Shown piece after piece: positions 1-64,000 of a stretch of DNA of 64,000 bases. The position numbers and the translations under genes were made by a program. The DNA is from Boothiomyces macroporosus (taxonomy: Eukaryota > Chytridiomycota > Chytridiomycetes > Rhizophydiales > Terramycetaceae): contig JADGKB010000008.1 in assembly GCA_027604185.1 (NCBI GenBank), positions 124,001 through 188,000 of the forward strand. Reading direction: 5' to 3'. Each line of letters opens with the position of its first letter. The first letter of the stretch is position 1. The notes below the pieces were generated by a model. That model was not told the origin of the DNA. It saw only the letters and a list, made by a program, of their open reading frames with translations, and made no database searches.

Positions 1-1089
1 TATTTGTAAAGACCCTTCCAGTGTAGCCATGATATACAGAGGATCTATTTTTTGATTATGGAATTGATAGAGGTAATTGAATTTCAAAGATTTCCCAAAT
101 AATCGCATCAACAATACTTTTGACGCATGAATAGACAGATTAGGCAGACTGGGCGTGAACCATTCTGTGCTCGACATAATCTGCAGACTCAGGTGTGCCT
201 TTTGATTAATTGGATTTGCATCTGAGGAACATCCAGGCAAAAATACTCCGTTGTCTTCGTCTTTGATGTTTGACTTGTTCTGAAAGATAAAGAATGTGTC
301 GAAAGAGTACATGAGCCACCAAACAGCTCTGATGCTCTCTTTTTCGTATTCAGAATCAGTCAATAGCTGAATGCCCACTTCTGTGTTGATCGAAAGCCCT
401 TTGGCCATGGATAACGAAGCATTGAAATATGCAAACCCTTCCGCTGGTTTACTCATTCCTGGATTAGCAATCACATACGAAAATAAAGAAATGATAGCTG
501 CGTTAACCCCAATATATTCGCCATTGACGAATCTGAAATCGCACTGGGGATTAAAGGGGTACAGCTTGCTAAATATCGATTGCACAGTGCTACGCGGTCC
601 TCCATATTTCCAATATCAGTGTTGTTCAAAAAGCATCCATGCCCTGAAAACACATATTGAAGAAACTGACTGCTGTTTAATAGTCCCTTCATGTACCCCT
701 GATCAATGAACGAATAGCGGGCTACATCTTCCACTACCATCTGGATTAATCGTGCGTTATTGATATTTGGATTTAATTCTGTTATCCTAGCTATATTTTC
801 TGCTTTTGGCACATGTTCCACAATTTCAAAGGGAAGTGCGTTTGAGGTGCCTGCCGCTAAAACCGCTTCCAATTTCAATAGTCTTGCCTCCAGTTGTTTT
901 TCCACATGAGACTTTACTGTTGGGATCTGTCTGAATGCATCGTAAGAGCATTCAATCTTGGCAGAGACACATCTGGAACATTTTGGTTTCGCTTGATCAC
1001 ACTGCATTAATATATAATTACTTTTTGCTTCTAATATTAGGCTATATTACTTTTTTCGTGCAGGGAATGCAGGTATTTCGTGGTCTCAT
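1..1089 (-). CDS. Zn2Cys6 fungal transcription factor (3' end beyond window)
   Basis: Probable sequence-specific regulator acting in the nucleus. Exons on the minus strand are 1089-1051, 1030-1022, 1001-479 and 458-1; the three introns (1050-1031, 1021-1002, 478-459) are each 20 nt. Joining them gives an N-terminal binuclear zinc cluster, CIPCTKKKQKC followed by CxxxxxxC, CxxC and Cx6C spacing, i.e. the canonical C-x2-C-x6-C-x6-C-x2-C-x6-C. Exon 2 is only 9 nt and supplies KQK between Cys2 and Cys3. Downstream sequence resembles the fungal-specific TF middle homology domain, with an RAVWWLMYSFD-like segment. 343 codons are visible and the gene runs off the left edge. The target genes cannot be told from sequence. 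Confidence 0.85.
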
Positions 1090-1129
1090 TTTTATGGAAA
1101 TGGAAAAAATTTGCCTTCGAAATTACGCT

Positions 1130-4100
1130 TTATTTTTGATACAAAAACTGCGCCAAACCAGCGTTGGAGGCGGCAACGCCTTTGCCTTTGGGTCTGGATG
1201 TCATCTCTGCCAGCTTTTCCGCTACAATATTTTCGCTATCTTCATTTTCTTTTTCTTCGTCAAGCATCTTTTCCAACTCTTCTGTCTTTTCTCGTTCTTC
1301 ACCCATTTCTGGACCGTCATCTACCTTCTGGACAAACTTTTCCATCATCTCTGTACTGTTTTTAGCTGCTTCACTGCTTTCAGGTCTATCAACCTTGCGA
1401 ATCTTGCTGGCAGCTTCACTTGGTTTTTTCACAAATCCTTCCAGAGTGATTTGTTTGCGTTTCTTTGCCTCTGTTTCAACTTTTTCCGCTGCTGGAGGTC
1501 TTCCAAATGGATTCATTGGCTTCTTTGCTCTATCCAAACCAAATGGATTGAGAGGTTTTGGTTTGATCTCTTCGCTGACTGGTTTTAATATGTCATCATT
1601 ATGCTTGGCTTTTGGAATAGGTATTGGCTTGGACTTTGGAATATATGGTTTCTGGATTTCAGGTTCAGGTTCAGGTGCATCCAATGGGAAAGATAGAGAA
1701 GGATGATCATCGAAATCGCGTTGTGGGAACAATTCATAATCAGGTGCTTCAACTCTGATTTTCTTGTGCTTGACGGGAGGTTCAAAATCGTCATCAACAA
1801 GAGTATTTTCAAATCTCGATGATCGAGTATACAATTCTTCAGGTTCTTCCTTTTCTTCGCTCAAACGTTTCTAAATTAATGCTAATTACTTGTTTGATGT
1901 GGTTCATGCGTTCACCCAGGGCTGGCTGTTGATAAAACACAGCGATTTTCATTGCTCCGTCAATACTTTCAATCAGATACAACATATCACATAGATCCAG
2001 CGCTCTTTGGGTCTGCTCATTCTTGCAAGCATTCTAAATTAATAGGATATTACTGCAAGTAGTTGCAACGTAAGTTTATCGATTTTAGCTTCTTCCCCAT
2101 TATTAGTTTCGGTAAAAATCAAACGGGACTGAATAATTTGCTGTTCTAGTTTCACTGTATCATTTTCAGGCTCTAATAGCGGAATGGCTAATGGCAAATC
2201 ATTAATGATTGGTTTTGGAAAGTTAGGATGGGTATTTCCTTTGAGAACAACACATAAAAAGTTTGATTCGGTAACGCCTACTGGCCAGTATTCTTCCACA
2301 CGCTCTTTTTTGAATATCTTTGAATCAAATAATGGTGTCCACATATTACCCGAGTTTAGGAATAACCCACGAAGAACACCTTCGCTATCAAAAGTGCATG
2401 GATATCCGAGTGAAGAGAATCCAACCCATTTTAGCTTAGAGCAGGGAGAAATTGGCAGCATATCCTGCACAACAATTTGATTTGTATTCATATCCAGCAA
2501 AAAGTAAGCTAAACTTTGATTACCATGGAACACTCCGGCATGGTGGTACACACAAAATAGCAAGTCGTTGCCTCCAGACATGCTGACAATTGGTCCGCTA
2601 AGCGATCGAATGCCAACCTGAATACCACTAGTACTAAAGACACGGATATACTGCTGATTGGTTGCAACAACAACCCTGGACATGGTGCAAGCAACCACTT
2701 GCGCACTTTCATCTTTGGGCAATGTAAAGGTCCAATCACTCTTGTTTGCCCAGTTATCAAACGGACGGTAGTAAACCAAAGATGTGAGAGCAGCGGTTGC
2801 TTGCGAAGCAAACACAACACCAGATGGCCCGATACTGCTAAGAGTGTAATTGTTGTAATCAGTAAAGTGGAATGGTCTAATGGAGGAATCGTGGAATTCA
2901 ACATCCATTGTAAATTGGGTGCCAGACTCTATAGCGCAAACTGTACCAACATCGTTAAACACCAAATATTGCCTGTTTTGTTTTAAAGGTGAAGAGTTTG
3001 GCTGAAATGCTTCTTGAATATCATGAGTGGGAAAGCTTAACTGTTCATTAGCAGGCTGGATATTGTATTCCCTTCTCAATTCTTTCAAGGCTTTTTTGCC
3101 CTCACGCTCTTGATATCTAATAACGTCTCTTTCATTTCTAAACTCTTCAGCATAGCCACCGCCATCGTCGTCAACCACAAAATCGTCAACTTCATCCATA
3201 TCCTCGTCTTCTTCAGCCTGATGTTCTATTAGCACATCATTGAATATATCATCTTCAACTCCAAACAATTCATCTTCTGGAATTTTTTCAGGGGTTTTAG
3301 ATGCATGTGGTAAATCAGAAGGTAAAAACTCTTTCCAGTAACCAACATTTCCTTCAACGTCACCCTATAATTAACCAATATTACGAAGAGCAGGTCGTTT
3401 GAAGATGGATGGAAAGTGATACCAGAAATTTTTGCCAAGTTACTCTCCCTATTGTTAGTATTGAGTACTTTTTAACTGGATCAGTGATACTTTGCTGAGG
3501 ATGCCAAATATATAGTAAATTTGCACTTGCACATGCTAAATATAAGCCGTTTGGTGAATATTCCAAAGCAGACAAGATTTCTTGGTGATCGAAACTGTAG
3601 ACACTTTCAAAGGTTTTCGCATTATAAACAGTCACTGAATCAGCTACAACAAACCTTTCTTTTCTTTTGCAACACTGAAATATTCCCCACTAGGATTCCA
3701 TTTCGCAATATCACCCTGATCCAAATTCCCAATATTTTTCCAAGTAGTATGCTCTTTTTTCCAAATCTTTACATCTCTCCCGCAACTAATTAGCTTGTTT
3801 GCATGAAAATCAACACTAGTAACCGCATTTCCATGGTTCAAAGTCTCTTTATAATCTGGTATTTGCGCATTGTATATATAAATTTGAGGTTCACTGGATT
3901 AGCAAGAAATACTCTGATCCAACGGCGATATAGCCTCCATCGTTGATCACTACGCAATTTACTACACCACTTGTCTTTGCAATGGTTTTGACAAACTTTA
4001 GTGGTCTGACTTTGAACAAACTGACTGTCATTTCACTTCCAAATACTAGAAAATTGTCGCTGACTGATAGACAAGATACTGATTGCGAATGAGTATTTCC

Positions 4101-4278
4101 AGAGTTGCGATCAGCGAATCCATCTTGCAAGAGCGAGGTAGAATTTGATGATATTTTATCCGATCCAGCAGTTATTGCTTTTCTTATTAGTCAGAATATA
4201 CCCTCCGTCACCAGATAATTTACAAAACGTCGGTCCTGGGTTGTGGATACCGTTGAATTCTACAGATGACCATTCCAT
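1130..4278 (-). CDS. CTF4: CTF4 / WDHD1 (AND-1) replisome adaptor
   Basis: Replication-fork hub that couples the CMG helicase to polymerase alpha. Eight exons join into 1,003 codons. The introns, all 19-20 nt, are 4201-4183, 3912-3894, 3654-3635, 3468-3449, 3384-3365, 2053-2034 and 1889-1871. The N-terminal third is WD40 repeats (for example GDGGKAITAGSDK and LNHGNAVTSVDFHANK). An acidic linker follows (EEDEDMDEVDDF), then the SepB/Mcl1-type middle beta-propeller and helical region. The C-terminal tail is charged, with two NPFG motifs and KQITLEGFV, which resembles a PIP box but lacks the double aromatic. I see no HMG box, unlike vertebrate AND-1. The start ATG at 4278 is in frame with the first WD repeat; an ATG slightly upstream is out of frame. 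Family assignment is by homology and is firm; fine C-terminal function is inference. Confidence 0.9.
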
Positions 4279-4317
4279 TTTGCAAAGTTGAATTCGGACA
4301 TTTTTCTGGACTTTAAA

Positions 4318-4413
4318 CGATTGTTATTGGTTACATTCAATCGACTGTTATTGGTTACATTCAATCGATTGTTATTGGTTACATTCAATCGATTGTTATT
4401 GGTTAGATTTAAA
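4318..4413. repeat. 24-nt tandem repeat carrying CCAAT boxes, upstream of CTF4
   Basis: Four head-to-tail copies of a 24-nt unit lie at 4318-4341, 4342-4365, 4366-4389 and 4390-4413; the last is degenerate. On the CTF4 coding strand each unit reads TAACCAATAACAATCG in part, so each contains a CCAAT core. Further single ATTGGTTA-type motifs follow at about 4440 and 4480. The array begins about 40 bp before the CTF4 start codon. CCAAT is the HAP/NF-Y site; a promoter role is inference. Confidence 0.75.
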
Positions 4414-4536
4414 CAGGTTTTTGGTTTCTTTTTGGTTATATTGGATAAAGAATCTCATTCGCTGTTCAAACAACCTCATATTGGTTACATTCAAACAGAT
4501 ATTCACTAGCAATAGTTGAAGAATTCTTACAAGTTT

Positions 4537-5695
4537 TTATCGGTTATATTTCTGACAATACTTTTGGTGAGGTTTGAGATGCTGTTCAAGCATGTGCAAT
4601 CCACAACACGTAGAAACAATCACTTTATGTGCGATAACAATCCGCCTGTCTGTTTCAGACCAATCTATCGAATCAATTTTCTTTTGTCCAGCTAATTTAG
4701 CAGCCCTAGGTGCTGGTTTGATTGGAATAATCTTTCCTCCACATTCAGTAGAGTGTTTATGAAACCATTTATCGTTTGGCCCAGGTCTAGTGTTATTTTT
4801 ACGGCCGATATGGCCCATGTACGGCTTCAAGTTTGAACATGCGCCTTGTTAGTGGTAATTTACCTAGACACTTCCACTTGTATTCTGGATTAGGCAATTC
4901 GGGAAATGAGTGATCATGGGTAACATTGCTATGAATATCTTGATTAAACAGGTTCATCATCTGATCAAATTCCTCACAGTGTTCTCTAGGCTTCCCAAAT
5001 GCCATTGCTAAATAACAATGAATCATCTCGTGAAGCATTATATTTATGCATTCTCTAGGAGACAAGTATTGGCAAAGGCGAGAAGACAGCTTGATAACAC
5101 CGTTTGAATTGGCAGAGTTGCTGGATATGATTCCATCCGACCATTCAAATCCTTTGATTGCGTTATTGAACAGTTCGCGGTTGTATAGCTTGTACTTTGC
5201 ATCAAAATCAAATAGTAAATCTTCATCAGGCAGCAGGGATACGTCCAGAGACTCTATTTCGTGGATATCTTGAGATGAAAATTGCTGCAGCGCTTTTATT
5301 GCGGAGTCTTTATCATTGATTGACTTTGATTCGCTTTCTTTGCTTTGTCCTTGATTTGTAGGCAGTTCCATCAGATCATCATCAAGTATCTGTCGTTTGC
5401 TAGGCGATTTCGGTTCATCTACTGATTCTATTGACACAGAATTTACCGGTGATTCCATTTTTCTCTTCCTTAAGGGTGTATCTTCCTCAGAGTCGAAATC
5501 TGCCTTGTCGCTGTAGATTTCCTCCACCATCTCTCTCATTGGTTTCTCACTAACAGAAGGCTGTGAGGATTCTTCAGTAAGTTGTTCATCTTCCATTTCA
5601 GCGAATTCGATAAACTGCTGTTGCAATTCTTTCAACTCTGAACTTGAAATTGGTTTTGAAGAAATGAATTCAATCTCTTCTGGATTACCAATCAT
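4537..5695 (-). CDS. SPRTN: Spartan-like SprT metalloprotease
   Basis: Predicted DNA-dependent zinc metalloprotease that removes DNA-protein crosslinks at replication forks. Exons 5695-4864 and 4844-4537 are separated by a 19-nt intron (4863-4845) and give 379 codons from the ATG at 5695. The N-terminal half is acidic and low-complexity. The SprT domain has the HExxH zinc motif in LHEMIHCYLAMAFG with a downstream GKPREHCEEF. Splicing restores the Spartan zinc-binding segment: KWKCLGAC, then RPGPNDKWFHKHSTECGG, supplying C, C, H and C ligands. No SHP or UBZ motif is obvious. It follows CTF4 on the same strand. The start is uncertain because an open frame with one TGA extends upstream (see 5696-5878). 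Confidence 0.85.
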
Positions 5696-5878
5696 AATTT
5701 TTTTCCCTGCTTGCAAACCAATAGGAGGAATCTGATTACGGAATCATTGCTGGAGTGGGTTTGGTTGCATGTTTGGTTGAAGCGCTACAGGTGATTCAGA
5801 TGCTCGAATTGGTGCAATGATGGAATTGTCCCAATGCAGAGGGTTAGGAGTAATATATTCCAATTCATAGAGATCCAT
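5696..5878 (-). other. In-frame 5' extension of the Spartan gene interrupted by one TGA
   Basis: An ATG at 5878 opens a frame beginning MDLYELEYITPN that runs in the same frame into the Spartan coding sequence, broken only by a TGA at 5746-5744. Peptide on both sides looks protein-like (ALQPNMQPNPLQQ before, FRNQIPPIGLQAG after). I found no GT-AG intron that would remove the TGA and keep frame. Options are a sequence error or polymorphism, stop readthrough, or a genuine leader with translation starting at 5695. UGA is a normal stop elsewhere in this window. Confidence 0.4.
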
Positions 5879-6088
5879 TTCTCATTAAATAATTTCAAGT
5901 TGGGGTTGGCCGTGACCCAAACTACAATCAATACTGGCTAGACAAACTGTATTGATCAGATATTAGAACAATCTTAATTCCATTTATAACGTGTTTTTAT
6001 CTCTATTCGAAATAATAATATCTCCTACTTTCATTGTAAGGGTTATATTCTCATAAGACTTGAAATTTTTTAAAATCTTTAAAAAAAT

Positions 6089-8260
6089 ATGGGCGATCGA
6101 AAAAGGAGTCCCAAAAAGAAGGAAGACGATGATGACGATTACGAAGAAGAAATTGAACAAGAACCACCAAAGAGGGGTAGAAAGAAAAGGGTAGACGACA
6201 TGGAAGTTGATCAAGATTTCGAAGATGAAGAAACTCAAGAAGAAGCTGAAGAGGAAGAGGAACCGCCAGAGCCACAAGAGCAACCGAAACGAAAGCGCGG
6301 CAGGCCTCCCATTCCGAAAAAGAAGGGAAGACCGCCAAAGCCAAAGCAATCTACACCGCCGCCTGATGAAGAAACTGACGATGATGAAGTGGATTCAGAT
6401 ATTGATCCAATAGGAGAAACAAAGATTGATAAAGATGGCTATCTTCAAGGTGGTAGAGAATATAGATTCCCAACATTCACTTTACCAAGACATCCTACTC
6501 GATTATACCTCTACTCTCTGGAGGCTTCAAAGCTCTTGGGATTTAGAGATACTTATATATTCTTTTTGCGCAATACAAATGTAAAGAGGGTTAATGGAAC
6601 GGAAGAAGATCGTGAACATTTGCGCAAGTTGGATATCCTTCCTTCTCAATTGAGGAACAGGCCAATTACTTTGATTCGTGCGAGAAATCTGTTTAAAGTG
6701 TTTGGACATAAAGTGGTTCGAAGAGGCAGGCCAATCAAAGATGACTATTTTGTTGGTGATCAGCAAGAAACTGCAGAGGATGATACTAAAATGGACGAAG
6801 ATGAGCAGTCTTATGGTATTAATAGTTTAATATAGGCATATATGATTATAGTAAAACATCTGGCGGAGATCGTGGACCATTCAGACGACATGATTTCTCT
6901 ATTGCCGGATTTTTGAAACCTAAACATGAAGTTGAGCAATTTGAACCATTAGCAATCCCTGCTGAGTTGGAACAAGATCAATGGATGCTGAAATGTGCTC
7001 TTTCGGCAGCAGATTTCAACCAAAGATTAAACAGAACCAGACCTACATCATTTCTGGATTTGCACACTAATATTGAACAAGTTCCAAAGATTACTCAACC
7101 TATTCGAGTATTGGTCGAAAGTAATGTTGATTACACTGGAAATGAACTCAAAATAGAAAAGGAAATCAATTGCAGGCCATATGAACCTCAAGCGCAGTGG
7201 CAAGTAGTCGGAAACAGCTTCGAACCTTCCAAATATCCGTTAGCAATAATGAAAGATCAACACCAAGATGCCGTCCCTCTGTAATTATTTTTAACGATAG
7301 ATATCAAAATAGGTTTAGTGAGACGGATTCTCCATACTATAATAACGAAAATATTAATGACAAAAGGATCAGACAGTACGATCAACCTCCAAATTTATAT
7401 GGCGTTCAACCTTTCATTATGGCATCTCAGCCTCCACAAATCTTGTCTGTTCGTAAAAAAGGAAGACCAAGAAAAGTGAAATTTGATCAACCAGGAGATG
7501 AAGAAGCGTGTGCACATTGTCATGAACTATCGTGTGCAACTACTCTAAAAGGTGTTCCTGGAACACTAATGCTAACTTGTGACAAATGCAAAACCAATCA
7601 TCACCCAAGCTGTATGGAATTTGAGGATCCAGTATTGATATCAAAGTGTTTCACTTATCCTTGGCTATGTAGCAACTGCAAGACTTGTACAAAATGTAAT
7701 ACTGCGGATAATGATGACAAATTGCTATTTTGCGATGTATGTGATCGTGGACTACATACCTATTGTAACGATCCACCATTGCAGAGACTACCAGAAGGTA
7801 ATTTTAGTTAATCTAGGTGCCTGGTTGTGTAAATTGTGTGCTGAATGCCAATCCTGCAAGACTACAAAGCCTGGACCAACTGAATGGAGACATGTGGTCA
7901 TTCCGCAAAAAGGAGATGTTGGACAATTCTTGGCTACATTCTGTCCAAGTTGCTACAATGACTTTCAACAAGATCGTTTCTGTCCAATATGTCTTAAAGT
8001 ATACTCTCGAGATGCAGATGATTTGGCAATGGTCTGTTGCGATTCCTGTGATAGGTAACTTTGCTTAATGTAGATGGATTCATGTTGGATGTGACGATGA
8101 ACTGACTGAAAAAGAATATCAACGACTAGTAGAACAAGAAGAACCACAATTCACTTGCATATTATGTGATCCAATCAGAGTTACCAGAGCGCTTGAAAGC
8201 ACCGGTGCCAAAGAAGTTGAGTACAAAGGTCAAATCTTGATTACACCTTCACTAAAATAA
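6089..8260 (+). CDS. SWI/SNF-RSC subunit: Rsc7/Swp82-type domain fused to PHD fingers
   Basis: Predicted chromatin-remodelling subunit. Five exons (introns 6816-6835, 7281-7300, 7798-7816, 8055-8073; 19-20 nt) encode 697 codons. The first ~120 residues are acidic and basic low-complexity with AT-hook-like KRGRPP and KGRPP motifs. Residues ~125-350 match the chromatin-remodelling subunit domain shared by yeast Rsc7/Npl6 and Swp82 (GREYRFPTFTLPRHPTRLYLYS; GPFRRHDFSIAGF). A further GRPRK hook precedes a C-terminal array of Cys/His PHD-type zinc fingers (CAHCHEL, CDKCKTNHH, CDVCDRGLHTYCNDPP, CPICLKVY, CCDSCDRWIHVGC). In yeast the Rsc7 domain and such PHD arrays are separate; metazoan PHF10/DPF-type BAF45 subunits combine related parts. 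Domain calls are firm; the complex is inferred. Confidence 0.82.
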
Positions 8261-8292
8261 ATTTCAATTTCTTGCAAGTGTTTTATTACCAA

Positions 8293-9471
8293 TCAAATGT
8301 AATCAAAAGGATTCAAGCTGCCTGTGTTACTCTTTTCTTGGTGCGGATTCTTTTCAACATGCAACGATTCACCATCTGGAGTTTTCGAGTAACTAGCATG
8401 AACATCCATGTCTTTTTTGCCTTCCACTGAATCTCATTAGAAAAGGGTACCTTTACCAGACACTTCTTTTGCATCTTGCATTACCTTGCCTGAATCACTG
8501 CGTTTCAAATCAGAAGGAGAGATATTGGGACTTGAATCATTGATTGCATCTGAACTATGAATGGCCTTTTCTTTTGCTTCTCCGACAGCATCGCTAGTTT
8601 CATTTTTTACTTGTTGCGAAATATCGCTAGCCTTTTCCTTGGTTTTATCGTATCCTTCCGATAGTTGGGTCTTGGCATCGTCAGCTATTTCGTTTGACTT
8701 TTCTTTGGATTGATCATAGCCTTCCTTCACTTGGTCTTTGACATCACCAGCAACTTGCCCAGTTTTTTCTTTGGCTGCTTGGTAGTTTTCGTTGATCTTG
8801 TTTATTTTATCGTTTGTCCTTTCTTTTGCAGAGTCAAACATACTGCCAACATAGCCTTTGGCTGATTGATAGCCTTCCTTGATATTTTGTGCTGTTTCAC
8901 CAGCTTTTTCTTTAAGGGTTTTGTATACTGTTTGTTCATTTTCGTTGTTCAAGTTTCTGTTTGGATCAGCTTCCTTGGAAAGTGAATTATTGTCTGTTTT
9001 TTCGGTGGACTGTTCATGTGCATGGGATTTCATATCAGGCAAATAGTTGAGTGTGCTGGTGATTGACCCAATGGTAGATTTTGTACTTTCGCCTTCTTCC
9101 TTCTGGTTCCTGGCATCTTCAAATGTAGTACCAGAATACTTTGTGTCTTGATTTAAAGTGGTATCCATTGGTAGGTTTCCGTGCGGCTCCATTTTATGCT
9201 CTTGTTCAGACTTTGGCATGTAACTAAGAGGGTTGATTATGTGCACAATTGAGCTGGCAGTAGATTCGGTTTTATCCAAAGCTGCTTTGAGTCCTTTGTT
9301 TACTTTAGAGCCATAGTCTTGATTCAAGCCAGGATCTTGCTTTACTTGCTTTGGATCTGATGAGATAGACGAATTGCTTTGATTGCTTTTGATTTCTTGA
9401 GTTTGGTTTGGGATATCTTCACGCGGTAGCTGCTTTGAATCGTTCCCAGCAGGTTGCTTGTCAGAATTCAT
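8293..9471 (-). CDS. LEA-like hydrophilic protein A (NPLxY-tail family)
   Basis: Not assigned to a named orthologue. Exon 1 is 9471-8451; an 18-nt intron (8450-8433) leads to a last exon that reads to a TGA at 8293, total 386 aa. A 24-nt version of the intron is also in frame. The middle consists of repeated amphipathic stretches of the LEA group-3 / apolipophorin kind (KEKAGETAQNIKEGYQSAKG, VKEGYDQSKEKSNEIADDAK, LSEGYDKTKEKASDISQQ), very rich in K, E, A, D and lacking hydrophobic segments. It holds NPLSYMP and TLNYLP internally and ends SLNPFDYI, the motif shared with the two upstream neighbours. LEA-type proteins usually protect membranes or proteins during desiccation; that role is inference here. 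Confidence 0.75.
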
Positions 9472-9625
9472 TGATATTCTTTTGGATACGTTGAATCTTT
9501 TTTCACTTGCTTAAATAACTACACGCTGCATGAAATTATGTGAGTTGCATTGGTGATTCTTTTGGAAGCAGGTTAAGTGTTGGTAGAGCAAATTAAAAAA
9601 GAGCATGTCAGCAAATACGCCTTAT

Positions 9626-10130
9626 TTATTTTGAGCCAGGCAAATAGTTGAGCGGATTTAATGCACTTAACCCTGAGTTATTGACTGTTACCAGTTGGAT
9701 GCTCCTTATCCGCAGGATTGTCGGAGGAGTCTGAATTTCCAGTATCAGTAGTTCCTGAATTTGGACCAGTTTTAGATTGGTTTGCATTATCCGCTATAGA
9801 GTCTAAAGTCAATTTTTCTTTACCCTTGGCTGATTGAACTTTTTCATGAACATGATGCATTCCTGAGTAAGTAAGAATAACCTTGCTTTAACCAATCGCA
9901 CTGTTGTTTAGCACCTTCCTTTGCTTTGTTGTACTCTTCAGACATTTTACTTTGCATGTCGTCTGTTCTGGATTGGCGATTGTCTTGCGATTGAGGAGTT
10001 ACTGCATGAGCGATAGAGTCTTGGATTAGCTATTTGTACCTTTTGCATCTTTTGCCTTGTTCTTTACAGATTCCATTCCATCATGCATATAGTCTCCCAT
10101 AGACTTTTTATCAGATTGATCGTGTTGCAT
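9626..10130 (-). CDS. LEA-like hydrophilic protein B (NPLxY-tail family)
   Basis: Four small exons (10130-10040, 10019-9882, 9862-9692, 9672-9626) with introns of 20, 19 and 19 nt give exactly 149 codons including stop. The protein is hydrophilic: an N-terminal MGDYMHDGMESVKNKAKDAK segment, then SEEYNKAKEGAKQQ and EKVQSAKGKEKLTLD helices like those in protein A, then a Ser/Thr/Asn/Asp-rich tract. It ends ALNPLNYLPGSK, the shared tail motif. It lies between proteins A and C on the same strand, so the three probably arose by tandem duplication. No enzyme domain, signal peptide or membrane segment is visible. Confidence 0.72.
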
Positions 10131-10236
10131 TGTCGTAATCCACCATCAAATGCCACTATTTATATCATTGCAATGCATAAATATACCTAATTGAGGCATA
10201 ATCGAACGTAAATTCATGCAAATGCTTTATTTTCCA

Positions 10237-11074
10237 TTATTTTTGAAAAGGAAGATAAGCTAGGGGATTAATGGACCCAGTAGAAGTAGAATCTACATTA
10301 CATCAATTATACTATCAGCTTTTTCCTCTTTGGCAATGTCAAAGTGAGATCCGGTGTATTTTGTGGAAGGAATTGGGAGCTGTCTTGAATTAATGTCCTG
10401 ATTATTCTCTGGTTCATTGGATGAGTTGTCTTTGTGTTCACTGGACGTATCCTTTGGTTGCGTGCCAGACAAGTTTTCTGGCTCAGTTTCGCCAAGAGTG
10501 CCTTTTTTAACTAATACAAACTTGGTACTGTGGTATGCGTGCCTATATCTCGACGTGCATCCTCTAATTTAGTTAGAGGGTCGAGAATGTCATTTGAGAG
10601 GGATCATTTCGCATTTCTGGTTAGGAATTCCATACCACTTGGCTCATCTTTGAGTGTGCCCGAGTAAATAGGTGTTGGGTTTGCCAAAGCAGATTGCTTG
10701 GTTGATAGTTCATCTTCTACTGATAAATTCGTTTGAGTAGATGCTGGTTTTTCGCTTTCAGGATTCAATACGCCTGCTCCAATTAGTAACATCTGACCTT
10801 TGATTGGCTTGCTCTTCACATCAAAAGGTATGGTTCCTTCACTGATAGAAGCTGGTTTTGGTGCGGAATCGTCCATTAAGCCAGCCAAGTCCCCAAGTGA
10901 TGCATTGGTATTTCCAGGTTCGCTTTGCGCCTTCAACGAATTATTGGTCATGTCTTATTAGTAACAGCTACCATCAGATCGATTCGGTTGGATATCCGGA
11001 GTGGTTTCTTGAACAGTGGTAGTACTCTTGGAATCGCTATTGGGCTTCTTCCTGATTTCTGACATCATACCCAT
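10237..11074 (-). CDS. LEA-like hydrophilic protein C (NPLxY-tail family), internal structure uncertain
   Basis: Third member of the tandem set. Exon 1 starts at ATG 11074 (MGMMSEIRKKPNSDS); an 18-nt intron (10971-10954) follows. Two 20-nt introns near the end (10521-10502, 10312-10293) join to a tail GSINP LAYLPFQK ending with TAA at 10239-10237, matching proteins A and B. In the middle, an in-frame TGA after LTRNAK must be bypassed. A 72-nt GT-AG intron (10635-10564) does this and gives 235 aa with the motif YSGTLKDEPSEDAR, close to YSGTTFEDAR in protein A. A 19-nt intron from the same donor (10635-10617) instead hits a stop soon after. RNA evidence is needed to decide. Function unknown. 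Confidence 0.6.
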
Positions 11075-11119
11075 CTTCTTCGGCTCGCATTCTATTTATA
11101 CACTTGCTAGCATAAATCA
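11075..11119. promoter_or_regulatory. 45-bp divergent promoter with one TATA element
   Basis: Only 45 bp separate the start codons of LEA-like C (minus) and DET1 (plus). The interval contains CTATTTATACAC. On the minus strand this reads TATAAATA (11100-11093), 26 nt before the LEA-like C ATG. On the plus strand TATTTATA lies about 25 nt before the DET1 ATG. A single TATA element may serve both directions. If DET1 really starts at the next ATG (11168) the gap is 93 bp. Confidence 0.55.
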
Positions 11120-12757
11120 ATGAGCCTCCACATTCTTTCATGCATTCGCCCAGCTAAAATTTTTACCATGTTTCACAAGTTGGTTAACAGAGAACTTGGA
11201 GTTGAAAGGCAGAAACCACAGTCATATTACAGACAAATATATCCAAACAAGGCGCTTTATAACCAGGCTTTCAACGACAGCATCCGCAAGTTTTCTCCTT
11301 GCGGGAATTTTCTTGTATGCTTCTCCAAAGAAAATCATGGAATCGCAGTTTACTCTTACAAACCACCAGGAAATGCCAAACCAGTGCTATCTGATTTCCT
11401 GACACTGAAATACGAAAAATATCTTGCACCGGACCCACAAGTTCTATGTACCGACTTTATGCTCTTCACCAGAAACAAGAAATACATGATATTAGCTGGA
11501 GCAGCAACTTGTACGAATGTAGTGAAAAAGTATCCAAACTCACTATCCTGTATAACGTAATCTTTAGCTTATTGTAGCCCCTTGGATGATATAACTTTCC
11601 ACGTGGTTGAAATTGAAACTGGACGGGTTTGCGACTATATTCAGTTCCCAAGTGATTATATCTATCTTGCAAACCATTCTGGATGCCACTTGTTTAACGA
11701 TTATCTTGGAATCACCTCAGTTCAAAATCAAGTAATCACCAACTAACTGCAGTGTGTATATATCTATGTGATCAAACCTGATGGGAAATTTGTTCATGTT
11801 TTAGATTTAGGCTGGCACTGTAACCCTGATGATCAACTGGTTTTGGATGATCAGTTTCGCAAAGAGCTGCAGCACGCAGAAATTGACTTTCAAACTCGTA
11901 TTCTTATTAATGATCCACATCAAGTGCCTTCAGATGCAGGATACAGCTATCTATTCAACAGCACTGTCTCTATTGAAATTCCCGTGACGGAAAACAAAAA
12001 TATACCACTCCCAGGACTTGTGCAGAAAACAATGGCTTATCTATATCGAAAAGCAGTTGAATTGAATACCTTGAGTCATTTTTACCAATCATTTAGTTAT
12101 TTCTCATCTCTAGTTATGTGGAGGATGCAGTTCATTTCAGAATCGCTGATTATGATAAAATTGGGTTCAATCAACAATATCTGTGGACGGTCAAACGAGA
12201 ATGTTGCCTATACCGCTTTTTTTGTATTTTATTGCTTGGAAAGCAAGCAAGTCGTTGGTGTTTATGAAAATAGTTCACCAGAATTGCTAAAGATGTTTGA
12301 AACCAATCCTTGTTTTACAGCATCTAGCTTCCCAGACGACGAAAACTTGACTACAACTGTGTGTAATAACAAGTACGCTAGGGAACTTATCAAAAAGCAC
12401 ATTTATGCAGTTCTAAAGGCGAAAAATGGCGGAAAGAGTCAATCTATCAAACGGATTTTATCTGCACTGCCAATCAACCCACAATCATTTTCAGAATCGC
12501 CATATTTCAATTTAGATTTATTTTCGTTTGATGAAAAGGTAATCAACAGCTGCGACAGGTTGCGAAATTCCACTGATTATCCTGTAAAGTTCTTTGATAG
12601 GACCACAGGCAAACTGGTATTCAAGTTGAAAAAACGAAGAATAGCCAGCGGAAGGAATAGGAACTGCTTGTATGTGTTTCACCCAACTGATCCTTTGGTG
12701 ATTGCTATCCAGACCGTTGATTCATACACTGTTATTAATCTGCACTATAGAGAATAA
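11120..12757 (+). CDS. DET1: DET1 (de-etiolated-1) homologue
   Basis: DET1 is a substrate-adaptor component of CUL4-DDB1 ubiquitin ligases (DET1-DDB1-DDA1, with COP1). Three exons (introns 11557-11577 and 11732-11752, both 21 nt) give 531 aa, near the usual family length. Matching features in order: LVNRELGVER near the N-terminus, RKFSPCGNFLVCFS, the segment TFHVVEIETGRVCDYIQF, SVQNQ followed by VYIYVIKPDGKFVHV, FYQSFSYFSSLVMWRMQF, FVFYCLESKQVVGVYENSS, and the C-terminal YVFHPTDPLVIAIQTVDSY with VINLHYRE. No frame break. DET1 is familiar from plants and animals and missing from yeasts, so its presence is notable. It is transcribed away from LEA-like C across a tiny shared promoter. Confidence 0.9.
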
Positions 12758-13869
12758 ATTATTTTTAGTACTATCCCTTTGTAGTTGAGTTTTTAATGCC
12801 TTCATACAGCTCAGGTAAAAACAACTTTTACATTGAAATAAAACGAATAATAATAAGCTGCATTCCCATCTCAAATATCTTGACTTGTCGCATGGCAGAT
12901 TTCACTATAACTTGATACCAAAAAAATCTCTATGGTGATGCAAATAATTCCAATCTTGGTCTCAAATAACCTCTACTACTTGAATAAATGGTGATGATTT
13001 ATTATCTCGAAAGAAATTTCCGTGTACAAGCATCAATAATGTAACGGATCACCAAAATCCCACTGCAATGCAACTTTTGAGCAACCCGCACAATCAATGT
13101 ATTTATATTACAAAATAGAAGCAGGTTGATATTCTATTATAAATGTTTGATATTTGTTCAAATATTTCATTTTGTAAATTATACTCGAATACCAAAAAAC
13201 TGTTTTGGCTGTGGGCTTGTGCCCAAGATTTCAGTGCAGTTCTGGAAACCAAAAAGAAATCAAGCAAACTAATCTTTCATGCTACTAAAAGCTATGAAAG
13301 AGCTGATTCCAATATTTCTTGCATTATATGTGGCAATTAGCGTGTTTTGAAAGCACAGCACATTTGGGTTGATTAGCCAAAAACCAAATATTTTCAAAAC
13401 AATATATTCTTGATATTGATTGAATTATTTTAGCGGATATTTGAGACTTGCTTTTACCAGCGTGAGACGTTTGCATGTTTCATACCAGATCGCGATATCA
13501 AAGAGTAATCAACACAAAAGATATCAATTGGTTGGCATATGAATTTGATGGCGAATTTCAGGTTTTGCCAATTTGAAATCAATCTTTAACAAACTCGCAA
13601 TTTAGATTCCAATTCCCCACATTAAATGATGGGGAATTATAATCTAATATGCTTATTTCGCATTGTATCAGTCATTGCTAATAATGTTACAAAAGGTTTG
13701 ATGACAAAATTCCGTATCCATCATTCATTTTTTTTGTTTATTTCCGTTGTGATCAATCGCGGCGGCCGTGATTCCGACGACGATATAGTAGTGATATTAG
13801 TCTGAAAACCTAATAGAAAGTCAAAATAGGTATAATACTATATATTATTATTTAACTGTGCTGCTGTAA
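12758..13869. other. 1.1-kb intergenic region between convergent genes
   Basis: AT-rich sequence between the 3' ends of DET1 and the velvet gene. No ORF here resembles a protein and I see no tRNA, rRNA or the donor/branch/acceptor signatures that mark introns elsewhere. It does contain the perfect inverted repeat at 13611-13638. It is the longest gene-free stretch in the window. Confidence 0.6.
13611..13638. repeat. 9-bp perfect inverted repeat (hairpin)
   Basis: AATTCCCCA at 13611-13619 and TGGGGAATT at 13630-13638 are exact reverse complements around a 10-nt AT-rich loop, with a weaker AGATT/AATCT match just outside. It lies about 240 bp beyond the velvet stop codon, so a role in that 3' end is doubtful. 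It could be a binding palindrome or chance. Confidence 0.5.
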
Positions 13870-14639
13870 TTATTCAGAATTGTTCTCTTGCTCCTTGTTC
13901 TTTACTGTCGAGATATTCCTTATAGGAACTTTAATTCCTTGAAACGCAAGTGATTTTGTGAGCTCAGTTGATTCTAATTAGCAATAGCTTACCCATCATA
14001 CCCATAAAATTTGAGGGAGACAACACCACAAATGTACTAGAGAAAATTGAATCTTGAACTGTCCCCATAGCCCCGGATAACTGTAGCGAACCTGTTATAT
14101 CATTGCTAAATGTTAATCCAGAGCACCATGATAGATCAAAGAGAGAGAATTTGAGCTTGTACCTGCCTTCAGCTCTAACTGAAAGGTCCGAGAATATAAA
14201 ATACGCGGTTTCGTTTCCATTAGGGCCAAATAGGCTATAGGATGGTGAAATCAATGTCCCAATCAGGTTTGACGACTCTAGAGTACACTCAGAGTTCAAA
14301 AATCGACATTCTCTCTCTTCGTTTTCGTCCCAGATAGAGCAATAGCAAGTGAGAAATGGGAGTTTGTGATTACTATAATTAAACTTATGGTACATTAATT
14401 CCTTGTCGAATTCCGGATTCATTTCAAGCTCCAGTACTAGGTTAGCCTATCGATACTTGGGGGAGGATCCACAGCTCGTCGCTGCTTGTCATCGAACCCA
14501 CACATCTAAGATTAAATTGGGTATCTACCCTCGCTCTCTGCGGCTGCTGTGATATTTTCAATTTGAACCTGAAATTAACTCTATCTTCTCACATTTTGGG
14601 ATTTCGTATTTTCGAGCAAAAATTGTTGGGGAAGACCAT
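13870..14639 (-). CDS. Velvet-domain protein
   Basis: Fungal velvet family regulator (NF-kB-like DNA-binding fold; developmental and light control in Ascomycota). Four exons (14639-14593, 14568-14457, 14428-13993, 13973-13870) give 232 aa. The introns are 24, 28 and 19 nt; the first two are unusually long for this locus and the 28-nt acceptor (14429) was chosen only because it keeps frame. The match begins at FKLKISQQPQRARVDTQFN and continues through PQLEMNPE, FLTCYCSIWDENE, ESSNLIGTLISPSYSL, FIFSDLSVRAEGRYKLKFSL and SPSNFMGMMESTELTKSLA. The last of these is the FPGMxxSTELTKxLAxQG signature, with M for P. The domain fills the whole protein. Confidence 0.8.
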
Positions 14640-14973
14640 GATTGGCCGATAACCGCCAAAAAAAAATAGTTTGAATAGTAAAAAATTACGAATAAAAACT
14701 GGTTAGAAACTGGTGGACCAGTGTCCTATTGCTCTGGTTTATTCGGTCCGAGGAAATCCGCTCAATTTCAAAGCATTTTTGCAAGGTGATATTCATGGTC
14801 GAAAGGAACCAGTGTTGGCCAAAAATTTTTAAGCTTCCTGAAATTAAAAATCAGGATAAATCTTGTAATGTGACTAAAGCTGTTACATAATAAATGAAGC
14901 TCAGACAGTTAGTTTCACTAGCCACCTCCTACGCCTCAGGTGTATAAAACAGAAGGGGTTGAATTGTTTCTTA
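14640..14973. promoter_or_regulatory. Divergent intergenic region with TATA box for the F-box gene
   Basis: About 330 bp between the velvet start (minus) and the F-box gene start (plus). GTATAAAAC at 14942-14950 holds a TATA box about 31 nt before the ATG at 14974. No other feature is seen. Confidence 0.5.
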
Positions 14974-15705
14974 ATGTACAAATCTCAACCATGCTTGCCT
15001 AGCCAAATTTCTAGTGTAAATATCCCTGCTGAAATCTGGCTGAATGTATTTAAATTCTCTCCTAAACAAGCCCTCTTGAAAATCAGAGTTGTCAATAGAA
15101 AGCTGTCAAAACTAGCAAATATCGAATTGCTGGAAAGATCACAACAAAAGTTTTATCAAGACTGTGTATATACTAGGGAAAAGCAATTGGAGTATCAGCA
15201 AATGCAAATTGTAAAAAGACCGCTTCTGGTTCACTTTCGAGAGTTTTTGACAGCTCCATCAACTGCCGAAAACCTTACTGAAGTCACTTGGTTCGCAAAC
15301 GCACCTTCTGAAGTTCAAGTCGTATGCGAATGCCTATGTAGACTAAAAGGGGGCATTGATCTGCCTGACGATGTTCGAATGTCTTGGAGCGACATTAGGA
15401 GAATCATGAAAAAACAAGACTTTAAAATGTGGTTAATGTGCCTAGCGACAAATGTAGATTTCATATCCATCATTGATATCAAAAAAGTTGAACAAATCAT
15501 TAGAATGGACCCTATGATTACATACGAACGACTTAGAGAAGTCTCAATGTCTGGATACCGTTTGCTTATATTGATTGCCGCTTCGTTGCAGTATTGTACC
15601 AATGCCGATGAGCTGTCAAGGAAAAGAATTGAATGTGAAATTGCAGAAGGAAAACTGCACACATTTTCAAGATTCATGGATGCAATTACTTTACACTTGT
15701 GTTAA
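14974..15705 (+). CDS. F-box protein with conserved C-terminal region
   Basis: Single exon, 243 aa, starting at the first ATG (14974); an in-frame TTG just upstream is ignored. Residues ~15-50 form an F-box (NIPAEIWLNVFKFSP, then ALLKIRVVNRKLSKLAN), the SKP1-binding part of SCF ubiquitin ligases. The rest is helical, with SEVQVVCECLCRLKGG, MSWSDIRRIMKKQDFKMWL and DPMITYERLREVSMSGYRL. This second region looks like a compact conserved domain, but I do not recognise it by name and it shows no LRR, WD40 or Kelch repeats. The substrate is unknown. Confidence 0.7.
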   Translation: MYKSQPCLPSQISSVNIPAEIWLNVFKFSPKQALLKIRVVNRKLSKLANIELLERSQQKFYQDCVYTREKQLEYQQMQIVKRPLLVHFREFLTAPSTAENLTEVTWFANAPSEVQVVCECLCRLKGGIDLPDDVRMSWSDIRRIMKKQDFKMWLMCLATNVDFISIIDIKKVEQIIRMDPMITYERLREVSMSGYRLLILIAASLQYCTNADELSRKRIECEIAEGKLHTFSRFMDAITLHLC

Positions 15706-15761
15706 TAGATTTCATTTTTTATTCACTGTTTGCGTTTGTTTTTCATTTGAGAACGGATAAT

Positions 15762-17006
15762 TTACTTGAAATCCTTGTTGAACTCACGGCCAATCAACAT
15801 TCTTCTGACTTCGCTGGTACCTGCTCCGATTTCATAGAGCTTGGCGTCTCTTAGCAGTCTGCCAGTAGGATAGTCGTTAATGTATCCGTTACCACCCAAG
15901 CATTGGATGGCATCTAGAGCACATTCTGTGGCTCTTTCAGCAGAGTACAAGATGGCCCCTGCGCAATCCTTGTTGCTAATGTTTCCAGCGTCACAAGCTC
16001 TTCCTACCGCGTATACATATGAACGAGAGGCGCTCAGTTTAGTATACATGTCAGCAACTTTTCCTTGCAAGAGTTGGAATTCACCAATCTTGGTTCCAAA
16101 TTGTTTGCGTTCATGAATATATGGAATGGTAATATCCAAAGCAGCTTGCATCAATCCCAATGGTCCACCGGATAAAACTAATCTTTCCAAGTCTAATCCA
16201 GACATCAACACATAAACCCCCTTTCCAACTTGTCCCAATACATTTTCTTCTGGCACTTCAACATTTTCAAATACCAACTCGCAAGTGTTTGATCCTCTCA
16301 TACCTAGTTTGTCCAACTTTGGTGATCTAGTGAATCCTTTCATTCCCTGCATTTAATAAACTCTTACCTTTTCAATCAAGAATGCAGTGATTCCTTTAGG
16401 ACCAGCATTGATATCAGTCTTTGCATAAACAACCAATACATCAGCATCAGGACCATTAGTAATCCAGAATTTGGTGCCATTCAAAATATATCTATCGCCT
16501 TTCTTTTCTGCTCTGAGCTTCATGGATACAACGTCGGAACCAGATCCTGCCTCAGACATAGCCAAAGCCCCGATGTGATCACCAGAAATAAGTTTTGGCA
16601 AGTATTTTGCTTTTTGGGCTGCATTTCCGTTACGGACGATTTGATTGACACACAGGTTTGAGTGTGCACCATAAGATAGAGCTACGGCTCCAGATGCTCT
16701 AGAGATTTCTTCCATTGCAATGGTGTGAGCCAAGTATCCCATTTCTTGGCCGCCATATTCTTCTGGTGCAGTAATACCCAGCAATCCCATATCACCAAAC
16801 TTTTTCCACATATCCATAGGGAATTGATTGGTCTTGTCAATTTCTTGAGCTCTAGGAGCCAGCTCTCTTTGGCAGAAATCATGTACGTTTTCACGTAATT
16901 GATGCAAATCGTCACTGAGACCCGCTACGGCAACATTGTATGAGTCGTATGCAATGCTTCTAGCGAGCTTAGCTGGCTTCAAAAGTCTCTTGCTGATGCT
17001 GAACAT
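15762..17006 (-). CDS. IVD: Isovaleryl-CoA dehydrogenase, mitochondrial
   Basis: FAD-dependent acyl-CoA dehydrogenase oxidising isovaleryl-CoA in leucine breakdown. Two exons with a 21-nt intron (16367-16347) encode 407 aa, close to the family norm. The first ~25 residues ([17 protein letters not shown]) look like a mitochondrial targeting peptide. Visible motifs: [18 protein letters not shown] and [17 protein letters not shown] (FAD and substrate binding), [15 protein letters not shown] with the IVD-type catalytic glutamate, [37 protein letters not shown] and the C-terminal [18 protein letters not shown]. The catalytic Glu placement distinguishes it from short- and medium-chain enzymes. Confidence 0.95.
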
Positions 17007-17448
17007 TTTTCAAAGTTTTTTTTCGAAGCCAAAACCTGAATACCCCACATGATCAAATTTAATGATATTTGGGTGGTGGTGAATGGTTGAAGAGAATTCG
17101 CATTGTATCTGCATTCCCAGTGCATCCCGAGTGTAGGTAAGAAGATGAGGCTAAATTCAACCAGGGATTCGCAGCCTGAGTTGAATCCAAGATCCTACAA
17201 AACTTCTCAATACCAAGGGAAAATCAATATATTTACTACTGCGGATTATTTACGATGGATATTTTCCCGTCCGGAGCTCACGATACTATCCTATTTGCAC
17301 CTCAAGGACTTCTTTTTCAGCAGCCTGGATTCCAAATATCAGAATCTGAGCGGTTTGAATGACACTCAGTCCACTCAATTTGATTAATATTCCATTATGC
17401 AATGACGTATGGCGCTTTAACTTTCGCGATTCTGCTTTTCATTTCAAA
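17007..17448. other. Divergent intergenic region
   Basis: About 440 bp between the IVD start (minus) and the SxIF-repeat gene (plus). An open frame at 17103-17387 has no protein-like features. I see no RNA gene or clear TATA box. Confidence 0.5.
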
Positions 17449-18298
17449 ATGCTTTCTACCAACGGCCAAGAAGAACAACCGCTTTACGCTAGAAATTACA
17501 AACCTACAGATATATTTATGACCACAGATGTTCCAACCCCAAGAAGAAAAGTCGTTGATAGAAACCGTTCTTCTGTTTTTGATATGGACCCAGCAGCGCC
17601 TATTGAGCGCTCTCCCTACAAGAAGGACCATATGGCATCTGATATATTCTTTGGAGGATACCCTGTCAAATTTGGTGGTTATGAACCATCTGTCAATGCC
17701 CCAAGAAGAAGTAGAGGTGAAGCCAAAGAAGATAGCCACGAACTTTACCACGAAGAGAAACAAGATAATCACTGCAAAGTCCCTGCAAACTATGAGCCTG
17801 CTGAACCTAACCATGCTGGTATTTGTTATTTAAACCAAAGAGTATATCGCAGAACAAATTAACCGTTCTCATGAATATGTGCCTGAAAATGCTAAACCAA
17901 TTCATCAAATTTCGTCTGTGTTTGACTGTGATAAACAGGTACCTGTTCGTGGTGCTCGTCGTCACTACCAAAGCAGACAGCACTCTGACATTTTCCACCA
18001 AGATAATGAACCACACAGAGAAAGAAGGATTCATCAACACGAGCAGGAAGAAGAACGCCAATGGGTGCCAAGCGTAAAGCAATCCTCCAGATCTACATCT
18101 TTCTCCAACATTTTTGGTGACTGTCCTGATATCGATCGTCAAGTGCGTGAAGCACAACCAAAGATTTATAAAGACAAAAAGATGGACACTATGGAAAAGT
18201 TGACTAGAATTTCAGGGTTACCATCCGAAAACTTGAATCGTGCTTCAAAAGGCAAACGTAGACAATCAGGTGAAGTTGGCAGCCAGATTTGGTTTTAG
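17449..18298 (+). CDS. SxIF-repeat hydrophilic protein
   Basis: Not recognised as a named family. The ATG at 17449 begins MLSTNGQEEQ; one 22-nt intron (17819-17840) joins NHA to EYIAEQ, giving 275 aa. The protein is basic and polar. It carries six spaced short motifs of the form S/T-x-I/V-F: TDIF (residues 20-23), SSVF (41-44), SDIF (64-67), SSVF (148-151), SDIF (172-175) and SNIF (212-215), often followed by Gly or Asp. It lacks membrane segments or an enzyme domain. Periodic short motifs of this kind occur in filament- or microtubule-binding proteins (for example SSNIFG-type repeats of Jupiter/HN1 proteins). With flagellar genes nearby, a cytoskeletal role is a guess. Confidence 0.7.
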
Positions 18299-18450
18299 TT
18301 TTTGAAAAAAAGATAATTCTGTTTTAGTAATATAATTATCATTTGTATGTGTAAATGAGAATACTGGTATGGACATTTTATTCATTACAACACCGCAATG
18401 GGATGGCACATCTGTCTAGACAGATATATTGGCCGGCAGCAGCTTGTTGG

Positions 18451-21254
18451 TTACAATTCTTTCCCCAACACTACCAATGCTTCACAAATCTGACATTAAG
18501 AAAAATTACCTTTTGGGATAATTCGGTTAGGGAGAATGTAGTTTCGATTGCATGGTGAGAAAAATGGACTTTATACATTTCCTGGATGACATAGATGATT
18601 CTTTTGGATACTAGTCTGCGATATTGTTCGATAGTAACTAGGTTAGAAAGTGACTACCATTATCAACGGTATCTTCTGGAACAACAACTCGAGATAGAAT
18701 TCCTTCGTTTGGTTCTAGCAGTATTGGATATATTTCAACACACTTGGAAATGATGGGTGTTAATTCTTGCAAGATACCATCTGCTGAAGGGGTGCATAAT
18801 TTGCTGGATGGCAATTCAATCATGAACGGCTGCGAAGACGCCAAGACATTGTATTTGCCATCATAATGATACCGTACTTCAAATTTACCTGTTCTCCATG
18901 GAATTCTTTGTTTTGCGTAAACTAGTGTGCCTTTAACAAGGCGAAGCCCTAACTCTGAACTAGGAGATAATTCAACTGGAGTGTCTCCAAATGTGTATCC
19001 CTTTGCAGTCTTTGAAAACAGTACAGAGTCATCAGGATTAACGATCGAGCTGTGGTTTAATCTAAATCCTGAAACATGCATCCATTTCGTAGAGCAAGTT
19101 GAAGTGGTAATATGCGGATCAAAGTTTTGTGAAACATCATATACTCCAATCCAGTCCTTTTGCTTCATTGTCTCTCTGCATCCTGTAAACTCTATCACAA
19201 CTGGATCGCCAAATTGCAACGTTGGAATAGTGCCTGTGGTGTATTTGATGGATAGGGTATACAAATGTAAAGGAAGGCTATTTCTTGCGAGAGAGTCTTC
19301 AAATCTCGCTGCGTTAGCAATGCTTGCAACTCCTCTCTGCGTTTTCTGAACCATTGCTTTCACATGAGGTTTCGCATTATGCATCAAGCCTTCCAACTCT
19401 TGAACGACACCCTTGATAGTATCAATAACTATTCCACCTGTGGAATTGGTTCTCTTTCTTCTTTTCAATCTTAAAGTGTCATCGTCCTCGGAATCGGATG
19501 CTATTGATTCAGAGTCTGAATCCAAGGTTCGATTTGGCACAACCGTTTCAGTATCAGTGATGGTTGTGACTGTGTCAGTTCTATTCAATAGATTTTCAGA
19601 GCTACCCTGCAAAGCTTTACCGTATGTAGAGTCAATGTGTGGCCGTTCAACAAAGTGCAAGAAAACGAAATGAAGAGTTTGTCCGAATAGCGTTATCCAA
19701 AAGATTTCCCATGAAGCACAAATTAGTACTACTCCCCACGATGAAAAGTTGTATAATAGAGGATGCTCCAAGTATTTGTAAATCCCAGTTTGCTTCTTAT
19801 CTCTACCTTGCAATGCATCGATAAAATAGTCTGCATGGAACCAACCAATTGGTCCAAGAACAGTGTATACCGCAGTGGTTATCCAAGAATGAAGAACAAT
19901 AAACAGCTATCATCAAATACTAATTACTATTCCCAAAGTATGCTTGATAACCTCACCATCATTGAAATAGCTTTCAGGGAACTTGTAAAATCTGTAAGCT
20001 GTAACCAATAATGACACATAGATCATCGTAAGCGTAAGATTGAAAAGCACTTTCCAATGGTGAAACGCTTCTTTAAGACTGCCACCCCTTTTGATGTATA
20101 GCCTAGTCCAAAACTTGTTTTTTCCTTGCAAATGAAGAATCATTCCCAATCCAAAAGTGTGTAAAAATCTCCAAAACACTGGCTGCGCAATATAGAACCA
20201 CTTGTTATTACTATTCACAGGCCCAATTAACCAGGCACTGAAAATTGTGTATCCAGCTATAAAGTATGTCATTAAATCTCCACTCCTAAAAATGTTGAAA
20301 TTAGTGAATAGAGTCAAATCATGTCCAAAGTAAGTATGCTTGATCTTTTGCAATTCTTCATCCTCTTCATCTGGTGCTTCTTGAATCTTTTTTAATTGTG
20401 GTCGTTCAACATAATACAAAAACAGAATTTGACTTGCATGTCCAGCCATACTGATAAAGAGTACAGTGTATGACTGAGTTAATAACGCAACTCCATAGTA
20501 TCCAATGTATCCAATTGAGTACATTGGATGAGGGATTTTATCAAAAGACCCCTTTTCATTGGAGTGGTGTGTTTTGATAAAGAAAAAGTTTCCCCAATCT
20601 AAATTAGTACTATTTACAGGTTGTATATGGGTCCATTGTCTGACTAAGATCAAATCGGATCCCAATATTGAAACAAATTATTAGAAATCCCCCCATTTTC
20701 TGAAGCACTATTTTGATTCCTTCCAGTGTATCAAGATCAACTGGTTTCTGATCTGAAAATCCTCTAGCAAATAAGCAATAAGCCAAGAGATCATTGGATA
20801 TTAACAAAAAAGCAATCTGTCTGAATAAAATCCACGAATTGAATTCAATAGGCATTGAAACATAATCATATTCAAAGCCAGTGTTATTCTCCATGTACAA
20901 AGTAACTTGCCTAATCCAGTAATTTGCCCATTCACTTCTTGGTTTCTTTGGATTCCTTCCTAAACCGCAGTAAGCCATTAACCGAATAATGCTTGCATGC
21001 TTAGATTGCTGAACAAGGACAAACCCCAACCCAACAACCAGCAACACTCTCCAGAATATAAAAGATCCCAAGAGCAGATACTTTGACGAATTCATTTGCA
21101 ATAGTTGAAATAAGAGGAGTGCAAATGTGAGTAATTCCAAATCAGTTGGTCGTACCAGTTTGAATTCTTTTGAAAACGCAGGAAAGTAGAATACCGATCC
21201 ATCGACGAATCGTATTCCTTGAAAGAATGTTTGTTCCTCCTGTTCGGTTTCCAT
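18451..21254 (-). CDS. CHO2: Phosphatidylethanolamine N-methyltransferase
   Basis: ER integral membrane enzyme performing the first methylation of PE toward phosphatidylcholine. Five exons (introns 20617-20599, 19927-19907, 18657-18638, 18509-18490; 19-21 nt) encode 907 aa, similar to yeast Cho2. Splicing creates YTTYWGNFFFIKTHH, the conserved WYWGDFFF block. There are many transmembrane segments, two copies of the methyltransferase-type region (FDKIPHPMYSIGYIGYYG; IYKYLEHPLLYNFSSWG), and FLYYVERPQ / FLHFVERPHID repeats, followed by a soluble C-terminal half. The last two exons are short and lie beyond an apparent stop at 18638; they restore IYVIQEMYKVHF and TELSQKICEALVV, matching the expected C-terminus. 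Confidence 0.92.
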
Positions 21255-21670
21255 TCAAGGTAAAATTTTCAAAGCCAAAAAATGTTCTGGAACAAGCAGA
21301 ATGGCCTAAAAAGGAAAAGTCGAGTAAAAGCTTATTAAAGTTTTCAAGTTGAAGTAATCTCGTAATTTTTAATATAGTTCGACAGCCACTTCTAGTCTCC
21401 TGTAGTATTTCCTCAGCGTTAGAACTTTGCCAAATAACAATAGGGAAAAGAACGTTACCAACTTTTAGAATTCACAAGCAACTTGGATTACATTGAACAG
21501 GAAACTTGAGAGTGTAACGACTCTTTTCAAACAGCATAATTTCAGCATCTGGATATGAGGGCTGTCGTAGATATTATCCTCTGAATTTAAACTTTTTAAA
21601 CTTTCAAGAGCCTAAACATCCATCAGTGACGTAAATTGAAAATACACGTCCACGCTTCTTCTAATCAACA
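21255..21670. other. Divergent intergenic region
   Basis: About 415 bp between the CHO2 start (minus) and a small gene at 21671 (plus). AT-rich; no ORF or RNA gene stands out. Confidence 0.5.
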
Positions 21671-21937
21671 ATGGAGTTTATAAACACTGATGAATTCTTT
21701 CAGTTTGATAAAAAGAATAGGAAACCAAGAACAATACTTCCTAAGCAGACAGAAAAGAAACAGACGATACAAAAGAAGCGGTTGTTGCTTCCCAAGGACC
21801 GCAAATATTTTGAACTGCTGAACGAGAAATTCATGCAGAGCATGTTTCCAATTGAAGAAACGAGCAGGAAATTGGAGGAGTTGGAAGAGAAGCAAAAGAT
21901 AATGGCCAAGTATAAACTGATTATGCCAAAGTATTGA
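21671..21937 (+). CDS. Small basic protein of unknown function
   Basis: An uninterrupted 88-aa ORF beginning MEFINTDEFFQFDKKNR. It is highly charged, with a central KKRLLLPKDRKYFELLNEKF and a predicted helical C-terminus (EETSRKLEELEEKQKIMAK). No targeting peptide, membrane segment or known domain. Protein-like composition and a clean ATG support it; similarity to a small mitochondrial ribosomal or assembly factor is possible but I cannot show it. Confidence 0.5.
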   Translation: MEFINTDEFFQFDKKNRKPRTILPKQTEKKQTIQKKRLLLPKDRKYFELLNEKFMQSMFPIEETSRKLEELEEKQKIMAKYKLIMPKY

Positions 21938-22351
21938 CTGTATTCCAAATTCTGTTTAGTTGGCTGCCGGTATTACTGGTAGTATTAATAAATTAATTCT
22001 GTTGTTTTCTTGTACATCCTTGATTACTGTAGGTATTACGAGTATAAAGAGTATAGCGAGGCATAACGTGGTATAACGGTTGTATTTCAAAGTTGATATC
22101 ATCTGGAATATGTATTAGCCGGAACGATAATGTAACACCATCTAGCATATTGTGATAGAGAGATTGAGCCCAGATAATCATCTAGACTGAGCAAAAAATA
22201 AAGTACACTTTGGCTTGTTAAAGCTCGCTATTCGAGCCAGCCAAAAGTTTTCGGAGAAAATCAATATTAGCCAATCAGTTGGTGTGGCTTTGTTCTCTTT
22301 TTTTCATGTTTGAAGAAATTGGGATTGTATTTCTTTACATTTTAGCACAGC
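21938..22351. promoter_or_regulatory. eS6 upstream region with CCAAT motif
   Basis: Intergenic sequence before the eS6 gene. It contains AGCCAATCAG at about 22271-22280, a CCAAT box about 75 bp before the start codon, followed by a pyrimidine-rich tract. A 62-codon minus-strand ORF (22181-21993) lies here, but I could not support it as a gene. Confidence 0.45.
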
Positions 22352-23202
22352 ATGAAGGTAAGAAATCAAACAAGGATCAAGTGGATTTAAAGAATGATTC
22401 GGAAAAATCAAGGACTGTACTAATATCAAGATTAATATTGCTTACCCAGCTACTGGGGCTCAAAAGATGGTTGAAATTGATGACGAACGTAAACTGTAAT
22501 TCCTTTTTAACAACAGTCGCATCTTTTACGACAAACGTATGTCTGCTGAAGTCAAGGCTGATGCTCTCGGTGATGAATTCAAGGGTTACGTTTTGAAAAT
22601 CACTGGTGGAAACGACAAGCAAGGTTTCCCAATGAAACAAGGTGTTTTATTGAACCACCGTGTTCGTCTTTTGTTGTCAAAGGGACACTCTTGCTACCGC
22701 CCACGTAAGACTGGTGAACGCAAGCGTAAGTCAGTCAGAGGTTGCATTGTTGGTGCTGATATTGCTGCTCTTTCCGTTGTTATTACTAAACAAGGTATTT
22801 GGAAAATAATGAATAGGTGAACAAGATATTCCAGGATTGACTGACGTTCAAATTCCAAAGAGACTTGGACCAAAGCGTGCAAACAAAATCCGCAAGATGT
22901 TCAACTTGACCAAGGAAGACGACGTTACTAAATATGTCATCCGCCGTGAAGTTCCATCAAAGAAACATGAAGGAAAAGTCAACACCAAGGCTCCAAAGAT
23001 CCAACGCCTTGTTACCCCATTGACCCTTCAACGCAAACGTCACCTCAAGGCTGTCAAGGTTGCATCTGCTAAAAGATCTGCTGAAGCTGCTGCTGAATAT
23101 CAAGCTCTTTTGGCTCTTCGCATCAAAGAAAAGAAGGAAAAGAAAGCTGAATTACACCAAAAGCGTCGTTTGTCTTCCACCCGCAAATCCGGAACTGCTT
23201 AA
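22352..23202 (+). CDS. RPS6: 40S ribosomal protein eS6
   Basis: Small-subunit ribosomal protein and S6-kinase target. Four exons encode 244 aa. Exon 1 is only ATG AAG; the first intron (22358-22430) is 73 nt, far longer than any other well-supported intron here. The next two are 21 nt (22496-22516) and 22 nt (22795-22816). Spliced N-terminus [20 protein letters not shown], then [43 protein letters not shown] and DIPGLTD are diagnostic. The C-terminus [12 protein letters not shown] keeps the phosphorylated RRLSS block. Codon choice is visibly biased (AAG, GCT, CGT), as expected of a highly expressed gene. Confidence 0.97.
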
Positions 23203-23375
23203 ATATAGTTTTACAATAACAATTGTTTAAATCATAAATTTTTTATTCTATTCATTAGGTGAGTGTGTTTAGGAAAGATACAGCTGCTAAAGACGAGCAG
23301 TTGAGTGTGTCCAATACTGCCTTTGAGATATCCATTTTGATGATGTGATTTTCTCAAAAAAATATTTTTTCAATC

Positions 23376-23858
23376 ATGAACAGGATACTAGTTTTCAAAC
23401 GATTCATGGGAGCAGCACCAAAAGTAAAGAAGCCGGCATACGCTGGAAACAAAAAAGACAAAATCGGCGACCCTCGCTACATTGCAATAAAGAAAATGCT
23501 CTACGATCCTGCAATCAAAGAATCAGACCCAGAAAAACAAAAAGCAAACGCTCTTCAGCCATCAACAGCAGAGTCACCAGTATATATCGGCCAAGACCAA
23601 GAGAAAGCCCAAATCGATTTGGTAGAACGCATGTGGTCAATCAAGAAACAAATTGAGCACCAAGAATTTATTGACTCGATAAAGAGAAAGTATACAGCTA
23701 TGCGTAGAGCTAACGAGGCACTGGAAAAGTTGGATAAGAGGCTGTTTGAAGGTACGCTACAAAAGAATGAAGTTGAAAGTTTCCCAAGGAAGCTAAGGAT
23801 TGTGACAGAGACACCACCGTTGCTAGGATGGGATTACGAAATGGATAGGCACCAATAA
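23376..23858 (+). CDS. MRPL40: Mitochondrial large-subunit ribosomal protein mL40
   Basis: Single exon of 160 aa. The N-terminus MNRILVFKRFMGAAPKVKKP looks like a mitochondrial presequence. The body is basic and helical, with DPRYIAIKKMLYDPA, MWSIKKQIEHQEF and RKYTAMRRANEALEKLDKRLF. It ends with the Mrpl28/mL40 signature FPRKLRIVTETPPLLGWDYE. Length suits the family. It sits 170 bp downstream of eS6 on the same strand. Confidence 0.8.
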   Translation: MNRILVFKRFMGAAPKVKKPAYAGNKKDKIGDPRYIAIKKMLYDPAIKESDPEKQKANALQPSTAESPVYIGQDQEKAQIDLVERMWSIKKQIEHQEFIDSIKRKYTAMRRANEALEKLDKRLFEGTLQKNEVESFPRKLRIVTETPPLLGWDYEMDRHQ

Positions 23859-23922
23859 ATATATTAAATCTATTGTTCCTGTCCTTTAGTTTTGCAATTA
23901 TGGACGATTTTTTGTGTGAATA

Positions 23923-24126
23923 ATGCTTTCTTTTCGTAGAATGTTTTCTAGTGGATATGGGAATCTAAACACGAACATTAGAAATATCGCTAGTAGAACT
24001 AGCTATCAAAGCAACTGTTGTGAAATTGGCACGACAAAGCTGGAGGCCAATCTAGAAAGGACAACCACTGGCTACAAAGTAATAGTTCAATATTAGTTTA
24101 CAATTGGAAATAACAAAAGTGAATAG
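23923..24126 (+). CDS. Candidate small mitochondrial protein
   Basis: An ATG at 23923 opens a frame beginning MLSFRRMFSSGYGNLN, which looks like a mitochondrial targeting peptide. Read straight, it stops at 24096 (57 aa). Alternatively an 18-nt intron (24079-24096, GTAATAGTTCAATATTAG) removes that stop and gives 63 aa ending FTIGNNKSE. It is too short for standard ORF thresholds and has no recognised homology. Support is the presequence-like start and its position downstream of mL40 on the same strand. Confidence 0.35.
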
Positions 24127-24851
24127 TGTCCTGTCATTGAGTGGTAATTGATTGATATCTGTGCAGGGATATTTAATTAAACCCCTTTTGGTTGATTACA
24201 TTGAGATCAACAATGTTTGACAAGATATTCGTTAGTAATGATTAGTGATCGAGCCCAACGACAGGCTAATAAACGAGTACCGATTGGAATCAGCATTCTG
24301 ATTGGCTAGCCTTATCTTCCTAACAATGAAATATTTTTGGCATCGATTTGCAAATCACACGGATTTCTCAGGTGGTTTGATTGTGGGGGGTAAGACTGTA
24401 TTCCAAAGAGAAGTCAGAGAGGAAATAGCAGAGTAATTGAAAAATGAAAACTTGACTGGTTAAAGTATGATACCAGTTGCAAACTCGCAAGTTTACTGTG
24501 TTTATTCTCTTTCTTTTTTTTATTTTTTTCTTTGGTATCTCGAAGCACATGAAACGAATCACATTGAAAAAGGCGTCATCAGGTCAAAAAAAAGGAAATT
24601 ATTACTCCGATAAAATCTCTTGTTTAAGAGCCCAATTTCCATAGTAAACTTGAAATTAATAATGTTGGACAGACTATTGAGCGAGTATTAGGTTAATCAC
24701 AGCTGGTAAACATTTTCTTTTTTCCTCTATATTTTTGGCGTCGAATCAGTGGCCCAGAAACCCGGGGCTGGCATATGCGCCAGTCCCATGTGATAGAGAG
24801 TCTGTTATTTAAACTCTTGGTCACTCTCCGATTCCAAGACACAACTCGAAA
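24127..24851. promoter_or_regulatory. Intergenic region with CCAAT motifs
   Basis: About 725 bp with no supported gene. TCTGATTGGCTAGCC near 24296-24310 carries an inverted CCAAT box, and T-rich tracts lie around 24510-24530. These may belong to the promoter of the small gene at 24852, but the distance is long. No RNA gene seen. Confidence 0.4.
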
Positions 24852-25046
24852 ATGATGGCCCAAGTTTCAACCTCTTACAAATTACACAGCGCAGACGCAC
24901 TGGCGCTGGAACAAAACATTCCTATCCCAGCCCCACAAAAACCATTAGCTGCTGCTGCTGAACCAGGATCCCCAGTAAAAGAACATTCTTCAACCAGAGA
25001 GAGAACAATGTCCATGTATAAAACCCACAAGCCTTCTCACCATTAA
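24852..25046 (+). CDS. Small STRxRTxSMY-motif protein 1
   Basis: 64-aa single-exon protein beginning MMAQVSTSYKLHSADALALE with a Pro/Ala-rich middle (IPIPAPQKPLAAAAEPGSP). It ends in SSTRERTMSMYKTHKPSHH. The neighbouring small protein at 25282 carries STRVRTLSMYSNH, so both share S-T-R-x-R-T-[ML]-S-M-Y-x-x-H. The RxxS within the motif fits a basophilic kinase (PKA-type) site, and a regulated phosphopeptide is a reasonable guess. No domain is recognised. Confidence 0.6.
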   Translation: MMAQVSTSYKLHSADALALEQNIPIPAPQKPLAAAAEPGSPVKEHSSTRERTMSMYKTHKPSHH

Positions 25047-25233
25047 CTTATTGTAAAATAAAAAAGGAATTTTGATTTATTACTTATTTCGGATTGTCTA
25101 CTACAGTTGCATTCTGATTGGCTTTCCGCAGATTAAATGATATTGGTTTGTTAATAATACTTGTTTATCTCTTACTCATTCTCGCAAATTCTTTATTGAA
25201 AAATGTGGCAAAGTCACGATACCACAATGCATA

Positions 25234-25255
25234 AGCCAATGGAAGGGTATAAATA
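25234..25255 (+). promoter_or_regulatory. CCAAT box plus TATA box of small protein 2
   Basis: AGCCAATGG (from 25234) is followed closely by TATAAATA (25248-25255). The TATA box is 34 nt before the ATG at 25282, so the untranslated leader must be very short. Arrangement and spacing are those of a compact core promoter. Confidence 0.6.
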
Positions 25256-25281
25256 GCAACAGATAGTGCCGCTCAACAAAC

Positions 25282-25491
25282 ATGATTCCAGCTACTAAAC
25301 CAGAAGGCGAACCTCGAAAATCTATTGAACGATCTGAAACTCTACCACATCTGTTTGACTTTGAACAGCTCGAACAGGAAATGGAAATGGACAAGGCGAA
25401 TATAGGATTCAAAGAAAGCACGCGGGTACGAACATTGTCCATGTATAGCAACCACGAAGAACAGGTTGAATTGATGCATATCCTTGAATAA
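25282..25491 (+). CDS. Small STRxRTxSMY-motif protein 2
   Basis: 69-aa single-exon protein, acidic in the middle (FDFEQLEQEMEMDKANIG). It contains STRVRTLSMYSNHEE near the C-terminus, the motif shared with the gene 240 bp upstream, and an SIERSET segment. It has its own CCAAT and TATA elements. The two small genes appear to be diverged tandem duplicates placed just before two universal stress protein genes. Function unknown. Confidence 0.6.
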   Translation: MIPATKPEGEPRKSIERSETLPHLFDFEQLEQEMEMDKANIGFKESTRVRTLSMYSNHEEQVELMHILE

Positions 25492-25703
25492 AAACTGTAT
25501 ATTGCTGTAGTCTACTTTTTACCATTTCCGGCACTTTCCGCGTCATTTATTACCCAAATTGCTTGAATGCTGCCTTTGGCAAGTCTATTTCTCGACTGGA
25601 CCATTCCAATCAGATGTTTTTATTGTGATTGGATATTACTCATCCTGCGTCATAAGCCACACAGCATTTAAATAGCGAATAGCAACGTTCATGTAAATTA
25701 AAA

Positions 25704-26258
25704 ATGTCTGCTCAAGGAAACTCCAAAGAACGTGTGATTGAAGTTGTTGAAAACACCAATCCAAAGCAAGAGTTCATTGCTAAAAGAACAGTTTGTATTC
25801 CCGTTGATGAATCTGATGCATCTAAACATACCGTACAATGGGCAATCGCAAATATCCTCAACCCTGAAACCGATGAAGTTGTGTTATTGCATGTGCGACC
25901 ACACGCTTTTAATGATTACGGCATCGAGCTTGGATTCCCATACATTATCCCTACCGAATCATTAGATGAAGCCGAGAAAGGGTTGCGCACATTCTCTCAT
26001 GAACTATTGAAAGCTACTGCAAAGCCATTCTTGGAAGGAAAGATTCATGTGCGTGCAGTATCTCTCCGTGGTGAACCAAGAGAAGAAATCGAATACAAAG
26101 TAAACTTGATCAAGCCTTCCTTTGTTGTTATGGGATCAAGAGGTTTGAATACTTTTAGCAGAGCTATTCTTGGATCGGTTTCTGAACATATGCTGCATCA
26201 TCTTACTGTTCCTGTCATGATTGTTCCTTTTGTAAAGGAAGATAAAAAGTCTCAATAA
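25704..26258 (+). CDS. Universal stress protein (UspA domain) 1
   Basis: Soluble UspA-fold protein, 184 aa, single exon. After a ~28-residue leader, the first strand is KRTVCIPVDESDASKHTVQWA; VVLLHVRP follows. The ATP-binding signature G-2x-G-9x-G-[ST] is intact in VMGSRGLNTFSRAILGSVS, and the last strand is VPVMIVP. Single-domain Usps of this kind are often ATP-binding stress regulators. It is the first of two tandem copies; the second starts about 120 bp further on. Confidence 0.88.
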   Translation: MSAQGNSKERVIEVVENTNPKQEFIAKRTVCIPVDESDASKHTVQWAIANILNPETDEVVLLHVRPHAFNDYGIELGFPYIIPTESLDEAEKGLRTFSHELLKATAKPFLEGKIHVRAVSLRGEPREEIEYKVNLIKPSFVVMGSRGLNTFSRAILGSVSEHMLHHLTVPVMIVPFVKEDKKSQ

Positions 26259-26314
26259 AAGAATATTTATGTACAGCGTTTGGACAAGTTGTCTGAATAC
26301 CCGATTACTCATAG

Positions 26315-26321
26315 TGAGTCA
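26315..26321. promoter_or_regulatory. TGAGTCA (AP-1/Gcn4-type) element
   Basis: An exact TGAGTCA lies 56 bp before the second UspA start codon, with partial copies nearby (GATTACTCAT before, GTGAGTAA after). This is the palindromic bZIP binding core. One 7-mer can occur by chance, so a stress-response bZIP site is only suggested. Confidence 0.35.
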
Positions 26322-26376
26322 CCGTTAGTAATTGCATGATTACAAAAAGTGAGTAAAAAATACGTTACTGTGAGAA

Positions 26377-26966
26377 ATGGAATCGAAACCTATAAAAACC
26401 AGCGAATCAATCAACACTTTAATGACTAGTTCAGCAGAAGAAGTACACCACGGAGCTCCTCAACACCCAGATTTCAAGCCAAAACGAACAATAGTTTTCC
26501 CGGTAGATTCATCAGATCACTCTAAAAACACAATCATCTGGGCTCTAGAGAACTTGTTGACAGATCAAGACCAGGCAATCTTGATGAACGTAAGATCTGG
26601 AGTCCTCAGTATATTCAATGTGAATATGGGATATCCTTATGCTCCAACAGTATATCCAGAAGGTAGATTATTGCTAATGTAGAAACTGTGCATAGAGTCG
26701 AAGATGCTGAGAAAGCTGCTTCTCATGAATTGTTATTGAACTATTCGAAAATGCTGGTTGCCAAAAAAATACACACGAAAGCAATTGCTCTTCGGGGGGA
26801 AGCAAGATCAGAGCTGGTTACGACTATCAATAGTTTGAAACCGTCACTGGTTGTTCTTGGTTCCAGAGGGTTATCCAATATCGCGACATCTCTGTTAGGC
26901 TCAGTTTCAAATTACCTATTACACAATTGTGAATGTCCTGTATTAATCCTTCCAGCAAAGAAATAA
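26377..26966 (+). CDS. Universal stress protein (UspA domain) 2
   Basis: 189 aa from two exons; the 20-nt intron 26663-26682 joins YPEG to ETVHRVEDAEK. The UspA fold starts at KRTIVFPVDSSDHSKNTIIWA, followed by AILMNVRSG. The ATP-binding signature is intact: VLGSRGLSNIATSLLGSVS, then CPVLILP. It resembles the upstream Usp gene along its whole length, so tandem duplication is likely, with the intron gained or lost in one copy. Confidence 0.88.
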
Positions 26967-27003
26967 AACAGTTTCAGATACTGATCTTTTTCACGCGTTT
27001 TTG

Positions 27004-30000
27004 ATGGAAGACTCTAAAAAATCAGTCACCAGCCTTTCAAATTCCAAGGCAGATGTAAGGATATCTGTAAGGCTATCCCAAGCAAATAATGGTTCAAAGA
27101 CGCCAGTTGCTGATTCAAAAGAAGAATTGGTAGAAAAGAGAGTGTCGGAGCCAACTTTACTAGAAGAAAATTTACAAGAGCTATCAGAGCTGATGAAATC
27201 AGAAGAACTGCTAGATGTAGTCGAGCCGGAAGAAGAGGAAAGTGTGGATTTGGAGGAATTTACGGATGAAGCGTTGTTTCCTGGGTACGACTTTAAAAGT
27301 GGCATGTCAGAGGGTAAGCCACTAATAGAAGATATCTTGGATCCGTTTTCAAATACTTCCAACCTGGCTTATGAGAAAAAAGTGTTGGAAAAGTACTCGA
27401 AAACAGGAACGCTTTCTTCCTTCAAGGGAATAAACGAAATCAAAAAGTTTAGAAGCACGCTGGCCGTCAAAACCAGTATCCAGCAACTGCAAGATAATAT
27501 TTGTGAACTGGAGCAGATTATTAAGCAGACTGAAAATGATTTACAAAACTGCAAGGTATCTACATCCTGACATAGGAACAACATAAACGATCAAAGGGTG
27601 ACATGGAAAAAATCGTGATTGAAATTGAAGATATGCTTAGAGAGCGCGGGATAGCTAGCCCGTTTAATTCAGTGCCAGTGGTAATACCTCTAGACCCGCA
27701 GCTCATGCTGAAACCGCGTTACAGGTTACTCAAAGACCATTATTTTATCCATGACGAATTCATCAAAATTTCTCTCCAACAACAGCCAGATTTGGAGCTA
27801 AAGTTGTTGGAATTGAGAGGAGAGCTTCAGACTTTACAATCTGAAGAGTCACTATGCCAATCTACCTTGAACGACATCAACATGCAGGATAAGGAAGCAT
27901 TTCTGGAAACTAGCATTGTAGCAAAGCACCGCAATTTGCAATTCCAAGAAAAACAAAGAGCAATTGAACGAGAACGCAAATATTTCCAGTTACTGGAAGA
28001 GAAAGAGTCTCAAAAGGAAAAAGAAGAGGAATTGAGACTTTTAGAATCCCAAAAGAAAAGCGCTGCTATCATGCATAAATATATTCAGCAGTCTTACCAA
28101 AAACAGGTTAGCTTTCATTAATCCAGATCCTGGACGATCAACGTCAAGAGGAAGAACGAAAGCAAATTCAAGAGAAAAAACAGCTCGCAATAACCGCGCT
28201 TACCCAGCATTTGCAAGACATCAAGGCAGACTTGGAAAAGCGTCGAAGAAAAATGAGAAGCAAACCAAGAAAATCCATTCACTCAAACGAGATATTTTCA
28301 ATGCACGAAACTAGAAACTTGATTTCAAATCAAAAGCTGGAAATGCAAAGAAAAAAGCAAGAGATTACGCACAAAGTAGAAGCTTCCAAGTTTGAAATCC
28401 TGGAAAACATTTTGCAGCAAGAAGCGCGTTTGGAGAGGCTAAATCTGCGATCTAAAGGGATATTCAAAGTGTCAAAGAAAAAAAAGGAAGGCGAAATATC
28501 AAGTATTCCTCCGCCAGCTGAAGATTTAGAGCGACAGCTTTCACCGAAAGATGGAGACAAATCCCCTACGAAACCAATACCATTGATCAAACTAAGGCCC
28601 GCCCTCCCTCCAATCAAAAATAACCAGATTTCGACATTTTCGCTCACCAAGCCATTTGAATTTGAGCCAGAAGCTTTAATATTTGATAACTTGCTTCCTG
28701 GCTGTGTGGTAAAGCGAAAAGTCCGAATGATTAATACTACTGCCTGTTTGAATACTTTCAAGCTAATACAAATCCCTGAAGAGTTGGATAATATACTTTC
28801 GGTAAAATACAAGTTGAAAGCAAAACATACCGCAGGTTCTCAGTCTTGGATCGACATAACATTAAAGACAAACAAAGAACTACTTCAAGCGCCATCTGTT
28901 CATTCTTTGAAATTCAGAGCTGCAGTCGGAGGTGAATTTTATTACGATATACATATTCAGCCGGCGAAATGTTCTCCAAGTATTCATAGCATCGGAGGTG
29001 AAAATTTCAATACCATAAAGTTTGACGCAGTTGATCAATCGTGCAAAAAAATCGCAAAATCAAAGATCCTGGATAAAAGCCAATCGCTGCATTCTAATGA
29101 GGTGGTGGTAGATTTTGGGGGCTGCTATTTAGGGAGCTCCAAGTCAATGTGGGTGAAGATTCACAATACTGGTTACTATGCAACAAATTACTTTGTTAAT
29201 TTACACAGTGGCTGTCAAGAAGACCGGCCGTCCTCTGAAGAATTGATTCAGTGCCAAAACTTTAAAATTTCCTCTTCCAAAGGGCATTTGGAATCGCTGG
29301 GATATACTGTAATCAACATCAATTTTGAACCAGAGTTTGAGGAAGATACGCAAATATGCGAAGATGAAATTGCAGCTTACCAATCTGGAACTAAAAAGTT
29401 GGCCAAGTTTGATGTGTTTTTTAGCGAGAATGTTCCTAAAATCACAATAGTTTGCACTGGATTAGCAAAATATCTTCCATTATCGATTAATAGGAATCTT
29501 GTTGATTTACAGTGGTGCTTGGACAGCGTTGACTACCAAGATTTCATAATCCTTCGAAATGCTCATTCAATTTCATTAAAGTTTCAAATTGAGGCACAAG
29601 ACAAAGATGTAAAGTACTCCAATGGGTGGCTGCATTTACCTGATGTTGGCCAAATTCAGATTGCGCCGATTTCGGGATTTATCCAACCATTTGAGCCATT
29701 CAAGGTTTGGCTAAAGATAAACTTTCTTGAAAAAGTTTACGAGTCCCACGACAATGGAGCAATCCCTGTGCAAATACCACTCCGGGTCACATACACAGAC
29801 AGTACGAGCCAAAAGGAAAACCAAATTATATTTAAAGTGGTAGCCAAGATTACTACACGCAATATTGAAGTAAAGTCAACTGAAAATCAAGATATTCTGG
29901 ACTTTGGGGTGGTGTCCGTTCTCGAGCGAAAAGAGTTGGATATAACTGTAAGAAACCTCTCAAAATTCCCTCAACATGTTAGATTTAATTCAAAATCGTC

Positions 30001-32386
30001 CGTTTTCAAACTCAAACCTAATGAATCTGACCATTTACCAGATACATTCTTCATGAATCCACTGGAAACAATTACAAGGTCTATATGGTTTGACCCTTCT
30101 GAATCAAAGGAATATCTAGAGTATGTACAGCTCAAAAACACTTGGGGTAGAATATTCAAAATTCGATGTGTTGGTAAGGGATTCCAGCCAGATGCAAAGT
30201 TCCAGAAATCTCAAGTTGAATTTCCGAAAATATCATTTGGCTGTGATGCCATTAAACGTATCCAGCTTACTAGAAAAAAGTTGGAAGAGGGGGAAGAGAG
30301 CTCGTACTTGCAGTACGAGTTCCATCAACCTGTAATGCTTAAAATTTCAGGAGAAGCGATTGTGAATCCTGATGCCCCAGCTCATAATGTAGACCTTAAT
30401 GATCCAAACAGCTACGCTCTTGGAGAAAAGGATGGTCAAATTATCCAAATATTACCAAGCAAGGGGGTTTTTCGAGAGCAATCGTGCATTGGTATTGATT
30501 TGGTAGCAAATATCCCAAGCATCATTCCAGATCCACCTAAAAAAGAAACTCCAGTTAAAGTGGAAGAAGCCGTCCCTGTTCCAGCTCCAGTAAAAGGCAA
30601 AGAAGGCAAGCCAAAGTCAAAGGGTGGAGCTCAGAAATTACCAGTGGAAGAAGTGGTAGCTGCCCCTGTTATTGAGGAACAGGCGGTACCAACTAAAACA
30701 CCTTTCCAAATCAAGCTATTCTCCACCAAATCTCCAGTCATTCATTGGTTGATTCCCTGCACATTGAAAACTCTAAAGACCGAAGAGCAGCAATTAAACG
30801 CATTGCTTTCTTCCAACCAAACACTGGAAAGGGAGATTCGGGAATGCAAAATTTATATTAAAGTGACCACGCCGATATGTTCTTCCAACTTTGAACTGAT
30901 GGACCCTTCAGACTGCAAGTGTGATTTTGGTTACAACGCTGTTGGTAGAAAAGTAATCAAGAATATCGTTTTTAAAAACACTTCAACCAGTAGCATTCAA
31001 CTGAAAATGAGAGGACTGAATCCAAATGGACCTTTTAATTTGGTGAGAGCAATTCGACCAGCCAAACCAAATGAAACCATTATTGTCAAATTCTCTTTCA
31101 AACCAGAAGAAGCATATCGGTATTCCCAGAATTTGGAGTTTTATTATCAACATACATCAATTGGGGTAAAATTAGTAGGCGAAGGGATCTTTCCAAAGAT
31201 TCAAATTGAACCTGGACTAAAGATTGATCTGGGAGATGTTTGTGTTGGAGATACTGCGACCCAAACAATTAAATTATCAAATACCAGTGAAATACCAATG
31301 ACGGCCACTTTTACATTTGCCTCATATATTCAACCTGTTGCTGCTGGATCAAGCAACTTTGACAAGCGCAGCGCCTTTTCCTTTAATCTTCCAAATCGAA
31401 CTGTGATACCAGCCAAATCCCACTATGACCTTTTGGTTAAATTTCAACCGGATAGGGAATATGATAACTACCATGACTATCTAGTAATTCTATGCAAAGA
31501 ATTAGAGTCGCCACTAAAAGTTGGATTAACAGGGAGAGGGTGGCATATTACAAGCATTGTTTCTGGATATGAACACCACCCACAGACCTTTAAAGCCTAC
31601 CATTGGACTATAAATCCAAAATTGGACTATGATTGGGCATTCGAGCGGTTAAATTTTGGCGAAGATAAGCGAGAGGAGCTTCAACCAGATCTATTGTGGG
31701 CTACAGCAAGGAGGAAAGCTCATTTTGTTACATTTACAACTCAATGGGAAAAGTATCCTGGATCAGTGCTTGTAAACTATCCTTCGCTTGATCCAAATGA
31801 AATGTATTGGCGGATTGCACCAAGGGAAATTACTCTTGCAAACTTAAAGCCTCAGTTCAAGATTGACGCTGGCAAGAAAATTGGAAGTGTGGAATACACG
31901 ATAGAGAAATTTGATGGTACATTTTACTACGATCCCCTAATTGGAGATTATGCCCTATGCAACACTAAAAAGTCACAATCCGTAGGCGTTTCTTTTGTGG
32001 TAGAACCAGCAAAGGGCACCATTGATCTAGGATCCACAAAAACGATAAAGATTGACTCTATTCACCCTGTAAATGAATTTTGGCAGCAGTGCTACAAATC
32101 GTGGGATAGAGTAAAGAAACATTCCCAGTCTTTAACTGCTCCCCACAAACTTGAGCCTACAATTAGTGATTGGGATATATTATCATATGTTAAAACTACG
32201 GAAGATGATCTTACAGGAATGTACAAGAATATGGCCAGCAATGCAGAAGGGTTTAAGCCTGGGTTTGTTGAGGAGGTATTTAAAATCACATTCAAAGGTG
32301 GCTATAGGGTAGCAGAACCGCGGGGCCCACAACCTGTCCAAGATTGTAGATACTTTTACGTCAAAATTAAAGCTGTTGTTCCATAG
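27004..32386 (+). CDS. CFAP74: CFAP74-like flagellar ASH-domain protein
   Basis: Large flagellar protein, 1,780 aa from three exons (introns 27556-27575 and 28107-28126, both 20 nt). The true start is the ATG at 27004. The N-terminal ~550 residues are acidic then coiled-coil (TSIQQLQDNICELEQII; RERKYFQLLEEKESQKEKEE). The remainder is a series of immunoglobulin-like ASH/MSP-type beta domains (DFGGCYLGSSKSMWVKIHNTG; LDFGVVSVLERKELDITVRN; CDFGYNAVGRKVIKNIVFKN; DLGDVCVGDTATQTIKLSN), with a Lys/Pro-rich linker near residue 850. Coiled-coil plus ASH layout and length resemble CFAP74 of the central-apparatus C1 projection. CFAP65, CFAP221 or DLEC1 are less likely alternatives. A flagellar role is well supported; the exact orthologue is less certain. 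Confidence 0.7.
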
Positions 32387-32569
32387 AAATAAAAATGCGT
32401 GATTAATTTACATCTTTGACATTTTTGCATCAATCTCCCAGTGCTTCCATCAAGCGTTTCCTATTTGAACGTTCCAACCAATAGTCGGAGATTATTGGTT
32501 GATTGATTCAAATGTTTTATCCACTGACACACATGATGTTTTGTGGTGCAAAACTTGGCAATTTCCCAT

Positions 32570-33638
32570 ATGAAGAAATTCACTAAACCCAGATATTTGC
32601 TCATCCAAGCTTTGATCATCTACGTTTTGTATCTATACGTTGCGGAATTTTATTCCCACAAACCCACTTATCCTACCCATTTATTGTATCCAACAGCAGA
32701 TCAGTTTCTGAACAATTCCTGCTCAAAAGATCCAACTATAGATCAGTTTAAATATGTAAAAATGAATTCCGCTGCTTCCTATATTGATATTATAACGGAA
32801 TGCTCAAAAATATCCAGAGAGACACAGTCTAGTTGTAGAGTTCCAAATGTTGTACATTTAATCCCAGGATCGAAATTCAAGTATTATCACTATATTGCGA
32901 TTAAAGCGATCAAGGATATTATAAAGCCGTACAAGATCTACATGCATGGGGAAGTATTTCCTGTGAATAACAAATTGTTTATGAAAACTATTAGGGTAAT
33001 TGATACTAACGATAGGATTATGATATTGAGCTGGTAACGAGCCGGACTGTTAATGAAGTGTTTGGAAGGGAAATGTTTATGGGTGAGCACAAGGCGGATA
33101 TACTACGGATGGAAGCATTGATCAGATTTGGGGGTATATATTTAGATATGGATGCGTTTGTTATTAGGCCATTTGACAGATTTATGGACGATGAACTATC
33201 GATAGGCTATCAAAATAAGGATGAAAACTATGGAATCAACAATGGAATAATGATTGCAAAAAGATGCTCAAGGTATGTTTAAAATTAAAGAGATTCCTTC
33301 TGCGGTGGTATGAGGAATACAGATTTTTCAATCATACACAGTGGGATGAATCCTCTGTCAGGGTGCCTCTTCGACTATATGAACAAGATAATTCCCATGT
33401 CAAAGTGTATGAGCGAGAGCTATTGTCTTGGTGGTCTTTTGAAGGGAATCCGTTCATAATGCCAATGTTCAAACCATACCAAAAGGAGGAGTGGGTAGAT
33501 GTACATGCAGTGCATTCGTTCTACAGGCTTTTTGCTGGAAATATTCCGCAAGATTATGATTTTGAAACTGTCAAGGAGCTTGACAATTCTTTTGGCAGAT
33601 ATGCTCGCAACATCCTCTATGGCGGTCCCCCACTTTGA
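32570..33638 (+). CDS. GT32-type glycosyltransferase 1 (DXD), type II membrane
   Basis: First of four tandem paralogues, 342 aa from the ATG at 32570. Introns 32996-33015 and 33273-33292 are both 20 nt. A single hydrophobic segment near the N-terminus (YLLIQALIIYVLYLYVA) implies a Golgi type II enzyme. Catalytic-domain landmarks: CRVPNVVHLIPGSKFKYYHY, GEHKADILRMEAL, and FGGIYLDMDAFVIRPF with the metal-binding DXD (DMD). It ends GRYARNILYGGPPL. Closest known group is the OCH1-like sugar-binding DXD family; donor and acceptor unknown. The most diverged of the four. Confidence 0.82.
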
Positions 33639-33676
33639 AACCTGTGGCAAACCAAACTTGCTTTTTTTAAATAAAC

Positions 33677-34765
33677 ATGAAGGGAGACAGAAGGAAGCAA
33701 TTCTTTATATTTGTGATACTAGTATCGTTGATCCTAGTCATATACAATTTGGAACATATACAAACTGTAGCGTCTGATGGAGCCCATAATATTTTTACAA
33801 CAAAAACCAAACATCAGTATACTATACCCCCAGACTTGGAGCAATATCCAGAATCCAAATGCTATTCAAATCCAGTCGCAGACCAGTTCGATTCTGTGAA
33901 GCTGGACTCTGTCCAAACCCTCCAGCATATCGAAGATATGTGCTCTGGATATACTGACCAAGACTTTGCCAGTTGTCCAGTGCCCAATGTAGTTCATTTG
34001 ATTCCTGGAAAGAGCTTTAAATTCCACCATTACTTGAATATTGTCGCCATAAAGAAAATCATCAAACCGGAACATATCTATGTCCATGGAGAGATATTTC
34101 CATTCGATAGCCAGTTCTTTATGAAAGCCGTCCAAGTAATTCTAGTTAATAATAGGAATTCAACCTGGAATTAGTAGTGTCAAGGACGTTCTCTACTATA
34201 TACAGAAATATTACCTTGTTTCATGGTGAGCATAAAGCAGATATACTAAGAATGGAAGCTCTCCTTAAATACGGAGGAATATATCTGGATATGGATGCGT
34301 ACCCGATCAAATCATTCAAGAGATTTATGAATGATGAGTTTTCAATTGGGTACCAAAATCAGGAAGAGGAGTACGGCTTGAATAATGGTATAATGATTGG
34401 TAAAAAGTGCTCAAGGTAATCATAACTAATTTAGGTTTTTACTACGATGGTTCAGACAATATAAATATTTCAATCCAGACCATTGGGACGAGCACTCTGT
34501 GACACTGCCTTTAAAATTATATCATAAAGATCCTTCCTATGTAAAGGCTTATGGGAAAGAGCTACTATCGTGGTGGTATCAGGATGTAAACAAGTTGCCA
34601 ATGTTCAAACCCTACATTCCTGAAGAGTGGGCAGATGTCTACGCTGTCCACTCCTTTTATCGATCTTTGAAAGATACCGTTGTAGATTTCGATACTGTCA
34701 AAACAATCGGCAATTCTTTTGGGCATTATGCTCGCTATGTCTTGTACGATGGTCCACCCATGTAA
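33677..34765 (+). CDS. GT32-type glycosyltransferase 2 (DXD), type II membrane
   Basis: Second tandem paralogue, 349 aa, starting only 38 bp after copy 1 ends. Introns 34136-34155 (20 nt) and 34416-34434 (19 nt) sit at exactly the same codons as in copy 1. The membrane anchor is FFIFVILVSLILVIY. Conserved cysteine segments (SKCYSNPVADQF, MCSGYTDQDF, SCPVPNVVHLIPG) precede GEHKADILRMEALLKYGGIY and LDMDAYPIKSF. It ends RYVLYDGPPM. Probably Golgi surface-glycan synthesis. Confidence 0.85.
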
Positions 34766-35087
34766 TAAAGCACTTTCATTTTATGACATTTTTGAACCAT
34801 TGCCCTGAAATCACTAGCGGTATATCCGTCGATTCGTGTGGGCTCTGTTCGTACAAAAACAGACACATAGCCACCAAATAACTTAAAACCTTTGTACTTA
34901 TTGTGTGACCTAATTTGGCCAACAGCTTTTTTTGTGTTCATCCTATTCGGAAGCCACACCCGCCAGCCGTTGCAATTTCAAGAAAAATCAAACTCTTTAA
35001 TTCGGTAAGGTGAGTAGCTATTGCCAAACGTATTTGCCTATCAGTACAATATATATCTTCCTTCATTTCTACAAAAATTTCACAAAA
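34766..35087. other. Intergenic region inside the glycosyltransferase array
   Basis: About 320 bp between copies 2 and 3. No coding signal on either strand and no RNA gene seen; AT-rich sequence leads into the copy 3 start. Confidence 0.5.
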
Positions 35088-36173
35088 ATGAAATTCGCCT
35101 GTCGATTTGCAACACTAGCATTCACACTAACCACAATCTTGTTTCTACTTGCATGCAAATTTAAATCTAGCTCAAATGATTACGAATTACTGCGCAGGAA
35201 CGAAAAATCAATCTTGGAAACATTAAATATACCTCAAAATAAGAAGCCGCTGCCTTCCTCGAAATGTTACTCGAATCCCATGGAAGATCAATTCAATGCC
35301 ACTAAAAGAGATTCAAGAGAAACCTATGAACATATATTTCACATGTGTGCAGCTTACACTGATAAAGACTATGAAAGCTGTGACGTTCCAAACGTTGTTC
35401 ATTTAGTACCCGGAAAGAAATTCAAGTTCCACCATTACTTGAACTTGAAAGCCATTCAAAAAATACTAAAACCAGATAGAATTTACGTTCACGGAGAAAT
35501 ATTTCCGTTTCATAGTAGATTCTTTATGAAAGCAATTCAAGAATTTGATATTGAGCTTGTAATCTCAAGGACATTTTCAACCACGTTTTCAGGCATCTAC
35601 ATTAGGAACGGAGAACACAAAGCTGATATTATTAGGATGGAAGCGCTAATTAATTATGGTGGTATTTACTTGGATATGGACGCGTATCCTATAAAGCCAT
35701 TCACTCGATTCATGAAAGACGAATTTTCAATTGGGTATCAGAATGAAGAGCAAAACTATGGACTGAATAACGGGATCATGATTGGAAAAAAGTGTGCAAG
35801 GTATTCTGGTATTAATATTAGATTCTTGTTACGATGGTACAATGAGTATCGCACTTTTGATCCTGAAGATTGGGACCATCATTCTGTAAGACTGCCTTTA
35901 CGGCTATACGAGAAAGACATAAAAGGATCGAAAGCCAAAGCATACAAAAAAGAGCTTGTAAGCTGGTGGGCATTTGATGGAAATGTCTCAAATCAACCAA
36001 TGTTCAAGCCTTATAAAAAATGGGATTGGTGGAATGTATATGCCATACACTCCTTTTATCGAGCATACGAAGGAACAACTTCTTTTCCAATTGATTTTGA
36101 AACTGTAAAGACATTGGACAATTCTTTTGGAAGGTTTGCCAGGCACGTCCTGTATGATGGTCCTCCAATGTAA
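35088..36173 (+). CDS. GT32-type glycosyltransferase 3 (DXD), type II membrane
   Basis: Third tandem paralogue, 354 aa from the ATG at 35088. It keeps only the second intron (35801-35821). That intron is 21 nt with no stop codon, so retention would insert seven residues without breaking frame. The first intron of copies 1 and 2 is absent: KAIQEFDIELVIS is continuous. Membrane anchor LAFTLTTILFLLAC; DXD in YGGIYLDMDAYPIKPF at residues ~196-198; C-terminus RHVLYDGPPM. Confidence 0.87.
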   Translation: MKFACRFATLAFTLTTILFLLACKFKSSSNDYELLRRNEKSILETLNIPQNKKPLPSSKCYSNPMEDQFNATKRDSRETYEHIFHMCAAYTDKDYESCDVPNVVHLVPGKKFKFHHYLNLKAIQKILKPDRIYVHGEIFPFHSRFFMKAIQEFDIELVISRTFSTTFSGIYIRNGEHKADIIRMEALINYGGIYLDMDAYPIKPFTRFMKDEFSIGYQNEEQNYGLNNGIMIGKKCARYSGINIRFLLRWYNEYRTFDPEDWDHHSVRLPLRLYEKDIKGSKAKAYKKELVSWWAFDGNVSNQPMFKPYKKWDWWNVYAIHSFYRAYEGTTSFPIDFETVKTLDNSFGRFARHVLYDGPPM

Positions 36174-36487
36174 TATATTTACTTTCAAGTACTGTTGTTG
36201 CGTTTACCAATTGAGGAACACAAGGACTTGTGTGACGGCTTCGGTAAAATTTTTGGTGGGCTAGTCTTTTTAAGTCACAATATAGAAATGCAGTTATTGA
36301 GCATTAAATTGTTTAATGGAGTATAATTGTTAATAGGGGATAGTTTACACTACCAAAGAGCTTAACAGTGCTCCGACACTTTGCTAGTGGTGTGATTTAA
36401 TACTTAACAACTTTCTTCCCGGCTTGTGACCGTTAAATGCATTGCCACATTCCAATTATAAAAAGAGAGGATAAATGTAACTGAGCA
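36174..36487 (+). promoter_or_regulatory. Upstream region of glycosyltransferase 4 with CCAAT/TATA
   Basis: 314 bp between copies 3 and 4 without coding signal. TCCAATTATAAAAAG (36451-36465) combines a CCAAT box with a TATA box, 31 nt before the ATG at 36488. This implies a very short leader. Confidence 0.55.
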
Positions 36488-37596
36488 ATGAAATCCTGTA
36501 GGCTAATTGTTGTAGTATTTCTAGCTGCTATAACGATCACACTTCTTTTGAACCATGCCTTCTACCTTTCCAATACAGATAGTTTTCACGGTGACGGAAA
36601 GGATTATACCAATGCGACTGTTCATATGCAGAGTAGCTACCCAAAAGTTACAGTAAAAATACCAGAAAACAAGCCAGCGCTCGAAGAAACAAAGTGTTTT
36701 AGTGATCCAGTTGCCGATCAATACAATGCTGTGTCATTAACGTCAAATCAAACCTATGAGCATATCAAGGAAATGTGCTCGAAATATACCGATTCAGACT
36801 ATGAAAGCTGCCGTGTCCCGAATGTTGTACATTTAGTTGCTGGACGTGGTTTCAAGTTTCATCATTATTTGAATATAAGAGCAATCAAAAAGATATTGAA
36901 CCCAGATCGTATTTACATTCACGGCGAAGTGTTTCCATTCGATAATAGGTTCTTTATGCAAGCAGTTTCTGAATTTGAACTGGATTTGGTTATTTCTAGG
37001 AATTTCAAAACTATCTTTAATGATATTCCGGTTAGGAATGGGGAGCACAAGGCAGATATCATACGCATGGAAGCATTGTTAAAGTATGGAGGAATTTACT
37101 TGGATATGGATGCGTACCCTATTAAATCATTCGAGAAATTCTTGAATGACGAATTTTCTATTGGATACCAAAACCAAGAACAGAACTACGGCCTCAACAA
37201 TGGCATAATGATAAGCAAAAAGTGCTCCAGGTATTTTATGTTGACTCTAGGTTTTTGTTAAATTGGTATGAACAATATCGTGAATTCAATCCAGATGAAT
37301 GGGACACTCACTCAGTGCAACTCCCTTTGAAATTGTATGAAATGAATCCAAAGCATGTAAAGGCATATAGACACGAGCTGCTTTCCTGGTGGTGTTTTGA
37401 TGGAAAGGTAGACTCGCTCCCCATGTTCAAGCAGTACAATGCAAACAATTGGAAGAACGTCTATGCTGTCCATTCGTTTTATCGGGTATATGCTGGAACC
37501 ACCCCGTTCCCTATTAATTTTGATACCATCAAAATACTGGACAACTCTTTCGGGAGGTTTGCCAGGTACGTGCTCTACGATGGTCCTCCAATGTGA
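36488..37596 (+). CDS. GT32-type glycosyltransferase 4 (DXD), type II membrane
   Basis: Fourth tandem paralogue, 362 aa. One 20-nt intron (37231-37250), at the same codon as the second intron of the other copies; the first intron is missing as in copy 3. Membrane anchor LIVVVFLAAITITLLL, then a stem region, SCRVPNVVHLVAGRGFKFHH, GEHKADIIRMEALLKYGG and YLDMDAYPIKSF. It ends RYVLYDGPPM followed by TGA, where copies 2 and 3 have TAA, which shows UGA is read as stop here. Confidence 0.87.
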
Positions 37597-37606
37597 CAAT
37601 AAAACA

Positions 37607-38118
37607 TTAAAAGGTGTATATTAATATCGGGATCTTTAGAGTGTGTGCAAAATAGTATGGGATTTCACTTACTTGGCCATCCACTTTTCCTTTCGAAACC
37701 ACAACAAAATTTGGTTTTAGCTGCTCAATTTCTTCTACCAGCGTGTATTTTGGCTCGCCTCTCAACAGGATCGCCTCCACTTGCACGTTTGCAAGATTAA
37801 ATTGCTTTGCGGCTTCGTTCTAACATTAACAAGGAATACCAACATGTTCGTCCCTTTAGTGTGATACTCGCGATCTACGATTTGAATTATATTCTGATAA
37901 TCTTCAAACGATCCCGACCAGTTGTCGTATTTCAAGACTTCAAAAGCATCTTTCATGCAGTGTAAGAGAACCACCAAGTCAGATTTAGGATCAATAAGAG
38001 AGCCTAACGCCGACTGGATTGTTGCTAGAGTGTTTGGCGATTCGTCTATTGCAAAGCAAATCATTCTATTTGGTCTGAATCCTTGCAATCTTTCAATCAC
38101 AGTTTCTTTGAAGGTCAT
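37607..38118 (-). CDS. Usp-like protein with degenerate ATP site
   Basis: 163 aa from two exons (20-nt intron 37839-37820), convergent with glycosyltransferase 4 and ending 10 bp from it. The fold follows UspA: NRMICFAIDESPNTLATIQSA, DLVVLLHCMKDAF, VQVEAILLRGEPKYTLVEEI, LKPNFVVVSKG, and a last strand LKIPILIYTF. The ATP-binding loop G-2x-G-9x-G-[ST] of the two upstream Usps is missing; VVVSKGKVDGQVSEIPYYF occupies its place. It therefore probably does not bind ATP in the usual way. Confidence 0.75.
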
Positions 38119-38403
38119 GGCAACTTGAAAAATTCCAAGGTTAAAAGCATAGGATTACTCATTATTACAACATATCACTTATTGACACCTGAAGCTTCAA
38201 CCAGCTTGTGAAGATCAAAATATATGCTGATTCCACTATTGATTCTATCTCTATATTTCCCCTGGTAAATATGAGTTGAGTTCTTTTGCGCTCAATATAC
38301 AGATGGCGGGTAGAGCAATGTCATCATACCTTCCTTTAATTGCAAAATTAAAGCGGAAGGAGCAGCTGATACGTTTCGTTACCCCACATTTTTTTTGCAA
38401 AAA

Positions 38404-39735
38404 ATGTCGTTCGTAGACTATGATGCAGACACTGATTTCCCAATCACCAACATTCCATTCGGAATCATCTCGACTTATGCAGACGTAGTTCAACTCTAAT
38501 CTAGCCAACCCCTAGACCAGCTACTGCGATCGGCAACTATGCGGTTGACTTGAAAGCACTTGCGAATATTGGCGCATTCAAAGGTCCACTCTTTTCAAGG
38601 CATGCTGTTCACGTATTCTCTCAAGTTGATTATTTCTAAACTAGGAAACTTTGAATGACTTTATGGCGCTGGGCAGACCAATCTGGAGAGAGGTTAGAGC
38701 TACTATTCAGGATCTGTTATCAGCAAACGGATCTGATTTGTTGTCGGGAAATAAAGCTCTACAAGACAGAGTGTTGATTCCACTGGAACAAGTTAGAAAT
38801 CATTTGCCAGCAAAGATTGGTGACTATACCGATTTCTACTCTTCAAAAGAACATGCTACAAATGTCGGAACTATGTTTAGAGGAAAAGATAACGCATTAA
38901 TGCCTAACTGGGTCCACATTCCAGTTGCTTATCACGGAAGAGCTTCTTCTGTTGTCGTATCCGGCACTCCAATTAAACGTCCATCTGGTATCACCTTGGA
39001 TCCAGAAACCAAAAAACCTGGATTTAGCGTATGCCGCAAGCTTGATATTGAATTGGAGGTTGCCTTCTTTGTCGGTGTTGGAAACAAGTTGGGCGAACCT
39101 ATTCCAGTAACTGAAGCTGAAGATCACATCTTTGGAATGGTTGTTATGAACGATTGGTCTGCTCGTGACATTCAACAGTTTGAATATGTGCCATTGGGAC
39201 CTTTCTTGGGTAAGAATTTCGGTACTACCATTTCCCCATGGATTGTTACTTTGGATGCCCTTGAGGAATACAGAGTACCATTACCAGTCCAAGACCCTAC
39301 CCCATCTGCTTACTTGGTTGATCCAAATAGTGACAAGGACCAATACGATGTTGAATTGGAAGTTTATTGGCAATGTATTTTTTTCTAATTGTAGCAAGCA
39401 CCTCTGAACCAACTCTAGTTTCCAAATCCAACCTAAAGTACATGTACTGGTCATTCAAGCAGCAATTAGCACACCACTCAATCAATGGATGTAACATGAA
39501 CACTGGTGATTTATTAGGTAGTGGAACCATTTCTGGCCCGACTGAAGACTCGTTTGGTTCATTCCTTGAATTGACTTGGAATGGAACCAAGCCAGTCACG
39601 CTTCAAGACGGCAGCTCCAGAACCTTCTTGTTGGACGGTGATGAAATCACACTCAAGGGAACCTGCAAAGGCAAAAACCGTATTGGATTTGGTCCTTGCT
39701 CAGGAGTGGTCCTTCCTGCCAATTTTCATAAATAA
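38404..39735 (+). CDS. FAH: Fumarylacetoacetase
   Basis: Last enzyme of tyrosine breakdown, hydrolysing fumarylacetoacetate to fumarate and acetoacetate. Four exons (introns 38485-38504, 38625-38644, 39375-39394, each 20 nt) encode 423 aa, the usual length. The N-terminal domain includes [16 protein letters not shown] and, after splicing, [15 protein letters not shown]. The catalytic domain shows [73 protein letters not shown], and [20 protein letters not shown], which are active-site and metal-binding blocks. Start ATG at 38404 follows an A-rich leader. Confidence 0.95.
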
Positions 39736-39833
39736 ATTCGTAATCATTTATCAAGAGAAAGTTGAACCAAGTAGGGGGCGTCTTTACCTCCAGGACGGAT
39801 TGTTTACTTCCAATCCACTTGTCCGAAAAATTC

Positions 39834-40672
39834 ATGTCTACCAAACCAATCACCTCCTTTTTCAAGCCAGTTCAAAAAAAGAGAGAAATGCAAGACCAAT
39901 CAGATAAAGAAAACGTAAAGAAAGTCAAGTCCTTGAACTTTCCCAACGACTGGGCAACCGCCCTCACTCCCGAACTAAAGAAACCATACTTTGCCAAAGT
40001 ACCATTTACTAACCTAGTTGATGGAACTGGTAGATAACGACCCAGGGCCGGTTTATCCGCCAATTGAAGATCGCTACACATTCATGAAGTGCCCAATCGA
40101 TAAAATCAAGTGTGTAATTATTGGGCAAGACCCATACCATGGAAAGAACCAAGCCCATGGTCTCTGTTTCTCTGTTCGAAAAGGTAGATTTTGCCTTATT
40201 AGGTGTTCGAATTCCTCCATCGTTACAAAACATTTACACTGAGTTGTCGAATGATATCGAAGGATTTGTTAGCCCAAAACATGGATGCTTGGAAAACTGG
40301 GTTGACGAAGGTAAGCTGTTTTTTATAAGGGGTGCTGTTGCTGAATGCTAGTTTGAGTGTGCATGAAGGGCAGCCTAATTCGCATGCCGGATTTGGATGG
40401 GCCCAATTTACTGATGCGATTATCAGTTACATTAATCAAAAGTGTGATGGCGTGGTGTTTCTGTTATGGGGCGGGTAATTATATCTAATGGAAGGTTTGC
40501 ACAAAAAAAGGGGCAGAAAATTGATTCAAAGAGACACTTGGTCTTGAAAGCCACTCACCCATCACCATTGGGTGCAAACAAAGGCGGTTGGTTTGGCTGC
40601 AAGCACTTTTCAAAGACCAACGAGTACTTGGAAAAGAATGGAAAAGAACCAATAAACTGGGCAAACTTGTAA
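39834..40672 (+). CDS. UNG: Uracil-DNA glycosylase (family 1)
   Basis: Base-excision repair enzyme removing uracil from DNA. Five exons (introns 39999-40017, 40184-40202, 40311-40329, 40475-40494; 19-20 nt) encode 253 aa. The N-terminus [12 protein letters not shown] is a PCNA-interaction-type motif, as in nuclear UNG. The catalytic water-activating loop is GQDPYHG, followed by [20 protein letters not shown] (after splicing) and the minor-groove Leu/His motif [10 protein letters not shown]. The gene starts 98 bp after FAH on the same strand. Confidence 0.96.
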
Positions 40673-40740
40673 CTTTAACTTATATTTCAAAAACTAGTCT
40701 AGAAACCTCCAGACAGCTTGCATTCAAAAACTAATATACA

Positions 40741-41814
40741 CTACTTTTGAGCTAAAGATTGCTGTAAAGCAGCCAGTGCAAAATTAGCCAGCGGTTCGTC
40801 GTCATCCGAATCATCGTCGCTTACTCTGCGCTTATCCTTCTTGACACTCTTTTGCCTGTTTACTTTACTTTTAGATCTAGATATTTCTTCTTTATCCATT
40901 CTACTTTTGCTTCTAGACAGTGAAACATCATCGTTTAGTGCACGTTTGCTCTTACTTCTAGATAGAGACTCGCCAGACTTTTGCGGTCTTGGTTTAGATG
41001 ATCGTGATCGGTATAAAGTAACATCAGCATCTTGTTTCTTTAGTGTAACATTGTGAGTTAGTAGTCCACCAGACCCAAATTCATCGATTGGAGCATCCTT
41101 GAGTCTGCTTACGGTCCCTTTCCTGTCTAGATCTACTTTATCCAACAAAGTCCCTTTGGTAAATTTAGCATCTGGAGTCATGTCAACTAGGGTTTTCTCG
41201 TATCTTGATGCCTTTCTATTCAAAGATGTGCTAGGATTTGAATCTGGTGTATCTGGTCTTTTGAGGGACATTGATTTCTTACGTGCCAGGTTAATAATAG
41301 GTTCATCTTCATCCGAAGATCGCTTCTTCACGGATTTTCGGCGCGCTACCTCGATATCTTCATTAGACTTTTTCTTGATTGATTTCTGGCGATTTAGAGA
41401 TATTTTATAATCCGGAGACAAGAATGCCGGACTCTCTGGACGCAGAGAATCTGCCGGTTTCGGAATATCAAGCACAGGCTCTTCAATATGAATAATTGAA
41501 CCCATGAAATTAGAAAAGTCGTTGTTTGAACCCAACGGCAAGCCAAAATCACTGCCCATAAGAGCTTGGGCAGAGAATTCTTCCCTGCCATCCATACTCT
41601 TCTTTAGAAGTGTGGTTTGATAGCTGTCATGCTGCGAATGAATCGACGGTGCTCTAACAGACGGCGTCCTAGATCTTGGTTTGGTTGCTTTTGGTCGCTG
41701 AACGATTGTCTCTTTTTCCAGTTTTTCCTCCACTTTCAAAGCTTCGGTTGAATTGCTGGTTTGCTTGTTCTTGCGTTTGTTGAATAGGGTAGAGAATATC
41801 CCACAGAACTTCAT
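40741..41814 (-). CDS. Basic, Ser/Lys-rich repeat protein of unknown function
   Basis: Single exon of 357 aa from the ATG at 41814 (MKFCGIFSTLFNKRKNKQ); a longer frame exists upstream but looks non-coding. The C-terminal two thirds repeat short basic-serine motifs: LNRQKSIKKKS, ARRKSVKKRSS, ARKKSMSLKR, LNRKASRYEK, SLSRSKSKRA, SLSRSKSRMD, ISRSKSKVNRQKSVKK. These resemble basophilic-kinase phosphosites or RS-like tracts. The very end is acidic then DEPLANFALAALQQSL, a possible amphipathic helix. No catalytic domain. Predicted disordered; location unknown. Confidence 0.6.
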   Translation of the reverse strand: MKFCGIFSTLFNKRKNKQTSNSTEALKVEEKLEKETIVQRPKATKPRSRTPSVRAPSIHSQHDSYQTTLLKKSMDGREEFSAQALMGSDFGLPLGSNNDFSNFMGSIIHIEEPVLDIPKPADSLRPESPAFLSPDYKISLNRQKSIKKKSNEDIEVARRKSVKKRSSDEDEPIINLARKKSMSLKRPDTPDSNPSTSLNRKASRYEKTLVDMTPDAKFTKGTLLDKVDLDRKGTVSRLKDAPIDEFGSGGLLTHNVTLKKQDADVTLYRSRSSKPRPQKSGESLSRSKSKRALNDDVSLSRSKSRMDKEEISRSKSKVNRQKSVKKDKRRVSDDDSDDDEPLANFALAALQQSLAQK

Positions 41815-42135
41815 TTCTGAAAAAAGAGGAAAAAATAAGGTTTTTAAAACATCAGTGTGACAAATTGAAACAAATTGGTGGCTTGTTTCTGGTTGCTTGT
41901 TTTGAGAGGTTGAGTTTTTTTCAAGGGAGTGCGTTTGATGACTCAAGTGAATCAGCTCGGGTGTCATCCGAAGCGACTCTAGTTTTCTGCTTGTTTCCAA
42001 TCCAATCGAATTTGCGTTATATATATCTATGCCTTATTTTCAAAGCCACTCAGGTATTAATGCCTTATTTTTTAAGGATAAAAAGTCCGGGACCTGATCG
42101 GATAGCAAAAGACGTTAAAATTAAAGGATTTAATG

Positions 42136-43513
42136 TTAAAATACCCAGATATCGTGGATCAGCTTTCGGATCTTGTGGTATGTCAGTCCCCGTAACCTTG
42201 CCGGATCGTTTGCCGATTTTGGAATCTGGACATTAGTAACAACACGTTCAACTCCACAGTCGAATATTACGGGAGAACATTCATCGCATGGCATCTTCGT
42301 GGATACTATTGTCGCGCCTTCCAGACTTTTACTCGGTCTCATTCTCCACAATAAACAGTTTTGTTCTGGATTAGCTGGTGTTACCTGCGTGGAGGATATA
42401 GTCGTACTTCATTGCATCTTGTCCAACAAAATCATCTGCTCCGGCCTGAGGATAGTCTAGTATTTCTCATTAGTCTAATTGTACCTGCTTTCTTTGGATA
42501 CCCATTCCAGCCTACAGAGCCGTAGGTATTGTCTGCATAAACTAGTAAAGATCTTGTTAATTCACGCTTACCCTACACCGACTTTTGGATCGTCAGTCCG
42601 TTTTGCTGCTATATGCGCAAGAACAATTGCATGCTGATAAATTTCTACATTCTCCAAAGGAATATCTTGGTTTATGTGCCTTGGTATTTTTTGATACTTG
42701 CGTTTCAAGTATGCTACCGCTTGAACAGTCTTGTCAAAATTGGCTGCTAAAGCGGGATACTGTTTATACAACTGAGGAATATTAGCTATAGATTCATCCA
42801 ATTCCCATAGCGGATCATCCGCGAACCCGCCAGCGACTGGAGATGTACAAGGAGATATAAAAGTATTCGTTTCTGACCAAGTAGGTATGAATCTGGTCAT
42901 TGCTATTGGATTATTGGACACCAAACGCTGAACAGACTGAAGATTTGAATCTTTCTTTTCTTGAATCCTGAAATTCAAACTCTCTTGGTCGATTTCAGAG
43001 TCTGGCGATTCGAATTGTTCTTGCATAAGACAATAATTATCCCAATCCATTTCCCATTCCTTTGCCGGAAAGTAGTATATTTTCCTTATACCTGCCTGTA
43101 CCATCATCTTGGTACACCTATATTAATAATTATTACATTGAGCAGGGAAAGCGTGATACAAATCTACGTTAAAGATATACTTACATGTCGCAGCCGATAG
43201 GATCCACTGGGCTTGAAAGAATCGCTTTTACAATAGAGTGACTTTCTCCGGTACATTGCAGAGAAAGAATTCTATCCCGCGAATCGACCAAGACACATCC
43301 TGTAGGTCGAACGCCATACAAAGTCTTTGCTTTAGGCTGAGGAAACAGCTCCATCCATAGTGCTACCAGCATGAACATGTCTCTAGATCTAACTCTTGTT
43401 GCATTGTTTGCTACGAGTAATTCGTCGCTCATTTGTAAACGTGCGGGAGAAAAGAATTTCGTGCGCTTTTCGTGCGCAGCGGAAGTAACCTGAAAATGTC
43501 CAGCTGATTTCAT
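42136..43513 (-). CDS. CDADC1: CDADC1-like double cytidine deaminase
   Basis: Protein with two cytidine/dCMP-deaminase domains in the order of animal CDADC1, 426 aa. Introns: 43184-43164 (21 nt), 43136-43118, 42571-42553, 42484-42466 and 42384-42366 (19 nt each). They enclose a 27-nt exon (43163-43137) that supplies FVSRFPCS and so completes the first PCxxC zinc motif. The first domain has SLQCTGESHSIVK where HAE is expected and is probably inactive. The second has AKRTDDPKVGVGS, YILHAEQNCLL and MPCDECSPVIF, a complete HAE...PCxxC site. Substrate is likely a deoxycytidine nucleotide or nucleic acid. The start is uncertain; ATG 43432 is an alternative. Confidence 0.82.
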
Positions 43514-43819
43514 TTACCAAGCGGCCAAGTCAAAGTGCAGATATTTGAGATTTATCAGCACCTAAAACGAATGGGTATTTCGCTTACGTATTCTTGAACA
43601 GATTCTACGTTCATTTTCAAGCATCCTTCGTAGTTTAATACTCCTGAATCATAACCAGTTTACTGAAAACTTAAGATTAGCAGCTGAATTTCAGGGTTTG
43701 TTTCCAGGTTGAACTGAAAATGTAGTTCAATTCGTTCCAATCGTCGATTAGCTTTGCACAGACCTGAGCTATCAGACACAAACGAAAAAACCAACTATTC
43801 AAAATCATTACGAAATAAT
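43514..43819. other. Intergenic region upstream of the deaminase gene
   Basis: About 300 bp between two minus-strand genes. A short ATG-started frame (from 43610, MNVESVQEYV) could be spliced toward the deaminase, but only with 26-28-nt introns, so I do not include it. Nothing else is visible. Confidence 0.4.
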
Positions 43820-44708
43820 TTATTTGTGCCTGGTTTCTCTCAAGTTTTCTTTAGTGGACCGACCATCAAACTTTTTAGTCTCAGTTTCTTCCATTCCCAG
43901 CCAAATACCTTCAATATCCATCTCCAATCGGGCTTTTTCAGTAAAGCAATGAACCATATATCTTCCTAAATCCAACATTTTCCAGTCATCAGAATCTGCC
44001 CCATCTATCGACAAATTTGGAGGTAGAAAGTGAGCATATTCGTACCGATGCTTTGCCTACATTAATATAAAGTACCAATCGTCGAATAGAATCGGCAAGC
44101 GAATGTATTTGCTTTGTAGATATGCCTTGACAAATAATAATTGCATCCATATGGTCGCATTTCAAACTAGTATCAATTACAGTAATATTAAATCCCTTTT
44201 CTTTACGCAAAGTGTGAACGATTTCTTCTACAGTTATCGGCTTGCTAGTATCAAACTCCTTTTCTTGTTCCAAACCCATACTTCTCTTTGCAGCCCGCTT
44301 TATTCCTTGCTTCCACCTTGGCTCTGCGTTCACTACAGTGTCTTTAAACCAGTCGATATCTTCTGGAACTGTGCTTGACGGAGTAAATTCATGTCTGGCA
44401 TCATACAAATGGTCCACCGACTGTTTTTCAATAGTCTTCTTTGGTTCCTGTTCCTTGATATTCTCCAAATGCTCCGGCTCTATTTTCTCCATCTTGTATT
44501 TCTTTATTTCACCTACTGGTTGAATTGGTTCATCAGGCCCGGTAAACTCTTTGATTTTTGGCTCTGCATTCAATTTCTCTGGCTTTGTTTCCGTAACAAA
44601 CCAATTATCCAGCAGCTGATCGGTAATCTTTTCCAGTTCCGCACTTGGATTTTCTCTCCTTCTTCTAGCGAATCGGACTGCTGTCGTTGAAAATAGTCTC
44701 CTCAACAT
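43820..44708 (-). CDS. Mitochondrial ribosome silencing factor (RsfS/MALSU1/Atp25 N-domain)
   Basis: 289 aa in two exons (19-nt intron 44075-44057). It starts at the second ATG, MLRRLFSTTAVRFARRRR, a classic mitochondrial presequence. A long charged linker with WFKDTVVNAEPRWKQGIKRA precedes the RsfS domain: ITVEEIVHTLRKEKGFNITV, IDTSLKCDHMDAIIICQG, STKQIHSLADSIRRLAKH, then DGADSDDWKMLDLGRYMVHC and FTEKARLEMDIEGIW. RsfS binds uL14 of the large subunit and blocks subunit joining during assembly. The long N-terminal region resembles yeast Atp25, though no separate C-terminal M-domain is present. Confidence 0.85.
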
Positions 44709-44776
44709 TAAAAAATTAAAAAAAAAGTTATTTTCTATGCCTTTTTTATTTACAAGAATAAAAACAAAATCCAGAT

Positions 44777-44953
44777 TCAAATGACCAGTAGTAACTCGGC
44801 TCCTTCTCCAAACTTCTTTTGCTTGGACATTTTCACTTTCTTGGAGTGCTTGTCACTGACATTCCTTGTGACTAACTCTTTCTTTGGTTTCTGTAACATG
44901 AAAGCTGATAATCCGACTGTTCCGACTGCAGCAACTACTCTTCCAATAGACAT
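44777..44953 (-). CDS. Small N-terminally hydrophobic basic protein
   Basis: 58-aa single-exon frame beginning MSIGRVVAAVGTVGLSAFML, a short hydrophobic stretch, followed by a very basic tail (KPKKELVTRN, KHSKKVKMSKQKK). A TATA box (CTATAAAAAG on the minus strand, near 44991) lies about 37 nt before the ATG. It starts 69 bp upstream of RsfS in the same direction. Possibly a single-pass mitochondrial or ER membrane protein. Protein-like composition, promoter and placement support it; there is no known homology. Confidence 0.45.
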   Translation of the reverse strand: MSIGRVVAAVGTVGLSAFMLQKPKKELVTRNVSDKHSKKVKMSKQKKFGEGAELLLVI

Positions 44954-45446
44954 GAGATGATTTTTAAATTACATTTCGCTTGCTTTTTATAGGTGTGGGG
45001 CGAGCATAATCACCAGATCACCTCCTCACCCCCCTGCGCAATCAAAGTCATGTGATTTTGTACATTGACATTTTTTATGCATTGGGTGAAACAAAGTGTT
45101 GGAATCTTCTAGATAAATACGTTATTCAAGAGTTTTAGCGCTAGAAATATATAGTACGTGCGGTGAATAGCTTATCTGCAAAACATGAGAAATCCATCTC
45201 TTGGATTGCAGAAGATATCCAAAAGTAAACTTTCAGCCACGCATACTCTTTATGGAAGGACAAGTACAAGAACCCAATGAGGCTCTCAATCACGGAGAGA
45301 GTTGCATAAAATAAAGAATAATCACGCACAACTCCTTGTCTGAAAAGGCTTACTTTGGCTCCCAATTCGAAAGCATCATTACACACAACAGGGGTACAAT
45401 TGAGAGAATTGCCACGCTTTTTTATTCACGGATTGAAAAAAATGAA
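44954..45446. other. Intergenic region between HAS1 and the small protein gene
   Basis: About 490 bp. Near 44985-44993 is the TATA element for the gene at 44953. An 81-codon minus-strand frame (45386-45141) lacks an ATG and intron signals, so it is not accepted as a gene. Nothing else seen. Confidence 0.5.
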
Positions 45447-47168
45447 TCATCCACTCCACTGCACGTTATCTTTATCCTTCTTCACATTATAATAATCCTT
45501 GCCCTTCTTGCCGTGCGCACTGCCAGTGCCCAACTTTTTTCTGTCTGTTTTACCACTGGCACCAATCACAAGATTTACTTGTGGTGGGACTGTGAAACCA
45601 TATGCTAGCCCTACTTTTTGCAAATCAAGCGCATTAATATCAAAAATCTGCTTGAGAGAGTGAGATGCGTAGGCTTGGAGATAGGACCTGTAGCCTTCCT
45701 TGGCAGAACGATTCAGGTAGTAATTCTTTTCCATCAACCTTTCCAATTGTTTCTGGACGTTTGCAATCTTGCTAGGAGGGAATTGATATTCATTGAGTGG
45801 CACTTTAGCTTGTTTCAAGAAACGCAAGAACCCTAGTTCTGAAGGAAGCAAGAATAACAAGGCTTTTCCTCTCCCTCCGGCTCTCGCGGTACGACCTACT
45901 CTATGAATATACTCTCTTGGATCATCTGGAGGGTCAAACTGAATAATCCAATCGACAGCAGGAATATCCAGTCCACGAGCAGCGACATCAGTACAAATCA
46001 AAATACCACTTTCTGCATTAACAAATTCAAAGAAAGTGTTTGTACGTTTTTGTTGTTTCTGTTTACCCTAATATTAAAAGTTGAATACATGCAAATCAAG
46101 CACTGGAATATCAATATAGTTGAGCAACTCCCCGTGGAACTTTACTGCATTGCAAGAAGACATGAAAACAATTACTTTCTTTTTGAGATTCTTTTTCAAA
46201 AAGGTAAAGAGCAACAAGAACCGTTGTTCCGACGGACAGACAACATAGCCCTATCATTAATACAATTTACTTGCTCAAGACCATCCGCAGTTGCCATATC
46301 CTTGTGCTCGTCGACATTGATATATAAAGGACCCTTCTTTAAAGAAACACGGGCTAAATCTTCTACTTTTGTGGTTTGAGTGGCAGAAAACAGCATGGTT
46401 TGGCGTTCTGAATGAGAATGCTATTACCTTGAGGGACTAATTTCATGATCTGGTGCATTTCCTCCTCGAATCCAACTTCTAAAATACGATCCGCTTCATC
46501 GATGATCAACATTTTCAAATTCTTTGTAACAAAGCCCTTTGTGTTTTGCAAATGATCCAATAAACGACCTGGAGTAGCAACCAACAAGTTTACTCCCTTG
46601 TTTAGCTTGTCAGCTTCTGCTTTTCTGTTGGCACCGCCCATAATGATACCAAAGGTTTGAGAGTGGTGTTCCAATAATTCTTTAGCTACACCAAATATTT
46701 GAAGGGCCAGTTCTCTTGTTGGTGAAATAATTAACACGCCAGTGCCTAATATTAACAGCAAATACCGTTTCTAGGTTTGAATGATAATTTATGAAGCATT
46801 TCTACAGCAGGCAGCAAGAAGGCAAGAGTTTTTCCGGAACCAGTCTTTGCAGCACCCAAGATATCCCTACCAGTCATTGCAGCAGGGATGGAGCGAGCTT
46901 GTACCTGAGTCATTTGCTTGAATCCAAGGGAATCAATTGCTTTTTTGGTTTGCTCTGACAAATTCAAAGACTCGAAACTTGTATCCGCCTCTGAATTGAA
47001 CGCTTCAGGAACAATTGGTTCCATTTTGCTCTTCTTCTTTGGAGGTTCCTTTTCCTCTACCCGCTCTACCTCCTCATCATTATGCTCCACAACTTCAGTT
47101 TCGTCTAAATTGATATCTTGCTCTTCGACTTTATTCTTTTCTTCCTTTGACTTTCTCTTTCTCCCCAT
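45447..47168 (-). CDS. HAS1: DEAD-box RNA helicase HAS1/DDX18
   Basis: Nucleolar ATP-dependent helicase for 40S and 60S ribosome assembly. Five exons (introns 46765-46746, 46427-46408, 46270-46251 of 20 nt, and 46088-46068 of 21 nt) give 546 aa. The N-terminus is Lys/Glu-rich ([18 protein letters not shown]). All core motifs are visible: Q motif [23 protein letters not shown] (I), PTRELALQI (Ia), TPGRLLDHL (Ib), IIDEADRIL (II), LFSATQT (III), VFMSSCNAV (IV), [11 protein letters not shown] (V), [11 protein letters not shown] (VI). The C-terminal [18 protein letters not shown] and [11 protein letters not shown] identify the HAS1/DDX18 subfamily. Confidence 0.95.
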
Positions 47169-47229
47169 TTTAAAATATTCGAAAAAAAAAGAAAAAAAGA
47201 GCCCTGACCAAATAGACTTGCCAGATTTA

Positions 47230-47653
47230 TTACAATAGAGTTTCTTGATGGACCGACTCCATCGCAATTTCCTTTAGCTTGGAGTCAATGTTACCAGCCA
47301 ACAGGAAGTTCTTTCGATTCTCATCCGTCATAATCTCATCACCATAGATGGATTTCACCCTATCAATCCGGAGCTTCCTCCTTTCAAGTATCGCAGTTTC
47401 ATCCATCTTTTCCCTTTGATACTCTTTCAGCTGCTTTATATTTATGGAAGATTCCTGAAGAACTAGTTCTGCCAGTGAAACATCCCACGAATTCGCAATG
47501 CTAGGTTAAACCAGGCTACCTCTGAAGCCGCTCAATTGAAGAAACCTCCCGCTCTTGACTTGCGGTATCGCTAAAAGAGTCCTTCCTGTGCAACGGCCTC
47601 GCACAGTACAAGGCGAGTTTCAGTTTTTGTCTACTGCTAAACTTTTCAGACAT
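47230..47653 (-). CDS. Unknown 134-aa charged helical protein
   Basis: Two exons (47653-47520 and 47500-47230) around a 19-nt intron (47519-47501) give exactly 135 codons including TAA. The protein starts [20 protein letters not shown] and is charged and largely helical ([53 protein letters not shown]). It lies 62 bp upstream of HAS1 and 24 bp downstream of the 7TM gene, all on the minus strand, so it fills an otherwise empty interval. No family recognised; the central [17 protein letters not shown] could be a conserved core. Confidence 0.65.
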
Positions 47654-47676
47654 TTTTATTTTTTATTGCAACTGTT

Positions 47677-49179
47677 TCATCCGTCCTTCTTTTTGGAAGA
47701 GGCACCTTTCAGCGATGACAATGAACCGAATTTGGTCAAGGTTGATTTTGATTTCAGTGGATTTTGGACATCAGCAGGCAGCAAATCTTCGAAAGGATTC
47801 TGTCTATCATCTGGTAAATTCAAAGAACCGTGTGACCCAGATTTTTTGAGGCCGCTTTCACTCTCTCGAAGTTTGTTTGCTCTGCCAAGTTTTGGAGACG
47901 AAAAAATATCCGATTGTGCTAGATTTGATCTTGAAACTCTTGGGGAATTGGAGTAACTGTCCGCCTGTTTTTCTTTCTGCAAGGCTGGATCAGATTTCAA
48001 TTGATCCAGTTTTGATTCTTTTTCTTTTCCGTACTCAAAGCCCGTCATTCTGGGTCTAGGTGTTTCGTTGCTTACTGAGGGTCGAAGAGAATCTATCGTG
48101 TATTCAGCAGCAAATTGTTTATGTGGGTCTTTTGGGGAACTGTAGGAATTAGTAGAGTACCTAGGCGATTCGTTCTTTCTTTCATCCCTGACCATTATCA
48201 GCGTATCCCTTTTCGACTTTTCATAGATTGACACAGGATCGTTACTGTTTGACCCAGCCGAAGCGGTCGAGTTTGTTTCTCGTTTCTTTGGATAGTTCAA
48301 GTTATTTTTCCTGATTTCAGAAGAGTACTCGTCCTTGTATACCGTTTTGTCAAAAGACTCTTTCTCTGCTTTGAACTTTGCTTGAAAAGTGTCAGTCAAA
48401 TGGTTCATCATATGATAGGCTAGTTTTAGTTTCAATGAATAGCAAAGTGCTTTTACCATGATTTGATAGTCCAGCATTTGCGCGTATTCCACTCCGACCA
48501 TAATCAAATCCAAAGCGATAATAAAGACGTTGACTTTGAAGGTTTGATGGGTCAGTTCTTTGGCAACACTCTTTTCAATTTTAAATGGGTTCTTGCTCAC
48601 ATAGAGTAGGTAGATTGTGCAAAGAATGGTTTCTTGAATAAAGAACACTGTCACTTGGAATCCTTCAAAAGCTCCGTACGCTTGTATCCATACTCTGCTC
48701 CCAATCATGTTAGCTCCCCATATCAGTACAGTAGTAGGTAACTGCAGAAATACATAAGTAACAGTGATCAGCTTTAAACAAATGCTAATCAGAGTTGTGT
48801 CAACACAGAACAAATGCAATCTCGAATACATCGTCATTGAAAAGCCAGTAACCATGCAGTGCCATCCAATTGTTATCACGAGCAGTGACGGGGCCATATT
48901 TGCAAACGCTCCAAAGTACAGCATCAGGTATCCAAACACAAAGGCAACGGTTCCTACAGTTGAAGCAACGAGTGATTTAAAATATACCGATCTGTAAGAC
49001 TTGAATCTATAGAAAATCATTGCTAATAGTTCTCCACAGTTGAATATTGTGATTGCTCCTACAACTATCTGAAACACACCAACTGGTTCAATGCTAGTCA
49101 TTAGTAAAGAAACTCCATTTAATTTGCTTTTAAGTATAGGTGCCGGGGTCCAATGTATCAACCAATTCCAAAAATCCAT
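47677..49179 (-). CDS. Seven-transmembrane protein with long phosphorylatable tail
   Basis: Single exon, 500 aa. The N-terminal ~280 residues contain about seven hydrophobic segments (for example GVFQIVVGAITIFNCGELLA, STVGTVAFVFGYLMLYFGAF, SLLVITIGWHCMVTGFSMTM, NVFIIALDLIMVGVEYA), as in fungal GPCR-like integral membrane proteins. The C-terminal ~220 residues are cytosol-like, Ser/Lys/Asn-rich and probably disordered. The final part has short SSPKLGRANKLRESESGL and SLNLPDDRQNPFEDLLP segments; NPFEDLL resembles an endocytic NPF motif. Ligand unknown. Whether it is a true receptor is inference, but a G-alpha gene lies in the same window. Confidence 0.7.
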   Translation of the reverse strand: MDFWNWLIHWTPAPILKSKLNGVSLLMTSIEPVGVFQIVVGAITIFNCGELLAMIFYRFKSYRSVYFKSLVASTVGTVAFVFGYLMLYFGAFANMAPSLLVITIGWHCMVTGFSMTMYSRLHLFCVDTTLISICLKLITVTYVFLQLPTTVLIWGANMIGSRVWIQAYGAFEGFQVTVFFIQETILCTIYLLYVSKNPFKIEKSVAKELTHQTFKVNVFIIALDLIMVGVEYAQMLDYQIMVKALCYSLKLKLAYHMMNHLTDTFQAKFKAEKESFDKTVYKDEYSSEIRKNNLNYPKKRETNSTASAGSNSNDPVSIYEKSKRDTLIMVRDERKNESPRYSTNSYSSPKDPHKQFAAEYTIDSLRPSVSNETPRPRMTGFEYGKEKESKLDQLKSDPALQKEKQADSYSNSPRVSRSNLAQSDIFSSPKLGRANKLRESESGLKKSGSHGSLNLPDDRQNPFEDLLPADVQNPLKSKSTLTKFGSLSSLKGASSKKKDG

Positions 49180-49225
49180 GGATATATATCCACGCGAAAA
49201 AACACTGTAATGGAGGCTTTATTAC

Positions 49226-50389
49226 TCACAATCTTAAATTGGCAACTCCTGCGGATAACAAATCCCAAATTACCAATTGACCATCAACTCCAGTGGTTGA
49301 AAATTGAGTTACGCGGTCGCCAGATCCAGAGTATGGTCTGACACATGTAATGGTGTTTTGATGGATAGTGTTCAATTCAACGTCTGCATTGGTAGCTTGT
49401 GCCCTAGAGTCCATTTGCTTGAACTTGTTGAAGGCACTGTTGGAAGATTCTTGTTTTTTCTTTCCAGAATCAATTTTGGCAGCCAATTCCCAAGAAGTTC
49501 CCTTGTTCATTACAACGTAAGGTGCGCAATCGTGACCAGCAACAACAATTGTATACTCTGAGGCCCAGAAGAGTGAAACAAATGGAAGATTGGCAGTTTG
49601 GATGACCTGAAGTGGTTGATTAGGTCCATTAGCAATAGTAATGGTTGCATCATGTGCAACATAAGCAATTGCGTTTCCAGATGGTGAGAATGACACTCCA
49701 TGTACCCAGCCTAAAGTTAAAGCAATTTACCTCCAGCTCCAAATTCTCCACAAACAGTACCAAAAGGCAACTTTTCTCCCCAAACGGCATTAGAAGCCTT
49801 GGCATCAATACCCTTAATCCAGGCTGAAAATACTCTGGCTTTCATATCTGATGACCCTGCAGCCAAGAGAATATTTTCCGGATGCCAATCAACGCTTAAA
49901 ACGGTAGATCTGATAGGCTTCTTTAGATGCTTTGAAACCCACCAATTGTGCTCTTCTTCAAAGTAACACACTACATTAAACACTAGTTACCTGAAATTAA
50001 ACGGGCTCCAGATGCAACAGCAAATTTGTCTTCTCTTGGTGACCATCTTACATGTGTAGCGGCTCGATTGATACGTAGCAATACCAATGTTGGATTCCAG
50101 GTTTGAGCAGCTGCATCCCAAGTCCATACATACGCATTTCTGTCTTGAGAACAGGTAACAATACGATCTTTGTTAGTGAGCAAGTACTAGAGTTTGGCGC
50201 CCAGTCAACACAAGTAACAAGTTTATCATGATCAGTCAACGTTTGGGAGAGTTGCCAAGAAGCGCCTTGCTTCTTGTAAATGGTAACTTCGTTGCTGTTT
50301 GGCGATAGGACAAGCTCGGTGCGGTTTTTGTTGAATGAGTGGGATGTAATCGGAGTTCCGATGAGTAATTGATGGTTTTCGATTGACAT
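49226..50389 (-). CDS. ARPC1: Arp2/3 complex subunit ARPC1 (p41)
   Basis: WD40 subunit of the actin-nucleating Arp2/3 complex. Four exons (introns 50187-50168, 49990-49971, 49730-49711; all 20 nt) give 367 aa, the normal length. WD landmarks in order: [126 protein letters not shown], and a C-terminal [12 protein letters not shown]. The insertion between the last two blades ([20 protein letters not shown]) is the ARPC1-specific arm. Confidence 0.96.
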
Positions 50390-50513
50390 TATTCAGAGGA
50401 CTCTGTGCAGTCAACAACTTAAGATTTTCCAATCTTGAAATTTGGCTTTGGGTATGCGTGGCTTAGCAAAACAGAACGCAAAGCCAGAAAATGTCAATAT
50501 GCGATTGTATATA

Positions 50514-52955
50514 TTATTTCTTTGAAAAAGTATTATTCAATAGTTGTATAGTTCTGCCTACATCAAATTTCACAAAGTCCAAATCAAGCATTGCCACACC
50601 CAGCTGCTGCTTTTCCAACAGGTCATCCAGCTTTAGATCCATTTCAAGGATCGGCTGGTCCCTTCCCTTGTAGTTTAACGAAATCACGTAAACGCTTGGG
50701 AAAGGCGTGCTAATCACAAAGTAAATGTTCTCTCGTCTGAAATTAGCAATCAATTTACCTATTTTCTGGAACAGTAGATTCAATAATCACTCTGGATTCT
50801 TCCAATTTCTTGTGGGTGAACTTTACTGGTGCCTGAGTCTTTACTGCTTTTTGCTGTGGAGCACTCTGGATACGGACGTTTTGCAAGTAAGCTTTGTAAG
50901 TCTCCAGCTGTGCCCGAAGATAATCATTATGATCTTGGATATTTTTGTACACAATTGACAAACTATTGATTTCGCTAGCTACTTTTTCTGCCAGATTGCC
51001 CAAGTGTGTTAGCTCAGCAGAAATTTCTTCTTTCAAAAGAGCGTATCCGTCACTTTTGCTGATTTGCCCCAATCTAATCAACTCTTGCATCATGTCACCA
51101 AGCTTGAGGCCTTTTCGTACAAGCAATTGATCCCGCGAGGTGGATGCTAATTCTACTATTTTATCCAAATCTAGTGGTTTCATTTTAGCCATGCTTGGAG
51201 AAAGACGCAGTATTTGAACAAAGATGGATTTGGCATCATAGCTAAATTAAGCGGTAATTACTATAAGAACTCGGCTCTTGTAAGCTGATCCGCAGCGGCA
51301 GAAGAGGTAGTGTCAATATTGGTTTGATCCCAACGGGAAAAGAGCTCCAAGTTGATTTGCTTATTTTCCGATCTTGGAAGCTGTGGTTGAGGAGTTCCAA
51401 GGTCATTTAAGCAAATTCTCAGTCTATTATCCGGTTCAGGACACTATAATTAGTGAAATTCTACCAATTTGTCCATGCAGTTGTACAACAGCGAGTGTGT
51501 GCTGTAGATTTCATTCAACGTAATCTTCAATTGCATATCTGTTTTTGACAGGGCAATATATTGTTCCATCTACGATTAAAAATTAAAAACCTCCAGTGCA
51601 TCAGTGAATTCGCCAACTTCACACAAATCATTCAAGAATCGTTGGAAACGGGCTTCGTTGTGCTCAATGAATGGATTCAGCACAGACATAAAAGGCTCTT
51701 TGGTGTGGGAAGGCTTGTTGGCCAAGTTTTGCAACAACTTTGCGACTAATGTAAAAGTCCTTCTAGGATTCTTTTTTGGATCCGAATCGACTGTCATATA
51801 ATGCTGTGGAGTAACAATAGCAGGATTGACGAATCGCAGCATGAAAAACCCTCCAATTAACGAGCATTTTTGGGCTTCAGTAGAATCTGGATATTTTCTC
51901 TGAGGATTAATTATAATTACCTTGGTCAATGAACGAATTTGTTTACAAATCCATCTAATACCGTACGGAACTTGGTCAATGGAGCTCATAATGATACTGA
52001 GGAAACTTGCCCCAATTTCCATAAGAGTTTTCACCCTTGGGGCAATAATTGCCTGGACATCAGGATTTCTTGCTGCTTCTTCTGCACTAACTGATTTTGG
52101 CAAATTGGTAGGCTGGTTAGTGGCATTTTCGATATCCTGAATCATTTGGTCGTAAACTTTGACAGGATTGATTTCCAGGTCCAAATCATGTAATCCAATG
52201 AGCTTATTGACACGCTCCGATAATATGCTTTTGAGATAAGTTTGACCAGGACCACGTCTGGTGTATGTAGTCATCATTCTGCTTACCGGTGTATTTGCTC
52301 TCATCAAGTTGGAGAAATTAGTAGCGCTTTCAAACTCGGCAGCAAGCACGTTCTGAATTAAAAGAATATTACTTGAAACATGGATAACAGCAAATATTCT
52401 TCTCTGGTTTCGTACTGGTTTCCAAATAATGTGAACATTACAGTTTGCAGCAAAGTGTCGATTTCAGATAGCGTAACAAATCTCGTTAACCCCGCGATAT
52501 ATCTTGGTTCAGACTGTAGCAAATGGAAGAGGTTTCCGTATAATTTACGCTTTCTATCATCTGGCAAGTGGCCTTCGGCCGTTTCCAATTCTTCTAATTG
52601 AGCAGCGACTTCTTGTTGCTACTATTAGGTTGGTATTACTTCAGACAAGGCCATTCTATTTTGAATCAGCAATGCAATTCTGGAATCCAAATACCGCTTA
52701 TCCCTTTCTAAAATGAAGTTGCGTTTGGACTGAGAAGATATTTTCAATTTCATTTCCCTTAACCTCCTTTGCGCTAAATATTAAGCTGGATTTACAATGA
52801 GTAAGTTCATCTTCTACTTCAGCATCGTTCTCTGCAGCCATTGACCATAGAGCTGCTACTGAAAATCTTCCGGATCTAGTCTTGCCTTCCATTCCATTTT
52901 GTGTTGCAACCAATGCCGCTTTCGCAACATCCGAGGGTTGATATTGTTGAGACAT
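50514..52955 (-). CDS. IQGAP-like RasGAP (Gap1/Sar1 type)
   Basis: Ras GTPase-activating protein with RasGAP and RasGAP-C (RGC) domains, 764 aa, almost the length of fission yeast Gap1. Eight exons; introns 52795-52774 (22 nt), 52639-52619 (21), 52372-52353 (20), 51590-51570 (21), 51464-51444 (21), 51261-51242 (20) and 50758-50737 (22). The first junction restores [20 protein letters not shown] followed by IQNRM, a signature of this subgroup. GAP core: [20 protein letters not shown], where an Arg is the likely finger, and [18 protein letters not shown] (the FLR-PA block). The C-terminal RGC region contains [18 protein letters not shown] and [20 protein letters not shown]. No CH, IQ or WW domain, so it is the short, non-scaffold form. 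Confidence 0.93.
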
Positions 52956-53263
52956 CAATTGCTTTTGGTAAATTGTCAAAGCAAGAAATTGATTGCTCTG
53001 CAGTTGTGGCGTTTGCGGCGTACGGTTTGAAACGAACGATGAGAAAAAAACAGGGGCTCTGAGATTTTACTGGAGTTTAAATGACAATGGGACACCAAAG
53101 AGAATCAAAGAATTCCTCCGCCGTTTCAAGCCTTTGAACCTTTGCTAGTACATCTGACTGTGAATTTGTATTAAGTGTTAACCCTGTAATCTATATTGCA
53201 ATTACTAGGCAACGTGCCACCTCAATGAAAGCTCTGCTTTTTTACTTACAATATTTAAACAGT
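52956..53263. other. Intergenic region between RasGAP and the giant ASH gene
   Basis: About 300 bp between the RasGAP start and the ASH-gene stop, both minus strand. It presumably holds the RasGAP promoter. No TATA box, ORF or RNA gene stands out. Confidence 0.5.
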
Positions 53264-56200
53264 TTATTGCTCTTGTGGTACCAGCACCTTTGCTAACTCA
53301 ACCAATGGCTCAATTTGAGTGTTGCGACGAGGAAAGAATGAAAGAAATGAAACAAACGGTGCAATCTAGAGTTAGAAAAATATTACCCAAAAGTTATTGG
53401 GTGTGATGAAAGATGGCAGCAATCCTCTTGATGCGGTGAACAGCGATCTAGTATTAAATTCAATTACTTGAATAACAATGATCCCAGATGTAAATATCTA
53501 TAGGCAGCTTGCTCCCGCGTCCCATAGTGTATAAGCTCATCAACTATGTATCGGTACAAGAAAAATGCATCAGAATCAATATCATTTAGAAGGCCTGGCA
53601 AAGTTGCTATTTGCCGGAGAAGACGAATACAGTGACTTTCAAGAATATGGAAATGGTTCAGGGAATCAGAGGCAAACTAATTTAGAAATAAATTACTTGG
53701 AATGTCTTCAAGTGGCCAAAACTTAATCTGACGTATAGTCGCTGTCTCTCATGTGGCTTCTTTTTGTTATATAGTACAAAGTGATCCATGATGTATTTTT
53801 GCTAGGTTACGTTAAAAATACCTTTCGCAGTTGCTCAATATGCTTATTGATATTATTTAGCAACGGTATTATTCTATACTTTTTAGTCGCCTTTGGCTCT
53901 AGAGTGCATGTGATTAATCCTTGGTGGCCATGGGAAAATGAAAGCTTTGAAAGACTGCTTGTGTTTGCTGTTGGCGTATCTTCATCAGAATCCGAGGAAT
54001 CGTCATTGTTGCGTTTTTTACCAGATAGGTAATGCAGTACCCTTGACGTAAATGTGTTGTAACTTCGGTGATGCGGGCTTGTTGCTTTTGCAGCTGGCCC
54101 AGGATTATGCAACTCAATGTCAAAATATATCGAATCGCATATAATGTGAAACTCCAAAGTCTTGTCCGAACTATTAGTGATTGCCAATATGTCATTATCA
54201 CATTGAATTTGTTGCGGAGTCAGCGCTTCGATTTCGTTGTTTGCTTTCTTTGATACAGCACACGAAAAAACAAAGTCATTTGGCGAAACGGTCATCTGAA
54301 GCGGAGTACATAAAGCTTTTAATGGGATTACTTTTTGATAGTCCTTAACAAGCCTGCAATTCACATAAATTTCAATATCCTTGTGTTCTACATAGTCTTC
54401 TAGCTGGGCACCAATTTTTGAAGATGGCATCAAGAGTAGCCTGAGAAATACTTGACAGCTAGACCCTCCTTCAATTCTAATTGTCGAAAAAAGTTTCGCC
54501 CCAGATCTAGAGAGGGAGAAAATCAATTCGCTTTCGTCATCTCTGGGAAGATTACTAGTTACAGAAAACTCTAGTGGTGTAAGTTCATGGTTGAATATCA
54601 CCAAACTCTTTGTAACATAAAATGCCCCGAAAGAGAGCATCCCCATGTCAATCGTTGAGCTTTTGGATTCAATCGCGTGCGTATAAACCTGGAAAACCTT
54701 GTTGTTATTCAAATCAGCTTTGTACGGTGCTGCTACTTCGGTTTGGGTAGTGTTGGTAGAGCGTTTCAAATTTTGCTTTGCAACAACCTCCATTGTAACC
54801 CGAACAAATTTTGTGTCCATATAGTTATCCAAATTTTGGATCATAAGATAAGCATAGTACGTTCCTCTAAGAGCAACCATCAAACTTAATGTAATCTGTT
54901 GTGAAGATGCGGAAAATGAGTTTGACCGCGACATTTCCAATAACCCTTCATATCTGTTGCACACTATCCAATCAGAGTCTTTTTCATTAACTGGGCAAAT
55001 CCGATACGATGCTTGAGAGCCCGTGGTGAGTTCTATGGTGATTTTTTTAGATAATGCGGTGGGCGACAAATCCTGTTGGCCAAGATCAAGTTCGTAAAAG
55101 CCTTCAAATTTGCCACTGGTGATATCATAGAGCTTCTTGCATCCCTTGATTTCAAGCACTGGTGGAACTGGGGCACTATAGGATATAGCAGATTCTTGTT
55201 TCAAAGAAAAGTTTTGAATTTCTGGTGATAGCGTTAATTCATCTCGAACAATAGGAATATCTTCAGTACCCCTGTTCTGATATACATCAGCCATCACTCG
55301 CGAAGTTCTAGTTTCAAATAGCTTTGTTGGGACATCGTCGGTGTAATCGGTAGTACTTTGCAACATTCCAGTGTTGTCTTCCAACAACTTTATCGAAACA
55401 GTCTGCCCTTTCTTTGACAAAGAATTCTTGTCAATGAAATGCACTTTGATGTCGTCGGAAATCCCGTAAATCTTGGAATCCCTCAAAGAGAACGTAATCG
55501 TAATTTGACCACCTGCTTCAACTTGAAAGGTCCCATCCTCCTTCAGAGGGGATATTTCGATAATGTTTTCTGCTGCAGAAGCAAATTCTATGGGATATTC
55601 TATGGCAACTTTCAAGTCAAGGGTGTAATTATTTGACAAATTTGTTACACTGATATTTTGCTTCTGGATCGTCAAGGCAGGCTGTGTGGATTGCGGCTTT
55701 TTATCGTCATCACTGTCTGAAAGGACAATTGTTTTAAAAGTAAGCGAGCTCTCTGATAGGGTAAATGTTGGCCCTTCCACAAAGACACCCCGCAAAGCGA
55801 CTGATTCTACAAGCTTCAAAGTGTTCTCCTTGTCTCCATCTATGCTCTGTTTAACCTTTGAAGTCAGCCAAAACGTTCCCAAAGTTACTCCTGCAGGATT
55901 GGTCAAGTACGAAGAAGCTATCATCCCTTGTGACAAACGAATGGCATCTTTTGCGGCGATTCTAATTTTCACTTCAATTGAGCCTTTAGAAGGTAATGAT
56001 ACGCTTGTTCCAATGGGCGAATTTGAATTGCGGGAGAGTATTTCAGTAGAAATCAAACTTTCAACATCAGGCGTAAGGGTACAGCCAATATCAAACTTAA
56101 CATCTTGATCTGCTACATTTGTAATGACAAACCAATTATCGCAAGGCAAAGCTGACGGAGAGGAAGGAAAAATCAGTGGGGGAAGCTGCAATTCTCCAGA

Positions 56201-59200
56201 GTTTAATCGGTCAAATTTCAACTCGAACTGGGTCATAAAATACTTGAGCGTCACAGTCAAATCATTGGATGGATTGAAGATGTTTTTAATCGTGATTGTT
56301 CCAGATTGAGCTCCAGATATTCTTTCTTGCACTTGTCTTGGATTAAACTGGCATTCAATAACTTGATGACATCCAGGTTCGATCTTTCTCTTGGAAGGAA
56401 TATTTTCATTTTCATTACCAATTGAAGTGATTTCAACATAATCCGGAATTTCAAAATCATACAAATACGTAATTTCGGATGGGTTGTGGATTTTGAATTG
56501 AAATTTTACTTCTTGCCACATATTGATGTGGCCCACTTTTCCCAAATCAATGATGTTCGTTTCAATTGACCCAACGGACTGACAGTATCCTACAGACAAC
56601 TCGAAAGCTGCAACGTCTACCTGCTTATCAACATTCTTAAACACCAAGATCCCGTCCTGTATAAACCTTTTACCCAAATTAACTGTGCTAGCGTTATTTT
56701 CATCCAACAGCATGTTAAGCGATGTAACCGATATTACTGCGATTGCTTTTTCCTTTGGCTGTAACAGCAATGCGGAGCCAAGTACAGCCAATTTGTTGTT
56801 CACTCTAGAGTTTTCCACTTCGGAAGTATTTTGGATCAAATTGTCCACCACGAATCCTGATCCAACATTAATCATCCAGCGAAAATTCAGGCCAATGTCA
56901 CTGTATGCCTGCAAGTGTATGAGTTCATCAGTATTGTTTTTTAACTCTACACTGTTTTCGTACAGTGGCATGCTGTCTGTCCTCGATTTCTTCTGCAGTC
57001 TCAAATAACTGGCACCGCCATCCTGAACAACCGACGAGTAAACATTTTCCCATCGTATTATATCCATCGTATCGTCTTCTACTCTTTTTTGATTCAATAC
57101 TGAACAGGACACGAAGGTTGGATTACAAAATGCTCTGACAGAGACTTCAAAGTTTTGATTCAAATTGTTCATATTCTTGCAAACAATTGATTCGTTGTAA
57201 AAGCCGTATTTTGCACACATTAAGGAAAATGTAACACATTCGCCCTGAATATTGCTTCCAGTTTGTGATGAGGACTCGACTGGACCGATACACCCCTTGA
57301 AATCTTCAATTATAATTCCACTGGAGGGCTGAAGCTGAAATTGCAAAGGCATTGATGACGTAAGATTATACACCCAGAATTTTCCTCTAACAAGCTGGCC
57401 TTTTGAACACTTTGAACCAAAATTAATAACTTTGTCGGAAACTGCAAAAAACGATTGTCCTATCGCGGCATTGAATTTTAGAGTATGGGTGAACACATTC
57501 ACAAAATTATCTGGATTGGATACCACTTTGGAAGAGGCTGGATAGCTGTCGAGTTCCTTGATATTATCTTTCACAAAGATCATAAATCTAATTCCTCCAA
57601 TCAAGTTCCTGCAGTCTATTTGAGACGCCAGCTTTGCATCTGTTTGAATGTTGAACGGTTTTTCCAACTTTTTCAATAGCGAAGCGCTTCCGGTGCTAAC
57701 TAATCCTGGTTGTAAAGCTATATAAACAATAACTTTTTCATTCCCATTTAAAGTAATCGGATTCGAAGAAAGGGAATTTTCCAACAAGTTATCGGCAAAT
57801 ATATAACACTGCTGGCTCAAGTTTGAAATGGCTGAGAGAACTATGGGGTTATCGGTAATATTTTCTACTTCAATTGGAACTACTTTGGCAAATCGTTTTT
57901 GATAATCTATATAGCAATAACCAAAATCAAGCTCGTAATTTCCTTGTTTAACATCTGCAAGGCCAAAATGATTGATTCTTTCATGAGAATTGAAGTTTAG
58001 TCTGAGATAGGACGATAATGTAGCATAATAGATATACGTTATTGATATCTTTTGTGATTTCCTGGAGTCTTGCACATGAATAGTCGCTTTCAGTCTGCCC
58101 AAGCTTCGTGGTATTAGAGTAAGTTCAATTTTTCTTGTTTCATTTGCCTTCAAAATTCCTGCCTGTTTCTTTGCGTAAAGAGTTGCTGCCAAATCTCTTG
58201 GAATATCCAAGATAAACCGTAAATCCCGATCAGATTGATTTATCAATACAAAATAGCAATGTTTCTTTTCTCCAATTTCCAATTTCCCTAAATCAACGAG
58301 TTGCATTTCAACAGTGAATTTGGGGGTTGCAACTTCAGGAATGAAATTTTTGATTGGGGATTGAGGGAGGTTTTGGCTCGTCGTAGTACTTGGCATGGAA
58401 CTAATTACCGGCGTATCAAATTGGAAGCCATTATCAGTCTCGCTTTTGCGACTAACATCTTGTTCTTCCTGCAAGACTCGTAGGTATGCTTGCTGGTCGT
58501 AACAGACTGTCGACTTCACAAGGACTCTTTTAACAATATCCGTATTTTTCTGTTCATGAATGTATATCCTTGCAGTGCATATTTCGCTATCTATCGACCT
58601 TGTGTCTTCGGTTCCAACAGCTGAAAGGGATGGATTTGAAGGCAGAGAAGAACTTTCAAACTTTGAATAGCTAGTGTCACTTTGAAAGTCTGGGGAACCT
58701 CTAATGGATATTCTACTAATGCGAGATGGCTTGAAAAAGACTTTGACTGTTTTCACACATCTTGGGCCAATCGGAAATATTATCGAGCAGTCCGTGGTTT
58801 TTACTTTTGGTACTGTATTAGAAGTAATTGCTAGCAAATCCTTTGCACTTGTATGGGCAGATTTGGTAGTATTGAGCGCAACAGGTGAGGAATCTTCCTG
58901 CTTTTCATTTTCCGATTTTGCCACCTTCCCTGCTCGTAGTAGCTTCAGCTCTTCCATAATTTTATCGGCTTTATCTTGACGGCCCTTTCGCACAGCAATT
59001 TTGTGTTTTTGCTCCAATTGCTCAATTCTCTCTTCCATTTCTTTCGAAAGCAAAACTTTTTGATTTCCATCCTCATCTTCGCCGGAACTGTCGATTGAAA
59101 ACCAAATCTCTCCACTGCATTGTTCAAAGACTAATTCCTGGGGATCGACTTTAACTTCGAAAATTCTCGTGTGCTTGGTGCTAGTATTTGAAATCACAAT

Positions 59201-62200
59201 ATTTTGCACATTTTGACACACTTGGTCGATGAGACATGGGCCAAATGAGAGCAAGAGATTTTCGATAAAGAAATTGGCAGGTTGCCGGATATTTGCTTTT
59301 ACTATCAGAGTTTGGTTATTGTCGGGATTTTGGATATTCTCGATTGTTAGGTTTTCTTGGAATAGTCCGGCTAGCGAAGGATCAAACATGAATTCGACTT
59401 CGCGCTTTCCATATCCACGAATAACACCGTATTTCCCTTCTGAAAATATTAAATCTCCTGAAGCTATTGATCCAGATTTTCGGATACCGTATATGAGAGG
59501 CACTTCTGATTTGTTTCTAATTACAATCTTCTTGGTTCTCCTTTCAGTTTTGTCCATATTACCAAAATTGATGTGCTTTTGTCCCAGCTCCATCAACGAT
59601 TTGGCAACCAAGGATCTGACCATCATTTCTCTAATTGGGATTTTATCAGCATTTTCCTTTTTCAACAAATAATCAAACTGCATAGCTTTAATAGTCCTGT
59701 CGAATTCAATCATTTTGAAGAATACACGGGCATCGTATTTTCTTGCTTTGCCCTATATATTATCAACAAGGTACCTGAAGCGATGAAAGATTTTGATTAT
59801 TACTTTTGAACACAAGGATAATTGTCAGCTGCTTTTGAGGACCAACTGTTACCCGCGATAAAGGAACTAGTTGAGCATCTCGAATGCAGTCATCCAACTC
59901 TCTTCGAATTGTCTGCTGGGTCTTTACGTATTTCTCTTCAGATTCATAATTAGTAAAGTGCGGACTGATCATTCCGGTTTCTTTTTCTAGGAGTGGTAGA
60001 AGAGTATCCATTGCAAACTTTGTTGTTTCGGCATTTTCCACTTTTTCATCAGGCTTGCATAACAAGTTGTCTGACAATGAGACATCTTCATATGTACCTG
60101 AAACATCAGAAACATCGTCATCATTTTGAGCAGAATTTTTCTTTGTAAAATTGGATCGTAATGATCGCAGTGGTACTGTATAAGTATTCTTGCGTCGACT
60201 GGGTGATCTCGGTGGTTCCACTTTATTTGAAGACGCCAAATCCAAGTAATCTGGAGATGCAACCGCTTGAGTGATATCCCCCATATTTCTCCTTGATTTT
60301 AATGTTACCGAGCCAATTGTTATACCAGAAGTTGATTGTGCAGCTTTCAGCGAGTTGACTTTTGATTCGGTAGAAGGCCGGTTTAATTTTCTACGATCTT
60401 CAATAGATTCTAGCAATTTCTCCTTTCTTTCTGAATTTCTTGGAAGCACAGTAGGGTTATACTCTGCCACGCCATATATTCCAATGTCTCCTGGCATCGA
60501 ATTTGAAAGCTCTAAAACCAAATCTTGATCAGAAATATTTTCAATGATGAATGTACGGACAACTGGCGAATTGATTAATGCTGTGCCAAAATCAATAAAA
60601 TTTGTTGCTGCTGGAGTCAAAATATTATAGAATAACGAGTGAAAAGTAACTTTTTGCTGGTCAATGTTTGTCGAGTGTACTTGCACAATCTGGTCATTAT
60701 CAGGGTTAAAAAGGTTAGCAACAGTGATATCCTTTTTGTAATCTGGGTTGACTTTTCTAGGATAGATATCAATTTTAACTTCCACAGATTGCTTTGCAGG
60801 TATTACTATTTCTCCCCTGAATGAACTAAGAACCTTTGATACATATCGAAGTTCTATTAAGGTAGGCAAATCAGACATGTTACGCACAATCAACGGAGCC
60901 GATTTGAGCGTGCTGACATTGGTATCACCGAAATTTATCGTAGAAGGAGACACTTCAATTGCTGATGTACACACTTTGCTGACACACTGAATTATATTCT
61001 TTTCGGAGTTGTTCTGTTGTCCAGGTTTGCAAGAAGATAATGTCACCCTAAAATTTCTTTTTGACAGTCTACATGATCGATAGTCTGAAGTAATTGGATC
61101 TCTTTGGGGCAAATAGCAAACTTCAATGTGCTTCTCTATCCCTGGTCGCAAAATCAATTCTTCGATCCTTGTGATTTCTTCTCCTAGTATTCCAACATCC
61201 TTGTTGTATGGAAGGTCAAAGCTTGAAAATGAATCGTAGTCTTCAGACATTGTTCTAGATACAGAGTCATGATTTGAACGAAGAGCTTCAACGATATTTG
61301 GTAGTGGAACTATGTCAAAGATATAATACCGTCTTGATCTTCGCCGTTTGGATATCCTGGTGAGGAACCGACCGAGCTAGAAGAGCTATGCGTACGTGTT
61401 ATCGACAGTTCACTATGGGTCCTGGATACCCCAGATATTTCAGTCAGGCGATCGTGCAAAAGCTTTTCTGGTGGTTCCAGTAGACCGTCCGAAATGTCAA
61501 ATGAATCTCTATGTAATGGTTCAGACATTTGTTTAGAGTGCTGTCTAGATCTAATCGGCTCGTATGTTTGCACTTCTTCGCTCTTTAATTGAAATACCAC
61601 ATCCGGAGAGTCACTGGAAAATCCAATTTCCAACGGGGATTCTGACACATTCCGCAAGATAATAAATTTCTTTTTCATTAATCCTGCACAGCAATCTCCA
61701 AAATCCAGCATATTTCCTGTACTGATGATTAGCTTTTCTTCTCTCATCACTGATCGCACTATGGCATGAACGTGAGTTTGGACAGTATTACTGGCATCAT
61801 TCTGGTTTTCAATCTGTAATTCATAGTTGAATTCACCAACGTCGGTAGGTTTAAATGAAACTCGAATTCTTTTTGGGGTATAAGCTGCAAGAGGTGAAAA
61901 ATCTAGAGGCTCGCCAGTATCGTAATCAGTGAACTTGAGCCAGTTTTTATGATTCTTGTTTGATAAATCAACTGATGTTAGTGTCCAGAAAAGCATGATT
62001 TCGGATCGGTTGTGAACTGTGAAATCTTTGAAATACGTTCCGCCAACGACACAGTCATCGAAAATCAACCCTGTAGAAGAAATATCCGTTGTGAATACAC
62101 TCTTGCAGATCCTTGATTTGAACTTTGTAGTCACCTTTTGTAAAATTCAGTTTACCTGAAAATCAGGAGGGATGACTACATCACCGTCAATATTCTTTGC

Positions 62201-62725
62201 GGGATCGGTATTGGTACGTCCAATCTTTGGTGATATGATCGGCTTTTCCAGAATGGCTTTTGAATCCTGCTTTACTAGCCCTAGTTTGTCCTTTTTGAAA
62301 CAGAAAAAGAACAGCAATCCGTTTATCTCAATAAAGTCGTGCGTCGCATCCTCCTTGAAAATAGTTGGGGTATTTGGTTCCGTAGTTGGTAAAAAGGCAA
62401 TGATGATTTTCTGAGTTTGAAATGGCTCCAAATCAATTTGATCAATATGCCCTACAAAGTTGAATAACTGGTTAAAGCCAGTGTTGGTCCTGGCCATACA
62501 ATACTCGACCGTATTCGTATTCTCAACTTGGAGTTGGTCTGGAAGATTTTCATTTGATTTTTGGAAGGCGATTTTTGTCAACTGAGGTTAATCATTGATT
62601 ACGTTTGAACGGAGCTTTACTGTGAGTTTTAAATCCGTAGTATTTTTAATCTCGAATCTAGTAAGCGAATGTAATCCGTTATCGTACACTTGATCCAATA
62701 TAATCTTTCCTGTTACTTCAATCAT
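53264..62725 (-). CDS. Giant ASH-domain flagellar protein (HYDIN/CFAP47-like), 3,098 aa
   Basis: Nine exons from ATG 62725; introns 62602-62582, 62155-62135, 61329-61310, 59774-59753, 53821-53802, 53696-53677, 53467-53448 and 53386-53366 (20-22 nt). Total coding length is an exact multiple of three. Nearly the whole protein is repeated ASH/MSP-type beta domains, each with a phrase like LDFGDCCAGLMKKKFIILRN, INFGDTNVSTLKSAPLIVRN, VDLGKLEIGEKKHCYFVLIN or INFGSKCSKGQLVRGKFWVY. A coiled-coil segment (MEERIEQLEQKHKIAVRKG) interrupts one. After an apparent stop at 53807, a 20-nt intron leads to four short exons encoding a ~155-residue non-ASH helical C-terminus (HFVLYNKKKPHERQRLYVRL ... GLLNDIDSDAFFLYRYIVDE). 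Size suits CFAP47 or a short HYDIN, but I see no CH domain. Central-pair role inferred. Confidence 0.8.
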
Positions 62726-62918
62726 GTAATTTGTTGGTTCGTCGGGATTTTAATTTTTGAAAAAAATCACAAGGGAGAAGGGGGAAACCGAAATTCATTA
62801 GAATTTGCCGATTTTATAAACATATTGAGTGTATGTCTTTCCGATGGTAGAATCACACCCATTTTGTGTATTCCATTGTTGAAAGTGTCAATTGTTGACA
62901 CCAGGAAAATTCTTTGTG

Positions 62919-64000
62919 ATGAAGCAAGGAATGTAAGTAAAACACTAATCTGAGATCGAAAGAGGAAAGGGAAGAGACAGAGAGGATCGAGGCGTTCCTG
63001 AAAGAAGAGAAGAAGAAGTATCTGGCACTCTCTGCTGAGCCAAAGCTTTTGATTTTGGGGACTTCAGACTCTGGAAAATCAACGTTGCTAAAGCAACTGA
63101 AAATACTACATGGAAAAGGGTTCACCGAAGAAGAGCGATCCTCTGCAAAGCTGGAAATAAAAAAAGCCGTACTCAGTGCTTGCAACGCGCTGCTCAATGA
63201 GTGTGACGATCAATTGCAACAGGTTAGCATTCACTAATGCAGAATTATTTGGACCTTAGTTTTTATTGCACAAGCTTTATTGATTTGAATGAGCCATTTA
63301 CAAACTACGCGATTCGAAATATCCTGCAAATGTGGAAGGAACCACAGGTCATTGAAAAGTATAATCTATTGGTCGATAAGCTAATTCCTAGAACGACCGA
63401 AAGGTATTTGCATCTAATGTAGATTCATTGAAGAGGTGGAGAGGATTGGGGCTAGGGATTACCATCCAACAAACAATGATATTCTATTACTACGTACAGT
63501 TACGCAAACGGTATCAGATACAGTTTTTGAATTTTCCAAAGTTCGAATTCATTTTTACGATGTGAGTGGGCTACAGCACCACAGAAAACAATGGATAAGT
63601 TATTTTGAAGATGTGACAGCCATCTTGTTTGTAGTTGCTTTATCCTCATACGACCAAACGCTGATAGAGGATCCTTCTATAAACCGCATGGCGGATGCAA
63701 TTTCGCTCTTTGATCAAATCTCGAATCACCCGCTACTTGTCAAACCTGATATCATTCTATTCTTCAACAAAAAGGACATTTACGAAAAGAAAATACTAAA
63801 GTCGAATATTGTTAATTATTTCCCAGAGTATAAAGGTAAATGATATTAATGAAAGGAAAAGCGGGAAGTTTTTCACAAGGATATAGCTTCTTTGTAACAC
63901 ATTTCTAACAATAGAAAAAAACATTTATTGCCATACCTAAAGCTCAAAAGAAGACGCTCTATGTTCATCTTACCTGCTGTACCGACACGGAAACCATGAA
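62919..64000 (+). CDS. Atypical heterotrimeric G-protein alpha subunit (3' end beyond window)
   Basis: Six exons are visible; introns 62933-62954 (22 nt), 63223-63242 (20), 63404-63422 (19), 63836-63855 (20) and 63894-63914 (21). About 326 residues are present and the last exon runs off the edge after LTCCTDTETM, the TCAT guanine-specificity loop. P-loop LGTSDSGKSTLLKQLKILHG departs from GAGESGKST. Switch I keeps the catalytic Arg and Thr (LLLRTVTQTVSDT). Switch II reads DVSGLQHHRKQW against the usual DVGGQRSERKKW, so the catalytic Gln is Leu (codon 63571-63573). NKKD is intact. The N-terminus MKQGISKEERE lacks Gly2, so no N-myristoylation. Probably a GTPase-impaired G-alpha. Confidence 0.88.

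Follow-up and report, generated by a model that had tools for sequence, protein, structure and literature searches.

Near-uniform introns of about 20 nucleotides predicted in most genes of the chytrid Boothiomyces macroporosus

Most genes of the chytrid Boothiomyces macroporosus appear to carry near-uniform introns of 19 to 21 nt, about one third of the usual fungal intron length, as is confirmed at the sequence level for the analyzed window (64,000 nt of contig JADGKB010000008.1) and a larger sample. The predicted tiny introns are U2-type spliceosomal in their ends and branch motif, and the proposal of the earlier note, very short introns of spliceosomal type in a fungus, is supported in this respect. 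With a probability of about 0.88, we regard them as ordinary U2-type introns that have shrunk to a unit of 19 to 21 nt and would be handled by a spliceosome with conserved RNA contacts and step-2 factors, assisted by a change in Isy1. Observed directly were the sequence itself, the lengths of the introns, the spacing of their motifs, the continuity of the coding frames, and the occurrence of the splicing factors sought; that the tiny segments are removed from RNA, we infer.

Gene models were obtained with a simple purpose-written finder, which uses a branch motif score and a GT/GC...AG rule, in a 264-kb sample composed of the window and nine other contigs that were picked by position and not at random; genome-wide figures rest on this sample and on one consensus pattern. 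The length-informed model placed 102 introns in 34 gene models of the window, 93 of them 18 to 22 nt long, and the earlier count of about 88 was a fair one. The size rule extended beyond the window, with 354 of 385 predicted introns of the 264-kb sample in this range (330 of 18 to 21 nt and another 24 of 22 nt). Tiny introns were present in 113 of 136 gene models of the sample, at a density of 1.75 per kb of coding sequence. A length-neutral finder assigned 254 of 391 introns of the same 264 kb to 18 to 22 nt, compared with only 18 of 349 when the splice signals were scrambled as a control; in the window, the corresponding figures were 52 of 78 and, after retraining on more DNA, 71 of 103. A flat gene finder without a splice model was rejected as too noisy (34 introns); it gave a slight peak at about 20 nt, and many of its long predictions contained a tiny intron.

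Independently of any gene model, a census of the motif GTA...YTAAY N1-5 AG on both strands of the window returned 19, 28, and 12 occurrences at 19, 20, and 21 nt, respectively, versus about 2 for each of these lengths in first-order Markov simulations. The census total for 18 to 22 nt was 69, against a simulated mean of 9.85 and a maximum of 17 in 40 simulations. Genome-wide, the pattern GTAATTN{0,30}TAATNTAG had 439 matches versus 63 for the reversed pattern, and 88 of 100 were 19 to 22 nt long among the matches listed; with the length fixed at 21 nt, 24 matches were obtained versus 1 for the control. Reversed sequence was dropped as a control for the census on account of a composition unlike that of the real sequence, and simulated sequences and scrambled signals were used instead. 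Near-miss lengths of 23 to 29 nt had low counts in the census.

The layout of the motifs inside the tiny introns is nearly constant. Donors were GT in 348 and GC in 6 of the 354 tiny introns, ends that are imposed by the gene finder, and the 93 tiny introns of the window began with GTA (82, in agreement with the earlier note), GTT (9), or GCA (2). A YTNAY-like motif, which the model partly favors, was present in 352 of 354; the branch A inferred from it was located at +14 or +15 in 302 and 3 to 4 nt from the AG in 293 of these 352. The length-neutral set gave the same picture (221 and 212 of 244, respectively). The motif thus usually ends 2 to 3 nt before the AG and not 3 to 6 nt as had been stated, and the gap of mostly 3 to 4 nt leaves almost no room for the polypyrimidine space envisaged there. 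Position +5 of the donor was T in 170 and G in 49 of 354 introns. Many tiny segments carry stops or disrupt the reading frame; the in-frame stops in 48 of 53 introns of 21 nt were set aside as evidence, because introns of 3n length that lack a stop can pass for exons, which biases detection. Coding lengths divisible by three, which had been cited in support, are indeed a property of the models, but by construction, so that they provide no independent check.

A homologue-based length test was provided by the RasGAP/IQGAP-like gene (50514..52955, minus strand), which contains eight introns of 20 to 22 nt and matches Pfam RasGAP and RasGAP_C after splicing. The spliced product was aligned with 8 homologues, and deletions were scanned against them at every length between 0 and 45 nt without demanding GT-AG ends. 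The best length equaled the predicted one at all eight introns, i.e., 52774..52795 (22 nt), 52619..52639 (21 nt), 52353..52372 (20 nt), 51900..51920 (21 nt), 51570..51590 (21 nt), 51444..51464 (21 nt), 51242..51261 (20 nt), and 50737..50758 (22 nt), all on the minus strand and numbered 1 to 8 in this order. The predicted GT-AG site was best or tied at seven of the eight; at intron 1, a deletion 2 nt upstream of the predicted site scored 1.4 bits higher. The homologous Boothiomyces database protein P0001 is garbled between the positions of introns 1 and 2.

Further genes of the window behave alike. The uracil-DNA glycosylase (UNG) gene (39834..40672, plus strand) aligns with uracil-DNA glycosylase structures after removal of introns of 19, 19, 19, and 20 nt (39999..40017, 40184..40202, 40311..40329, and 40475..40494, from the intron map). 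The annotated Terramyces UNG protein P0135 stops a few residues past the position of the third of these introns, and its terminal residues would fit a read-through into a tiny intron. The fumarylacetoacetase (FAH) gene (38404..39735, plus strand) has 20-nt introns at 38485-38504, 38625-38644, and 39375-39394. Its PDB alignment, which spans 410 residues, was made while intron 2 was read as 32 nt long; the length-informed model reads 20 nt instead, which adds four residues resembling the mammalian HVF..ETLN stretch. The HAS1-type DEAD-box helicase gene (45447..47168, minus strand; introns 46746-46765, 46408-46427, 46251-46270, and 46068-46088 from the intron map, of 20, 20, 20, and 21 nt) aligns with HAS1 in PDB over query residues 6-470. 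Domains were also rebuilt in the Spartan-like protease gene (19-nt intron 4845..4863, minus strand; Pfam SPRTN_ZBD and SprT-like), in the Rsc7/PHD gene (6089..8260, plus strand; modeled introns 6816-6835, 7281-7300, 7798-7816, and 8055-8073 of 20, 20, 19, and 19 nt; Pfam CRC_subunit and PHD), and in the acyl-CoA dehydrogenase gene (modeled 21-nt intron 16347..16367, minus strand), the spliced product of which has three Pfam Acyl-CoA_dh domains nearly end to end. The Zn2Cys6 gene (140..1089, minus strand; Pfam Zn_clus) has introns of 20, 20, 19, and 19 nt and a doubtful one of 32 nt (199-230), and the modeled G-alpha gene (62919..63999, plus strand), which reaches the window end, has six predicted introns of 19 to 22 nt, the 3' part of the model being uncertain. 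Zn_clus, SPRTN_ZBD, G-alpha, Ribosomal_S6e, and UNG were all detected after intron removal, as the earlier note had claimed. The U2AF1 gene of the genome, found with the human sequence as the query, gave an unbroken protein when spliced by hand at 21 (GC-AG), 19, 19, and 20 nt.

The assertion that all but about four introns of the window are 18 to 22 nt long holds for the near-uniform size, but nine introns of the length-informed model lie outside this range, seven of which (32, 72, 95, 107, 118, 135, and 143 nt) are doubtful models. The remaining two are a 24-nt intron with an alternative reading of 18 nt and one of 104 nt, which is the misplaced first intron of the eS6 gene (22352..23202, plus strand). 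This intron of 73 nt (22358..22430, plus strand), located directly after ATGAAG and checked for its coordinates and splicing, is a genuine exception to the size rule. The gene also contains tiny introns at 22496-22516 and 22795-22816; its spliced product has 244 residues (a start of 11 residues was read out), and its Pfam match Ribosomal_S6e came from a model in which the first exon was wrong. Predicted introns outside 18 to 22 nt were also found in splicing genes, namely, in those for SF1 (24 nt), Slu7 (23 nt), Prp8 (17 nt), and Isy1 (46 nt).

A gene-finding artefact, in which a model that prefers short motif-bearing stretches simply cuts them out, might be suspected from the higher yield of the length-informed model in the window compared with the neutral one (93 of 102 versus 71 of 103). 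The collapse of the length-neutral run with scrambled signals, the motif census without a gene model, and the deletion scan open to any length without GT-AG ends already contradict this view, which is therefore considered extremely improbable. Equally improbable is the idea that the segments are not spliced at all and represent indels of the assembly, programmed frameshifting, or DNA that is discarded in a different nuclear stage, as happens in ciliates. Stops and disrupted frames are expected of such elements, but the GT-AG ends with a constantly spaced branch motif speak against them, as does a genome that encodes U1, U2, U6, and the spliceosomal proteins sought. The tiny segments also occur in far too many gene models to stem from sequencing errors.

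Under the preferred reading of shrunken U2-type introns, recognition would proceed by intron definition, with the donor GTAA(T) at +1, the branch A at +14/+15 in YTAAY, and the AG 3 to 4 nt further on, and removal would be accomplished by a spliceosome with conserved RNA contact sites and step-2 factors. Less certainly, U1 may be handed off fast, because U1 and U2 could not comfortably share 20 nt, and a weaker pairing of U1 is suggested by the mostly missing G at donor +5, a feature considered within this genome. The choice of the AG in step 2 may be trivial, given its closeness to the branch point, and the lariat loop of 14 to 15 nt might fit at branching partly via the loss of the Isy1 N-terminal element, possibly an ancestral change in this clade.

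The splicing machinery is largely retained. The 5' end of U1, the branch-pairing region of U2 (GUAGUA), and the ACAGAGA of U6 are all canonical; U1, with 163 nt and a match to Rfam model positions 1-166 (68.8 bits versus a threshold of 69.5), is not shrunken, unlike the nucleomorph type. Slu7 and Prp18 were both found above the cut-off, SF1, U2AF1, and a well-conserved Prp8 are present in the genome, and the N-terminal glycine plug MGGG of Cwc25 is kept (MGGGDLNLKKSWHP). Most splicing components examined accordingly show no sign of adaptation, since U1, U2, U6, and the Cwc25 plug look unaltered and Slu7, Prp18, SF1, and U2AF1 are present. That small size implies an adapted spliceosome, as the earlier note held, is thereby not supported in general, and the proposal narrows to one candidate adaptation, the diverged N-terminus of Isy1, which in other organisms reaches the branching active site. 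Its identity to the consensus over 19 positions is 0.16 versus a median of 0.79 (81 rows), with the reservation that the first exon is uncertain and the model puts in a 1-nt exon.

The same observations might be read as real introns with an unadapted spliceosome, i.e., ordinary chytrid machinery that tolerates 20 nt and unrelated drift of Isy1, and we give this view a little less than an even chance. The canonical snRNA contact sites and Cwc25 plug, the presence of the other factors, and the conserved Prp8 speak for it, as does the Isy1 core, which with 0.55 versus a median of 0.75 places the whole protein below the median. The N-terminal loss is nevertheless disproportionate, because Trichodelitschia, with an equal core of 0.55, has an N-terminus of 0.79, and the element is reported to have diverged in Stentor as well (PMC9505925). 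That another factor (Yju2, SF3b, Prp16/Prp22, SR proteins, or a lineage-specific protein) is decisive and Isy1 a bystander appears unlikely, yet the comparison covered a small number of splicing factors.

The Isy1 N-terminus has also diverged in Gorgonomyces, Kappamyces, and partly Globomyces, which retains part of the motif (HRFRE), but not in Spizellomyces; the clade is supported with 100/99 by protein placement, which also assigns the genome to a Boothiomyces-like chytrid. Tentatively, and with the odds against it, a chytrid clade of Boothiomyces, Terramyces, Globomyces, Gorgonomyces, and Kappamyces may have evolved introns of about 20 nt independently, enabled by the loss of the Isy1 element; tiny introns are demonstrated for the genome of the window alone and predicted for the other members. 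If true, Isy1 would gauge how small a lariat can be, and introns could become tiny while Slu7, Prp18, the Cwc25 plug, and normal contact sites of the snRNAs are all retained.

The introns of Paramecium, with about 20 to 35 nt and GTA...TAG ends, are short and abundant, but those of this ciliate are longer and more widely spread in length than the chytrid ones. For the Bigelowiella natans nucleomorph, a relic nucleus of 373 kb, 865 introns of 18 to 21 nt are reported; its U1 and U5 are shrunken, and a donor motif could not be identified (PMC6461891). The narrow length range is nearly identical, U6 ACAGAGA is kept, and introns are numerous in both, with about 3 per kb of coding sequence in the nucleomorph versus 1.75 in the chytrid, whereas the latter has a 15.2-Mb fungal nuclear assembly, a U1 match that covers the Rfam model completely, and GTAAT as its donor. 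The ciliate Stentor coeruleus has introns of 15 to 16 nt with the branch A at 10, and Slu7, Prp18, and SR proteins are reported as undetected, the Cwc25 glycine plug as lost, and the Isy1 N-terminus as diverged (PMC9505925). It shares with Boothiomyces the near-constant length, AT richness, fixed branch A position, short gap to the AG, the presence of snRNAs, SF1, and U2AF1, and the Isy1 divergence, but in the chytrid the branch A lies at 14-15, Slu7 and Prp18 are present, and MGGG is kept. Mikrocytos mackini, a reduced intracellular parasite with 224 annotated introns of 16 to 17 nt (PMC10245619), has a similarly narrow size range, compared with 354 predicted introns in 264 kb of chytrid DNA. 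Typical fungal introns belong to the same spliceosome type and are about three times longer, e.g., a mean of 63 nt in Cryptococcus neoformans in a study the intron-density table of which contains two Chytridiomycota (PMC8476143).

In the open-access literature, as far as its listings and passages were covered and with subscription papers and preprints outside the scope, no earlier description of near-uniform introns of about 20 nt in a fungus was found. The gene models publicly available for two close relatives (Boothiomyces and Terramyces) are garbled or cut at tiny introns, and such faulty models could distort comparative genomic studies of this group. Strains of such chytrids are numbered and can probably be cultured, and better-studied chytrids are fairly closely related, so that, unlike in nucleomorphs, the lower size limit of splicing would be testable. 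The kept and altered factors may separate possible needs of tiny introns, possibly Isy1, from losses that occurred elsewhere, i.e., those of Slu7, Prp18, and U1 size.

By three tests, namely a motif census, a gene finder and homology, the short-intron length peak is real, and the earlier note's claim that nearly all introns are 18 to 22 nt long is borne out as such a peak. The census counted the motif GTA ... YTAAY N1-5 AG without any gene model, with first-order Markov simulations as the null. In the window, which covers positions 124001 to 188000 of its contig (C8) in an assembly of 15,203,306 bases and 216 contigs, it gave 69 matches of 18 to 22 nt versus a simulated mean of 9.85 and a maximum of 17 (40 simulations). 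A 264-kb sample, consisting of the window and 200 kb from nine other contigs picked by position and not at random, gave 221 matches versus 48.4 (maximum, 57; 10 simulations). The surplus lay at 19, 20, and 21 nt. Intron-like matches of 23 to 29 nt were somewhat rarer than other lengths in this sample, possibly owing to selection against near-miss introns.

The gene finder combined a fourth-order codon-position model with donor and branch/acceptor matrices, GT/GC donors and AG acceptors being imposed. Its length-neutral version, which permitted introns of 12 to 150 nt without length preference, placed 52 of 78 window introns (71 of 103 once trained on more DNA) and 254 of 391 introns of the 264-kb sample at 18 to 22 nt, versus 18 of 349 when A and T were swapped in the splice signals of the same program. 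Introns of 26 to 150 nt numbered 129 with real and 308 with scrambled signals, and most long calls are therefore at noise level. Homology was assessed by a deletion scan of the RasGAP gene (50514..52955, minus strand; eight introns of 20 to 22 nt), in which the other seven introns were removed and 874 deletions per site (0 to 45 nt, starting at most 9 nt from the predicted donor) were scored against a profile of 18 homologues (P0002 to P0019, among the 120 matches listed), excluding the Boothiomyces sp. JEL0838 protein P0001. The best-scoring length equaled the predicted one at all eight introns, and the predicted position was top or tied at seven, the exception being intron 1, where a deletion 2 nt upstream scored 1.4 bits higher. 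Tiny introns of the genes for fumarylacetoacetase (38404..39735, plus strand), uracil-DNA glycosylase (UNG; 39834..40672, plus strand), and a HAS1-type DEAD-box helicase (45447..47168, minus strand) are spanned by alignments to solved structures.

The length-informed model predicts 34 genes with a total of 102 introns in the window; of these introns, 93 are 18 to 22 nt long (2, 24, 41, 20, and 6 introns of 18, 19, 20, 21, and 22 nt, respectively). The corresponding figures for the 264-kb sample are 136 models, 385 introns, and 354 tiny introns (5, 87, 154, 84, and 24); at least one tiny intron occurs in 113 of the 136 models, at a density of 1.75 per kb of coding sequence. Genome-wide, the pattern GTAATTN{0,30}TAATNTAG matched 439 times versus 63 for the reversed pattern. 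Among 100 matches listed, which include a few copies from duplicated segments, 88 were 19 to 22 nt long (52, 27, 5, and 4) and 12 were spread over 14 to 44 nt. Identical matches were paired at constant spacing on contigs C2 (42,596 apart) and C10 (53,656 apart), and the surroundings of the Cwc25 gene form identical 3,111-base stretches on two contigs (loci L031 on C49 and L032 on C100), which suggests duplicated segments or uncollapsed haplotypes.

Nine window introns of the length-informed model are shorter than 18 nt or longer than 22 nt. The 104-nt intron modeled in eS6 (22352..23202, plus strand) is misplaced: the gene begins with ATGAAG, and the true intron after the second codon (22358-22430; 73 nt; donor GTAAGA, branch motif TACTAAT) is a genuine long intron in a ribosomal protein gene, a class in which long introns may survive. 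Its consensus is stronger than that of most tiny introns. A 24-nt intron has an 18-nt alternative, and the remaining seven are doubtful. Off-range introns were also predicted in splicing genes outside the window, i.e., SF1 (24 nt), Slu7 (23 nt), Prp8 (17 nt), and Isy1 (46 nt).

The 354 tiny introns of the 264-kb sample have an AT content of 0.70. Under the imposed GT/GC rule, 348 donors are GT and 6 are GC; position +3 is A in 318, and at position +5 the commonest base is T (170), followed by A (74), C (61), and G (49). Complementarity to U1 from -3 to +6 averages 5.4 of 9. Acceptors are TAG (225), CAG (80), AAG (44), and GAG (5). A YTNAY-like motif is present in 352 introns, its A lying at +14 (143) or +15 (159) and 3 nt (165) or 4 nt (128) from the AG; these branch points are inferred from a motif that the program itself scores. 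In the length-neutral set, 221 of 244 introns have the branch A at +14/+15 and 212 have a gap of 3 to 4 nt.

Phylogenetically, the RasGAP protein has its highest identity, 93 to 95%, with the Boothiomyces sp. JEL0838 homologue, a large share of the mismatch lying within the garbled part of the database protein, followed by 77% with Globomyces pollinis-pini and 71% with Gorgonomyces. For Isy1, identity with the JEL0838 homologue is 98%. In a midpoint-rooted maximum-likelihood tree of the window RasGAP and 20 rows chosen among the 120 matches listed, the window protein grouped with Boothiomyces (100/100), next with Globomyces (100/100), and then with Gorgonomyces (100/99), while Polyrhizophydium, Batrachochytrium, and Entophlyctis clustered alongside this clade (100/99). 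We take the taxa of this grouping to be Rhizophydiales.

At tiny introns, database gene models of Terramyces and Boothiomyces are truncated or garbled. In P0001, the stretch from intron 1 to intron 2 is garbled and FLY is missing near intron 7, and the sole Terramyces UNG entry among the 120 matches listed (P0135) stops a few residues beyond the place of intron 3 (40311-40329) and has no Pfam domain listed. The listings and excerpts obtained from an open-access library, which excludes subscription papers and preprints, describe no fungus with introns of this kind. Judging from excerpts of the sources, a mean of 63 nt in Cryptococcus is termed "relatively short" in a paper whose intron-density table includes two Chytridiomycota (PMC8476143), and a related Rhizophydium genome paper mentions introns only as a gene-prediction setting (PMC13391722). 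Excerpts likewise report 865 introns of 18 to 21 nt with shrunken U1 and U5 for B. natans (PMC6461891) and introns of 16 to 17 nt for Mikrocytos (PMC10245619).

As to its other content, the window (GC content, about 0.39) yielded no tRNA with ARAGORN and no Rfam match at the gathering threshold. Tandem and related glycosyltransferase-like genes ending in VLYDGPPM lie at 32570-37596, the tandem member at 35088-36173 matching Pfam Gly_transf_sug. Three adjacent low-complexity proteins (8293-11074) have NP(L/F)xY(L/I) near the C terminus in common and are perhaps a stress-protein family. Two very long predicted proteins (53264-62725, 3,098 aa; 27004-32386, 1,774 aa) presumably resemble flagellar HYDIN/CFAP-type proteins, which would fit a zoospore-forming fungus.

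The genome encodes Prp8, with a long alignment to solved Prp8 chains, as well as Slu7, Prp18, SF1, Isy1, Cwc25, U2AF1, U6, U1, and two U2 genes; for Slu7, Prp18, SF1, and U2AF1, the test was one of presence. The U1 match covers the full model length slightly below the Rfam threshold. Its 5' end reads AUACUUACCUG, GUGUAGUAUC is found in both U2 copies, and ACAGAGA is found in U6. The U2 genes (L027 on C80 and L028 on C178) differ chiefly in the 3' part and have the branch-pairing region in common. Tiny introns interrupt the genes of U2AF1 (21 [GC-AG], 19, 19, and 20 nt), Cwc25 (21 nt), Slu7 (20 and 21 nt), and Prp18 (two of 21 nt, one GC-AG). Excerpts of a study of Stentor report SF1 and U2AF1 but neither Slu7 nor Prp18, whereas all four are present here; the Cwc25 glycine plug, reported missing in Stentor (PMC9505925), is intact in the present genome, since Cwc25 starts with MGGGDLNLKKSWHP.

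Isy1 (locus L030, 1225-2104 of contig C39) is the sole clear departure among the splicing factors examined, having a diverged N terminus. Most homologues begin with MARN-EKAQSML or similar, and chytrids retaining this end, i.e., Spizellomyces, Fimicolochytrium, Chytriomyces, and Polychytrium, read MARNEEKAQSMLYRFREAQ; the aligned region of the present protein reads LANILKKYDGVDRTRN. Batrachochytrium salamandrivorans retains MLYRFREAQ, at which the annotated protein begins. The N terminus is also altered in Kappamyces and Gorgonomyces and, in part, in Globomyces. Of the four named genera with altered Isy1, all but Kappamyces are represented in the RasGAP tree, where they fall into one clade with the window. 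In an alignment of 121 rows (the present protein and the best 120 of 375 matches), the N terminus was present in 81. Over 19 positions, identity to the consensus had a median of 0.79, versus 0.16 each for the present protein, Boothiomyces, and Kappamyces, 0.21 for a metagenome protein and Gorgonomyces, and 0.42 for Globomyces, the last tied with a group bearing another N terminus (MARSAEKAMAIL) and higher core identity, one member of which is named (a jellyfish). The whole protein is less conserved (core identity, 0.55 versus a median of 0.75), yet Trichodelitschia, with the same core identity of 0.55, has an N-terminal identity of 0.79. The first exon is uncertain; the stretch in place of SMLYRFREAQ falls within the open reading frame covered by the Pfam match, and the 3.1-kb locus has no uninterrupted ATG-Ala-Arg-Asn codons on the sense strand, although an intron-split version could escape the search. 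The Stentor excerpts (PMC9505925) call the Isy1 N terminus, which elsewhere makes contact with the intron at the active site, "strikingly non-conserved."

We offer hypotheses on how the tiny introns are most likely spliced. The U1 duplex occupies positions +1 to +6 and the U2 duplex lies at the branch. A donor-to-branch distance of 14 to 15 nt would leave scant room between them, so that joint stable binding is unlikely and U1 would leave early, with which the weak matching at +5 would agree. A lariat loop of 14 to 15 nt would be tight, and a trimmed adjoining Isy1 element would relieve a clash. With the AG only 3 to 4 nt from the branch point, scanning would be unnecessary, and Slu7 and Prp18 are perhaps retained because long introns, e.g., that of eS6, still require them.
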